Below the pieces are notes generated by a model. The model was not told the origin of the DNA. It made no database searches and worked only from the letters and a program-made list of their open reading frames with translations. Positions 1 to 64,000 of a stretch of DNA of 64,000 bases are shown here, one piece after another (position 1 is the first letter of the stretch; every line of letters starts with the position of its first letter). Source of the DNA: Pleurotus djamor (taxonomy: Eukaryota; Basidiomycota; Agaricomycetes; Agaricales; Pleurotaceae). The DNA is taken from assembly GCA_029747585.1 (NCBI GenBank), contig JAPEVF010000070.1:61507-125506 (forward strand), given 5' to 3'. A program made the translations under genes and the position numbers.

Positions 1-2793
1 CGAAGATGCTCCCCTTGCTAGCCAGAGGGCCCAGGCCATCCTGCAACCACACATTCTTCGCCGGACGAAAACCTCCACGCTGGTAAGCTGTCAAACTTTG
101 TGAAATTGAACATGCGATGATCAAGAGGTCGAATTGTTCATAGGAAGGCGAACCTATTCTGCAACTCCCTCCGAAAGACATCGAGTTGTATACCATTGAC
201 TTTTCGGAGGAAGAACGCGATGTAAGGCGGCGGATTTCTTTTTCTGCACTTGGCTCACGAGTCTATGTAGCTCTATGATTCTTTCGAGAAACGCTCGAAG
301 CTCAGGCTGAGCAAATTCATCAAAGAGCGAACCCTCGTGAAGAAGTGCGTCAACCAACTAACCATCCCTTCCACACAATCAACTCGAAACCTCTCACCTT
401 TTATCCAGTCATGCTGTCGTATTGGTCATGATCCTCCGTCTGCGACAACTCTGTTGCCACCCGAATTTGATTTTGGTCCGTCGTCCTCCGTTTACCGTCG
501 TACCGAATGTCTGATGCCTGTTCGCGTCTTTGCAGAAAGATGTTGGCGATTATGCGGATCCTACTCTTCTCGTAGCAGGCGATGCTGAACAGGAACTGGG
601 TCGCGCGTTGAAGTTCATGGGTCGTGCGTGGGTTGCCAATGTGAGACGACATTTCACATAGTCATGATTCTTGCGCTCAACATCATATATCCGTTTCTAG
701 GTCAAGCAACGGTAATTGACAACGTGCTATCTCATGTGGCATTCACTCAAGCTCATCATCAAACTATCTAGTTTCTTGACGCGTGCTGCTGCAACGGAAA
801 TTATCGAATTTGCTGACCTGATTGACGAGGGCGACAGTACCTGCCCTGTGTGCCAAGATCGTTCGCATTCAGACTTTCTTTTTGTCTCAGCGGGTTCTGA
901 CTTTCATGTAGTGTATGTTGAAAACAGCGGGCGCGTTTTGGAGTGCGGACATGAACTCTGCTTTGGTGCGTTATCATCTCCTCTTGTCGACTGATGATGT
1001 AACGCTGACGGGCCGTAGAATGTCTCTTGGAGATCAGTAACTCCCCGCTCAGTCATGATGGTATCTTGTATGTGTTATTTTGGTACCCTTTTACGTTTTA
1101 GTGCTCATTCGTGTGGTTAGTGGATACGGAACGGAGAAGCAGAACATGGAGGCTGAGAAGGCATTTGAAAATGCCGAGGCGAAGGGTCTACGTCCTTGTA
1201 AGTGATGAGCTCATTCCACCATCCTGTTTGATCTCAGCGTATCCGCCACTAGGCCCAACGTGCAAGAAGATGTCCAACTTCAACGCCCCAAACAAAGTCT
1301 TCAAGTCATGCGCCTTTGAGCCCTCTGATGAAGAGCTGAGCGCTTATGCCAAGTCGCACCGTCAGGCATCCAGGAAACAGAGGCATTCTCGGTACACGAT
1401 TAAGGATGAAGACGACGATGATCTTGAGGTCGGTGATATTGACATGAAGAATCCTGGATCGTCTCCGAAGAGGTTTGGAGATGACTTGGGAGCATCTGAC
1501 GACGATGACGATGACCTTCCCGATGCATCAATGATATTCACAAGACCTGCGAAGCGGATAAAGAAAGACGGGGATGCTATGAGTGAGGTGGGTGGTTCGC
1601 TGAGTTTATGATCATGTAAAACTGAATATTGTTGTCCTTTGACAGGACGAACCTTTTGGTGGACTTGGAGTGAAGGACGAACTTACAGGCAGCCAAAGGA
1701 GGAAGAGTGGTAGGCCAAGTGGACCAAGTCGTAGATCGTCCGCTGGTTCCTCGAAGCCAAAGGCGAAGGCCCAAGTCAAACGCAACCCCGACGACGGTCC
1801 CTCTGACGAAGTGATTGCTGCCTGGAGGAAGGGCGACGATGATCTTGAGGCAAGCGCGAAGATGGTAGCAATGATTGATATTCTGAAGAAGAGTGGTGAT
1901 GATAAGACCATCGTGTATTCCCAATGTAAGTTTGTTCCGTTGGTTGATGTCTCTTCGTGCTAACCTCCCTGCTTTCTACAGGGACTTCGATGCTTGACCT
2001 ATTGGACCTCCTTCTCTCCCGCTATGGAATCCAATGCTTGAGGTATGATGGCAAGATGGACCGAGGTACTAGGGAGGCGGCGCTTGCCAACTTCAAGCGC
2101 CCTGGTGGGCCCAAGATCATTCTTGTTAGGTACGCCTTACAGTCCCTTCGACGGTTGAGTTTGAGCTCACACCAACCGATCTAGCACGCGCTGTGGTGGT
2201 GTTGGGTATGTCTAGTCACCCTACGATCCGATTCATACACTGACAGATAGAACAGCCTGAATCTTGTTGCTGCGAATCGTGTGATCAAGTGCGTACTCGC
2301 CGCCCCTGTTACTTTTGGAACACACTAACCATCTCCACAGTATGGATTTATCCTGGAATTATGCCTCAGAGTCCCAGGCATACGATCGTGTACATCGTCT
2401 TGGTCAAGAGAAACCTGTGTTCGTCAAGCGTCTTGTAGTCAAGAACACGATAGAAGAACGGTAACTTCCTCCCCTATTGCTCCTATCATCGGTCACTTAC
2501 CTAAAATGGAAGGATGCTCCAATTGCAGTCCGTGAAGACTGGTAGGCACCTTCTCCAAACCGCTCATCGTCCCGCCACTCAATCGTTTCCTTTTTTTAGG
2601 TCTGGCTGAAGCAGCGCTCGGTGAAGGAACTGGAGGCGTGGGACTCCACAAACTGAGCGTAAAGGACATCAAGCTTGTAGGTTTCCCCCTCCCCTGGCGT
2701 CAACCGCGGAGACTGACTACATTCCATCAGCTCTTTGGTATGACCAAGCCGGCTGCGCCTGGAGAAGAGCACGATGATGCCAGAGTTATCTGA
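1..2793 (+). CDS. SNF2-family ATPase/helicase with embedded RING finger (Rad5/Uls1-like), 3' part
   Basis: The gene enters from the left edge, so the N-terminus and first helicase lobe are missing. About a dozen exons can be joined. At the start is the SNF2 block with ILQPHILRRTK, then a LRLRQLCCHP motif near 430-465. A RING finger follows: CPVCQ near 840, CGHELC near 950 and CPTCKK near 1260, the last Cys pair completed across an intron. After an acidic/basic linker (1270-1800) comes the second helicase lobe: IVYSQ, RYDGKM, a GGVGLNL block and DRVHRLGQ with a terminal TIEER. The stop is at 2791. Such proteins remodel chromatin or act in DNA-damage tolerance, and the RING suggests ubiquitin or SUMO-targeted ligase activity. 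Whether it is closer to Rad5/Rad16 or Uls1 cannot be decided without the N-terminus. Confidence 0.9.
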
Positions 2794-3356
2794 ATATATT
2801 ACAAGAAATACCTATACCAGCTTCGAACCTTCCTTTTCCCTTCACCTTCACCAGTTGCAGACTTGGTGCCCCAGTACGAATAACCACCCTCACGTATAAT
2901 TATCCAAGGACGGTTAATCTACCATACATACCATCTGCTGTAATTTTTATTTTAGTAACACTGTAGAACTGATATACTTATGTTTGGTTGACACTTCACT
3001 AACGCCTTTGTGGCCGACATGAGGAATGTTGGGATTGTGTGTTGGCGGTAGTCATGGGAGACCTCGCTGGCGGCTCCTCCTCAACCACGAATGCTTGGAT
3101 TGGGCTTCGATACTCGCTTGAAGCATCTACTCCGCTGACCTGTCCGGCGTTCCCTTGACACTCATGCGATGCCGAACCCAAAGCTCAAAGTTTGCTGTCG
3201 CCAGCGAACCGTAATCTGTGGAATAAATACGCTTACACTTGGAGATAACCTCCCCAGTGCCCTGCTTACCGCTCCACCCTCGGGAACCTCGCACACCCAT
3301 CCACCGACTCCCTCTTTGGCTCAGGTTCAATCAATCTCAACAGAACTTTCCCAACC
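2794..3356. other. Intergenic region between SNF2-RING gene and small secreted protein
   Basis: 3' flank of the helicase gene followed by the upstream region of the next gene. I see no supported coding exon. The segment 3280-3356 is C-rich and pyrimidine-rich before the ATG at 3357, as in fungal 5' leaders. Confidence 0.4.
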
Positions 3357-3845
3357 ATGAGGTCGTTTGCCGCAGTCATCGCAGTCCCAGCGCTCTTCAC
3401 CTGCGTTGTNGCACAACAAATGGGAGTCCCTCCTAACATGGGCGGAGCTATGCCTGGTCAACAATTTCCCCAACAACCGGGAATGCAGCAGAAGTAAGCG
3501 TCCAAAATTCCCGAAGATTGGCCAACTTACCCATGCAAACATCGTAGTCCACAATTGCAAAACCCACAACAGCCACAGATCCAACAACAGCCGCAATTCA
3601 ATCCGAATGACCCTAATAACGCGTTCGCTCAAGGCGGGCAGGTGCAAAACCAGAATCAGCAGGGTCAATTTGGCCAATTGCCACCTCAAGCCGTACCGCC
3701 AACGACACAGCAGATCGGGACGACGCAGCAGATAGGAAACCCCGCGTTCACTACGAACCAGTTGAATGGCGCACCGTTCATCGCTGGTCCGGGGGGCTAC
3801 CTCATTGGCGCCATCGGAGCTGCCGTCGTTGCGTTGATGATATGA
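3357..3845 (+). CDS. Small Q/P-rich secreted, possibly GPI-anchored protein
   Basis: Two exons (3357-3493 and 3548-3845) join in frame across a 54 nt intron (GTAAGC...TAG). The roughly 145-residue product starts with a hydrophobic signal peptide (MRSFAAVIAVPALF...), followed by a Gln/Pro/Asn-rich middle with repeated NPQQPQ and TTQQIG units. It ends in a hydrophobic stretch (YLIGAIGAAVVALMI) right at the C-terminus, the layout of GPI-anchored fungal surface proteins. One N at about 3411 falls inside the signal peptide without shifting the frame. No catalytic motif or Cys framework is visible. A cell-wall or surface role is inferred only from composition. Confidence 0.7.
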
Positions 3846-4190
3846 TGATGATGATGGCCATACACCCGTCAAAGAACACGCCTCCCTCACGTCACTTACG
3901 ATTTGGTTGACTTCGAAATGCTGGTTGTTTTACGGAGTTGAGACCTCTCTATGCCGATGACTTGGTCGTGGGCCTATAGCGCCCCGTCCGCCTTGATGCA
4001 TAGGTTTTCGTGGATATCATTTATTTAATACCCCAACATCGCAATGTACCACCACGCTCGTTTTTGGATTTTGTACTCAACTTGCATAATGTTACGATAC
4101 AATCGCTGATTTGAAACCTGAAAGAGAGAGATTGTGAAGATGCTTTCGACACCAAAGGAAAGAAGGAAAGAAGGAAAGAAGCCGCACGAA
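3846..4190. other. Convergent intergenic spacer with GAAA-type microsatellite
   Basis: Spacer between the convergent Q/P-rich gene and the diflavin reductase gene. It begins with a short TGATGATGATG run at the stop codon of the upstream gene and contains a purine microsatellite of GGAAAGAA units at about 4155-4181. No coding sequence is supported. Confidence 0.5.
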
Positions 4191-6440
4191 CTAGCTCCAG
4201 CATTCTTCTATTAACCTCCCTTTCCGCTCTAAAGCATCTAGATATCCTTTCGCCTCGTCAGCATCCATCCCTCCTATNGCTTCNGNGGAGTGCCGTATAG
4301 CNTCCTTGACTGCAGCCGGCATCTTATTNGAGGAACTACAAGAAGATAAATCAGTCCGCCTCATTGTATAATGGCATTGAAGCTATGCACCCTGATATAA
4401 GGATCCAAGCACCTCGTTCATCAACGAGATTCCAGATTGAGCGAGCATCTTCACGGATGAGATCCTGAACATAGGTGCGTTTGACACCCTCTGGTCCATC
4501 ACGAGAACATGCGACTCTGTAAGTCAGCAGCTGTCGTGAGGCGTAGTCTTCCCATTCCTCGTGATAGTGTTGATCCTTCACGGCAGAGCGACAACCGAAG
4601 TATAGGGTGAGTGTGCCTAATTTGTCACTGAGTTAAGATAGAAATGGAGTAAGTTGATACATACTGGGCGTTACGAAGCCATCTTCGATTCGGTCTTCGA
4701 TGACAGCTCTCATCGGGGCGATGCCGGTGCCAGGACCTACGCAGATAATGGGGGTGGAAGGATCTTCAGGTAGTTTGAGCAGACCTGGCTGGATGCCGAG
4801 GGTGATATGGTCGCCTGTTTCTCAGTTACAAGAGGGAGTTATAGCCGAGGTTTTGAGCGCACCAGGTTTCAAGGTCGTTATGTAAGATGTACATACACCT
4901 CGCCGCGGAACTTTGAGTTTCGTCCTGTACTGCACAATGGCTATACAAAGGTGCACTTGGCGAGGATGGCGCTAGCCACGACTAGATATGAGTGACCTGA
5001 TATTCACACTACGGCATGAGAGGGCGGACCTTCACTGAGCTTGATATCGAGAACTGCCGAGGGCGCAAAGGGGGAAACACATCGAAGACAAACTCCTTAG
5101 GTATTCGAATATGGCGGAATTCACTGAGGACTTCTAAGATTGTCCTACGGACTTTGAAGCAGTATTCATAAAGTTCATCCTGAGAGTAACGANNANNNTA
5201 TATGCACTGTGATGGGGAGAACAAGAAAGACGAACTGCACCCTCAGAGGAGAGAAACTCTTCCAGTCTCTCGCGTTCGGTTTCGTTAGAGGTAAATCGCA
5301 ACAGATTGCGGAAGAATGAACGATATGGGACTGCAGTGACGTCGACATAGTGTGTAAGGATAGCTCGCAGAGAAGCTGCNTTCGGGACTCTGTCGGGCAG
5401 AGGTATTTCTAACAAAACATTCTTAGCTAGGACATTCTATCAATAAAAGGACTAACCGTCAGACGTTGATTCGATTGAGAACAAGCAGTCAGCTTCATCC
5501 AGCCATCCGAGGATTTCAAGTGCATCGTCTACGTGTGGAGCAGAAACCTCCGGGTGAATAACGGCAACATCTCCAGGATTGTACCTAAGTCCCGTCAACT
5601 ATGCCGTCTACCCGACAAAGAAATCGATCTTACCGAACATCTTCATCGAACTCGAATTCAAGATGTCGAACATCTTGAAACCAGTCCGAAGCTGTGATAC
5701 GCTCATTTTTCGTGATCCTCGTCGTGAAATACTCGACCTTTCCAGGTGGAGGACGCGGACTTTGATCGCCTGAGTCGCATTTACGCAACGATACGCGAGG
5801 ACCGGGCTCGTCAGTCAATATCTCGAGTTCCGGTGGAAGTGGGAAGAGTTGAAGGAGCGCCTCGACCAGCGTATCATACCAAGGTCCCAAAGCGCCATCT
5901 ATCCTATGCCGATTCATCGTCGCCTTTCTTCGCCGCGGAAAAAAGGGCAACTCACCCAATCGCATGCTGATCGTCGCCTTCGCCTCGAGTACACAGTCGT
6001 GAAGCACCCAAGCTTTCCAGCCTTCTATCGAGTTTCTTAGCTGGCCAACAGAACTTTTCATACGCAGAGTCTCCGAGACCGAATACCGCAAACACCATGT
6101 CTTCAAAAAGGTCTTCAGGCAACCCCGACCGCAAGAGCATAGACCATAGAGGTGTCATTCCACGGGGCTCAGTACCGCTACCTGTAGTCGAGACGACACA
6201 TATGACAACATTCTCATGAATGAGGTCAGGCTGGCGGTAAACACTCCGGTCAGCCCAAGTACAGCAATTCGGAGAAAAAGCAAGTCTCTCAACTGGATCG
6301 TATGATTCCATGTTCACGACTCGACATTTGAAGTGAATTCGACGGATAGCCCGCTGAATTTGTTCGGAAACATCTTGAGCTCTCCCTGTCTCCGTTGCGT
6401 AGAGGATGAGGGCATCGCGGGGGATGGCAAGCTCGGCCAT
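4191..6440 (-). CDS. TAH18: NADPH-dependent diflavin oxidoreductase (Tah18/NDOR1)
   Basis: Transfers electrons from NADPH through FAD and FMN to the Dre2/CIAPIN1 Fe-S protein in cytosolic Fe-S cluster assembly. Reading the minus strand: an FMN/flavodoxin domain ([14 protein letters not shown] at the N-terminus, [22 protein letters not shown]), then an FAD-binding lobe with the RQFSIS motif near 5050 and an [16 protein letters not shown] block near 4925. Next is an NADPH lobe with [13 protein letters not shown] near 4720 and LYFGCRS near 4600. The C-terminus ends in an invariant-style ECWS with stop at 4191. At least six short introns are needed. I chose the ATG at 6440 because it directly precedes the flavodoxin strand; an in-frame ATG at 6521 would add 27 residues. 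Ns at 4278-4330 and 5193-5199 blur two exons. Confidence 0.9.
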
Positions 6441-6604
6441 ACCACCGTGACGGAGTGACGAGAACAAGATATCTGATAAGATTCCGCGAATCGGCACCAG
6501 GAGACGCATAGGGGCAGCCAATTCTGTTTCAACTCCACCACCTGTGTCGCGTGCAGAGGCCGTGTTAAGCTGTCAAAGGCAGCAAGAAAGCACCATATAT
6601 ATTT

Positions 6605-8553
6605 TTACTTCTTGAGATTTGAGTCACTATCGAAACGCTCGTCGCCCATGACCTCTACATTCGTCTCAACGTCTATTCTCAGCACCGATAACCCTTTGTG
6701 TGACGGGTGGTCTACAAGTTCCATAGGTTGAAGGACTTCGTCACCACCCCGTAGTTCCTCGCGTTTGTTCAATGTTGCCAGGAGAGCATTGAGAGATACT
6801 AAGCATAGCTGAGTGTGAGCACGGGGTTGGATCACTGATACCATCCGTTGGCTCACGTTTAGGAATGAGGAACATGCAACCCAGGAATATCAGGGTGTTT
6901 GATGATGCCGCGAACTATCGAACGCGGATATGATGAGCTCCGTAGTCTAGTTTCGAGGATAAAATTACTTGCAGTGATTACACATAATACGCTCCACAGG
7001 CTGAGATGCGACGCTGTAGAATCAGTTACCGTTGCCTCTCATTTGAGCAACGCGGCTCACGATGTGAACAATCCTGTTGGTGTGGTGAGTTACCTTTCAC
7101 ATCGAATTAGTTCCCTGTAATACCTGTGTTGATAGAATACATCATCAAGGTCGCGATCAAACGATCAGTTCTACAGCACAGGTCTTAGCAGTTGTCACAC
7201 ACCCGCATAATCTATCAACATACCTTAAGAACCCCGTTCTTGCTTTCCAAAGAGACCGAACAAGGGACGATGCGATGATGACATCTGAGGCAGCGCCGCA
7301 GGAGAACGCAAGATAGAAGATTGGCTGTTTGGTGGACATTAGCCGTCCAGCGGAACGCGAGCTCGGGGACGTAGGACGAACTGTCTCAGATTGACTGCGT
7401 ATGTTCTCAATTGTTTTTCGTTCGATCCTGCGAGAAAACGACGAGAGATGTGTGAGGAACTTTCGTGGTTTGGAGGGCAGGGGCATCTTACATCCTGCTG
7501 GAGAGGTCTTCACCACACGTTAAGAACGGTAAGGGTGACGATCCGTGGATATTGAATCAAACTTACAGAAACCACCGACTGTGAAGATGCGTTCGTGAGT
7601 GATCAACTCGAGTTTTCGGGAATAAATGTAGCGCGTACCGCAGTGTACAACCGAGAGTAAAGTCTTTGTTATATGGGGGGATGATGAGCGGACGAACTGA
7701 TGAAGGTTCTATGTGTGACATACGATGATCGAAACAATAGGAATGCTCCGTTGACTAACTGTATACGCTATTGAGCAGGGGCCTTAGAGCACACGCCTAA
7801 GATGGGTACGTACGATACCAAACGCGCTGGGTAAAGAGTCTTCATTGACATGTAGGCTCAGTTGGATATCGGAGGCTGAGTGTCCCAAGAACTTACCCGC
7901 GGACGATAAGTTCACTGATACACTATTTCGATGAATTATGAGTATTGATGAGAACTGGGTTAAGGGCGCAAAACTGACTGTGATGTAGACCTGAGTCTGG
8001 CTTGGATATCAGCTCTAGCCTCCTAGCCAATGTGAAAAGAGGGACGAACCCACACACTCCTGAGTGAAGAGGAGAGGGTGAGACTGGAGACTCCGGAACA
8101 ATGAGAGAGAACGCGTCTCACCAAACAACTCGATTGAACACTTCAGGCGCGTTGAAGTTCGAGACACAATAGTAAAAGAGCCCGTGGACGATAAGTACTG
8201 TATGCACTGAATCGAGAACCCTTGTAGAAACCCAAGCATTAATTAAATCGAAGCCTGACCCAAGCGCTCTCTGGTTCTTACCAGAGTGATAAGATCTTGG
8301 AAGAAGTATGAGTATTTTCGTACAAGCCCAGTGGGGTACTGAACGAACCAGGTTCCTCAAGTATGGTCTGTCTTTGGGCCTGCAAGTAAAGTAGGCGAAT
8401 ATTTGGGCGTTGGTAATACCGTACATCCTGCATGAACATTGAAAGAGTCAGCCAAGGTGATGCATTGAAAATGTGTTGGACAGGTGCATACATAGTCGCC
8501 GCGACTGTCCCAAGCAAGATGGGACCCAGGTACTGAACAGGATTCATGTTCAT
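6605..8553 (-). CDS. DUF6534-like multi-pass membrane protein
   Basis: Multi-exon gene pieced together by frame. The N-terminal exon gives a hydrophobic GPILLGTVAATM, and the next restarts as YGITNAQIFAYF. Then come STRVLDSVHTVLIVHGLFYYC (about 8150-8230), an ELIVRG piece (about 7905), a GAASDVIIASSLVRSLWKARTGF block (about 7220-7310), and C-terminal SLNALLATLNKREELR with a polar tail ending at 6605. These blocks resemble a large basidiomycete-only family of seven-helix proteins (DUF6534) of unknown function. At least six introns are required, and some joins (7500-8100) are weak, so partial degeneration is possible. The stop lies 165 nt upstream of the TAH18 start on the same strand, so the TAH18 promoter (AT-rich TATATAT at 6595-6602) is compressed into that gap. 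Confidence 0.62.
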
Positions 8554-9452
8554 GTGGGGCGGGTGACGGAGAGGGTGTTCACGGTATTCATAAAGCTAGT
8601 TCGGCTTTTATAACTGGGAATCAGGAGGACCGGACAACAAGTATCTCACCTATACTGCCTAATCTAAACATATCCCAGTTGCCAGAAGTTCTCCTGGGTT
8701 CCACGCTGAGGCATTGTCTGATTGATGTGGTGAGAGTGTGATGGGAAAACAAGATAACAACTTCTTCACTTCAACCTTCGCGCGCTCTTCACAGCTCCAT
8801 ATTGGAATGTGAGTTCGGCCGGTATCCGAGCGATGGAAGCGCATGGAAACAGAAGTACACCATGCAAGCGTATATTGATGAATCCACAAGAGAGGAGGAT
8901 AGTTGTATGGGGCGAATCATGTCTGCGTTGATTTAGGAACTCATACGAGTGGGGTCTGTTGTCGCCAAAGCCCGGCGGGAAACGAAGGAAAGCAATGAGC
9001 GGTGATGGAGGATGGTGGTCAACGCCGCACATCTACCGGGGAAGGTGATTCAAGTGATGGTATCTGGATATCTGGATATGATCACTGATTCGAGTTCCAC
9101 TTTGCCTGGATTCTGCTAGGATACCCATATTCAGGTGAAACGGCATCGTTCCCACCAGCGAAGACGATGAGATGATTAAAAAGAACCGATACCGGGTTCT
9201 CCGTTGCTTCTCGTGCGACAATGTAGCCAAAGAGGAGGACTAAGTATGTCGTTGCAACGATGCTCCGTAGGCCATATCAACACCTGAAGATGGCCGCAAG
9301 CACCGCAACGTCTTGATCGCGTCTTGGTTTGTTCTCAAAGTCACAAATTCCGCTGATGGATGTACAATTCCTGGCAAAGCGTCGTAGTAAGTTACACGGT
9401 TACATAGAGTACACATCGACGGAAACTTCAGACAAAAGGAGAAAATAAAAGA
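8554..9452. other. Region with an unassigned open minus-strand stretch
   Basis: Upstream of the DUF6534-like gene. On the minus strand, about 9265-9085 stays open for roughly 60 codons and reads like a membrane segment followed by a soluble part (YLVLLFGYIVARE...FNHLIVFAGGNDA). It has no start codon and I do not recognise it. It may be an exon of a decayed gene. The rest shows no coding signal I can defend. Confidence 0.25.
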
Positions 9453-9988
9453 TTGAAAACGGCGAAAGCCTAGATCTCAGCCTGCCCAGTTCTTGAACAC
9501 AGCCAGAATGCCCTCTACTCCTCCGGGTGTTAGGGAGGGCGTCAACCTAGGCCTCACCGTCGTCGCAAATATCAGCGCATTACAAGTCTCCGGTTCCCCC
9601 ATATTTGATTAACCGTGCTGCCCCTCCTCCGTCCAAGTATATCCCTCCGGACTTTGCAACGTCGGTTCCCTTCCTCGCTGTCCAGCGGACAAAGATAGCC
9701 CAATGAAGAAACTATCCCAAGCACCCTCCTTCGCAGAAGGACAAATACGCCGAAAGGTGCTTTCACGAGGTACAAACGGGCTGCAAACGCCATCCGGTCA
9801 GGACATACAATGGTGAAGGAGAGGTACCGGTGGGCTAGATCCGGTCGAACATGTTTGTGCTACGAGGAAAACAAGGTAAACGCACCTGGTATATATAGGC
9901 ATTTGTGGCGCCCCTGTTCTCGTCGACTTCGATTTCGATTTTGTTGACTTCAACAAAGAGAAACGCGACACAGCCTCAGCACCGCCAT
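9453..9988 (+). repeat. Dispersed ~0.5 kb TATA-bearing repeat, copy 1
   Basis: First of four clear same-orientation copies. It begins near AACGGCGAAAGCCTAGATCT and ends near CAGCACCGCC. Shared landmarks in order: CTTGAACACAGCC, CCTCTACTCC, AACCTAGGCCTCACC, CCCCTCCTCC, TTCCCTTCCTCGCTGTCC, GATAGCCCAATGAAG, GCAAACGCCATCCGG, GGTCGAACATGTTTGTGC and TGGTATATATAGG. The last is a TATA box on the plus strand. No conserved protein is encoded and no terminal inverted repeat is obvious. Confidence 0.85.
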
Positions 9989-10880
9989 TGAACAACCGCG
10001 ACGCGTTAGGACGCGTTCAGCACTCAGTCACGCCTGACTTGTATTCTGAAGACGGCCTTTGTGTCAAACAGGACAACATAACGCGTTGAAAGATGGAAGA
10101 TATCGGCAACACGGAATCAACACAATATGAGACGACGAACCATTACCGAATTGGTCAGGGAAACGGATGTCTGGTAGCATCATTGGTCATAGGCAGTCGA
10201 ACCGTTGAATGTCAAGGCAATAGATCATAAGCAATCGCCTGTATCTATCCACCCAAGTTCATCGTCAGCGTGTAGGACTGGGAGAAGACCAAGGGTTTCG
10301 CCAGGAATCCCAAGCCAAAAGAGGTGGAGACACACCGTCAAGACGTCCGCTCCAACAACGACTTCTATGTCGCATCCTATGTGCTCGTTTCTGGCCTTCG
10401 CCGCGAAGTAGTCAACGTTTCACGATGGGGAACGTGGATTTCGTCGCGTTAGCGCTTGATGCAGCATCATGCACGGACATATCGAGTTCTTATGGCAATG
10501 GATAGGGTTCGAGGAGCGCGTTCAACAGCGTAACACGTCTACGCCGATTGCTTGATGCGTTTATGTGATGCGAAATGTGGTACAAGTTTGTACCCAGCAT
10601 AAGAGACGAAGGAGTACCGGCGATGGTCGACTCGTTCGAGGCAGGCTTGGTTGCAGGGTCCCTTTTGGGGAACACAGGCGCTAATTCCTTTTCGTGAAGG
10701 TCCCATTTGTGATCTCTGCTCGCGACGGAAAGAGCGAAGTCTTTGTACTTACTTAGATCTTAGAGCCGCGTAAAGTTTGCTTACCGTGCGAATGTGGCTT
10801 CTCACACCCAGGATTTTCTAAAACAACTTATGAACAACTTGGCGTACGGTGTGGGACGAAAAAAAAAGAATAAATATATT
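9989..10880. other. Inter-repeat region, no gene recognised
   Basis: Lies between repeat copies 1 and 2. The open stretches are short (under 70 codons), start without plausible leaders and show no recognisable motif. It could contain decayed sequence downstream of the repeat's TATA box, but I can assign nothing. Confidence 0.3.
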
Positions 10881-11399
10881 GGAAACGGTGAAAACCTAAA
10901 TCTCAGCCCGCCAGATTGTTCTTGAGCACAGCCGGAATGCCCTCTACTTCCCCAGGTTCCAAGGAAGACATCGACCTAGGCATCACCGTTTCCGAAAACA
11001 TGGGTACATTTCAAAGCCTCCAGCTCTCCCAATTTTTACCCTGGCATCCCCTCCTCCTGCCAAGTCTACCCCTCCGGACTTAGCGACGTTGTTCCCCTTC
11101 CTCGCTGTCAAGAGACAAAGATAGCCCAATGAAGGAACTATCCCAAGCACGCCTGGATGCAGAGGAGTCAAATACACCAGGTGAGCGCTTTCGCGAGTAC
11201 AGAACGGGTTGCAATGCCATCCGGCGAGACGTACGATGGGAAAGGAGAGGGACCGGTGGGGTATATTTGGTCGATTATGCTTGTACCACGAAGAAATAAG
11301 CCAGTTGCAGAGGGTGTATATATACGCACCCAGGAGGCTCCCCTATCTAATCATTGTGTTGAGTTTTGCTGATCAACGAACGCAAATCCAGCACCGCCG
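10881..11399 (+). repeat. Dispersed ~0.5 kb TATA-bearing repeat, copy 2
   Basis: Same order of landmarks as copy 1: GGAAACGGTGAAAACCTAAATC, TTCTTGAGCACAGCC, GACCTAGGCATCACC, CCCCTCCTCCTGCCAAG, TTCCCCTTCCTCGCTGTC, AAGATAGCCCAATGAAG, GTTGCAATGCCATCCGG, GTGTATATATACGC and GCACCGCC. Small indels separate it from the other copies. Confidence 0.85.
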
Positions 11400-12615
11400 T
11401 CAACGCTCGCCACCGCCTCGTCCAAGCACACTGGCACGGTACACCCCCACCGGATCGTAGCCTCTATACGATTGAAGGACCAACCAACGGAGCGCTATAC
11501 CGTTGAAACTCAAACTGCTTGCCACTATGTTTTGGGGCTTGGGCTGGACGATAGAAATGAAGCTTTGTGGAAACTGTAGCAAGCGGAGAATCGATAAATT
11601 TGACGAGACATATCTGATGGGGCAGACGAATTGTTGCGATGGCCTGGACGCTAGCGTGAAACTTCAGTGAAAGCGCATGAAGACGGTCCCCTCTCGTGAC
11701 CCCTTGAAGCCCTGAGACCCCTTCCCTAACGGTCCTTGGGCGCCTGATGACCAACTTCGCCTCAAGGACGTTTTGAGAACATGCGTCGTTGCTTCGTTCG
11801 CCACCACGGTTTGCTTGTGCTCTCCAAAAATGTATATCTTTGAGACCAACTGTCGGATCGATCTCAGTAGTTCTCGGATATGCGGCTCTCCAACGACTCA
11901 TGTTGCGAGGGGAAATCTCTCCCGGATTCCCCAAAAAAACGGCTCGTTTGACATCGTAGGTAATCAATACGATTACAAGGGAGCTGGACTGCAATGAAGC
12001 CCTTCATACTCGAAAGGTGCGTCATTTGCAGATCAATTGTCGTTGGCNTTTTTGTTCTCCTTTAAAGCAGTTTTAAGTAGGTTGTGTCCAGTGATCTCTA
12101 ACGCGTCGCCGTGTCACTGGCTCATAGCAAGAGGCATGTAGAAGGAATGCACTTAATATTGGCTTTGTATCAGAATCATAGTTGAGTTCTTGCTAGTTTC
12201 TCCGTACCATTCTTCCACCGTTTCTTGTCACTTTTCAAGCTCAAGGCTCGATCCTTCAATTGCTTGGGAACCAGCTGGGATTGTCACCGTTCGGCTCAGA
12301 ATTTTGGGGACCCTCGAGCCGCAGGAGGCTCAAAGTCTCATATGCTGCTCCAACAGTGCGAGGTGATCTACCTGCCCTGGCATTGCCCACTAGCAAGTGG
12401 GCTTAGTCGCCGAACACGACGAGGACAGACTACCTGACGATCACCGTGACCGACGCCTTGTCATGTGACGCTGAACATGTACGCGTGCGCGACTCCCATG
12501 ACCTCTGTTCTTCCTTACTTCCATCCAGCACAGCGTCAGCCTGTCAGCGACTTCTCTCTTTCGCCGCTGACTTTCAGCGCTCTGCATCTGTCTCTCTTTG
12601 TCAACTCGCCCAGCA
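11400..12615. other. Region between repeat copy 2 and the 12.6 kb gene
   Basis: A minus-strand open stretch at 11464-11994 (176 codons) has no recognisable motif and a composition that does not look coding. The 12200-12615 part precedes the ATG at 12616 and becomes pyrimidine-rich (12490-12600), as expected for a 5' leader. One N at about 12048 lies beside a T run. Confidence 0.35.
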
Positions 12616-13474
12616 ATGCTTGAGCTAGAAACGACCATCCAGAGTATCTTGTTCTCCATCAACCAATGCGGGCCTACCTATTGGCGGCAGCTTCGCGACC
12701 CCTTCAAGGCGAACACAGACGCTGATCTACAAAACGCGGCGAGTATCCCGACCGAGGATCAACTTGTCCGTGCTGAGGAGCTTTATGATACCGCCGTGTC
12801 GAAAGCCCTGGTCGCTGCTGGTGTTCTGCATTCTCTCGACGCTGATTCTTTGGAGGTACGTACCGTATTGTTTCCCGCCAATACCATTTTCTGACCGCCA
12901 TTGTTTAGATCATCCGCCAAGCCCTCTCTTCTGTCGCCGTCAAGGCAGAACTTGGTCGGCGGTTGGATTGTCTCCTTCGCTACCTTGTCACTCCAAACGT
13001 ACTCGCCATGCTCCCGGAGACCAAGCGGATGGCGTCGCCTGAGCAAGCCCAGATCCTCGCAACCGCCTGGATGGCTTCCATCGCTGTCCTGGACTCGGTC
13101 AACCCACGAATGGCATCCAAGGGGCTGGCTCGTGTCATCTTGAACCTCGCTACGTGTGCGAATGGCTCGCATAACGGTGACAAAGCAAAGTAAGTCATTT
13201 TGTCGTACGATTGAATTAGCACCTTTACTGACCATGATCAAGGTGGCCCTATGCCATGTTCAAAGAAGTCCCTCTGGACGTGACCAAACACACGCCTACC
13301 ATCCGCGACCTTCAAGAAGAGGCCTTCCCTGCCGACCTTTCCCTCAAAGGAGCTCCGAGCGCTTCGTCTTCGACCGACGTTGACAATCCCGACCTCCCAC
13401 AGGTCCCGGTCGTATTCCATCCTTTGCAGCTCCCATACAAGTCGCAGAAAATCAAACGGCCACGGCGTCATTAA
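12616..13474 (+). CDS. Short member of a diverged RNase III-fold family (cassette 1, plus gene)
   Basis: Three exons: 12616-12855, 12909-13189 and 13243-13474, introns phase 0 and phase 2, product about 250 residues. Unrecognised by itself, but it is a paralogue of the gene at 28799: same intron positions and phases, a shared AL-x4-VKA-x2-GR block opening exon 2, LATA(W/F)M(A/T)SI in the middle, and WP...P-x-D-x-T-x-H opening exon 3. The exon 2 start also resembles exon 2 of the neighbouring long genes (AL...K...GR after a phase-0 intron). I therefore infer a reduced RNase III-like fold with none of the catalytic acids left. The C-terminus is basic (KSQKIKRPRRH), which could be a nuclear signal. 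It is convergent with the gene ending at 13704, with only 229 nt between stops. Confidence 0.72.
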
Positions 13475-13703
13475 GAGACCATTACGCCTAACGCTACCGT
13501 GCCCCAACACCATGATACTCGTGACACTGCCCAAGGGGGTCGCGGCGGAAGGAAATTCAACAAGGTGGCGCGTGCGAGTAGCAAGTAATTACCTCTGTTA
13601 GGTGTCCATAAAGAGTCTCGCTGGGTCGCTGGGTTTGCAGTTCAAGTTAGGATGTTCCTTCATTATATAGTTTGTTTGTACACTAGAAATCAGACCGAAA
13701 TGT

Positions 13704-15142
13704 TCAAAAGGTGTATGCATCTTCACCGTCCGCATCTACAACCTCGGAATTGTTCGTGTCCTCGTTGTCGGGTATGATGAGATTGAATCTAACAGTGACA
13801 TCGCAGAATTAGTTGGACAACACTCAGCAGACCAAGAAACGGAGGCTCTTCACCGGATTCCCGCCGCGGATAGTGCTTTGTTAGAAAACCAGACAGTCGG
13901 GAGGGTGATCTCGTCCATAATATCCCAGAATTCCACCGGGTCCCTAAGCCAAAGCTTCGCAACGGCAACGAAGAAGATGGATGGGAGCTTGTCGTCAGAG
14001 AAAGTTTCACGTCCAGATCTATGCAGGCCTGCCCACTGAGCACATAGGTTCACGGCGCTCCGAGAAGAGGCGAGTCGACAGATCGCCTAAATTCACGTCA
14101 GTGGAACAGGTTAAAGATGTATGCAGTTTAGGAAGACGCACAGCTCGAAGGTCCGAGCCACCTTCCTCAGCCGAACGGTGGCTCGGGAATAAATCATCAC
14201 ATTTGACGGCAGTGGCTGATTTGTAGAGCAGGGTGCCAAGATGGAGGATCGGTCGGCATGGTCCGATAACTTCGTTGTCGTTATTGAATCGGATAGGCTG
14301 GTCTTCTTGGGGAATCTTGAGGCTTTGTAGAGAGTTGTAGATCAAGATAGGTGCACGAGATCGGAACAATTTGGAGAATGTTTCTTCCTGCCGGGGGGAG
14401 GTTTTCTTGAATTCGGCATTACGAGACCTATTGACGATCCATAGGTAATGCTTGGAGGTAATGGAAGAGAACTGAGAATGGAAGTCGGACAAGGCAGGGA
14501 AGAGGGTGGCGTCGATGATCTTTTCGTAGAAGGCAGCGATCTGGTCCGAATCGTAGATGGTGGTGCAGTACCATAGCTTTGCTCTGAACGCATCAGCTGC
14601 TGCTTTCATGCCTTCGTCATTCGTCGGCACCGGGTTTCCGGACATCTGGCTCTCGATCCGTCCGATGGTCGAGTCTTTTGCATAAAGGATCGTAAGGGCC
14701 TACGTCGGCTTCAGTATCAGCAATGATCCCATCCGGATAAGGCGCATATACGCACCTCAAAACAAGAATACTTCTCTTCTTCCGTCCAGTCCTGGATTTT
14801 CTGCCTGAGCGAGTTATCGATGTCCAAATCGTCCAGTGGCGAAGGAGGCGAGAAGAAGAATTTATACAGAACACTAGCAATGTGCGCGGCGTGGACAGAA
14901 GAGCCAGTGTTGCTCAGAACGTCATTCTTCGCGGGGTCGGCGAGATCCTCGAGAGCAGTCGTGTTTCCAGAAATATTTGGGTGATGCTGGAATGGTTGAA
15001 CAGACAGAGACTCCTCCAGAAACAGCTCAAAGGTGGGGAATTGACCAGCAGAGGCTAGCTTCAAACGCTTCCAGTTGAAACTGCTTTGGGAACCTATCCA
15101 CTGGCGTTTCTTGATATGACCAGACTGAGAGTTAAATGACAT
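13704..15142 (-). CDS. Long member A of diverged RNase III-like family, predicted inactive
   Basis: Four exons on the minus strand. Exon 1 is 15142-14756 (129 codons, phase-0 donor GAG|GTGCGT). Exon 2 starts ALTILYAKDSTIGRIE, exon 3 starts AICRLASSRSAVNLC and contains LPSIFFVAVAKLW, and a short acidic exon 4 ends DADGEDAYTF. The first motif aligns with the RNase III signature as NDVLSNTGS, so the catalytic Glu and Asp are both Ser (residues 77 and 81). The second motif is AADAFRAK, keeping Asp165 but with Arg where the Glu should be. The fold is inferred from motif order and spacing. I chose the ATG at 15142 because it matches the paralogue's start (KKRQWIG follows in both); an in-frame ATG at 15187 would add 15 residues. 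Confidence 0.75.
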
Positions 15143-15370
15143 TTCCAGAGATATCACAAAGAGGAGGAACGCAGAAGGGGATGCCACAGGCGTCGCAGAG
15201 GGTGGTGGTTGTGGATCAAGAAGGAATGCAAGAGGACACCGACATCCGACTAGTAAAGCTTATTATCATGAGAATATAAGTTCACACGGTCAGAATCTGG
15301 TATAGTTCATTGCGCGTGTTTCCTATTTCGAGGCTAGTAGTGTACAAAGTAAAAAGTAGATAGAAAATTG

Positions 15371-15894
15371 GCAACGGCGAAAACCTAGAAATCAGACCGC
15401 CTTGTTCTTGAACACAGCCGAAATGTCCTCTAAGTTTTCCAGGTGCCAAGGAAGTCCTCAACCTAGGCCTCACCGTCGCCAGAATGTGGGCACATTTCAA
15501 AGCCTCCAGCTCTCCCGGTTACCCGTGCATCCCCTCCTCCCGCCAAGTCTATCCCTCCGAACTTAGCAACGTTGTTTCCCTTCCTCGCTGTCCGGTGGAC
15601 AAAGATAGCCCAATGAAGAACTATCCCAGGCACCCCCCTAGGTAGGGGATCAAATACTTTCGGAGAAGTGCCTTCACGAGTACAGAGCGGGTTGCAACGC
15701 CATCCGGCGAGACGTACGATGGGAAAGCAGAGGGACCGGTGGGTTAGACTTGGTCGACTATGTTTGTGCCACGAAGACACAACCCAGATGCGCGAGCTGT
15801 ATATATACACATTCCAGGAGGCTCCCCTATCTCGTGGATGTGTTAGTTTTTGTTGATCAACGTTGGATCAACGAACGCAAATTCAGCACCGCCG
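15371..15894 (+). repeat. Dispersed ~0.5 kb TATA-bearing repeat, copy 3
   Basis: Same landmark order as copies 1 and 2, from CAACGGCGAAAACCTAG to TTCAGCACCGCC, with CTGTATATATACAC as TATA box near 15800. It sits about 230 nt upstream of the start of long gene A, pointing away from it. The same arrangement holds for copy 4 and gene B. Confidence 0.85.
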
Positions 15895-16842
15895 TTACAT
15901 AACACCGCCTCCTCCAACCCACAATGACCGGGACTGAGTCCTTCACGCACAGGCTGCATGTTTGGTACGGATTGCATCACACGGAAGTGAGGAAACTCGT
16001 CATTTTCATTTTTAATCAAGTCTCGCCTCTGGATTCTTCCAAACGATTTGCTGAACCTGAAGTCAAAGACGCAATTGTCCACGATCCATATTCCCAGAAG
16101 CAAAAGCAGCTCAAAGCATCGAAGACATCGGGCGCATAGCACGCGCCGATACGACCTGGCGGACTGTGGTCTCACTACACTGCCTTGCTCCTGTCTTGCC
16201 AACGAGTCTCAGAGCTTCAGGCGACTGAATTTCGTCCCCTCCCCCGGACGGTGCTTCTACTAGATTGGCACATAGCCCAATGTCCCTTGGGCAATATTTT
16301 TTGATGCTGTATGACTGCCAGCCCTTTCTGGGACACCACCAGGGAGCGAGTCATCGAAGTCACTTCGCCTCCCTCTGGGCCTCAGCTCAACAGAATCGAC
16401 GCGTAAAGTCATTCCAGACGTTGTCTCGTTTCTGGGGACATAAGTTCATCGCAAATCCGTTATATTTTATGTGCACTATCTGGCTGCTTTCGAATGTGAG
16501 AGCACTGATGAAAATGCGTAGGGTGTGCTGAATCCTGAATCCCAGTCACTAACTGATAGCGTCGTCGTCGAAGGCATATGGCCCCAGTCATCACTGAAAT
16601 GAAGATGTCAAGGCCGTGATCGGATATGTAAAGGATAAAATCCGTATACCTAGCTGGCGAATACGATGCATAGGTTGGGAATTCCAATCGCGATTTTACA
16701 AGCCATTGTTCAAAGTTATATCGGTGAACGCACCACCAAGTTGAGGACAACACGATGCGAAGCCCGATGTATCTAAGGACCTTCCTTCGCATCTTCTTAT
16801 ATATCAATGGACGCAAGGTTACAAAAGGGGACGAGACGTAGA
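15895..16842. other. Region downstream of repeat copy 3
   Basis: An ATG at 15924, about 120 nt past the copy 3 TATA box, opens 71 codons (MTGTESFTHRL...), but nothing supports it beyond its position. A minus-strand open stretch at 16460-16816 has no recognisable motif. I assign no gene. Confidence 0.3.
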
Positions 16843-17187
16843 CTAGCTGAGAAGGGACTGTACACAGAGCTCGACATTGTAGGGGTCATCTTCATGCGGA
16901 AAGCGGTCAGCAGAGGCATCAGCCTCAAGGTCCCGAGCTGAATGATGTCTGAGATCTAGGCCTGTGAGAACAGCAAGGAAACGACTCTTAGAGTCGACGG
17001 CAAAGAAATACAGGATGTCGTCGCTCTTGGTGTAACGGATACCAGTGGGAGAAACGGCAGAGGAGTTGACGTTGCCTTCGGATTTGAACACTGGAGAACG
17101 GAGCTGATTGACATTCATCCAATTACAATATTCCTTGCCGACATGGTGTGGGGGTGCTAGTTTCTCTCTGTATACACCAGGTTTCAT
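16843..17187 (-). CDS. Small hypothetical protein, unrecognised
   Basis: A single open frame of 114 codons with protein-like composition (ILYFFAVDSKSRFLAVLTGLD in the middle). It lies directly downstream of long gene B on the same strand, 17 nt beyond its stop. No family, signal peptide or membrane segment is evident. It could be a separate small gene, a decayed extra exon of the neighbour, or chance. Confidence 0.3.
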   Translation of the reverse strand: MKPGVYREKLAPPHHVGKEYCNWMNVNQLRSPVFKSEGNVNSSAVSPTGIRYTKSDDILYFFAVDSKSRFLAVLTGLDLRHHSARDLEADASADRFPHEDDPYNVELCVQSLLS

Positions 17188-17204
17188 GCTAGAATGTTCG
17201 AGTC

Positions 17205-18620
17205 CTACGCATCTTCACCATCTACTTCGACATCATCGGCTTTGTCCACGTCCTCGCTGCCAGGTATAATAATGTTGAATCTAAGATAACATTGCGAGAT
17301 CAGTTGGAGGCCGAACAGACGAAGAAAGCCCTCACCCAATTCCAGCCGCGGATAAGACCTTGTTGGAGAACCAAACAGCCGGGAGGGTGATGTCGTCCAT
17401 GACATCCCAGAACTTCGCAGGGTCCCTAATCCAAAGCTTCGCAACGGCAACGAAAAAGATAGATGGGAGTTTGTCGTCGGAGAAAGTTTCACGTCCAGAT
17501 CTATGCATCCCGGCCCAGCGAACACAGAGATTTATGATGCTCTTGCACCCGGCAAGGCGACAAATCGCCTAAGTAAACGCCTGTGAGAGACAAGGTAGCA
17601 ATGGCTGGTGATTGGGGGGACGCACCGTTTGCAGCTCTGAGCCACCTTCTTCGACCGAGCGGTGGCGTGGGAACAAATCATCACATTTTACTACCAAAGC
17701 CGCTTTGTATAAGAGGGTACCAAGCTGAAGCATTGGTCGGCACGGTCCAACAACGTGGTTGTCGTTATTGAATTTGATAGATACGTCGTCATCTTCAGGA
17801 ATCTTGAGGTCCTGAAGAGGGATGTAGATTAGGATGTGTGAACGAGAGCGCATGAGCCCGAGGAATGGTCGTTCGTGGTGTGGCGAAACCCTGTTGAATT
17901 CGCCGTTCCGAGATCTGTTGACGAGGCGAATGTAATGCTTAGAGCCAGTAGAAGGGTCGAAGTCGTTCAAAGCAGGTGCGAGCGTCGCGTTGATGAAATT
18001 TTCGTAGAATGTAGCGATCTCATCCCATTCGTACATTGTGGTACAGTACCACAGCTTGGCTTTGAACGTATCAGCCGCCGCCTTCATTCCTTCGTCGGTA
18101 GTAGGAAGCTCTGAGTTCGACATGTGGCTCTCAATACGACCAACGGTACAGTCTTTCGTATACAACAGCGTCAGAGCCTAAGTCGGAGTTAGTATCAATC
18201 GTATTTCAATCTGGAAAAGGCGCATATACCCATCTCGAAGCAACAATATTTTTCTTCTTCGGTCCAGTCCCTGAGTGTGTGTCTAAGCGAGTCATTGGTG
18301 CCCAGAACGCCGACTTGAGAAGAGGGTACAAAGAAGAATTTATAGAGAACAGCAGCTACGTGGGCGCCATGAACAGCAGAGCCGATGTTACTGAGAACGT
18401 CATTCTTGGCGGGATCGGCGAGGTCCTCGAGAGCAGTCGTGTTTCCAGCAATCTTTGGGTGATGCTGGAAGGGCATCACAGGGAGAGACTCCTCCAGAAG
18501 TTGTTCGAAGGTGGGGAATCGACCAGCAAAGCCAGGCTTCAAACGCTTTCTGTGGAAACTGGCTTGAGGGCCGATCCACTGGCGTTTCTTGATAGGTCCA
18601 GACTGAGCGTGATTAGCCAT
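17205..18620 (-). CDS. Long member B of diverged RNase III-like family; exon 1 splice donor lost
   Basis: Close paralogue of gene A with the same exon plan: start MANHAQSGPIKKRQW, exon 2 ALTLLYTKDCTVGRIE, exon 3 AICRLAGCKSIINLC...LPSIFFVAVAKLW, exon 4 ending DGEDA at 17205. The RNase III-like motifs are NDVLSNIGS (both acids replaced by Ser) and AADTFKAK (Asp kept, Glu replaced by Lys), so it is predicted inactive. The donor after exon 1 is GAG|ATGGGTATAT where gene A has GAG|GTGCGTATAT, so the expected GT is gone. Splicing from the next GT gives a frameshift unless an AG inside exon 2 (ACGAAAG) is used, which would restore frame but drop about 8 residues. It may be a recent pseudogene or an alternatively spliced gene. 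Confidence 0.62.
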
Positions 18621-18902
18621 TTACAGAGATATCGTAGAGAGAGCGCAGGAGGAGAAGCCACAGGCGTCGCAGATGGTGGTGGTTTGGGATCCAGGAGGGA
18701 TGTAAAACCGAGCCGTCGAACTCGCGAAGCTTACCGTGAGAATGATATTTCACACGCTCAGAAAGGCGGTCACAAGAAAGTCAAGCAAAAGAACCTCGAG
18801 AAGAAGAACGAGGGTGAAAACGTATTTAGCAATCACACAGCGTTGTAAACTACGACACGTCTGCGTTTACTAGGCTACGCGCAAATTGGAACAAAAAAGA
18901 TA

Positions 18903-19430
18903 GGAAACGGTGAAAACCTAGATCTCAGCCCGCCCAGTTTTTGAACACAGCCAAGATGCCCTCTACTCCCCCAGGTGTTAGGGAAGACTTCGACCTAGGC
19001 CTCGCCATCGCCACAAATATCAGCACATTTCAAAGCCTCCGGCCCTCCCAATTGTTACCCTTGAACCCCCTCCTCCCACCATGTCTATCCCTCCAAACTT
19101 AGCAACGTTGCTCCCCTTCCTCGCTGTCTGAATGACAAGGATAGGCCAATGAAGGAACTACCCCAAGCACATTTCGACGCAGAAGGTCAAATACGTCGAA
19201 AGAGCACTTTCACGAGTACAAGCGGGTCGCAGCGCCATCTGGACGGGATATACAATGAGAAAGGAGAGGGACTGGTGGGGTAGGTTCGGTCGACTATGCT
19301 TGTGCTACAAAGAAATAGGACGGTCGCACCTGTCGTATATATACACTTTCCTAGCGAGTTTCCCCTATCGTGTAGAAATGATTTGTTGATTTCGACTTGA
19401 TTTCAACGAGCGGAAAATGAGCACCGCCGC
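18903..19430 (+). repeat. Dispersed ~0.5 kb TATA-bearing repeat, copy 4
   Basis: Runs from GGAAACGGTGAAAACCTAG to GAGCACCGCC with the same internal landmarks and GTCGTATATATACAC near 19335. It lies about 280 nt upstream of gene B, mirroring copy 3 and gene A. The intervening sequence also aligns (for example CACAGGCGTCGCAGA), so gene plus repeat were duplicated as one block. Confidence 0.85.
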
Positions 19431-20298
19431 TTCAGGCAACACCGCCTCAGTGTCTGTAATATTCAACCACGCGTCCAGCACATGATCGTGATTTGGTGGC
19501 CTTCCCCGCAGAGAGAATCCAGACCGATCCAGGGGCCTTCATAGCAAAGTTGGTTGAAGGCGAGAGGGTCTGCCTTCATACGCGAGTTTTCCTGGTAAAA
19601 TCTCGTTTCCAGCGTATGAACAATAGATGACTCAGAGACACATTGGAATTTGGGGCAGAAAATTCAGCGAACGCACTCTGATTCCCGTCGTAACGTTCCT
19701 ACATTTCTGCCAAATTTCTGCCCGCTGTGGGAGTCTTGGAACATTCCAAGAATGTCGACAAGTCCATCGTTGTGTGATCTTGACATGTGGAAGGGAAAGT
19801 ACGATCTCTAAAGCCCCGTGAGCTTTAAGCGTACGCCTCGAAGTTGACATTGAGGCGTGGTCACTGGTCCTTGGGACTTTCGGGAGAACTGCCCTGAATT
19901 TGCACCTCCTGGGTGAGGACTGCGCATTCTCGTTCACAAATTCTATCATAGAGAACCTACAAGATGGCGCAGAGTTAGAGTGAGTACTATGAAAAGATAG
20001 ATACTTCAATATGTACCCAAGATTTGTCGTTGGTGCTATCCTTGGATGCTTGGAGCTAGAGCAGATCGCAGACTCGGTGCCCCGTTGGGCTCTAAAAACA
20101 TTGAAAATTTGAGATGTGCGTATCCGAGATCTCAACATGTTGGTACTCATGAGCCTGATGGTTGTGGAAAATTCTGATTCAAGGTAAATACATGGCAGGA
20201 AGGTGAGCTTGATCGGGGAGGAGAAGGTCATAATTTTACTAAAGACCAACTTACTACGCGCCTCAAGCCGCGCGTGTAGTGGAATAACATATGCACCC
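19431..20298. other. Intergenic region downstream of the small secreted protein gene
   Basis: Contains a minus-strand open stretch that merely continues past the stop of the neighbouring gene in another frame. No independent exon is supported. Confidence 0.35.
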
Positions 20299-20958
20299 TT
20301 AGGAACAGATAACGCCTTCATAGGTGTAGCTATACTTGAATACGTTCCCGCCACTATGGAGGAATCATGGTGAGTTCATCACATCGGGAAGGAATTACGA
20401 CGGAGAAGGCTCACCAGCTGTAAACTGCGACGCAGGAACTCTTAGAATCCGTGGTCCACCAGATATCTTCGAGGTCAATGTCTGAGGACGCAGACACGTC
20501 AAGGATAGGATTGATCTAGGAAAAGTCTGTGAGTCAAATGTGGGTTGCTCAACGAGGAAGCATCGAATACTGACGATGGAACCATCCGGGGCGCCGTAAT
20601 CTTTGAAATTGGAAGCAGTGTCGGTACCCTTGCCCTCATATGCGCCAAAATTGATGCGTTGCTGTTTGGTACTTCCTGGAGGGTAGTATAAACCCGCTTG
20701 ACGAGTGAGGAGGAGACAGGATCGTTTCAAAGTGGCTCCCCTAATGGCCTATGGATCATGATGAGGAACAATCCAACGAAATAGGGATAAAGGACTCACG
20801 CCGCACGGGATGTGGATGCTACTGGCAACTCCTTCGTGGGAGCTCGAGAAGGTGAGACTTTTGCCAGCGGCGTGGTCGGTCCCAAAGACTTGGCCTTGGC
20901 TGGCGGGAAGGGCGGCGAGGATGAAAAGAGAGATGTAGTTGAAAAGGCAATGTTTCAT
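20299..20958 (-). CDS. Small secreted protein, unrecognised
   Basis: Four exons join cleanly on the minus strand. The N-terminus is a good signal peptide (KHCLFNYISLFILAALPASQG). The mature part of roughly 140 residues contains IPCGAIRGATLKRSCLLL, a NFKDYGAPDGSI block, an acidic DIDLEDIWWTTDSKSSC block and a C-terminal FKYSYTYEGVICS with stop at 20299. Cysteines are few and paired, as in many small secreted fungal proteins. I do not recognise the family and propose no activity. Confidence 0.65.
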
Positions 20959-21589
20959 AGTACTCTGGATGTTCGAGACGTTTGGGGTGCTCGAATGGCG
21001 GGTGTCTGAGCAAGAGGTACAGACGATGGAGGTTGCTCGCCTTATATACGCTGGATTGGGGGGTCGCCTGATGCAGTTACGGCATGCGTAAAGACTGACC
21101 CAGCTACTGAGGAAAAACTGGGCGGAGAGCCTAGTACTTCAATTGTTGTTCCAGCAGACTCGAAGAACGGTTCGAGCCAAGTTCAAGGCTGTAGCTACCT
21201 TGAAAAGACAGACTACGAACGGGGACGTGAGCTCGAGATGCCGCCATGGGTTTAGGCGCTCGTGCCTCAAAATCCGCGAGCATCGTCTCGATCTACCCCA
21301 GATGTCCTTTCGGAGGTTTGGGGTACATGAGACACATACCGGAAAAGGTCCAGGGCCATATGATGATGGAATAGAAGGCTATCATGGAATTTTTCATGAA
21401 TTTTGATGTCGTGGTACACTGGTAACAGAATGAGATGGCTCACCTAGGCTTTTGGCGCAGATATGAAGACACTCTCATCATACTCCGGTGCATTGCACTG
21501 AGCTTGGTATCGTTTGCCTACCCCTTTCCTTTCTCCGCTGCGGGAGTACGAGAGACAGTGGGAACGAATTCTGTCCTCGTTTCCCGAGA

Positions 21590-21660
21590 GGAGGTGTTGA
21601 AAGAAGATATGAGTATTTCCGAACAATGAGGGTCATGACCGTTGGAGGTTTAGCATGGGG
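21590..21660 (+). repeat. Imperfect direct repeat, left copy
   Basis: Contains GAAAGAAGATATGAGTATTTC and then GACCGTTGGAGGTTTAGCATG. It is matched about 140 nt later by the right copy. Confidence 0.7.
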
Positions 21661-21733
21661 AGCGAGCTAAATCATCTCTAATCGTACGATCATGTAGTCC
21701 GAAACGCAATTGCGACTCTGTTAAGCCCGAGGG

Positions 21734-21805
21734 GTGGTGTAGAAAGAAGATATGAGCATTTCAGAACGAGGGTCTGAACCGTTGGAGTTGTAGTATCTGG
21801 GAGAA
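21734..21805 (+). repeat. Imperfect direct repeat, right copy
   Basis: Contains GAAAGAAGATATGAGCATTTC and GAACCGTTGGAGTTGTAGTAT, paired with the left copy at 21590. It is probably a local tandem duplication. Confidence 0.7.
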
Positions 21806-21934
21806 TGCATTCGGAAGGCAACGAGCGCAACAGGGCTCCATATTTTCAGCTGCTTCCCAGCGCACATTGGAGGCATCGTGCACCAGAGATCCTGTCCGAA
21901 TGGACGTCCTCGGGTGCCCAGGTATCCGACGTGG

Positions 21935-22430
21935 AGTCGGCAGTGGCGCGATGTTGAGATCGGGGAGGCGGTGCTGGTTTATGGTTTGGTTGAAGGCGTC
22001 GGTGAGTCGATTGGCGATCAACAAACCCAAAACAAATTGCCACAAACAACGCTTCGCCACGAAAGCATAAAGCCAGAGTGCCTGTCTGCCATTTCTCTCC
22101 ATGGCACAAAACATGGTCGACCGGGTGTAACCCGCTATCAACCTTGCCTTTGCCTTGTTGGATCTCGAAGGATTTGGAGCTGTCGAACCCGTCTGTACCC
22201 TGGGAAGGCGTGAACCTGCATGACCTCCATGTGGTTGATCGCGCCTGTCGGACGCACTGCTCGCCAGTGTGCTCTTTGTCAGGTTGACCTTTCGGTCTCC
22301 GGGCAGTGGGGTAGGGCAAGACAGTTCCCATAAATCTGGAAGGGTCGACTTGGTGGAGGAGGGGGAGGTAGGCATACGGGGAGCTGGAGGCCTTGGATGT
22401 TGGGAACGGCGGGGTCTGGGTCGCAAGTTG
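21935..22430 (-). repeat. Diverged inverted copy of the dispersed TATA-bearing repeat (copy 5)
   Basis: On the minus strand the landmarks recur in the right order: AGGCCTCCAGCTCCCCG, CCCCCTCCTCCACCAAGTC, GACCGAAAG in place of GACAAAGAT, CCCGGTCGACCATGTTTTGTGCC, TTTGTTGATCGCC and AACCAGCACCGCC. Similarity is clearly lower than among copies 1-4, and the TATA box is degraded. Long open frames across this stretch are probably chance. Confidence 0.55.
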
Positions 22431-22877
22431 GCGGGCGCACCTTTGACGCTTGGGGGAGTCGTGGGCTAGTACAAGAACCAGTCAGCTGAGATTCACTAGC
22501 CCCGCCGTTTCTTTTGCCGAACATACCTTTTTTCCTATCTGAATTATTAGTACAGTCGATACTTGGTCGATACTCAGCTTGGCAAATTGAACATTGAATT
22601 AGTTCCAGTGAACGGATGATTAACGTTCTCAAGACAGTTTGAACGTCAGAGTTACGAGTACGGTTGTAAAGTCTCTCTTCCCGGGTGAGCAGTCACGGTA
22701 AGCAAGCACGAGTCTGGAAAGAGCATTCCATTTTCCGAGCTTCTGCAAATTGTACCTTAGTAATGACGAAAGTTGAATGGTCGTTACTGGAGCCTTATTG
22801 CAACGACGTCGATGAACTTGGAAGGAGAACCGCAAATTGCCGCCCATCTCTCCCCTTTCATCTCCAACTCGACTTCC
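22431..22877. other. Upstream region of the IND1-like gene
   Basis: No supported exon. The plus strand just before the ATG at 22878 is pyrimidine-rich (22845-22877), consistent with a short 5' leader. Confidence 0.35.
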
Positions 22878-24152
22878 ATGCTGAGGTGGGTATCAACGTC
22901 CGCAGTTCATCTTCACGAAAACCCATTGGTGAGCATCAAAGCCACCAGCGAATTCGGGCAACTAAGGCTTACCCAGGGTTTGCCCAGAAAAGGCGCAGCG
23001 GTCGCACCTCAAATCCCGCGTCGCACTCCCATCGTCAAACGCAGTATTCCCAATGTTAAACGCGTCGTCGCCGTAGCCAGCGGTAAAGGAGGTGTAGGGA
23101 AGAGTACGGTTGCTGGTGAGCTCAAGTTCACGTCCTTTTTCCGCGCGACTTGTACTGGATTTTTTGAAATACAGTGAACCTCGCGTTCCACCTTGCTCTC
23201 CTCCGAAATGCTTACCCCGACACATCCCGACGCCTACGAGTCGGGATTCTTGACTTGGATGTCTTTGGGCCGTCTATACCGACTCTCATGGGACTTCGGA
23301 ACGCGCCAGAACCGGAATTAACGCAAAGTAAGAACGCTCTACCTCTAGAATGATCCATTGTTCCCAACCTGATTGAAGGTTCATAGACGGTGCTATCTTG
23401 CCGCTAACAAACCACGGCTTACAATGCATGTCCATGGGTTTCCTGCTACCTAAGCCATCGACTCCGACAGCGGACGACGGCATGGAAAGCACCCCCATTG
23501 TCTGGCGAGGTCTGATGGTACAGAAGGCCGTCCAACAACTTCTTTTCGATGTTGATTGGAGTGGTGGGGCTGGTGATTTGGATGTCTTGGTGGTGGATAT
23601 GCCTCCGGGTACAGGTGATGTTCCCCTGACACTGGGGCAATTGGTCAATGTCGATGGTGCGTCTACGCAACACCCACGTCCATGCCTCCGTGCATCCAAT
23701 TGACTTGGAAAACTATAGGGACTGTCATTGTATCCACACCGCAGGATGTCGCACTGGCAGACGTTCGTCGGGGTATCTCCATGTTCAGAAAAGTCAACCT
23801 TCCCGTGAGTTTGCCTTCGTTCCCTTCCTCTTCATATTCGTTTCTTTTCCCTTTCTGACCCAACCTCATTCAACTTCAGATCATCGGTCTCATCCTCAAC
23901 CAATCCCTATTCTTCTGCCCATCCTGCAGCACGCCTCATCGACTCTTCGGGTCCCCAGATTCCTTTGAACGCACTGCGAAAAACATGAACCTCAGCATCC
24001 TCGGCGAGCTACCTCTGACGAGCGATGTGAGCCATTGTGGGGATGCTGGTCGGATATATGGTCTGGGAGATACTGCGAAGGATCTGGGTGGCAAGCAATG
24101 GACTGAGACTATGGACTCGTTAGCACATCATGTATGGAATTACGTTAAGTAA
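22878..24152 (+). CDS. IND1: Mitochondrial Mrp/NBP35-type P-loop ATPase (IND1/NUBPL-like)
   Basis: Carries Fe-S clusters for mitochondrial respiratory complex I assembly. The N-terminus is rich in Ser, Arg and Lys with no acidic run ([12 protein letters not shown]...), consistent with a mitochondrial presequence. Then come the deviant P-loop [14 protein letters not shown] (about residue 65), [14 protein letters not shown], a long [17 protein letters not shown] segment, [13 protein letters not shown], and near the C-terminus FFCPSC, the CPxC-type pair that bridges the Fe-S cluster in the dimer. Four or five introns are needed. One possible intron (about 22929-22976) is 48 nt with no stop, so the presequence may or may not contain 16 extra residues. 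The start at 22878 is the ATG nearest the presequence; an upstream in-frame ATG exists. Confidence 0.88.
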
Positions 24153-24511
24153 CGGACGTGTATCCGACTTGTAGAGCTGTCCTAATCAACAAAATACCGA
24201 CGGTCGGCGGCGGGATCTTTTGGGAGTCATCGAAATCACTTAGCCGTTACGGTTTGTACCTGCAATGCGACCAGGGTACATCATGGAGCTGACACGGTCA
24301 CGAAGGCTAGTTGCCGTTGGGACGGATGGTGGTCTGTACGGCCTTGCTGTAGGAAGGAAGGAAGGGGACTGGACATTACTGTCAGGGATAATATACATGC
24401 CTACATTACCAACAGTCCGATGCAACAGGATATCAGCAAGGACGGATAGGAAGTCGACGACTGTGGGGACAGATTCATCGTCAACGCCGTCCAAGGTACG
24501 ATACACACAGT
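24153..24511. other. Convergent spacer between IND1-like and His-rich genes
   Basis: 3' flanks of two converging genes. A minus-strand open stretch at 24240-24506 follows the His-rich stop, but I cannot tie it to a gene. Confidence 0.35.
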
Positions 24512-25740
24512 CTATGAGAATGATCCATGGATGAGTGCGTCCCAGCGGTTCTTCGACTGAAGTGCCTGGATGTAGGTGACCTTAGCCTTGTCAGAGGCAA
24601 CGATGGCATCGGCTGGGATAGCTGAAGCTTGAATCGGAGAGGGTGAGACGATAGAATTCTCCGCAACGACCGGTAGGTCATTGAATTCTGGGAGAGCAGG
24701 CGGCAAATGAGCATGCGGAGAAGGACACTGGCTTGCTGTCTTCGACAACGAGGATGAGTGAGTCGGGCTGTTCGACTGGGAGTCCGATGTCGCTCTGTGT
24801 CCGTCCAATGGGGCATTGCGCTCGTGCTCGTGCGCGCGGTCATGGTCATGGGACGCCTCAGAGTTCTATTAATACAAACGTCAGTCAACACACCAGCGAA
24901 TCGAATCGAACGATGAAAACGCCACAAAGTAGAAGCAAAGAGAGTAACCAATGGGGAACCAGACAGCGAGGGAAATGAAACCCAAGGATAACATGCACAT
25001 GCACGCACCTGTAAGCTGAGGGGAGAAGGTCCATGAGCGTGGGTGTGGGAATGGGAGTGTTGTAGCGGTGGGGGGAGGGGAAAAGGATGATTGGGCAGCG
25101 AGCTGGGGTTGCCATGGCTTTGAAGAGGCGAAGGATGTGGGGGAGGTGGTATAGATGGCGTCCCCGGCGTCGAGGTATGGGGGAAGGAATACGGATAGGC
25201 TGGGCTAGCTGACCCCGACGATGAGCGAGAAGAGGGAGTGTGCGGACGTTTCTGAGGATACCGATAGCCATGGTTGACCCAGTCAGACTGCGTGAATCCA
25301 TGGAATCATGCGAAACAAACTACGCACCGGGTTCAAAATGCTTCCCAGAGCCAACCGCAACGCCTCTTTGTGGTGATAGTGGGCGTTTGAGGGGGTAGAA
25401 ATCCCTTCGTGATGGCGATGATGGTGCTCATGAGGGTGATGATGGTCATGGATGTGAGCTGGTCCACGAGGGAATTGGTCATTTGGAGGGCTCTGAACCT
25501 GAGTTGGTCCCTAACAAACAAAGGCATTCTATCATTACCAGAACCATATACAGGGATAGTACGAGATCACGATAACTCACCATTTCTAGTAGTACAAGTA
25601 AATATACAAAGATGCTCCCTATCGGTGCGAAACCGTTACTTCCTTGAATTTGCAACAACCGAGCAAACGCACACACACCTTGGAGTGATAATAATATTAC
25701 AGCGAAAGCCAGGTGATCCTGGCTATGGGGAGCGTTGAAT
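24512..25740 (-). CDS. His/Pro-rich protein with N-terminal hydrophobic segments, unrecognised; 5' end uncertain
   Basis: Three or more exons read consistently on the minus strand. The first two hydrophobic segments lie at about 25735-25575 (FLAIAICLFLF, then IGSIFVYLLVLLEM). A strongly His-rich stretch follows (HIHDHHHPHEHHHRHH near 25440), then a Ser/Pro/His linker (HSHSHTHAHG near 25040) and a C-terminal exon ending LQSKNRWDALIHGSFS at 24512. The His clusters suggest metal binding, as in loops of zinc transporters, but I see no cation-diffusion-facilitator core helices and make no such call. Upstream exons reaching towards 26050 are likely but could not be joined without doubt. A TATATATAT at about 26255 may be its promoter. 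Confidence 0.45.
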
Positions 25741-26435
25741 AGAAAAAGACAAATCGCAATCGCAAGGAATTGTGATGTTCGAGGAGTTAGTCAAAGGTTG
25801 GTTGCTGTGTTGGAACCAGTATTTAGGTCATCAGCGGTCCGGCGAAACAGGCAACCGCGATCATGACAAATACCCCACAATTACCCCTTGTGGGGTACTA
25901 CCTTGGCAAAGATAATCAGTTTATCTAAATCGCTGGGTTAGACAGCGCCGAGAAGACGAAGATCATGTTGACTCACAAGCACCAAATGAAAGCCCAAATA
26001 TGACCAGAACCGATGTCGATGAGGGTTGACCGACATCAAGAGCCGGCCATTAGACGGCCAAAAAAATTCGAGATAGGAGAAATCAATCTTAAAGCTGCGC
26101 GGGATCCGTATCCAAACAAGCTCGGCAGACTTGAGCATTCAGGGAAAGATGAAATCTGAAGGATCTCAGTCACCCTTGACTGCACAACGAGATGGACATA
26201 CCTGTCGCTAAACGGGAAGGGACATCGTTGATAGGAAAACCGATGGCAAGTATATATATAATGAGCAGCTAGAAGATACAACAGTCGAGAACAACAGAAC
26301 TCTCTTCGCACCTAGCGGCAAAGATGAAGGAGAAATAATTAGTACTAGACATAAGAATGACAAAGTAACAAACACTTCAAGAATCCGCACAAAAGCACAC
26401 AGGGGAACGTATGTCCAGTATCAAGTACTATGTGA
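25741..26435. other. Upstream part of the His-rich gene and H2A.Z 3' flank
   Basis: Likely holds 5' exons or leader of the His-rich gene. On the minus strand GTGAGTCAAC...CTAACCCAG near 25975-25930 looks like a real intron, followed by DLDKLIIFAK. Exact structure unresolved. Confidence 0.35.
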
Positions 26436-26984
26436 CTATTGCTGTCCTTCGGGTTTCTTCCCTTGGACCTTTGGGTTGGCCGTCAAGCTCTTGTGGATGA
26501 ATGGCAGGACACCCCCGCCCGCGATGGTGGCGCGAACTAGCGTATCCAGTTCTTCGTCTCCACGAATGGCCAATTGAAGGTGGCGAGGGGTGATACGCTT
26601 CACTCGAAGATCCTTGGAAGCGTTTCCTGTAACGTTCCTCAGAACTGGAACAGCATCAACGAAGTAGAGAGAAGTGACCCACCAGCAAGTTCGAGCACTT
26701 CCGCGGTCAAATATTCCAAGATAGCGGACGTATAAACAGCAGCTTTCGCGCCAATCCGAACATTATGCTGTGTTCTCTGTTTCAAGTAACGATGAATACG
26801 TCCAACAGGAAACTAAGGGGTACGTCGTCAATCCTGTTCGAAAATGAGTCAATCATGAAAAAAAAAAACGGACTTGTAATCCAGCTTTCGCGCTCCTAGT
26901 CTGCGTATGTGGGGCACCGTCACCGTTGGCATTCTGCGACGATCCAGCCTTTGATTTTCCTCCTCCACCTTTATTGGGAGCCAT
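26436..26984 (-). CDS. HTZ1: Histone H2A.Z
   Basis: Replication-independent H2A variant placed at promoters. The minus-strand start at 26984 gives MAPNKGGGG and a Gly/Ser/Lys tail, then RSAKAGLQ, an intron, [27 protein letters not shown] (histone fold), another intron, and [25 protein letters not shown] with a short basic tail ending GKKPEGQQ at 26436. The [37 protein letters not shown] segment is diagnostic of H2A.Z rather than canonical H2A, which has NDEELNKLL. Canonical C-terminal SQEL is absent, as expected. Confidence 0.95.
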
Positions 26985-28059
26985 GATTACACTTCAACGG
27001 TTTCTGAAGAACTTGAGTGAGGAAGTGGCAAGCGAGATATAGGGTCCGAATTTCGAGTTGAAGTCCTAGCAAGTCTCCTGGAGAGCAGAGCAGGCTGTAC
27101 GTGACGTTTCGCACCAGGAATTCAGTGAAGTCGCTGGTGTTGAGTTTGGGAAAGTGCTTACGAGGAGGACGCGAAAGTGGCTGAGATGGTGCGCTCCTGA
27201 TGGTCCAGGAAAGGGAGGTGTTGATGCTTGTTTGCGTGCATCGAACCAATCAACAATGTCGTCACATGACACCGACGCCTCCTTCAAGTTGCGCGCCTCG
27301 ATGATCGATCGCGCCCAAGTGTAAGGGTACGTGGATTTTTCGCTGTGTATGGACTCAAATAGCAATGCAACAGGAACCGTATCCGACTCAAACTCGAGTC
27401 TGACTCTGCAGAATGGACTCTGTAGAAATGGGTCTCGACGGAGCTCTCGCAGAGTACCGAGCAAATTGCGACTCGTAACCACACCACCAAGAGCGTAGGA
27501 CAAGGTCTAGATGATGAATCGCTAGACCCCGTATAGGGGGCCATCGAGAAAGCAAACCCCGTTACTTTCCTCCATCCACACTATGGTGTAGATATGGACG
27601 CGCGGGTTGACAAGGAAAATGGCCATGTGCTTCCCCTCGCTTTTTAATCGTGAGCAACTTGACCAAGGTTTCTGAGTTGATTAGAATTTGAACGCTTTCA
27701 CTTGTAGGCGACAATGCGTTTGATTCTCCCTGACGTGTTGGACAGCTTCCTAGCTCTTCGCATCCTCCTCGCTCACTCCGGAGGTGCCCTGCCACAGTTT
27801 TGATCTCGTATAGCGTCTTGCAGTCATCATGACCTCCTAATTGCGTCACGACCGAAATACGATGTTCTGTACTACTTTAGCAAACTTTACGACGACGCTG
27901 TCGCACACAGATCTGAAGAGTCGCATCTTGTCGAAGCCGTAATAGGCCGTTTGAACAGATATGCAAGTGGCGCCTTGAATCTGGAGGGCGCAACATGGAT
28001 CTAATACTGAGACATTCTTCTCACAAATACAGGCTCGCAGACTACACTAGCTGGCTAAA
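26985..28059. other. H2A.Z upstream region with an unassigned open stretch
   Basis: A minus-strand open frame at 27066-27503 (145 codons) has plausible protein composition (for example VRLEFESDTVPVALLFESIHSEK) but no recognisable family. It may be a leader of H2A.Z, a gene fragment or chance. The rest has no supported gene. Confidence 0.3.
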
Positions 28060-28620
28060 CGACCTAAAATCACAAAGGACTATGAAACCAGGCGAAGATG
28101 GCAGGGACACTAGATCTCAGACAAACAGACTCTAGTCCCTCTAGCGTTTCCCTATGCGTCGAAGTGCGCCAATTTCTTCCAACCTAAGCCCTGCCATCCC
28201 GACACACAAGCCTCCAGGTCCCCGCAATCACCCTTCCCTCGCCAAGGTAGATCATATCCAGGTCATCAGCGTCGTATTATTCCCTCCCCGCTGATAGGCG
28301 ACTCTAGGTCAGCCCAACAAAGATGTACATTGCGACAATGCATATCTGACAGACTGAGACACCCCTGGGACGAGGGTTCAGCCTTCACGGGATCCAGCGG
28401 GTCAACAGCACCTCTCCTTCCACGAACTACAAAAGCTCAGGCTCAAGCCATCACGGATCAAAACTGGTCGAACATGTGTGTACTCTGTGGATAAAGTATA
28501 GCCAATGCACCAACTGACTTTATACCTCTCAGGAACCCCTTTCTTCTGCCGTATTTGAAGTTCTCGCTTTTGTTGATTCCGATAAGTCGACACAGCTCTT
28601 GCGCCTCACAGCACGTCCGA
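28060..28620 (+). repeat. Possible degenerate copy of the dispersed repeat (copy 6)
   Basis: Weak but ordered matches: AAGCCTCCAGGTCCCC, CCCTTCCCTCGCC, CTTCACGGGATCCAGCGGGT, ACTGGTCGAACATGTGTGT, AAAGTATAGCC in place of the TATA box and CTTTTGTTGATTCC. It ends about 180 nt before the start of the plus gene of cassette 2, which makes an association with this gene family worth testing. Confidence 0.35.
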
Positions 28621-28798
28621 GTACATGATCGATCACTCTCAATTGCGGTGGCTGAGTCGTCTTTTCCGCCTTCCGTCATGTGACGCACATTGTCGACTTG
28701 GTCGTCGCGCCGGAAGGTCTTCATCCATTCGCCTCTTCCGTTCCTACATCCTACACACCCTTCTACCCACCCAAATACTACGCCCATACGAATCGCCC

Positions 28799-29832
28799 AT
28801 GGTGACCCTATCTTCTTCGTCTTCTGAGCACTCTTCGGACTCCCCTACACCTCCCAATCAGCCATCGCTAAGGACAACTACCCAGAATATCGCATTCACT
28901 ATTGCACAGAACGGTTCTTTTTCTTGGGAAACCCGATCTTACGGATGCATCGTCCTCTCAGACCTCCACAACTCCACCAACGCCTTGACCGAGGAGGCTC
29001 TTCGCCACGCAAAACAAGTCTACGGCGCCGCTGTGTCTGCGGCGATCCAACCCTTCGTTTATCGCCGTCTACTAGACCCCGAGTCAGTCAAGGTCAGATT
29101 TGGTTCCCGCCTTTTATAACTTCTCTCCTTCTCTAACCCGCAAAATCCAGACCATACGCAAGGCGCTTCTTACACTGACCGTGAAAGCCGACATTGGACG
29201 GAGTATCGGACGTGTCTTTGAGCTCTTCGTTTCGCCTGAAACTCTACGATCGCTTTCCAACACATCGACACCGCCTACGACCTCAACATCTCAGACACTA
29301 GCGACCGCCTTCATGACAAGCATCTATCTCTTTGATTTGCAGGATGCCAAAGCGACGTCGCGGTGGTTGTCAGATATTCTCGCCCCTCTCGTAGCACAAG
29401 CTGCATACCTACATAGTGCTGGCCAGCCACTAGTGAATCTAAAACGACAGTGAGTACTTGATTCTGCTAACAGTCACTTTGTTTTGCTGATGACGCGTAT
29501 CACTTAGATGGCCGGTAGAGCCGTACACCACCTTGCCCGTCGACCTCACGGAGCATTTGGCTCAAGTCAACCATCTGCAAGTGAGCCTATCAGAGGAGCT
29601 CCTTGCTTCGTCCACGACCAGCTTCTCACCCTCGTCCTCACCGGCATACGTCCTCCGTCCTTCCCAGGCACCGTGCAAGCTTCAGCGTCGCAGGATTGTG
29701 CACTCCGATCCGTTGGACTATTATACCTTTAAGCGCAACAAGCGCATCTATGATGCAGCTAAGGCAAACGTACTCAGGGAGACTAAGCGTCGATCCAATC
29801 GCGAGAATATCGCCCCGGGTGCTGCAGTATAA
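28799..29832 (+). CDS. Short member of a diverged RNase III-fold family (cassette 2, plus gene)
   Basis: Exons 28799-29092, 29151-29449 and 29508-29832 give about 306 residues. Intron phases (0 and 2) and positions match the gene at 12616. Shared blocks are TIRKALLTLTVKADIGR at the start of exon 2, TLATAFMTSIYLFD in the middle and WPVEPYTTLPVDLTEH at the start of exon 3. Residues 1-30 are Ser/Pro-rich. The C-terminus is longer and basic (KLQRRR..., KRNKR, ETKRRSNR), suggesting nucleic-acid or nuclear association. The middle lines up with the region between the two RNase III motifs of the long genes, but the catalytic acids are absent (ATAF instead of ADSF-E). The stop is only 109 nt from the convergent long gene C. 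Confidence 0.72.
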
Positions 29833-29941
29833 AGAATATGATTCGTGTTTCCTACAGGGTATAGTCTGTTGATAGATAGTATGTAGAAAATGTCATGGAT
29901 TTGGAGACTAGTGCGTATGGATGGATCACTGTGATATATGA

Positions 29942-31603
29942 CTATGCGGGAGCCATAGCCGTGGTAGCTGTGGTGGTAGTGGTGGTGGTGTCTGTTGACC
30001 CAACAACATCGAAGCTGAAATAGACATGAGCAAAGGGCGGAACAACATGGCGAATATGCGTCCTACCAGATTCCCTCCTCGAAGAGCACGGCATCCGCCA
30101 CGAAAACAAACAAGAAACTCAGTGTCTCCGCGAGGTTTTCAAACTGGGTGGTATCCCGTTCTTTTAGCATAAACAATGCGACAAAGAACGTTGAGGGGAG
30201 ACAATCTTCATGGTCCGCACAGTTCGATAATTCCCCGAGACCGGCGAGTTGGGCGAGGAGAGTCAAAGCGCCTTGACAAGTAGCGACTCGAGTCATTTGC
30301 TAGCGTATCATAAGCGGTTAGATGATTTTGTAAACCGAGAAGAGCCTAGTTGGACGCACCGTCCGCAAGTCAGAACCGCCCCTTCCAGCTAATTGGTGGC
30401 TTGGGAACATGGAATCGATTTTGCTGGCGATGATTTGATTAAAAAGCAATCTTCCTCTAAAATCCATTGGGCGATGGACTCCAGTAACACGNTTTTTTAT
30501 CATCAAAGACAATAGGTGGGTCCGACGGCAGCATTTTTAGAGGAGCCACATCGTCGGTCAAGTCTTCAGTGTACGGCTCCAGTGCGTCGAGGAAGGCTTG
30601 TTCGTGCTTGGGAAAGACTTCTCTGAAGGCCTTGGTGCGGTAACGGGTGACTTGGTTGTGGTAACGATCTGACCCACGGGCGATGTACGAAGTCAGAAAG
30701 TCAGCAATGGCATGTTCGAGGGTCCGGTCGACTATAGCCTCGTAGTATTTGATCAGGTGAGCTTCGCCGTGTGTTTTGACGATCCAATACGTAAGGGCTT
30801 CAAATGAATCAGCTTCAGCCTTCATCCCGCTGGACGTCTCGGGGAGTGGTCGATCGTACATCCGGAAAAAGATGCGTCCAATGGTGTCATTTTGCGCGTA
30901 CGTAGTTGATAAGGCCTGGAAAATGAGATCAAGAAATGAGTGAGAGTACTTTGGCTAAGGGAAGAGGACATATATGCACCTCAATGCAAGCGTGTACCTG
31001 CTCGGTTGGCCAGTCTTGTGTCAACTCTGACGAGGAGATCGCGTCTTGTAGAACATCAGCGATGGAAACATTGTGTAGACCATCCCCTGTATGTTCAATC
31101 ACATCATTCTGCGTTTTGTCGGTGAGTTGTGGTAGAACTTCATTATTGAAATCGATGTTGGGGTTGTGTTGGAAGCGCAGCGAAGTTAAACCTTGCGATC
31201 CCAGATATTCTTCGAACGCAGTAAGGACCCGTTTCTTTCCAGAGCCAGTCTGAGGTTGAGCGCCAGCCTCGACACCGACATCGACACCCATTGGGTTCGA
31301 TTCATTTCCAGAGCCAGCAGTGTCGGACTGAGTCTCGCTATCCAGCAGTGTCGGGCCAGTTGATCCAGTTCCAAGATACACCGAGGCCGTTTCTCGCTCC
31401 ACTGTTTTGGTGATCCTCTTTTTCTTAGGTTGCCTTTCGGATTCCGAGTCGAATTCGTGCTGTAGGTTTCCGTCAGAGATAGATTCGTCACGTTCAGCTT
31501 CGCGCTTGCGCTTGATAGGTATAGTTGTGGATCCAGTCTGAGCGGTCTGAGCATCCAGGAGATGTGTCTTTTGAGGCCTGACCGGAGAGGTAGCTGCGAG
31601 CAT
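29942..31603 (-). CDS. Long member C of diverged RNase III-like family, active-site acids largely retained
   Basis: Exon 1 (31603-30980, 208 codons) begins with a Lys/Arg-rich, Ser/Thr-rich region with two nuclear-signal-like clusters (IKRKRE at 30-35, PKKKR at 59-63). Then come FEEYLGSQGLTSLRFQHNPNI and the motif NDVIEHTGD (residues 166-174). Exon 2 starts ALSTTYAQNDTIGRI and has KAEADSFEAL (Asp244, Glu247). These match the RNase III acids E-x3-D and D-x2-E; the 70-residue Asp-to-Asp distance is one more than in E. coli RNase III (45 to 114). The position of E38 is Asp167. Exon 3 has LPSTFFVALFMLKERD, and exon 4 ends in a Thr/Ala-rich tail. An N at about 30492 next to a T run breaks the frame; ignoring it restores homology with gene D. 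No double-stranded-RNA-binding domain is visible. Confidence 0.78.
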
Positions 31604-32080
31604 CGTCAAGATATGCGGTTATTCGTAGGCTGGGTTTGGTACTAGAGTGGTGTTACAAGCTGACAAGGTGGTAGTTGGAGAAAGAGATAGAATATAGGAC
31701 GGGGACGAAGTGAATCTGAATTTATGCTTACTTCCTGGAATTCCGGCAATTTCCGGCTTAGTCATCCTCGGCCCCATGTGCGCTTGGGCCAAGTGCGACA
31801 GCCAGAGGGGCAGCCTGGCCAGGTTGTGGGGATAGGAAGCCGTCTACAACTGTATCAGTCACACTAAGCTCAAGGAGACACTGAAATAAACCATGGCAAT
31901 TAAGTACTACAGAAATTGGATACAGTTTAGACAGTTTAGTCGCATCACCCTCCAGGTGGCAGGCATAGTTGTGTTGGTGAACGATAGAAAATATACGTCG
32001 TTCCCGGATTGGAAGTTCGAGAAACTAGTCTGTGTGAATGAAGCAATCCGAGGTTGCGACTACATATGAACGGCAACACT
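31604..32080. other. Spacer between long genes C and D
   Basis: Upstream region of gene C and 3' flank of gene D, both on the minus strand. No exon is supported. Confidence 0.4.
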
Positions 32081-33380
32081 CTAGGCTGGCGGAATCAGCT
32101 CGAGACTGAGGTAGGCATGAGTTGAGATGATAGATATAACAAGCACGCATTTTACCTGATCCCATCTTCAAAGAGCACCAAGTCCGCAATCATAACCAGG
32201 AAAGGGATGAAGCCCTCCGCAAGTTTCGCAAACTTGGATCGATCTCTCTCCCGAAGATTGAGCAACGCAATGAAAAATAGCGACGGGAGACGACGTTTAT
32301 CGGACTTTTCCGTCGGACCTTCTTCAAGACCAGCAAGTTGGGTCAAGTGGGTCAAGACGCTCCTGCAAGCAGCTAGCCGACCAATAAGCTAGCCGACCCA
32401 AAGATGTCAGAGAATGTGATCAAGGTGAAGGTTAAACAAACGTACGGTTCGCAAATAAGAACCATCCGATCCAGCATTTCGGTGATATGGAAACATCGAA
32501 TCGATCTGGGTGGCGACGAGTTTATCGAGGAGTAACCTTCCCTGGAACTCGAATGGTCGATAGTAGCCGATAACCTGGTGGTTCTCATCGAATACAATGG
32601 GCGCGGCGTCCAACACTTGCATCTTGAGGGGGGCCGAAGCTTTCGTGAAGTATGGATCGTGACCCTCCAGAGCGTCGAGGAAGGCTTTCTCGTGTCTCGG
32701 TAGTACGTTCTTTTCCCAGTAGAGGTATCGATCCGCGTCATCGTAGTAGTCAGACCCGCAACTGGAATAGCCCGCCAAAAAGTCGTTGACAACATAAGCG
32801 AGAGTCTGGTGGATGAGATCCTTGTAGAATTGGAGAAGCCGGTCCTTTCCGTGTGTGTCGTAGATCCAATGTGTCAGAGCTTTGAACGAGTCGGCGTTGA
32901 CTTTGAGCATTTTATCCGTGGCGGGGAGCGGTCGACCATGTACTTTACAAAAGATACGCCCAACGACAGCATTTTTCGTATACGTCGCTGCTAGTGCCTA
33001 GAACATTATATGAGTGATGTCGATGATGTTGTCAGTGGAGAACACGAGCGTGTATGCACCTCAAAGCAAAGGATTAGCTTGTCTTCGGTCCAGTCCCGAA
33101 CCAAGTCCGATGAAAATAGCACATCGTAGAGCGCTTCAGCCATGAAGAATTTGAGGAGAGCATCGCCGGTGTGATCTATCGCGTAGTTGTTGCTGGGGTT
33201 GGTAAAGTTCTCTAGAACGCGGTCGAAATCGATGTCGGTGTGAGCCTGAAAGCGCAGCGATGTTAGGTCTTCGAATTCCAGATATTCTTTAAAAGTGGTT
33301 ACAGGGCGTCCAGGTCCACAGTTATTCTCGAGATCCACAGACTGAATTTCGCGTTGCGCTAGTTTGTCTTCGATTTCCAT
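32081..33380 (-). CDS. Long member D of diverged RNase III-like family
   Basis: Same four-exon plan as A, B and C: exon 1 with TFKEYLEFEDLTSLRFQAHTDI and the motif NYAIDHTGD; exon 2 ALAATYTKNAVVGRI and KVNADSFKAL; exon 3 LIGRLAACRSVLTHL and LPSLFFIALLNLRERD; exon 4 SLELIPPA ending at 32081. Counting from the ATG at 33380, the acids are Asp69, Asp73 and Asp143, again 70 apart, but Lys146 replaces the last Glu, so catalysis is doubtful. An ATG at 33544 would give a basic N-terminus like gene C (HLNKRKCEFD), but a frameshift near 33440 blocks it; that is either an assembly indel or decay. The exon 3 acceptor lies in a short tandem duplication. Confidence 0.72.
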
Positions 33381-33544
33381 TGAGTTCGCTTCGGTTTCTA
33401 CTAGAGAGTACGCCTTGTTGCGCTTAGTCTTACTATTCTTTTCGTAGTGCGGATTTGAACGGAACCAGGGCCTTCAAGGTCAAATTCGCACTTGCGCTTG
33501 TTGAGATGTGCGGGTCCAGTCTGAGCGTTTGAGAGGGACTCCAT

Positions 33545-36500
33545 CGAAGTCTTAGATGGTGGAGGAACTGTGAATATCGTCCAGCGAGATGTAGTAGTAG
33601 AGAAAAAGAAGGCTTTATTATCGGTTCGTAACTGCGAGGAAGCTACTGACTGTGGGAACTGAGTGTCTCACGGTCACAGCGCACGTTGTGTTTCATGATG
33701 AGCGCAGCGACTTGACTTTGACTTCCGCCCTGGTTTCAGGCTTTGTGGGGCTGAACCGAAATGCACAAATCTGGGGGCGGTAAAGTGATACCTCGGAAAC
33801 TAATATGTCTCAAGCTACACATGGAAGATACTTCGGGCAAACTTTGGGAGGATATGTTCTATTTCGAATTTGCAGTTCAAGTACTTATCTATGATCGTGC
33901 TTATGCTCAGAGTTTGAGCTACCGGTGCGATCGTCTATGTACATAGTCGGGGATCCAACCCAACAGGTGAACGATATGTGAGCTACGACTTACATCACCA
34001 GCGTCAACCTTTCTGCTTCTCTGGGGCAAGGGCTATATGTAAAGTATCGAGTGCGGCGGCGATCTGGGGACTAGCGCTGACATGAGGTGTACTTATGGCC
34101 GTTTGCAATGAACTTGGCACTCCGCAAATATGGCCAAATAATTTTCACAGAAGTATTCAACTTGTATCTCGATGAATACGGATGGTAGGCTCTCGATGTA
34201 AGAGTATTATTTACTTCAATAAATAAGTTACGTTGCCCTGTGAAGTCAGAATTACGATAGAGCGAGATCGACGCGAGATGATTTCTGCAGGTCTACTATT
34301 TATACTGCGCGGCATATTCAAGCGATGGAGGCCAGATAATTTTTTTGGGGACTGTAGGGAGTGGTCAAATGAGTTTAAGGGTGTGATAATGCAAGGTTTG
34401 CTCACCCAGACGACCCCCACAGGCCGCGATCCATTGCACTAGCCTCGAGACAAATTCCCCACTCAAATGGTTCTCGCGTTCACAGCATCCCGTCCCATTC
34501 CAGAGACCCAGTAGCGTTTGGAGGATGTTACAGTCACTATCCTCCGTGGTTTGAGCGAAAAATTTGACGGTCCCGTCGCGCGATATGACCAGCGTACGTT
34601 GAATAAATCATTGACACGTCCGGCCGATGGAAGAATTTTTGCAGGTTGAAATGGGTGGTTATCGTGTTGGGGCGCAACGTATCATGACTGGACATGGAAG
34701 GATCAAAAGAGAGTAAGAGGATCGAAGGGCATTTGGTCGAGATATCGGTTGAATACGAAGTCGGTGGCTCAGCGCTACAAAATATCTCGAAATGTCGGAG
34801 TGCCAATTTCATTGCAAACGACAATAAGCTTCGAGCCCTTGTTTCTGGGGAGCATCCACAACGTGGTTCTAATCTTTGTCCGATCTACGATGGCTAACGT
34901 GTTCCGTGGATTTGGGGGGTCCTTCGTGGGGGTAATAGCACAGGTCTCGGTGCACGGAGAGGGTCGTTCATTTCGCGGTATGCCAGCGATAAGACGGGGT
35001 ACGTCTTTTATTCTGGAGGAAGCTGACTGGTGACTGTCCAAGAAGTCATGCGTAGCGCTCCGAGTAATCCAGACCGCAGCAGATTACGATGATACGAAGT
35101 GGGCTACGAACGTTGGAGCTTGCTTGCAAAATGTGCGCGAAATACAGATGATCGGTAATTTCGCCGAATAGTGCCACAAAGAGTCGATGTGCCGCCGGCT
35201 GAATGTCATTCTTGTCGCACCCATGACTAAGGACAGGGCAGTCGATTGGTGGAATTTGGTTTGGCACCGCTAGTTTGGCTACTCGAGACGTGGCGTTTCA
35301 CGGTGCTCAGCGGCTGTAAAATTATCGTCGAATGAGAGGACATTCGGATTCGCACAGGGCAGCCTGTAAGACGCATCTAGGTCCCAGGGAAACAGATTTA
35401 GCAATGTTAGCCTCCGATGTCCGTTGCAAAACCAATATGAACTTCGGGTCGTCAGATCCAATGAGCCTTTAATACGCCTGTAACAGGGAAGCAAGGACCG
35501 CGTGAGCAAGTCAGACGAGCCAATAGAGGTCGTCAGCCGGGGGAAACCCCTGCACCATATACCCGGAGTGAAAACGGTGGTGGGCATGAATGGAAGAGCA
35601 AATTCCGAAGCGCCTCATGGGAGGTTTGTGCCACGGTTGACTGTGTGTGAGAAGCGTAGGTTTGCCTACTCGCGTCAAGTCAGAGCTCCCATGGAGATAT
35701 CGCTGGCCATTCACCTTCGCACATTACTGGCACGCGAAGGGCAGGAGGCAAGAGTGAGCCAGGCCAAGTTGCTGGTGCGACCGGCAGGATCGGCATGACG
35801 ATCCCACCAGGATGGCGGAAGGCCGACACATGAATCTTTGGAACTCCGAAACCCTACTCTGTCTGGAGCTTCCCACGGGGTTACACCCATAGAGAAGGCA
35901 TCAAATTCTGGTGCAGCTTGACTGTGGGTCTCCCTTTCTCCATTACCTTTGATCTGGTTCAAGACTCTGGGACTCGGGGCACCTCCTCCTCACAAAGGCC
36001 CGGACAGCGGCACGTACGACGTCCTCGACTTGCTCAACGTCGAGGTGCGCGTCCTCGAGCTCCGAAACAATCATCCAGGACGCTGACGGTCATATCTCGC
36101 AGATATTGTGTACTTGAGGATACACCGTCAACATCGTACTCTGATACTCTTGCTCATCGATCCACGCGTTCTGCACACTCGTCTCGAACGACACTGCGGT
36201 TTACTGGGAACTCAGCGCCGTATTAGCGACCCATCGTGGTACTTATCCCAGTCGGCCCTCGGATAGAGCTGATTCCCAACCGACATTGTCTCAGAAAACA
36301 GGCTTTGGCCATTTGCAGCGGCGCTAGGAACAAAGAGCGACACAATGGATCAGCCAACTGGGTTGGACAGTCATGGGCTCGGCCCCTCCGGTGGACTCTC
36401 AGGAGGGCCCCCGCCAGGATATGCGTATGATAGGGATCGTCTGTGAGCTTCCTCTTTCATTTGACTATCTTCTCCCCTTCTTTGCCCCCTTGTCATCGAA

Positions 36501-36941
36501 TTCGATTGGCTGCAACCAGCAGTCTCGTCTCATTTCCTCGTATTTTTATACTACATCGATCCCAAACCCGAATCCGAGGCACTGGTACTACTTCTACACC
36601 CCCGAGCCATCTGTTTCGGTTGTTCATATCTTTCTCACCGACTCGAGCATCATCCACTTATGTGTCCGCATCTCACCGCACTTCACATCGTTCACACAAA
36701 GCTCTCCTTCAGACCGGAAATGCACACTCACGCTCTTGTCTGAAATTATCACTGCCTCGGGCTCCTCATTTCTGTGCCTTGCCTCTTGTTTCTACTCTTC
36801 CTTCTCGTCTCTCTACTTCCCCTCTTCTTTGATTCGTTTAACGTTTCGTTATCGTGAAGCTAACGGTTGTCTCTGTTTTTCCTATTTCCCCGCTCTCATC
36901 GCGTCGCCTCGCTATCACCATCATCAATCAATATTTGTAAA
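33545..36941. other. Gene-poor 3.4 kb region with possible F-box-like relics
   Basis: No complete gene is supported. On the minus strand, short pieces at 34540-34820 (STKCPSILLLSFDPSMSS) and 35280-35460 (RRLTLLNLFPWDLDASY) look like leucine-rich segments of basidiomycete F-box proteins, out of frame with each other. A plus-strand piece at about 36010-36070 (TYDVLDLLNVEVRVLELRNN) is also protein-like. From 36440 to 36940 the plus strand is strongly pyrimidine-rich and probably the velvet gene's leader. Confidence 0.3.
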
Positions 36942-39209
36942 ATGACGCTCGCGCTCGCTCTGCCGCTCACCTACCCAATGCCACTACCCCCCTCTTCATA
37001 TCCCAACCCTTCACCTTACTCCACTCACGATCGGCACACTTCTTCCACGTCGACCTATTCTCCACACACACAATCACATACGCAATATAATGTCAATACG
37101 ATGCTGCCTCACCCGAACAGAGAGTATGAATTGACGGTCAGACAAGAGCCAAAGCAGGCTAGGATGTGCGGAGTTGGTGGTAAAGGTACGTTACCGATCC
37201 GTTGTCCCTCTAGACTTGATCACACGGGTGGCGTTGGCACTAACGGGCCCCCTCCAGCTGATCGGCGCCCAATCGACCCACCGCCCATCGTCCAGCTTAG
37301 GGTGGTGGACCCGATGCAACGGAATCCTCACAATCGAGCTGGATATTCAAGAGCTGGCGATCATGGAAATATACCACCTCATCAGAGACGACGCGCGAGC
37401 TCTGCCCACGGAGGTGTCGATGATGATGAAGGTAGTCCGACCATGAGCGACGGTGCTCGGTACGTTATCGTGTCTAGAAGTCGTCATCTTTTTCTCTAAC
37501 CGTTCTGCTCAGAGACCTAGATGATGATCCTCATCACTCCCACGGCGGCGGGTACGGGTATTCGGGTAAGTTTGGCTTACAATCTGAGGTTATCATCATG
37601 GCTGAATCGCTGTCTGTCAGGTGCTTCAGCCGGCTACGCCAACTCTTATCTACAAAACCCATACTACTTCATGTTTGCTAGTCTAGCCAAACCGGACAAT
37701 GACACGGAACTACACTGGCTCAAGGTCGGTTGTTCTTCATGTGACAAACTGATGAATATTTCGGATGCTTAATGCCTCTTTCAGGATGGCCGCACTCGCT
37801 GTACGACGGGATCTGTTGTCTCCTCATTGTATCATCTTAAAGATACCGAACACCACAACGAGGACGCTGGCTTTTTCGTGTTTCCTGACCTAAGCGTCAG
37901 AACGGAAGGAAGCTACCGATTGAAACTGTCGTTGTTCGAAGTCGTAGGAAATACCGTCCGACATTGCAAATCAATATTTTCCACACCGTTCTATGTCTAT
38001 ACGGCGAAGAAATTCCCTGGGATGGAAGGTGAGAATTTCATCGTGTACCGTTATGGAAAGTTTCTGGATAATCTGACTCTTACGATCAGAGTCCACTCCA
38101 CTATCATGTTCGCTCGCCGACCAAGGAATAAAAATCCGTATAAGGAAGGATATTCGAGTGAGGAAGCGACCCAACCCTGAATTGCAGCATCCTCTAAGCG
38201 ACCCAACGCATCGGCCGCCGCACCAAATGATGCATGGTTCGTCCCACCAGACGGCGCATGGACGGCACTCCCAATCGCACCATGAACACGGTCAAAGCGG
38301 ACGAAGTGGTTACGACTCAGGCGACGATGATCACGGTCGGGGAAGTCGGAGGGATGGACCGTCGATACCGAGTGCCGATGGACCCTCATCGAAAACTGGC
38401 GAGCGCGAACCAAAGCGTATTCGGGTATCAGACGATCATGGACAGCAGGAGATCCATACCCATGATACGAGTATACCGCCGTTGGATAATGAATCGCCAC
38501 CTACAAGTTCTGGTGCGAATCCTGGGATGTCGGCTGCTGGTGGTCCACAGGGACCTCTGGGAGGTATTCAAGGCGGGCTGGGAGTTGGTGCGGGTGCTGG
38601 GGCTCCTCAGATCGGGCCTGGTGTTGTCGTTGGACCCGCCATTCATACGTCTTGGCCGCCTGTTGCACAGCTGGATCCTAGCTCTTCGACGCAAATTATT
38701 CCACCGCCACCTGGTGCTCAGAGGGTTAATGCTGCTGGCGTACCTCAACCATTTCCAGTTGGCTCGGGCCAACAAGGGATCATTCCACCACCTCCTGGTG
38801 CTACTCATATCGCTCCTCCCCCTCACCAAGGAAGCCAGCCACAGGTGCAACCTGCACCTCAGCAAGCCCAAAATGCCACCCACGCGCCCGCCGCCCCACC
38901 TCCACCTCCAGCGCCGTTTCCTTCGAATATGCAGATGGCAGGTATGTATCCCCCTCAAATGCCACAACATTTGCAACACCCTGGAATGGGTGCACATTAC
39001 CCTTCGGTTCAACCACGTATGTGTCTTCGANTTTTTTTTTCGTCATTCAAAACATTGGAACTTACTGGCGCATCTAGCTATAATACCACCACAACCTCCC
39101 ATGATACCCCAACCCCAGCCATCTCACGAGAACAGTGCCGCGAACTCGACAGAGGGTGGAAACAATACATCGTCTGGAAGTGGTAGTCAAGCGCAACAAG
39201 TTCAGCAGG

Positions 39210-39241
<32 letters not shown>

Positions 39242-40522
39242 GCTCAGCCTTCTCAGACCCCAGGCGCGAACGCGCAAAACTCTGCACCGTCGATGGGTAT
39301 GCCTGCCGTCAATACGCCTGGGGGTATGTACGATCAGCGAACTTACCCGTACGACATGAGCCAACAAGCTTATATGCCTTCCACCCCCGGCGCATATGTC
39401 CCTCCTCCGTATGGTATGCATCCTGGTTACGGGCCACCTCAATACCCACAGCAACATATGCATATGGGTATGCCTCCCCATACTCATGCACCTCCCCCAC
39501 CTCATATGCACCCAACGGCAGGATATCCGTACCCAGGAGGATGGGGCGCTCCGCCGATGTATGATCCCCATGGACATACCCACCCTTATGGAATGGCTCC
39601 TCCGCCCCACTACGTCGGTGTTCCGCCTTCGATGCATCCTGGTGCTCCTCCTCCCCCGGGATACCACGCACCACCCATGCCCCGCTATGATTATAGCTAC
39701 CCTTACTACGACCAAAGTCAGATGCAACCCCCAGGTGTACCTCCACCTGCGCCTGGTCCACAAACCACACCTGCTCCTGCACAAGCACAAGCAGGGCAAC
39801 CACACCAAGGTGGTAACCCGACGCAGTATCATCAAGCACCGCAAACCCCTGGGGTAACGCCCGGTGCACCTAGTGGGGCTAATGCGTCTGTCAATCCATC
39901 TAATGCTGGTAGTCCTGCACCGCCTGTTGGACCTGTCCATCCTCCCCCTCCGACGATGTCGCGACCGCCTGGATATATGCCTTATTATCAACACCCGATG
40001 CATGCCGGGTATCCTTATGGTTATGGTCCCCCTCACGCTGGCGTACCGACTCCTGGTGCTCCTGTTCCTCAGGCTGAAGGGGCAGCAGGCGCTACGTGGG
40101 GTACGCCGACAAGTAACGCAACTTGGGGAGGTGAATATGCTGCTGCTGCTAACGCGGCGGGGGCAGCGGTTGGGGATAGGATTCAGTTACCGCCGATGAG
40201 GACAAATGTTGGAGCGGCTTCCACTTCACCCAATCAAACGCTCGGACACGCTCCGCTCTTAACGCTTCCACTAAATTCGCCGCCAATGCAGCACAACGCT
40301 TCTGGCATGGCTCCTTCTGGTAACGGTGCAGTTAGTGGTGGGGCTGAACAAAGCGCCGGGTATCCGACTATCCAACTGCGTAGCGGCTCGTTTTCGAGGG
40401 ATGAGGAACACGAAGATAAAGACGAGAATGGGCGAATGAGAGCGGGGTCAGGCGCCAGTGGTAGCGAAGGTCAGCGGAAGAATGTTCTTCGAATTGAAGG
40501 GATCATATCGGGCGACAAGTGA
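36942..40522 (+). CDS. Velvet-domain transcriptional regulator with very long low-complexity tail
   Basis: Velvet proteins are fungal DNA-binding regulators of development, spore formation and secondary metabolism. The velvet domain is split by introns and by a roughly 70-residue polar insert. Its first half is YELTVRQEPKQARMCGVGGK / ADRRPIDPPPIVQLRVVD (37110-37310). The second half is YYFMFASLAKPDNDTELH, RCTTGSVVSSLYHLKD, FFVFPDLSVRTEGSYRLKLSLFEV, FYVYTAKKFPGM and GIKIRIRKDIRVRKRP (37660-38175). This pattern is close to the VosA/VelB group. A tail of about 780 residues follows, with an NLS-like EPKRIRV, PPPPGA repeats, a poly-Gln run at 39213-39244, and many Pro/Tyr/Met/His-rich repeats (MHPGYGPP type). 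The C-terminus is NVLRIEGIISGDK. Family members are usually a few hundred residues; this one is roughly 1,050. An N at 39031 is intronic. Confidence 0.93.
39213..39244 (+). repeat. CAG/CAA trinucleotide tract encoding poly-Gln
   Basis: About ten uninterrupted CAA/CAG codons within the velvet protein tail, flanked by further Gln-rich sequence. A typical length-variable coding microsatellite. Confidence 0.85.
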
Positions 40523-40995
40523 CCGTAAGCCTCTAGCTTTTTTTTCTCTTTGGTTATCCTTGTCGGCAGACAAGATTCGTGCTCGTCGATATCTATAATG
40601 CCTTCTTGCTTATCTCTGGGACTTTTCGGTGCATCCAAGCGCAGNTTTATATTACTTTTAGACCGAATATTATGCCTTCACCCTTCCGCCGTTCTCCCTT
40701 TTCTACATAGGCTCTGCTTCTCCACATCATTTGTATTTCGTGATTCCTGCATTGCTTTCATCGCTTTGATTGTTGTACATGCTCCCTATGTATTCGCTGC
40801 CAATCTTTATTTTTTCCATGATCTTGGCTGTCTGACTTTCAAGAAGTAAGGTCATTTTTTCATTATTGCCCGACCAAAATTGCGATTCCGAATTGACTTT
40901 CGGTGCCTGTAAGCGTATTGAACCCGTCCGATGAGGCGCAGGGTCGCTCACACCTGGAGACGGTTTCCCTGTCATCATGACAACGTGGCTTTAAT
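40523..40995. other. Velvet 3' flank
   Basis: T-rich 3' flank of the velvet gene with an N at about 40645 beside a T run. A possible upstream exon of the next gene (SDEAQGRSHLET, near 40930) is weak. Confidence 0.4.
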
Positions 40996-40997
40996 AT

Positions 40998-41643
40998 GTG
41001 GACACAGACCTCCTCCAAGAGCAGCCGCATGCAAAGGCTCCTCGCAGAGTCAGTTTCAGTGGAGTCTCTTTTCAACGCTCATCCGGGCACTTCTCGGCCC
41101 ATCTGTTGGCAGTGGAGGACTCTGTTCCCGTCAAAAAGCGAACGCTGAGCCTCAGTGCTCTGGATGTGCCTGGATCTCGAAAGTAGTCGTAGGCTAACGA
41201 CGACGCTATATGACTAACGGATTCCGGAATTTATCTCTGACAGAACTCGTCGCCCTCTAAAGCAGCCTGTCTTCCGACTCGTCGCTCCTTCCATCTCGCC
41301 CCCATCCGCAGCGGTGCTGGCATCTCCTCCTCCCCACAGGAGGCCTCTTCGGTCGTCGTGCATCTCCTTGCGACTACCACTTACTTGTATCCATATCTGA
41401 AGCAAGTCTGGCTTGCAGGCGGGTCCCCGGTCGTGACAGCTCAAACAGCAGTTGTCAACGTGGTAAGCACGAAAAATCTTTCACAAGATTATGTTGATGT
41501 TTTGACTTTACATATAGCCGCAATTTAAAACACTATCAACCCTTGCGTCCTTTCGCGAGGAACCCGCCCCCGTCGAGCTCTTTATAGAAATCAACATTTT
41601 TCTTACTCGGGTGCTGGAATATCACCTCGACGCAGGCGTCTGA
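40998..41643 (+). CDS. Unrecognised protein; 5' end uncertain
   Basis: Three coding-like segments on the plus strand. The first has PRRVSFSGVSFQ and VKKRTLSLSALDVPGSRK (41010-41185), with a PKA-like RRVSF site. The second contains SVVVHLLATTTYLYPYLKQVWLAGG and ends AQTAVVNV before a GTAAGC donor at 41462. The third is PQFKTLSTLASFREEPAPVELFIEINIFLTRVLEYHLDAGV with stop at 41641. The last two are convincing; the first join is ambiguous in phase, and no good ATG is visible for exon 1, so start is approximate. No family is recognised. It is packed just 62 nt before the next gene. Confidence 0.45.
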
Positions 41644-41705
41644 CCGTCTTCGTCCTTCTTACTTTTTCTGCGGCTGGATCGTCCATTCCTTTATAACTTT
41701 TGGCG

Positions 41706-44498
41706 ATGTCGCCATCTCTCCCCCCTCGTGCACCAGGTCGTTTCTCGAAGTACTTTCGTAACCGTAAAGTTAAACTCCTCGTGCGTCGAATCTTTGCTTT
41801 GCTTTTGTAACAGCTTACATTGACGCACACCTCAGTGGGCTCGCATCACAGCTACACCATGCATCTCTCTCTTCTTTGGTTTGTCGCTGGTCACTTCCAT
41901 CGTTCTCATGGTCCTACAAGGCATCGCGTACCGGGATAATGACATGGCCGTCGTCTTGACGTCAGCCATGCTCAAGGTTGCGGATATCGAAGGGTTCCCC
42001 GTTATCAAAGGAGATTCTCTCGAAGTTTGCACAATAGACGTGGCTCCTACGCCTTTGTGTTCAAGGGTTCCGGCTGTGGCGGATCCCAATGAACGTAGAT
42101 CCCAGGTGTTTGGTGGATTGAATTTAACCGAGTTGGATCGTTTGCTGTCCACCAGTGTGGTCAATTCTAATGTTCGTCACACGACCCCTTCATATCCTTC
42201 CTGTGAACATAGGAATACTGATGACTGCATGCTAGATCGCCAAACGTAGCATTGACATCTCCCCCGCGCTCACTGGAGACAGGTTGACTGGAGTTAGAGT
42301 GGGTGAAGATACTGTGCTGTCGTTGCAGTGTGTACGGTCGATGGTTTGGCTCAATGAGACGTGAGTACTATGATTCTTTGGCGCGTCCAATGCGTATTCA
42401 TTGGTCTACTTAGACTGAAAGACGCCAAACGCGAGGACATTGTCATTCTGGTTTTCCATGCTTGGCTTCTCTTCGTCTCGGTCTGGACCGTACGTGCTAC
42501 ATCCAACGTTCGTCCTTTCATGTTTTTGATCCTTCCCTTCCATATCTTCTAGGTGCTCAATGAATCCATCCCACATCTGTACGCTTCCTTCCGATTCCCA
42601 TTTCCCGCCGTCACGCTGACCGCTCTCGTTTCCCTATCCTCGTGACCACTAGTGTCGTTGCTCTGGCTGCACACATTCTCGGAACTACCTGGGCCGGTGT
42701 CCGTATCCAAACAGCAAAGGATTGGTACTCCATGTACCGCCGTCACGTCATGTTTGGGTCTTGTGATGGAGTCGATGTTTTCGGTGATTGGTGGGACTTG
42801 CGGGCTCGCAACGCGGTGCGTGTTATTTCATCCAATTGAGGGTATGCTCGTGTTGTTAGCTGGGTTTGCTCACTCCTTTGGGTACAGACTCCGGTTGTCT
42901 TCATCAATGCTATGACGACGTTTGCCTTTGCATACCTCACCATCGCTATATTCAGGGTGCGCATGACCTTGTTATTATTCCTGATTGGTTTTATCGGTTC
43001 TCTGACGGATGCCTTTCTATTAGACGTATATGAAGCACACGGTAACGCGTGCCGGTGCGCCTAAGGTTGTTCAACGCGTCTACAAGGTTTGTGGATGCAT
43101 GGCTTCCTCGGGGAACGCGGACTAAACCCTCTTCAATCTCTTCAGCTCGTCGCTTTGTTTTCCGCTAGTCTTCACCTCGCAACCTTCTTCAACCTCGCGT
43201 CTGCGGCTATATGGCTTAGCAAGATTACCGTAGGAAGATTGAAAGATGTCTCTGATCACATCGAGCTCTATCTCGGCCTCGTAATCGTTGGCCTGGTAGT
43301 GAGTACACCATTCGTTTCTTATGATACGCTGTTGACAAGTTCTTTTGAAACATGGCAGTTGGAGTTTCCTTGGATTCTCATCGTAAGTTTTTCTCATTCT
43401 TCATATTGCGTTTGTCCCAATACAATCCTTTTAGGGCTGGATCTGTGTCCGCAAAGAATGTTACATCCGGTTCTGGCTCTTCGTCGTCATCGGCACGATT
43501 CCCTTCGTGTTCGCCACCGTGTTATTCGCCAGCCAGATATATGGATTTATCTTCCACACATGGCCATTCTTCGCTACCATCACGATTACCTCGTACATCT
43601 TCACCATCACTACGCTGATCACTGGAGTTATATGTCGTACTCAGTTTGGGAAAGGGCTGGTTCACTTCTGTGCGTAGCATCGCTTTCCTTCTCCTTATGC
43701 GTTTAGCTAACTCTGGTCATAGTGCAAGTCGAAGCGGCCCTTGCAAGCCTTGACTTCACACCCGCGAACCTCTCAAGCGACCTTGAGAAAGCCGGCACGC
43801 GTTCTGAGATTATCTCATTCTCTGGCATGCCCGCATTCCCCGATTCGCCTTCGGAGACCAAACATCTTCGAGCAGTACCCTCTCTCTCAGCTATCTCATC
43901 GAAACATCGCTCTGTTCTACCAAGCGACAACCTGTCCCTTCGTACATCCTCAATTTTCACTGTTCCTGTGAACAGACGTCAGTCAGGTCAGACTGTGCTT
44001 GACCTACGTGAGCTCCCAGCTGCGAGGACTCGCTCACCCTCCTTCCGGTTTACACGTACTCTCTCCAAGCAACCCTCGATCCAAGAGTCTATCATTAGCA
44101 CTACCACCACTAACACCAACGGCAACACCAACGCTCCTTCACCATTATCCAAGAACACCTTTGATATCGTGGAAACGGCCCCGGTTCTCGCACCAATAAC
44201 TCCGGTGTCGAGCTTCCGTGTGCTTCCCCCACACCGCACGCCTTCAAACCTCTCCGTCATCACATCTGTCCCGCCGACGAGTCTGAGAGCTCCAAGGGAC
44301 CGCAGTCCGTTGTCATCATCCGACAGTGCATCGACAAGATCTGGCAACAGCCCCAGTCGTCCGCCTGGCTTAGGCCTACCGACGAGACCTTCTGAAGCTG
44401 TGAGACCGGCTCTTTCCCGAAGACCCAGGACGCCACCCGAGAGCGATTCTCCCTCGATACCATTACCACCTTTGCCTCTCAGCAGGACTGATGTGTGA
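41706..44498 (+). CDS. Multi-pass membrane protein with long Ser/Pro-rich cytoplasmic tail
   Basis: Starts MSPSLPPRAPGRFSKYFRN; an intron joins this to a hydrophobic LFFGLSLVTSIVLMVLQG. An extracellular-type loop follows, then helices near 42430-42490 (VILVFHAWLLFVSVWTV), 42640-42690, 42890-42950 (TTFAFAYLTIAIF), 43145-43220, 43260-43300, 43370-43430 and 43470-43640, about seven in total. Many short introns. The tail, from LQVEAALASLDFTP (43722) to the stop at 44498, is about 255 residues of Ser/Thr/Pro/Arg-rich sequence (SPSRPPGLGLPTRP, PPLPLSRTDV). Seven helices plus a phosphorylatable tail resemble a receptor-like layout, but no GPCR motif is seen, so the function stays open. Confidence 0.75.
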
Positions 44499-44535
44499 TT
44501 TTTTACTTGGAACATTCCTTCCCGGGGACGTCGTT

Positions 44536-44742
44536 TTAGGTAGCCCCGTTGTATAACTCCTGAAGCTGTTTTTTGTCGCTTCTCTTCGTCAGGCTTTGTA
44601 TCTGTGTATATAGTTGGGTGTTTTCGCGTGTTCGAGTATTGATGAGCACGGACTGGGTTGCCAGTTCTTCGGGTGCGCCTTTGGCACGGGGATTTCTGAG
44701 GAGAAGGCTTTGCCGCTCAAGAACGTACAAAAGACTCTGAGA
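44536..44742 (-). CDS. C-terminal exon of an unrecognised minus-strand gene
   Basis: An open segment of about 68 codons with protein-like, helical composition (LYVLERQSLLLRNPR, TRENTQLYTQIQSLTKR, KKQLQELYNGAT), preceded by a plausible acceptor (TTCTGAGGCAG). Upstream exons around 44755-44960 exist in two competing frames and cannot be joined confidently. It is convergent with the membrane-protein gene, 37 nt apart. Confidence 0.35.
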   Translation of the reverse strand, partial: SQSLLYVLERQSLLLRNPRAKGAPEELATQSVLINTRTRENTQLYTQIQSLTKRSDKKQLQELYNGAT

Positions 44743-46199
44743 GTCTAAACTGCCTCAGAAGGCACCGAGACAGCTCCTAAGTCCATATTCTGAGCGTACC
44801 CCATACACCACCCCTATACTACCGTCATTGTGGAATTCCGAAAAAATCCCAGCCTGCTTGAAAGCACAAAGATCCTTGATCCAGTGATCGTAGAGTTGGA
44901 GCAAATGTCCTTGAGGAGTAACGACGCTCGAGGTATGAGAAAGAGTCCAAGACGGCAACGCCGCAACGCAAAGGGATTAGCAATTAGCTTCCTTGTTTAG
45001 GCAATGCAGTTTCCAAATGCAGCGATGAAATCGCCTCCGTTCAAACCTACTCTATTTGGCCGGATATAAAGACGGCCCACGGGCCACCCTTCTTTGCTCG
45101 CCCACTACCTCTTCGAACCGAACCCCGACACCAGTAGTAGACGATGGTCAACGTTCAACACCAGCTTCTCCGGAATCCCTCGCGCAGGGAGCTCGAATCT
45201 CGCCGCTGGGACGACCTCCGGTCCAAGGGTGCGTTCACCGTCAACTACCTACGTATGGGCGGATAGGAGATGAGACTGACGCCCTCTGTTTTGATATACG
45301 AAAGGCGATTATCACTCCTAACGTTGACGTCGTGGACAGACAAACAGCGCATAGCGAGCCTCGGGCGAGCAGACCAACTTACACATGCACGCCTGCAGAC
45401 GTTGATCGACCGATGCGAGCTGCCTCTTCAAAGTCCTACCATAGAACATAACAGCAGGCATGTCACCATCGGCTCGAAAGATACTAAAGGTTACCTCGCG
45501 GGACAACCGACGCCCAGCAGCAGAGAAGAGAGAAGCATAAACTAGAGGTCGACGATACGGGGCACATAGGAAGCTCAAGGGGGGAATGCGGACCTGGCCC
45601 ACAACGAGGTCGAAAGTACGGAGCATCCAGGAGGCATTGCCCGTGAGAGCATCGAGAGCAGTCTTGAGCTAGGTAATAACATTGACCAGTCGTTTACGAG
45701 TGTCCTCTATATGAGCCCTAGTAAGCCGAACGTATAGCGAAGAGTGTTGATCGAAGAATGTGTCGAATAGAAAGCAAAGTGCATACCAATGAGATTCGAT
45801 GGGCGGAGAAAGGGGAAAAGACGCGACAACGATGAGAACATGCCTTGTTCCATCTGTGTTTTCATCACAGCCCCAATACGATCCTCGATAGCTGTACCAG
45901 AAATTTCACTTTCTCCGCGCGGGCGAGCAGCCGACCAAGCATAGACGTGAGATCTACAGAAACGAGAATGAAAAGATGAGAAACACGAGTAACCCCAGAA
46001 AAAACGCGTTTGAGAGGATGTATGCGCCATGAAGTAGAGATTACCTCGTTCAAATTGCGCGTCTCTCCTGGAAAGGTTGACCGATGGCGGATTGGACTCG
46101 GCACTAGATGGTGGTATCCTTTCGAATCCGTCAGAAGGACCAGCTCGGAGGCTCCAAGGCTCTGCCTGGCATGTGGCTGAGGCGTGGGAAGGCAACGAA
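44743..46199. other. Region upstream of the F-box gene, no complete gene resolved
   Basis: Contains a plausible plus-strand TATA (GGATATAAAGACGG, about 45062) followed by an ATG at 45144 opening MVNVQHQLLRNPSRRELESRRW and stopping after 40 codons, possibly a first exon. Opposite-strand open frames at 45318-46351 overlap the F-box leader and are probably chance. Confidence 0.3.
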
Positions 46200-46844
46200 A
46201 TGATCACCACCTTCCCCGACGAATTGCTGCTCGCCCTGTTCGGCGAATTCCACCTCACAACTATTATTATCGCCTCTGGCGTCTGTCGTAAATGGCGCAG
46301 CTTAGCCCTCGTAGCCGACATCCATCCTATCCGCCGTTCCTTACTTGGCATTTACCAACAAATCATCAAAGAAACATGGTTCTTGCAAAGTCGCCCTTGG
46401 GTTCTCAATAATCTAAAACCCTTCAATCGCATGGAATATGTCACTGCTCTTCTAGCACAGCACAACTACCTTCCCGAAGCATTCCGAATCTGGGTTTTGG
46501 AATGGCCTGCAAAGGCTGCTTTTGGTGGGATATGGCCCGGACTTCCAAACGAAATTGGGGATATCGCAGGGCCCGAAATACGGTACAGCCGGCGCACTTG
46601 GAATCTTCTGAATCCATCGAAGCCAATCGTATGGACGATAAACCATATCAACGAAGACGATGTTGATGTCGAGGCGGCTGACGATACGGACTATCTCATT
46701 GAGCCCCTCCCTGGGCTTCCGATCTCATTAACCGAGGGAAATGACACCACTTGGCTTCTGCTCGACGAAGGCAGGTATTGTGACCAAGCGATACGAACTT
46801 GTTCGTCTCTAAGCGAGTTCGTCTCTGACGATCTAGAAGTGTAG
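46200..46844 (+). CDS. F-box protein
   Basis: The N-terminus is a compact F-box (FPDELLLALFGEFHLTTIIIASGVCRKWRSLA, residues 4-36), the Skp1-binding motif of SCF ubiquitin ligases. It is followed by the IHPIRRSLLGIYQ and YVTALLAQHNYLPEAFRIWVLEWPAKAAFGG blocks common in a basidiomycete F-box family, then an acidic EDDVDVEAADD stretch. The single exon ends at 46844. Members of this family often end with a small domain encoded by further exons, so the 3' end may be extended. Confidence 0.75.
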   Translation: MITTFPDELLLALFGEFHLTTIIIASGVCRKWRSLALVADIHPIRRSLLGIYQQIIKETWFLQSRPWVLNNLKPFNRMEYVTALLAQHNYLPEAFRIWVLEWPAKAAFGGIWPGLPNEIGDIAGPEIRYSRRTWNLLNPSKPIVWTINHINEDDVDVEAADDTDYLIEPLPGLPISLTEGNDTTWLLLDEGRYCDQAIRTCSSLSEFVSDDLEV

Positions 46845-47062
46845 TCTCGTCCCCAGACCCTGTTATCGCTCAAACCATCGGAGTTTGAAATGTTCCTCTG
46901 GTCCTCGCTGTACAGGGTCTGGCGCAACTCGTATAGAAGGGGGGGGCGTCTGTCACGCTCATACGTCATAGGTACATTTTTTACGATTTGTCAGCTAGTA
47001 GATATGCCAAATCTGTACACTCGTGCTCGACGCGTCGACGTCGCGTATCACCAAAGGGGACC

Positions 47063-49499
47063 ATGTCCCATGAGGCTCGCGTCCAGCACCAGCGAAAACT
47101 CGAAGCCAAGTCGGCCAAATTACTTCGCAATGCAATTACACGCGCTAGCAAGAAGGGGTACAATTCCCGTGAGACGCGCAACATAATCATCGAAGCATTC
47201 AAAAAACATACCGAATTAAACGAGCCGTATCCCTGGCAGCTCGACGTGTCGGAAGCTTTATTGCTCGGCCTCGACAGTATCGTGATCGCTGGTACAGGCG
47301 CCGGGAAGACAATGCCGTTTGTGCTTCCCTTGTACAGCAACCCGAAGAAGGTGGTGGTGATTATATCACCTCTAAACGCGCTGGAAGAGGACCAGGTGAG
47401 TAGGCATGAGGCTGAGGTGACTTTAACACGTACTAATACTTCAAAACCAGGCCGCGCGCTTCGAAAAAATGGGACTGAGGGCCATTGCACTAAATGGGGA
47501 GACCTATAATGGGGAAATACACAATGTGAGTGAAAGAAGACTAGTTTCAGAAGGCGACAGCTTACCTTGGCTATAGGAAATAGAATTGGGGAAGGTTCAA
47601 GTCATCATCACGTCGCCAGAAATGTGTCTGCAACATGATGGCTTCCGGAGGTTGCTTAGCGCGCCGAAGTTTGCCGAGAAGATCTTGTCCATAGTCATCG
47701 ACGAGGCCCACTGTATTTCGCAGTGGGGAAAGGAATTTCGGCCGGAGTATAGCAAACTGGGGACTTTACGAGCCTTCGTTCCGGCAACGGTCCCCTTTCT
47801 CGTGACATCCGCCACCTTGCCAAACCAGGTTCTGTCTGAGGTCATGAGGGTCATGCATATACAGCATGAAGACGCGTACCATGTCAACCTTGGGACCGAC
47901 CGACACAATATCGCGTGGTTTCTGCGACAGATGGACAACGCGACGAATGATTACGCATCCCTCTCCTTTCTATTCCCAGAAAACCCTTCTCGTCGTAAAG
48001 CAAAGGCGATACCGCCGACTTTTGTGTTCCTCGACGACATAAACTTGGGCATGGAGGTGATCAAGTGGTTGCGTGACCGTATTGGTGAGCAAAACCGCGA
48101 TCGAATCCACTTCTACCACTCTCGACGGTCTGCGCGTGGGAAGAAACGGATGCTGAAGAGGTTTCGAAGGGGGAAGATCAGAGTACTGCTTACAACAGAG
48201 GCAGCAGGGATGGTAAGTACAACAAGTCTGCAATCAGTGATATACAACTTACCACTACATGCACAGGGCTGTGATATTCCTAACATCGCTCGTGTGGTCC
48301 AGTTTTTTGCACCTTCATCTCTGGAGGTGTGGATGCAACGCGCCGGTCGGGCAGGACGCAACCCGGACATCGAGGCAGAGGCTATTTTGCTGGTCCAGCC
48401 CACTGTTCTCAAAGAGAAGAAGGCGGCACAGGGTGCTGAGAGTGGAGATGGGGCGACGAAGTATTGGAAAGACGTTGAACCAGGTCTTCGCAGCTGGATA
48501 GAGGCTGTGGCATGCCGTAGAGAGGAGGCGGCCGTGTACTTTGACGATGGGTGTGAGAGAAAGAGTGGGTCAATTGTTCTATTCTCGTCATGGGCGTTGG
48601 CGCTTACTATTCTTGGAAGCACCTAAGGGCGCTTGCTGCGATAATTGCCTCCGTGTGGCGCAAACGCCACATCCTCTCCTACAGTCTACGCCCTCGACTT
48701 CACCTCCCACTACAGAGGCAGCTGCTCAGGTAAGTTAATCATGTTCTCGTGGCCTAAAAGCATTATACTCATAACGACACCTTCATTTCAGACGCAATCG
48801 GAGCCTAGTAGCCATTCAAATGCGAACGGCAAGCGACCAATGACTGAAACAATCATCCCTCCCCCATCTGATTCCCATGCACCCTCTCCACCAGCAAAAA
48901 AACCTGTAAATCGTCGCGACGATCATCTACGCGGCGCTCGTGCCCTCCTCATTGATTGGCGCAGCAAAACATGGTCCCGCCTGTACTCTAAACAGATCTG
49001 GGGAGTGCAAGCCCTTCTCTCGGATAAGGCCATCGGCAACCTCGCTACTCGCCCAATCCCACACGCATCAACTGAACGACTTAAGAAAGAAGGGATGGCA
49101 GCATTGTTTGCTCAAAAACATGGCGAAGAAATCCTCAAATGTCTTGGCGAGTATGACCGAGAGTGGAACGCGAAGCACAATACGGAAAAGAAGGAACGGA
49201 GTGACGCGAAGAAGGCGGAGACGGCAATAAAGCGAAAGGCAAAGGCTGATCAGCAGAAAGAGGAGAAACGCATTCAACGCGAGGCCGCCAAGGCGATTCA
49301 AGCAACTCAACCAAAGCGACAACGACCTTCCCGTGCCAAAAAGGGAGCAACAGCGGCTGCCCTTGCTCCATCGACTTCACGACACCCAATTCAAGATGAG
49401 AACCAACCGCCGCAACATGCTCCACCCTCCTTCGCTACTCCCCAAATGTTGAGTCGCCCAGACACCCCGCCTTTCATCAGGAAAAATAGTTTTTGGTAA
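47063..49499 (+). CDS. RecQ-like DEAH-box ATP-dependent DNA helicase
   Basis: Begins MSHEARVQHQRKLEAK. Helicase motifs in order: YPWQLDVSEALL (Q/0 motif), AGTGAGKT (Walker A, about 47290), IISPLNALEEDQ (Ia), VIDEAHCISQWG (Walker B DEAH with aromatic loop, about 47695), VTSATLP (III), FLDDI, HSRRS, LLTTEAAGMGCDIPN (V) and WMQRAGRAGR (VI, about 48330). A zinc-binding-like cluster (ACRRE...ACCDNC) follows, then a basic coiled tail rich in Lys/Glu/Ala with a Pro-rich end, stop at 49497. The motif V region contains a 54 nt intron (48213-48266) with no stop in frame; it must be removed to give GMGCDIP. Mushroom genomes often hold many such RecQ-like copies, some linked to repeats. Confidence 0.88.
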
Positions 49500-50727
49500 A
49501 AGCTTATCAAAGTTTGTTCGCAACCCAGTGCTCACATTCAAAGACAAAAAAGTGTTTTCAGGCGCACTTACTAGCTTACAATATCTTTCATCTTTAGTAT
49601 AAATAAGTCATCTATCTTTGCTATCTTTTCATCTCTTTCAGTTGTACAATAAAATCAACCGGTATTTTTTGTAGCTTTCAGTTGCTTTCAATGGCTTTCA
49701 GTCATAGCGGCGGAGGAACAGTACTACTGAAATCCATCCGACTTTCTTTCTCATACTCTGACCTTGATATAACTTTCTTTCTATGCTTTTCTTCGAATTT
49801 TTTCTTTCTCCCTTTTCTTTTCAAGCTTTCTTTTGGGTTTCTCGGGTTCACATTTGGCGTCGTCTCCCCCATTCCCATCTTCGTTCTATCTCTCATCATC
49901 ATCTATCGGGCGGTCTATTCATTTTTTGTTACCATACGAGTCTGTTGAATTATTACCTATTATTTCTTTGGGCTTTTCTCTCTTTTTCTTCTCTCTTCGT
50001 GTTCGTGTTCGTCTTCATCTTCTCATCGTGGACTATCCGCTACTTCCCCTTCCTCTTTCCTTGCTTTTTTCTCCGGGTTTTCGCTTCGCTTTGGGCTTCG
50101 TGTTATACTACTATATCCTCCCTCATCTACTTCCTACTTTCTTCATTCCAAACGCACACACGCACATGCGTTCGTTTTTACGTTTACGATTATACTTCGA
50201 CTATTTCCCAATCACTTTCTTTTCACCACCTTTCGTTTCACCTCTTCATTCCTTCGCCGTCCTTTCCTTGCTTTCTTCGCACCCTCTCCGCCGCCGTTGC
50301 CTCTCTCCCCGTGTACATGTACACCAGATCTATCGAAAACACACGAATCAAACGCTTATATACCAAAACGTACTTATCTTACGATTGTATCTTTTTCTTG
50401 CTTAATCTCATCCTCTTCTTCCCTTTTATTCTTCCTTTCTTCTCTTTTCAATTTGTGTTTTTGCGCAACAACCCTCTCTCTGCCTTCGCCTTACGGACGC
50501 GGACGCGGATTTCGAACCAATATCAAATCAAATCAAAGTTGTGCTTGTACGCTGTCCGTGTCCCCTCCTCCTCGTGAAGTCCTCCTTCCAACGTCCAACG
50601 TCAACGCTGAGAGTCTTGAGCCCTAAGCCAATATCCCATTGAGTCCCCCGCTTCTACATTTTTTCGTGTTTTTCTGTGTCTTCTTTGTGTGAACCGAACG
50701 CTGATCTTTTTTCTGTTTTTTTTTTCT
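49500..50727. other. Long pyrimidine-rich leader region
   Basis: From about 49640 to 50725 the plus strand is overwhelmingly T and C. Long open frames in it are composition artefacts. It most likely covers the promoter and a long 5' leader of the Gly/Ser-rich gene at 50728. Confidence 0.5.
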
Positions 50728-51999
50728 ATGTCCCTTTCGAACGTGTTCTTTGATCGTTCCTTCGACCGTTTCGTCACCGTCACCGTCAACGTCAACCTAT
50801 CCGTATGCCGTATACCCGTACCTGGACGTTCAACAGCTGGTGCCCTCGGCGTCAACTTTGACTACGACTACGGCAGCGAATCGCGTCCTCAATCACGCAG
50901 ACTCTCCGTTATGGAGCTCTGTAACGACGGGAGCGCTTCCTCCTCCGCTACCGCTGCGTCTGGTATCGGTTTGGAAAACGGCGGTGGTGCTGGGACTGGG
51001 TTGGGGACGTTCCTTCTTGGTTTGGGTGGTACAGGAGGGAGCCCGAGACCTACGACGAGCTCGGGTGGTGTGGCTAGTGGTGTCAGCGCAATGGTTTTGC
51101 AGGATTTGAGCAGCGGGAGCGGTTCGGGAAGTGATAGCGAGAGCGTCAAGATCCCCGCCGGAGGAAGTGGATTGCAGAATGGGAATCGAAGAGCACCGCC
51201 ACCCGAGTTGATGCTTTCACGGTCGTTGAGTACGTCGAGTGCCAGTTCCGCAGGGTCGAGTGTACTACCGATGGGACCTGGCGGAGCGATTAGGAGGGTT
51301 GCGAGTGGTGTTGGTATGGCTGGCGCGAGGGCGTCGCCTGTTACGGCTTCGTCGATCCATTCGCCTATGCTCCAGCAACAACAACAGCATCAACAAGCTA
51401 CTCAACGCGGAGGACCTCCGAGCGGTGGTTTCGGCTACGGATTCGAAGGCGGTGGGGGTATGCCTTCCCCCGCTGGTTCCGTCATCTCCATCTCCTCCTC
51501 GAATAGCATGGGCGGAGGAGGTGGATACGAAGCGAGCTATACGTATCATCGACGAGCTAGTGGCTTACTCCCTATCGATGCTACATCGTCGTCTTCGCCA
51601 TTACCTTTCGATCATCCCGGAGCGTCGCCGTCGCCGTTCATCCACCCAGCTGCGGCAGCAGCAGCTGCTAGCGCGAGGAACACACCTACGCCTGTACATT
51701 TCGCGAACCAGCAACATCCTTCGAATGCTCGGATATACTCTGGTCCTGGTGGTAGTCGAGCTGCAAGTCGAGCGTCAGGTGGTGGACCTATGTCCTTAGG
51801 TCTCGTCGGTGTCGGTGTTGGTGTAGGTCCAGGAGTAGCTGGAGGAGGAGGAGGGTTCCACCCACCGTCGTCACCGTTCTATGACCAATCGCCTGGTGGG
51901 AACGTCGTGCTTGACTCATCGCCGACTTCGTTTGAGTTTACGGCTGGTGCTGCTGGGTCGGGTGGTGCTGCTGGGTATGGTGTTGGTGGTAACATGTGA
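50728..51999 (+). CDS. Gly/Ser-rich low-complexity protein, unrecognised
   Basis: A single open exon of 423 codons from the ATG at 50728 to the stop at 51997. Composition is dominated by Gly, Ser, Ala and Pro with many short repeats (GLGGTGG, SGSGSGSDSES), a Gln run (LQQQQQHQQ near 51370), an Ala run (AAAAAAA near 51655) and GVGVGVG near 51815. Islands of less biased sequence include RPQSRRLSVMEL, PPPELMLSRSLSTSSASS and YHRRASGLLPID, with Arg-x-x-Ser sites that could be phosphorylated. No folded domain is seen. The long pyrimidine-rich leader and the disordered composition are typical of regulatory proteins, but that is only an inference. Confidence 0.6.
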   Translation: MSLSNVFFDRSFDRFVTVTVNVNLSVCRIPVPGRSTAGALGVNFDYDYGSESRPQSRRLSVMELCNDGSASSSATAASGIGLENGGGAGTGLGTFLLGLGGTGGSPRPTTSSGGVASGVSAMVLQDLSSGSGSGSDSESVKIPAGGSGLQNGNRRAPPPELMLSRSLSTSSASSAGSSVLPMGPGGAIRRVASGVGMAGARASPVTASSIHSPMLQQQQQHQQATQRGGPPSGGFGYGFEGGGGMPSPAGSVISISSSNSMGGGGGYEASYTYHRRASGLLPIDATSSSSPLPFDHPGASPSPFIHPAAAAAAASARNTPTPVHFANQQHPSNARIYSGPGGSRAASRASGGGPMSLGLVGVGVGVGPGVAGGGGGFHPPSSPFYDQSPGGNVVLDSSPTSFEFTAGAAGSGGAAGYGVGGNM

Positions 52000-54018
52000 G
52001 GAGGAGTCGATGAAGACCGTCGGCCTGGTTCCTTGGTCCTTCTCCGGGTCAACGTTCTATTTCTTCATCCCATGTTCATCCCTTCCCCCCTTACTTCGCT
52101 TTGATTGTCCTTTGGTTGGTTCGTAGGATTGGATACTTCGGCTTCGTTTGTTCTGTTCCTTTTCGCAATTCTTCACCCCTTCGCTGCGAGAGAAGTTGGA
52201 CTATACACTTTCTCCCCGCACTATACTCTCTCTATCCTATCCATCATCCATGCAAGTACCATATTAGCCTTGTCGCAATATTTACATCTTCCCTCTCAAT
52301 TATCCTTATCCCCTTCATCATCTTTATCATTTCCTCGTTCGGTATATAGTTTACATCTTCAGGTATTATAGGATATAGCATTGCTTTTTATATGCCTTTC
52401 CAAGGTCTTCGAGACCGTCCCTTCCTTTCGTCCGATTCCACACATCGCTCCGTTCTGTTTTACTACCCAATACTCTCTCTACGCACTCCTTTCATCCAAA
52501 ATGTACATCCCGTGTCTGTCTACAAGTGCTAGTCAATCATCCCTTTCCTTCGTCTTTTGTCTTTCCCGTCCACAAAGCTTGCCTTCTTTCGCATTCATCT
52601 TTCGTCCCGAATATACTTGGATTTATTTGTGTAAAGTCGTTCGTATCTTATTGGTCTTCGCAACCGTGCTCCCATGTCTATCTTTATCTATACACATATA
52701 TTGTTGTTTTGAGCTCATAGCACCATTCCTTCGTTCCCCAATTTCCGCTCATTTCCAAGGTCTCCCTTCACTTCTCATAGCTCCTCTGGGTTTATTGTCT
52801 CCCTTCCGCGTCCGCACACACGCCTTTCAAATGCTTGTTTATTCTTCCCCTTCATCCGTACATACATACCCTTCGGATTTCTCAACTCCATACCCTCAGT
52901 CTCTCAGGCTTTTCCTTTTGTCCAACTCGGTCGTCACACACACTTCAATAGTCCTCTCTCATGTATCATACTGTACCGTCAATTGTTATTGTCATTCTAT
53001 CTGTAACTGCATGTCTTCGTGTCCTTAGAAATACTTCCCCTCCGTCGTATCGCGTCGAACATGAAAGGCGAACATGGAATACGAAACCTGCGCCATCATA
53101 GTGTTCGTCAAACCAACCGTTGAGGATAGAGAAAGGTACGCATCTGGATTTGTCTTTTTTGACAAATGACATGTTCACGTTCGATCACTGTGCCGTTTTT
53201 TGAACATTCGACCGTTCAAAGCCGTTCAGGTCCCACCATTCAGGACAGAAAGGTACGTGGACCACCATGATCTTCTTCCGCGATACGCTGCCGGTCATCC
53301 AATGGTCACAGCGCCGTAATCCATAATCCATTACCGATGGTTCGGGAAATGCGACTACGCTGCCGAAGTCCAAAATGCCAACAAGTTTCTCAGTACCCAC
53401 TCAGAACTCGACGTCGAGTTCACACCATACTCACCAAATTCCGACCCGGTCTTATCTGGGCCTCTCGCAAGTCCCAAACCCGTTGAATACTTACGACAGG
53501 CAGTCCAGCGGTACCTCATGGCTTCAAAAGTTCTTGTTTTCATTTCATTCTGTCCATCATCGACATCACTTCTCTCCGTCGGTGTGTCTGGATTGTCGAA
53601 GTCCCATGACATCTGCCAGGCACAAGGAACACCCTCACGGCATTGCAAGATTCAGGGTGGGGAAAGATACAGATACGCCGAGATTGAATCTGTTTTTGAC
53701 TTACTTTTTCACGCCTTCTCCCGTCTTGGGAACAAGAACGCTGGGGACTTGTCACGAGGATGGAGAGACGTGGATAAAGGTATTTGGCTATCGCTTCCGC
53801 CCAGCTGTGGACGAAGACGTGTCCGCTTACACCAGGTAAAACGCGCTGAATACGGTGTCTTACACCAGTGCTCCCTCCCATTGAATACGACTCAATGATC
53901 TCTCTCACCCACGCTCATTGGCACGATCACGCTTAAGATATAAATACCTCCTCACCCTCTCACACGCCATGATAGTCAAGTATTCGAGACTTGCAGTAAC
54001 GGGGACTTCATCAGGTAT
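52000..54018. other. 3' flank and unassigned region
   Basis: 52000-53000 is again pyrimidine-rich, probably 3' leader and flank. 53060-54018 holds several overlapping open stretches on the plus strand (for example TWIKVFGYRFRPAVDED near 53780), suggesting decayed coding sequence, but no join is supported. Confidence 0.3.
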
Positions 54019-54429
54019 TTGCTCAATGCTCCTCGGACCTTGTATACCACTACCCAGCTTGTAACCATTGCACCTCTAGCTTGGCCAGCTGATCTACGGA
54101 CACTCTGTATCCCTCGGTCGGGCTTCTCCATCAACTTCTTTACAATTTCGACCGTTCAAGTCTTCGAGCCCATGAGGTGTCTAGAAGCGGCGGAGGCGGT
54201 GTCTTCATTTCCCGAACGGACTCAAAAATTCACCCTCAAGAGTCTTCCTCATGTTCCACCCATCTTCGTGTTACATCCCGACGGAAGGTTTTTTGACCAT
54301 AGACGGATCGAGGCGGTGCGGACTTCACGCTTCAAGGACAAGGGGGCGGCGTTAGAGTTTCCTTTACCCGTTCAAAACTTGTTTACTTCCCCTTTCAGGG
54401 TGCGTCCTCCGTCTTGGCCTCGCCTCTAG
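54019..54429 (+). pseudogene. Fragment resembling the C-terminal half of a ubiquitin-specific protease
   Basis: An open stretch that reads like the later part of a USP (C19) catalytic domain: a FSINFFTISTVQVFEPMRCLEAAEAVSS segment in place of the usual strand plus helix, then LPHVPPIFVLHPDGRFFD, where family members have LP-x2-L-x-LHLKRF-x-YD with the catalytic His box nearby, and an ALEFPLP segment. The Cys box and most of the enzyme are absent, and the HLKRF motif is changed to HPDGRF. I interpret it as a gene relic. It could instead be unrelated sequence with a chance match. Confidence 0.4.
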
Positions 54430-57400
54430 GTGCGTCCATCTCGGATCGCGTCAATGTTAATGATAGCAGAGATAGGTATCATGCTTCACGGATTTTTCAA
54501 ACGCTGCGGGTACTTTCTAAGTGATTTTCGAAATTTCACCGCCGTTTTCATTGGCTTTAATAGTCCCAACGTACCAGCTTGGTAATGGTATCTCAACGCC
54601 TCAAGCTATCCAAGATCTCCTTCGCGTTCCTCGGATATCAGCGCTGTGTCCGTTCCATCATTGATAGAAAAACAATAAGAATCCGTTTGATCCTTGACTT
54701 TCTGGTTTGGTTCAGTCGGTTTTCGGTCAGTCGTGACGGTGTGTTATAAAAAGACATTCAACTTCACTTCAGAAAGGGCAAGGGACGACCGAAGTCGCAC
54801 AGCATGTGCAGATGCGAGGCCATGCATATTGGGTAAGTCTGACACCGAAGAATGATCATTTCTGCACGCCTGACCGCGAGGTTTAAAAATACAGATAGAG
54901 GAATCGCTGGTCAGTCAAACAACCCTACGGAATTGATCCACATTTCGGGACTCTGAGTATAGGTAGCACCTCACCCATTACGGATCATTCGACCGTTGAT
55001 CTTTGGACGTACACTTCTGTCTTGCTGTACATTGACGATTTGCATCAATCACTGAACATTCGTTCGAAAGGTTAGGACGTACCTGGCCGCCAACGGAACG
55101 CACAATTCAATTGACTCCTTCGTTCACTCGTTAAGTCATTCCAACCATGCCCGACGAATGGGTCTATAGCGGAGACCCACACGTGCACGTCCGTCCAACT
55201 GTCCATCAAGAAAACCAAGATAATCAGAAACACTAGGGAAGAAAAAAAAGAAGGATGGAAAAGACCTAGGGAAGCTAAAGGACTCGCATCACATCGAGTC
55301 TTATCAGTCATAGCGCACGACGGAACGGATGATAAGTCCGAACACATTCCAAGGCTGTATCGTACCTCCATGAAACCTGTCACTAATCTGATCCACTCGC
55401 GTCGTTCTGCGATGCATTCGAGGTATCATACCGTTGGCAGCCAACGGTTAGCGATGGATTACGCATCGAGACGTCCACAACCACTGGCTTGGCTCCATTC
55501 AAGCGCACCGAATCTTCGAACAGAATACGCAGACACGAAAGCACAAGGAAGGAATCAAGAATAGATATCCACACGGGTGCGGCGTGAGGATTGACGGAAT
55601 GGGGTATATGGATTTAGGGTGGCCATGTTTGAATTAACCGACCACCTGAAAAGAAAAGCTATGACGGAGATCGCAAGATCCTGTCCAGAAGTAAAATGAA
55701 AACATGGACTTGAGGTCTAGACAGCTGTCCACGCATTCAAACGCTCAATCACCCATCATCCAACAGAAGTCTGTTACGAGAAGCAATTACTCAACTGCAC
55801 CCGAAGTATAGACTCGACCGACGACGAGCATGCAAACAGGCGGTATGGAATCTTCACTGTACGCGTATTCTATTTCGTGTTGAGAGCAAGGTCTCGAGTA
55901 CTCGGTTTCCAGAAAGCCGTGAACAAAAACGTCACACAGGATATATTCCCATACATGTGAGAAAGCGTCCGTAGACATGAATATTTACGAACGCGTTAGC
56001 ATAAGCCACCGTCCGTGCATTGAAAACATCACAGGATAACTAGAGGAAAGTATGGGCGAGTGCGCGATGGAAGGGGCAATCACTGTAGCAACACCAACGA
56101 GGCAGGATGGGTATTGGAGTAAGGAGAATCGTAAGGCTGATAACAGTTGACGGAAGCGAGACCGTTGACCACAAGATGGGGATGAGGATGGGAACATGCG
56201 GACACGGCGAGCGGGGATCACAAACACGAAGGTGAATGGTAACGAACAGTAATGTTGGAAAAGTATTTATAGTGCGTGTGGTTGGGGGACGGGTACGGTG
56301 TTCAACGATAGGGTGGACAGATGGACGGGGTGGAAGGGAGATGTAGATGTAATGTATGGACAACGAACGATGCGTTGGATGATGAGAAGGTGACTTGAGG
56401 GAGGGGACATGGATAGGCGAGAAATGGCGGAAAGGTATATATCAACTCGTCCGAGGGGGAGGGGTGGAAGCGTGTAATATTATCCGGTAAGGTCGTCTTC
56501 ATAGAGGAGAAGTATTGGTAGTTGTAGGCAGCAAGCGTGGAAAGGAACTTTCCGAGCAACAGAATCATGGTGGAGCGACGCTAGCCTTAGGACCGCGCAC
56601 AGAATTAGGGACATACATGTAGACGTAGGGCAAAAGCATAGCTTACCTTTACTACGAGGCCTTCTACGAAATGGAAGACATCATCCAGAGAGTAAAGGAA
56701 GACGCATGCAAGGCGGGAAGAAGTCAAGGACCACACCACCCAGTAGCGATACGTCATCGCAGCTCGCCAACCTGCACCCTAGATGTTGAGGTCAGTGGCC
56801 ATTCTGAACGTGAACAACAGAGCTACGTACCTTCGGCTTCTAGGCTTCCAAGTACTTCGGCATGGACATCAGCCAAGGAGCATACAGAGGAGGGTGTTGG
56901 TGTCTGGGACGACGACCGTTCGCTGGGATGGGTGAGACCATATCGAGCAGATGGGTACACGCTACGCAGGGATAACAGAGTTGGCCGTTTTTTGTAGGGG
57001 TTGCCACAAAAGCACGTACCTTGCAATTCATTCCGTCCTAACGTAATGTGCCCGTTGGCTGACCGTGGTCGTGACGAAGCCATGTCTGATCCAAAGGTCT
57101 ATGTTTGGTAACACAAGCTGAGCAGGTTAGGCAAGCCGACGACGGAAAGATGTACCTTACAATACCGGAAACTAATGTTCTCAGAGGTTCGTGTAGACTT
57201 TACGATTCTATCGGTGACCTCCGAAATTGGATCCAACCATCTCTCAGGCTCCGAGACGTCGATGGGGCTGGACAGGAGCGGGTAAGACGAGGTCGTAGAC
57301 GTGGTAGAAAGTAGTACGCACCAGATACAGTATAGCCACACCTCCACTCGAGACCGAACGAGCGGATTGTATCAACAGCGCGAACCCCATTTTCGAAACG

Positions 57401-58040
57401 GGAAAAGCCATGTTGAACCCGAAGTATCGCATATGAGAGGGCCATGGGCAGAATCCTTCTAGACCAAGAACTGCGACAGCATTACGAACGAATCAGAACA
57501 AGGGAAACATAGAAGGAAGTAAACACGTACTTCAAAGTCCAGGGCCCAGATTTACTGCCACCCATACCCGACACCCGCAGTCTAGAGCTCAATTATCGCT
57601 TCCGTCGCCACATAAACTCTAGGCCTCAATCTGCCTTCTTACATCTGATGAACGGGAAATCAGGACCAATCAGAAAAAGAGACCAATCGGCGAATACACG
57701 AGATCAACGTACCGAATACCATTGTTTCAACATTTTCTTTTTGTGCGAAAAACAAGGAGAGCACAGCCATGCGAGCATAGCATGCAAGTCGTCACGGTCT
57801 TTCGCCAGAGCTTGGATCCCGGAGATGTCGTGACATGCGAAGTCTTCGTTGAGCGCAACGACGAAGTTTGAAGGAAGGAGGGAAGGAGTGAAGGAGAAGA
57901 TGGTGACTGCAGGAATTGAAGAACGCGTAATCGCGCGCTAAATGTTCGGCGCTGGCTTTCAGGAGACGTCTCCTATTTGAGCAAAAACGAAATCGTTCCG
58001 TCGTTTACTCCAAGCGACCACACATACTCTAGAGTGGTAC
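54430..58040. other. 3.6 kb region without a supported gene
   Basis: Short open stretches on both strands, none recognisable. A minus-strand segment ending with a GTGCGTA(C/T)TACTTTCTACC donor-like string at about 57310 recurs at about 60615, and AACGCGTAATCGCGCGCTAAA at about 57925 recurs at about 61145. So part of this region belongs to the duplicated unit that carries the F-box genes. Confidence 0.4.
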
Positions 58041-59296
58041 CTAGATATTGTCTAGCAGATACCCTAAATCATCCCTCAATGGCTCCCACCAAGCCTCAAA
58101 TACTGACGCGGAACGGATAAAAACTTCCTTGAGAACTTTTCCATCACGAAAATACCGAGATACCCCAGCGTCAGTGCACTGCGGGTTGTGTGCAATGTCA
58201 ATGACGCGGAGAAGGGGATATTTCTCCCAACGCTCGTCGAGGCTTTCCGCGTGGTATCTATACGTTGAGTCAGTGACTCTAGTCTTGCCAAAATATATGT
58301 AGCAGAGCGAGGACGATGACACTGTCACGAGGTTTTCCACACCGAACTTGGAGTACATTATTACATACATCCGTTAGTATTTGATCGAAGCAACAAGTTA
58401 AGGAGTTTCATAAACTCACAGGTGAATCCATATCGTAATCCTGAACAATGACTTGCAAGAGTCGGAGCGAGGTAAGATAACCACCAACCCGACTCATCGC
58501 AAGATTTGGAGCTAACGGCACAATGCTGAGTGATACCAAGTTGGAGAACACGAGTTGGGGGTCATGTATCCGAGCGGTACGGAATGCGGTCGACGAAAGG
58601 TGGCGTATGGGGGCGACTTCGACAAATTGATCCCAGAGATGCGGATTGTCGCAAGCAAACGTGTGTAACGACGCCATGGAGGATGGTAAGAATTCCAGTG
58701 GTTCTGCTAATTCCCCACGGAGAAAAGTCAAAGCGCGACGCTGTGAGTCCAGAAGCGCTTTGAACGGCAGAGGTTTGGTGGTGGGCGTGAATGGTATGGA
58801 GAGATGTGTTAAAATGATGGATGAGGGTAAAGCCAGCATGTCATCTTCTTCTGCTCGTGTGATATGCAATCGACGGAGATTCACAAGGTGGGGTAGGATG
58901 GGTCGGGTTGAACTTCTGTGGGACCAGACGATGCTGTATCGCACGTCAATGAAAGACATCACCATTCGCGCCAGAGCTGGACTATCTTCTAGGGTAGTGC
59001 GGAGCAGGGAAATGCGAGAGATATCTAGGCGAGTAGACGGTTCATTTCCCCATTTTATCAGACCGTAATGGTGGATGGATGTATATCCATCAACAAGAAT
59101 CGTCTCGTAGATGCGACGAACCACCACGTCGTAGAAGACACGGCACACGGTCAGGAGCGGATGGAGATCGTTTCGATGAGGCGAGTCGAGCTCCTGAATG
59201 ATGTGTCGCCAGAGCTCGGGTGGCAAGCTTTGGGGATCTGTAAATCCAATCATTAGAATCAGATTCTCAGACAGTGGGCTAGTTCAAACCTTCCAT
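58041..59296 (-). CDS. F-box/LRR-like protein 1
   Basis: Three exons. A 7 nt first exon (59296-59290, ATGGAAG) joins through a short intron to DPQSLPPELWRHIIQEL, an F-box-type start. This is followed by a long exon with alternating leucine-rich segments (LLTVCRVFYDVVVRRIYETILVDG, LVNLRRLHITR, LTHLSIPF, LVSLSIVPL). A phase-0 donor (CCT|GTGAGT) at 58419 leads to the last exon, FGVENLVTVSSSSLCYIYFGK...WEKYPLLRVIDIAHN, stop at 58041. The PELW-I-E...LLTVCRVFYD...IYETI pattern is a large basidiomycete F-box family, probably substrate receptors of SCF ligases. Unlike its neighbour it retains a micro-exon carrying the start codon. An ATG at 59253 inside the intron is the alternative start. Confidence 0.75.
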
Positions 59297-61286
59297 GAGG
59301 GCAGCTATTGCGTTCAAAGTCGAAGACGGAGGCTTGGAGCAAGGGGTCAAGATGGTGTTTTGCTCCAAAAAGAGCCTCGAGGTCTCCTCATGGCGTGCGG
59401 TGATAATCGATGACAGCATTGCTTTTCCCTGTGACCGATAGACTATTCAAACTGAGGGGATAACTGTTTGGTTCTACCGGAATTTCTCCAAAAACACAAA
59501 ACCGCACCGAAAAGGAAGAGGTAGTTGATACTGAAAGTTGATGAGACGGATGGGAGACAATCACGGAGTGGTCATTGGGGGCGGGGGAGGGGACAGACGT
59601 CGAAAGGGAAGGGCTGGAGGAGAGTATACAGAGTACATAGTTGGTCCGATGGGATAACGGTAGAAACGAAAATTGGTGACAAGCGATGTAGTACTAGTAC
59701 GGGATGTTAACGAGGGAACGGATAGATATGGATGTAGGTAACGTTAGAAGAGGAAACGTCACGCAAGAAAAAAAATTGAGATGTGAGGGTGATGTAGATG
59801 ACTGAGCACAAAATAAGTGAATGCGATGAGGACGTGGATACACGGTAAGTCCTACCACACTGCTTGAGACCTTGAATTGACCAGTAACCAACAACCGAAA
59901 CGGAAAAGAGTTCTGTTTGTTGAATCACCGGCTCCCGTGAAAGCCAGAGTACGCGACCGTAGCCCAGCGACAGCGGGAGGAGTAAGAAATCTACATGGGG
60001 TGGTGTCAACAGCGATTTTGTAAAATTGAAACGATGAATAGCACCTCTCGGTCCCAGGAGCGCGACTCAATCCTTAGGACTTCAACTAGCCGTGGACCAG
60101 GAGCAAGCGGGGTAACAAAGGAAGCGACTTGAATCGTTACAACGGAACGAGTGAATTCGACCAGTTTGTGATGCGGGTTCGACCCATGCAGACACGTAAT
60201 TTGGGATCCATACCGCCTTGACGACTACGACAGTCAGCGCAGCGTGATAGGTTCTGAGTTCCCGCGATGAAAAGCCAAGCAGGGTTGGGAAGAAACACCT
60301 GAGAGGGTTGAGGTCGAAGTCAAGAGCCGTCAACGAGGAAAAGACGCACCTTTCATTGTCAACTTGGGTCCGGTCCCGAGGTTCTCTAGGTGTCGACATG
60401 CGAGCAAAGCGAATGCGAGTCTATTCCCTATCCCGAGATTTGAACGTCGACTGAGGAGGAGCGTGCGTTCGGGTACGATGCTCGTAGCTCGTAGGCACCC
60501 ACATTACACTCCTCAGCCCCATCTCCGGGGCATTCGCGCTTTCAATGGTTGGGAGTGGATATGACTGTACTCTAGAAGAGCGGAATGAGATGAACGGTGA
60601 TATGTGGTAGAAAGTAATACGCACCTTCAAGCTAGACTCGTACTCGACTCCGACTAAGGCATCGGGTGACCCAAAGATGACGAGGAATCTCAAGAAGCGG
60701 ACAGAAAAGAGCCTGCCGTGCTGGGAGTGCGAGTTCGGAGCGATTAAATGAGGTCACGCTAGACAGAGCACGGCGTCAGCATTATGAGATCAAGGGTAGA
60801 AGAAAGTAAACACATACCTCGAAGCGCAAAGCATCCGTTACCCAGAATCGACATTGTTACCGCCGCCATTCTAGACTTCAGCCTCCCAAAAATTCCCCTT
60901 CTCACACCCTGAGTGAGAAATAGTAATCAGTACCAGCCGGGGGAGATAAACGGTCAACGTACTAGCGAAGTCATCGCACTGATGCTTGCTAGGTTTTTTT
61001 ATCGGACACTGGGTCGGAATCATAGAGAGAGCATGCTCGAGCCATGCGATTCATCCGTAGCATTCCATGAAAGAGGCCTTCAATCTTGCGCGTGGCGATG
61101 GGAGATGAAGGGACTTTGACGTGAGGGATAGACGAGGACAAGACCAACGCGTAATCGCGCGCTAAAAGGAAATAAGGGCGAGCGCTTCAAAATAGGAGCC
61201 TTCTGTCGTAGGCATTCCCACCCAAATCGTTTGTGACGTCGTTCCTTTCAACCTAATTCAGACCTAACTAGCCCTAGGAGAGGTAC
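59297..61286. other. Spacer between duplicated F-box genes
   Basis: No supported gene. The 60600-61200 part shares several short strings in the same order with 57300-57990 (GTAAACAC(A/G)TAC, AACGCGTAATCGCGCGCTAAA), marking the tandem duplication boundary. A minus-strand open stretch at 60440-60690 is unrecognised. Confidence 0.4.
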
Positions 61287-62530
61287 TTAGATACAAGGGT
61301 AAAGCTTGAGCTCATCAGTCAACCGCTCCCACCAGCCCTCAAACGTCCACTTCCTCCTCATACCAACAAGCTCCGGCACACCACCGCCACGAGAGTAGCG
61401 AAGAACCACAGATATGGGTTCATATAGTTCATCGCGGTATGCAATATCAACGGCATTAAGAAGCGGATAACGCTCTAGGAGCGGCTGAATGCCAGCTAAT
61501 GTGTACTGAGGCTCATTGTTGTATGTGTTGCGGCCGAAGTGGATGTACGCGAGGGTGGGAGAAGATATGGACATGAGGTTTTCAACGCTGAGCTATCGTG
61601 CGTAGTAAAAGATGTCAGCTTAGGTGAGGATGGTAATCTACAAGTATACAGACTCACATGCTCTTCAATGTTTTGAAAAAATCTCACATGAAGGAATCTC
61701 AGCGATGTGAGATAACTCCCGATCATATCAATTGTATGAACATCATACATTATCCCAATCTCGAGTGAGACCACCCCTCTAAAGACAGGCTGCAAAGCCC
61801 TCGAAAACTGGGGATGGAAAGAATATACTGAGAGGTGTTTCATCGGAGCGATGTCACAGAGCCGATGCCAAGGAGTTTGGTAGATGCTCTCAAACGCTTC
61901 TAGCTTCTCCATAAGGGGCGAAGACGAAAGTGACGGTGGGGATGGGAGGAGAGCGAGAATATGTGGTGTTGGTGCGACGAACGAAAGAAAAGCCAACGAG
62001 CGCGCTTGGGAGGAAAGGAACGATTTGAACAGCTCCGGATCAAAATCCTCCGGACGAGGGCAGAAGAAATGCGTCAAAGCGACAGGATTTGTGGGTTCTG
62101 AGGTTGAGCTTGGGCACAATGCTTCGATGTCGCAATTTCGTCCATGTGAAAGGTATAGCTTACGGAGATTCGTAAGGTGAGATAGGACATGATGGATACG
62201 ATTGCGAGATGATCCGTCAGACCGCCGTTCGATTAATTGTATCACCCTCCGAACAAGCTGAGGATTATTTTCTACCGCAAAGCGAAGGAGATGCACTCGT
62301 GCGGGAAAAAGATGAGTACGTGGCTCGAGGTCTGATGTGTTTGATCCATGACACTGCCTGCTGGTACTTTGGTCGTTGTCGATGAGGATCGTCTCGTAGA
62401 TCGGCGCAATTGACAGATTGTAGAAGACGTGGGAGACAGTAAGGAGAGGATGAAGGTCGTTTCGACAGGGCGAGATTGAGATGAGATCGGAAATGATCTC
62501 ATCCCAGAGCTCCAAAGGTAAGCCCTGCAT
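61287..62530 (-). CDS. F-box/LRR-like protein 2
   Basis: Paralogue of the gene at 58041: MQGLPLELWDEIISDLISISP, NDLHPLLTVSHVFYNLSIAPIYETILID, leucine-rich segments (HLTNLRKLYLSHG, HLSVYSFHPQF), DMIGSYLTSLRFLHVRF, then after an intron LSVENLMSISSPTLAYIHFG...LLERYPLLNAVDIAY and stop at 61287. The ATG at 62530 follows an acceptor-like TTCACAG, so the leader probably has an intron where gene 1 has its coding micro-exon. Roughly a third to a half of residues match gene 1 by eye, so the duplication is not recent. Confidence 0.75.
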
Positions 62531-63226
62531 CTCTGTGAACTCAACGATCAGAATAGAGCTTGATATAGCTTCAATTATAAGACCCACGGCTCACAATTTT
62601 CTCGAAGCAAGCGATTGATCTGATGAAGTCGAAGGTGACCGGTGATGGTTGGGTCGAAGACTGTAGAGTAGTCTGGTTCTCATTGCGCCTCACTGTCACC
62701 TCGTGGTCCGATAAGATAAGCTCAAGTTAACCTCATGACCGCGTACAAACGCAGGAAGCCAGGGGATTATAGAGACATGGTGTGTGTAGGTAGCTGTGGA
62801 AGGGATTAGAGCGAGCGACGCTGAATGGTGAAGACGGAAGTGGAACGAAGGGATGAGAAAACGGAGAGTGGGATGATGGATGAAGTTTCTGACGGTCATT
62901 TCAACCGTCCGGATAATTCTACGGTCGGAATAGAAATCCTCAAGGAAGCTCCCATCCTCACTACGTGCTCACTGTCTCGGTTTGTGGCTTTGAGTACATT
63001 GGGAGGTTGTGGAGGGAAGCCGTAGAGTAATAGAGCAGATACTTCCGTCCAACTTTCCAAGTCAGTTGCAGTGGCTATGCTTGACTTTGCACAAGAGCGC
63101 CAGGCCAAACACCACGACAGCCCTTTGTCCTGACTTCCATCATTCAAACTTTTGAAGTCGCACCGCCGGCTCACTAGTCCCATTTCCAGTCTTCGCTTAT
63201 CATTTTGTCTCATCGGGACGCTCAAG
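62531..63226. other. Divergent spacer between F-box genes 2 and 3
   Basis: Shared upstream region of two divergently transcribed F-box genes. No exon is supported; open stretches on both strands look like chance. Confidence 0.4.
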
Positions 63227-64000
63227 ATGCAAAGTACGTGCTAGAGTTCACCAGCCGCTTCGACTGTCTTTGTTCACTTTCGTGTCCCAGCATCATATCG
63301 TCACCTACCGATCGAACTCTGGCACATTGTCATCCTAGATCTCGGCCATTCTCCCTACCGAAACGGTCTCCGCATTCTTCTCACAGTTTCTCGTGCTATA
63401 CATAGCATGGTCATCCCGCTGATCTACGAATCCATCGTGATCGATGGCCAAGATATGGCCCAATCATACAATCGTTTCCAACGGGACTCCCAGCCGTCTA
63501 CATACCTCTGGTATTCCCGCGTCAAGCTCCTCAACTCCACACTCATCGTTAATCCCAATCTCGCGAAGCACGTCAAGACCCTCGTCGGGACGATCCCAGA
63601 TTCTGAGCCGTCCAATCCTATATGCCACCTTCTACCCCGCCTCACCAACCTCAAGAGTCTTCACATCGTCCATGAAGAAGATCGGGACATACAAGCTCTC
63701 TTATCCACCTCTACTACAGCTCCGCCTATGCTCACTCTCCGGCACTTCGCCTGCCGCACTGTGGGCCACGCTGATTCTACTCCACTCAAAGCATTCCTAC
63801 TCTCACAACGGTCGTCGTTGACCTTCCTCTCCCTCTCCGCGGGAACCGAAGTAATCACGACTCTGCCTCCATTATCTCTCGAGAAACTACATACATTTAA
63901 GAGCGTCTACCCAGACAAATGGGACACTGTGGTCATCATCGCGCCCGGTATACAACATCTCGAAACGTATTCATTCAATTCGCATTGGGTTCGGGACCCC
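63227..64000 (+). CDS. F-box/LRR-like protein 3, 3' part beyond window
   Basis: A 7 nt first exon (63227-63233, ATGCAAA) joins across a 57 nt intron to exon 2 at 63291, giving MQTSYRHLPIELWHIVILDLG, followed by YRNGLRILLTVSRAIHSMVIPLIYESIVIDG, LAKHVKTLVG, LLPRLTNLKSLHIVHEED and LTFLSLSAGTE. It stays open to the right edge. The micro-exon start and the order of blocks match F-box genes 1 and 2, but it is in the opposite orientation, so the cluster includes an inversion. Confidence 0.75.

What the first reader, a model, noticed from the sequence alone, without database searches (positions are those of the whole stretch)
12616..33380. A six-gene family of highly diverged RNase III-fold proteins in about 21 kb
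Seen: four long genes (A 13704-15142, B 17205-18620, C 29942-31603, D 32081-33380) share exon plan, block order and motifs; two short genes (12616, 28799) share the exon 2 opening block and a nearly identical intron position. Established: RNase III active sites use E38/E41/D45 and D114/E117 (E. coli numbering) in N-E-x-L-E-x-x-G-D and A-D-x-x-E-A motifs. Gene C shows N-D-V-I-E-H-T-G-D and A-D-S-F-E-A with the two Asp 70 residues apart, against 69 in E. coli. Inference: this is a lineage-specific RNase III-like family without dsRNA-binding domains, perhaps acting in RNA-based defence or selfish-element conflict.
Basis: partly seen in the sequence, partly recalled or inferred. Interest (0 to 1): 0.9.

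Follow-up and report, generated by a model that had tools for sequence, protein, structure and literature searches.

The report
Paired, Dicer-core-like genes in oyster mushroom
A pink oyster mushroom carries a scattered family of strongly diverged gene pairs, each joining a stripped-down double RNase III protein that resembles the cutting core of Dicer to an unknown partner; one pair differs sharply between the two haplotypes, which hints at a role in recognition or genetic conflict.

Summary
The window comes from Pleurotus djamor. The four long genes (A-D) are real at the stated coordinates, with three shared introns (phases 0,0,2). They belong to a family, L, of 10 distinct copies found in this assembly. 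The RNase III idea holds and goes further: AlphaFold models of two L proteins align to RNase III-fold chains, one across BOTH RNase III domains of Dicer and Drosha. L is thus a roughly 400-residue tandem RNase III protein without recognisable helicase, PAZ or dsRNA-binding domains. Domain 1 keeps E41, D45 and E117 in 5 of 10 copies, including gene C; domain 2 lacks the D45, D114 and E117 equivalents in all 10. The two short genes are not the same family by profile comparison; they belong to a second family, S (9 copies). Eight of 10 L copies lie tail-to-tail with an S copy, and S and L divergences correlate (r=0.71). Between haplotypes, S2 and C form a 2.8-kb island of divergence (dS 0.37-0.47, against 0.05 in adjacent D). 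Function is inferred: a paired, polymorphic RNase III/pseudo-RNase III module in recognition or conflict. Other species could not be tested, and no interaction or activity was shown.

The parts
13704..15142 (-). Gene A, L family: tandem RNase III-like protein, 420 aa; exons 15142-14756, 14699-14142, 14086-13854, 13788-13704. S/S/D/R at the E41/D45/D114/E117 places of domain 1.
17205..18620 (-). Gene B, L family, 415 aa; neighbouring paralogue of A (69% aa identity, dS 0.80). No S gene found beside it; first-intron donor is ATGGGT; the deposited model P0002 leaves out the end of exon 1.
29942..31603 (-). Gene C, L family; E41/D45/D114/E117 equivalents all present in domain 1 (read in the C926 allele); exons 31603-30980, 30915-30360 (one N at 30492), 30299-30067, 30014-29942. 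The allele on C926 reads open in 4 exons.
32081..33380 (-). Gene D, L family, 376 aa from an internal ATG (deposited as ONZ45_g4045 = P0001, with a different 5' end). D/D/D/K at the four catalytic places. No S gene found beside it; its C926 counterpart carries a 1-base deletion in exon 2.
12616..13474 (+). S1, short partner gene, 250 aa, tail-to-tail with A (229 bp between the genes); introns phase 0 and 2; basic C-terminus.
28799..29832 (+). S2, short partner gene, 305 aa, tail-to-tail with C (109 bp between the genes); introns phase 0 and 2; basic C-terminal region.
28568..31317 (.). Island of haplotype divergence spanning S2 and most of C: 80-91% identity to contig C926 per 250-bp window, 93-99.6% in the ten windows before it and 96-99% in the eight after it (31318-33317); minimum at the S2/C tail-to-tail junction.

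Best explanation
A-D belong to a P. djamor family (L) of roughly 400-residue proteins made of a basic, probably nuclear-targeting N-terminus plus two RNase III-fold domains in tandem, that is, the catalytic core of a Dicer without its other domains. Domain 2 lacks at least three of the four catalytic acids in every copy. Domain 1 keeps E41, D45 and E117 in half the copies. An active copy could therefore cut only one strand of double-stranded RNA, and a degenerate copy could only bind. L genes mostly occur, and diverge, as tail-to-tail pairs with a second gene, S, of unknown fold; I infer that the two products act together, probably as a complex. The most likely role is a paired, polymorphic recognition or conflict module acting on RNA (allorecognition, antiviral defence or selfish-element control), kept diverse by balancing selection at least at the S2/C locus. 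Supported by computation: tandem RNase III fold, motif states, pairing, co-divergence, purifying selection and the S2/C island. Inferred: nuclear site, S-L complex, RNA nicking or binding, balancing selection, biological role.
Against: No Pfam or NCBIfam model reaches its cut-off (best Ribonucleas_3_3, 12.5 bits against 35). Model confidence is moderate to low (pLDDT 62.9 and 53.1; pTM 0.66 and 0.45). Domain 2 has no sequence-level support (67 of 150 shuffles reach its score), and the degenerate subset alone finds nothing in PDB. Of the other 4 of 16 dN/dS values, D is 0.64, L474a 0.49 and two have none. Elevated divergence is seen at one pair only: L500/L595 are almost identical. In the background comparison C500/C595, 11 of 92 aligned windows are under 0.90, and one stretch of 8 windows is diverged or unaligned, so such islands are not unique. 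Frame changes in the second haplotype are found for paired copies too (L595, S595, S1140b, each with an N in the stretch; L1140a, +8 without N), so loss of a partner does not cleanly predict decay. Two haplotypes are not a population; introgression or gene conversion could give the same island. S has no assigned fold and no interaction was shown.
Confidence: 0.47

Rival explanations
1. Selfish two-gene element or post-meiotic driver: L is the harmful nuclease-fold protein and S its neutraliser, or the reverse; pairs spread by duplication and decay later.
For: Dispersed paralogous pairs always in one arrangement. A, B and S1 are not found on C926 although it holds 8.4 kb beyond the point homologous to window 20112, and no near copy was found elsewhere. 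B lacks a splice donor; several second-haplotype copies have frame changes.
Against: Three of the eight paired L copies, and A among the window's own, lack the catalytic acids yet stay open. No terminal inverted repeats bound the pairs at three loci tested. Both diverged S2/C haplotypes read open apart from the N in window C.
Confidence: 0.2
2. Ordinary RNA-processing or RNA-silencing paralogues derived from Dicer that diversified without conflict; the S2/C island is introgression or gene conversion, not selection.
For: Tandem RNase III architecture as in Dicer. Fungal Dicers that lack identifiable domains are common (PMC12663654, abstract and passages). Purifying selection in most comparisons. 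Other diverged stretches exist in the background comparison.
Against: Copy number, loss of catalytic residues in 4 to 5 of 10 copies, domain 2 degenerate in all 10, repeated pairing with an unrelated gene, and a divergence peak that covers just the pair.
Confidence: 0.28
3. The helical models only resemble RNase III by common helical packing, and the motifs are chance.
Against: Two models, of proteins 26% identical, are both topped by one fold family with a clear gap to unrelated rows. Profile hits to RNase III only. Motif co-retention.
Confidence: 0.05

Closest known systems
Dicer / Drosha tandem RNase III core (RNase IIIa + IIIb)
   Same: Two RNase III-fold domains in one chain, aligned over both halves; domain 1 motif E-x-x-x-D ... 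D/N-x-x-E in 5 of 10 copies.
   Different: About 400 aa; no helicase, PAZ, DUF283 or dsRNA-binding domain among Pfam matches at E<=1; domain 2 degenerate in 10 of 10, domain 1 lacking acids in 4 to 5 of 10. A survey of 1592 fungal proteomes required PF00636 at E<=1e-3, two tandem RNase III domains and an RNA-binding domain (PMC12663654, sections 4.2 and 2.1 read), so it would not list these proteins (inference).
Trypanosome RNA-editing endonuclease pairs (RNase III proteins of which only one is catalytic)
   Same: A pair of RNase III domains with one competent site at most (PMC9508840, abstract read; an RECC1 chain is rank 48).
   Different: There the two domains are in separate proteins and act in the mitochondrion; here they are in one chain, in a mushroom, beside an unrelated partner gene.
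Podospora het-B locus (adjacent genes Bh and Bp existing as highly divergent allelic variants)
   Same: Two adjacent genes that both diverge between haplotypes (PMC10890737, abstract read).
   Different: het-B uses a HET-domain and a PII-like protein; no incompatibility has been shown here, and only two haplotypes were seen.
Mushroom A mating-type HD1/HD2 pairs (recalled)
   Same: Paralogous two-gene units with diverged alleles (recalled).
   Different: HD pairs are homeodomain proteins; no homeodomain appears among Pfam matches of S or L.

Membership tests
RNase III superfamily (L proteins) | All-helical RNase III endonuclease fold | tested here: met
   (moderate to low model confidence; Foldseek alone, did not rank it)
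RNase III superfamily (L proteins) | Catalytic set E41, D45, D114, E117 | tested here: inconclusive
   Varies by copy: E41, D45 and E117 present in 5 of 10 (two of these with N at D114), lost in 4, mixed in D; domain 2 lacks the D45, D114 and E117 equivalents in 10 of 10, with an acid at the E41 place in 5
RNase III superfamily (L proteins) | Score over a curated family cut-off | tested here: not met
   Pfam and NCBIfam, best 12.5 bits against 35 and 12 bits against 166.25
Dicer | Two tandem RNase III domains | tested here: met
   Model residues from 72-86 to 389-402 over both Dicer/Drosha domains; C-half alone matches single RNase III domains in two models; sequence alone does not show domain 2
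Dicer | Helicase, DUF283, PAZ or dsRBD domain | tested here: not met
   None among Pfam matches at E<=1 in 10 L proteins; the only two families matched were Ribonucleas_3_3 and Tubulin-bind_CPAP. Several of the 10 start inside exon 1; fold-level remnants not excluded
   hhalign probability 0.2%, E 0.29; the aligned stretch falls in L domain 2, not in the exon 2 opening block
Allorecognition (het) locus | Allelic divergence concentrated on the locus | tested here: met
   S2/C only, two haplotypes; other diverged stretches occur in the background
Allorecognition (het) locus | Incompatibility reaction between allele classes; trans-species polymorphism | not testable with these tools
   needs crosses or population genomes
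DNA transposon | Terminal inverted repeats bounding the unit | tested here: not met
   no convincing pair bounding S/L at L040, L041 or L044; the weak 77% and 79% arms found there are at chance-like quality

The most novel reading that the evidence does not exclude
A previously undescribed fungal recognition or genetic-conflict system: multi-copy convergent gene pairs in which a tandem RNase III (Dicer-core) protein, active or pseudo-enzymatic, is matched to a co-evolving partner S, with ancient haplotypes kept by balancing selection at one or more pairs.
Probability: 0.27. Interest if true: 0.88.

Novelty: new variant of a known kind. Interest (0 to 1): 0.68.

Why it matters
Dicer-like cores without any recognisable guide or RNA-binding domain, several of them kept open while losing catalytic residues and paired with a partner gene, would be a new use of the RNase III fold. 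Standard domain models do not detect them, so similar genes may lie unannotated in other fungi. If the S2/C island reflects balancing selection, it offers a concrete candidate recognition locus in a cultivated mushroom.

Tried and rejected
One family of six: rejected by profile comparison. Mobile element with inverted repeats: no convincing bounding repeats at three loci. Internal repeat by sequence, domain 1 against domain 2: not found (112 of 150 shuffles reach the score). S fold: no Pfam match better than E 0.027 and in PDB only one sequence, at E 0.24 and 0.83; S could not be folded because only unspliced window sequence or found proteins may be submitted. Relatives elsewhere: three protein searches returned only P. 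djamor proteins P0001-P0003. Searches scored only about 8,000 candidates sharing most words, and missed P. djamor copies that exist in the genome, so they say nothing on other species. Viral contigs: none. Telomere repeats: none in the window. Because of this check and a recount of background divergence I lowered the best explanation from 0.50 to 0.47 and the novel case from 0.30 to 0.27, and raised the ordinary-paralogue rival from 0.25 to 0.28. Literature: searches returned no paper. Searches (10 of 16 listed; 8 of 8; 11 of 12; 12 of 124; 10 of 23; 10 of 81) listed papers on mushroom genomes, Dicer, milRNA, meiotic drive, incompatibility or pseudoenzymes; no listed title or abstract start describes such a pair. 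Only listings were seen, apart from PMC12663654 (outline with abstract, passages, sections 2.1 and 4.2), PMC11138114 (passages), PMC10890737 and PMC9508840 (abstract and outline).

Rows merged before counting: haplotig copies (C926 with C, D and S2; C595 with C500; C1140 with C474a and C724). The 10 L and 9 S counts are distinct loci after that.
Full report
What is there. The window lies in Pleurotus djamor (P0001 is named ONZ45_g4045 [Pleurotus djamor] and matches gene D), contig C1085 of a 55.9-Mb, 1413-contig assembly. Outside the gene pairs, contigs C926 and C1085, and C500 and C595, match at about 94-96% over long stretches, so the assembly seems to hold both nuclear haplotypes (inference). 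The short genes have two introns, phases 0,2.

Two families, not one. The four long proteins align throughout their shared part. The two short proteins align with each other. A nine-member short profile (A6) against a ten-member long profile (A3) gives hhalign probability 0.2%. I call them L and S.

Genome-wide. Searches with D, A, S1 and S2 and splice-aware models show 10 distinct L loci after merging haplotigs: A, B, C, D, C550, C935, C500, C474a, C474b, C724. There are 9 S loci: S1, S2, C550, C935, C500, C474a, C474b, C724, and one on C1085 upstream of the window. In 8 of 10 L loci an S lies tail-to-tail: 229 bp apart for S1/A and 109 bp for S2/C, and 274-874 bp between model ends at the other six, where some models stop short of the true gene end. 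B and D have no S of their own in view. The upstream S has no L match scoring 55 or more with A or D in its 4-kb locus. Pairwise identities of S and L over the 8 pairs correlate, r=0.71, reached by 23 of 20,000 permutations (for the S2/C row I used the C926 allele of C and the window's S2). The pair therefore seems to duplicate and diverge as a unit.

Active site. By alignment column, E41, D45 and E117 equivalents are all present in C (C926 allele), C500, C474a, C474b and C724; C500 and C724 have N at D114. All three are absent in A, B, C550 and C935. D has D, D and K. In domain 2 the D45 place is R, T, M, L, Y or H, the D114 place S, L or A, and the E117 place F, L, Y or H; an acid stands at the E41 place in 5 of 10. 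That register is mine, read from the sequence, but no acid lies within the LPSxFFVA block in any of the 10. So at most one site per chain could work.

Selection and haplotypes (Nei-Gojobori, 16 comparisons). dN/dS is 0.05-0.31 in 12; it is 0.64 for D/D' and 0.49 for L474a/L1140a; it has no value for L500/L595 (no synonymous change) and A/L550 (synonymous sites saturated). C differs from its C926 allele by dS 0.47 and S2 by 0.37, while adjacent D differs by 0.049. Sliding identity shows 10 consecutive 250-bp windows (28568-31067) under 0.90, lowest (0.80) at the S2/C junction, with the D windows 32068-33317 at 0.96-0.98. A second dip (0.84-0.90) lies at 33318-34067, over D's 5' end and upstream, beside an insertion. 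As background, in C500/C595 11 of 92 aligned windows are under 0.90, longest run 3, but 74000-75999 is a stretch of 8 windows that are either under 0.90 or unaligned. At C500/C595 the L genes themselves are nearly identical, so the island is a property of one pair, not of all. Narrow divergence around incompatibility genes is described for Aspergillus fumigatus (PMC11138114, passages read), and an adjacent divergent gene pair for Podospora het-B (PMC10890737, abstract read).

State of the copies. B's first intron lacks a GT donor, and the deposited model leaves out the end of exon 1. D's C926 counterpart has a 1-base deletion in exon 2. C's C926 allele reads open, so the N in C is probably an assembly ambiguity. 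The six paired L models outside the window use GT donors and contain no N. In their second haplotypes, L595 (+1), S595 (+3, +3, +4) and S1140b (+1) differ in length in exons, each with an N in the stretch, and L1140a has +8 without N. I therefore do not claim that having a partner protects a copy. C926, beyond the point homologous to window 20112, shows no A, B or S1 in its 8.4 kb, and no near copy was found elsewhere: presence/absence variation or incomplete assembly.

Interpretation. The L N-terminus is basic (KKR...KRLK and the like) and the C-terminal parts of S1 and S2 are basic, suggesting nuclear proteins (inference from sequence). I commit to a paired RNase III/pseudo-RNase III module under recognition- or conflict-type selection, with the rivals listed. 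How widespread it is in other fungi was not testable here.

Noticed in passing
window 9439-9997, 10859-11296, 15364-15781, 18896-19343: Four copies of a ~420-560 bp apparently non-coding repeat (76-80% alike), two of them just upstream of A and B; a further copy (78-91% alike) lies upstream of the L gene on C474/C1140.
   Followed up: partly
window 34096-34824: About 730 bp present here and absent from haplotype C926, with near-complementary ends (GTTTGCAATGAACTTGGCACTCCG / CGGAGTGCCAATTTCATTGCAAAC): looks like a small inverted-repeat element.
   Followed up: partly
window about 22810-23760: Part of an Ind1/Nbp35-like P-loop gene (name recalled from its motif) has 73-74% identical partial copies on C926 at 4973-5874 and 7964-8137.
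   Followed up: no
window 21926-22533: Dispersed repeat with 93-95% copies on C1085, C921 and C1140.
   Followed up: no
L045, L046, L047: The C724 pair is flanked by same-direction copies of a ~550-bp repeat; C1140 carries two pairs side by side, while one pair each was seen at the start of C474 and on C724, suggesting copy-number variation between haplotypes.
   Followed up: partly
L043 1751-2500 (C500 about 66750-67500): At C500/C595 the L gene is near-identical between haplotypes but the stretch upstream of its S partner is 77-89% alike.
   Followed up: no
window 36864-39183 and 47577-48623: ORFs with Velvet-factor matches and a DEAD/Helicase_C ORF; F-box-like ORFs at 46038-46841 and, just under cut-off, 58411-59283.
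   Followed up: no
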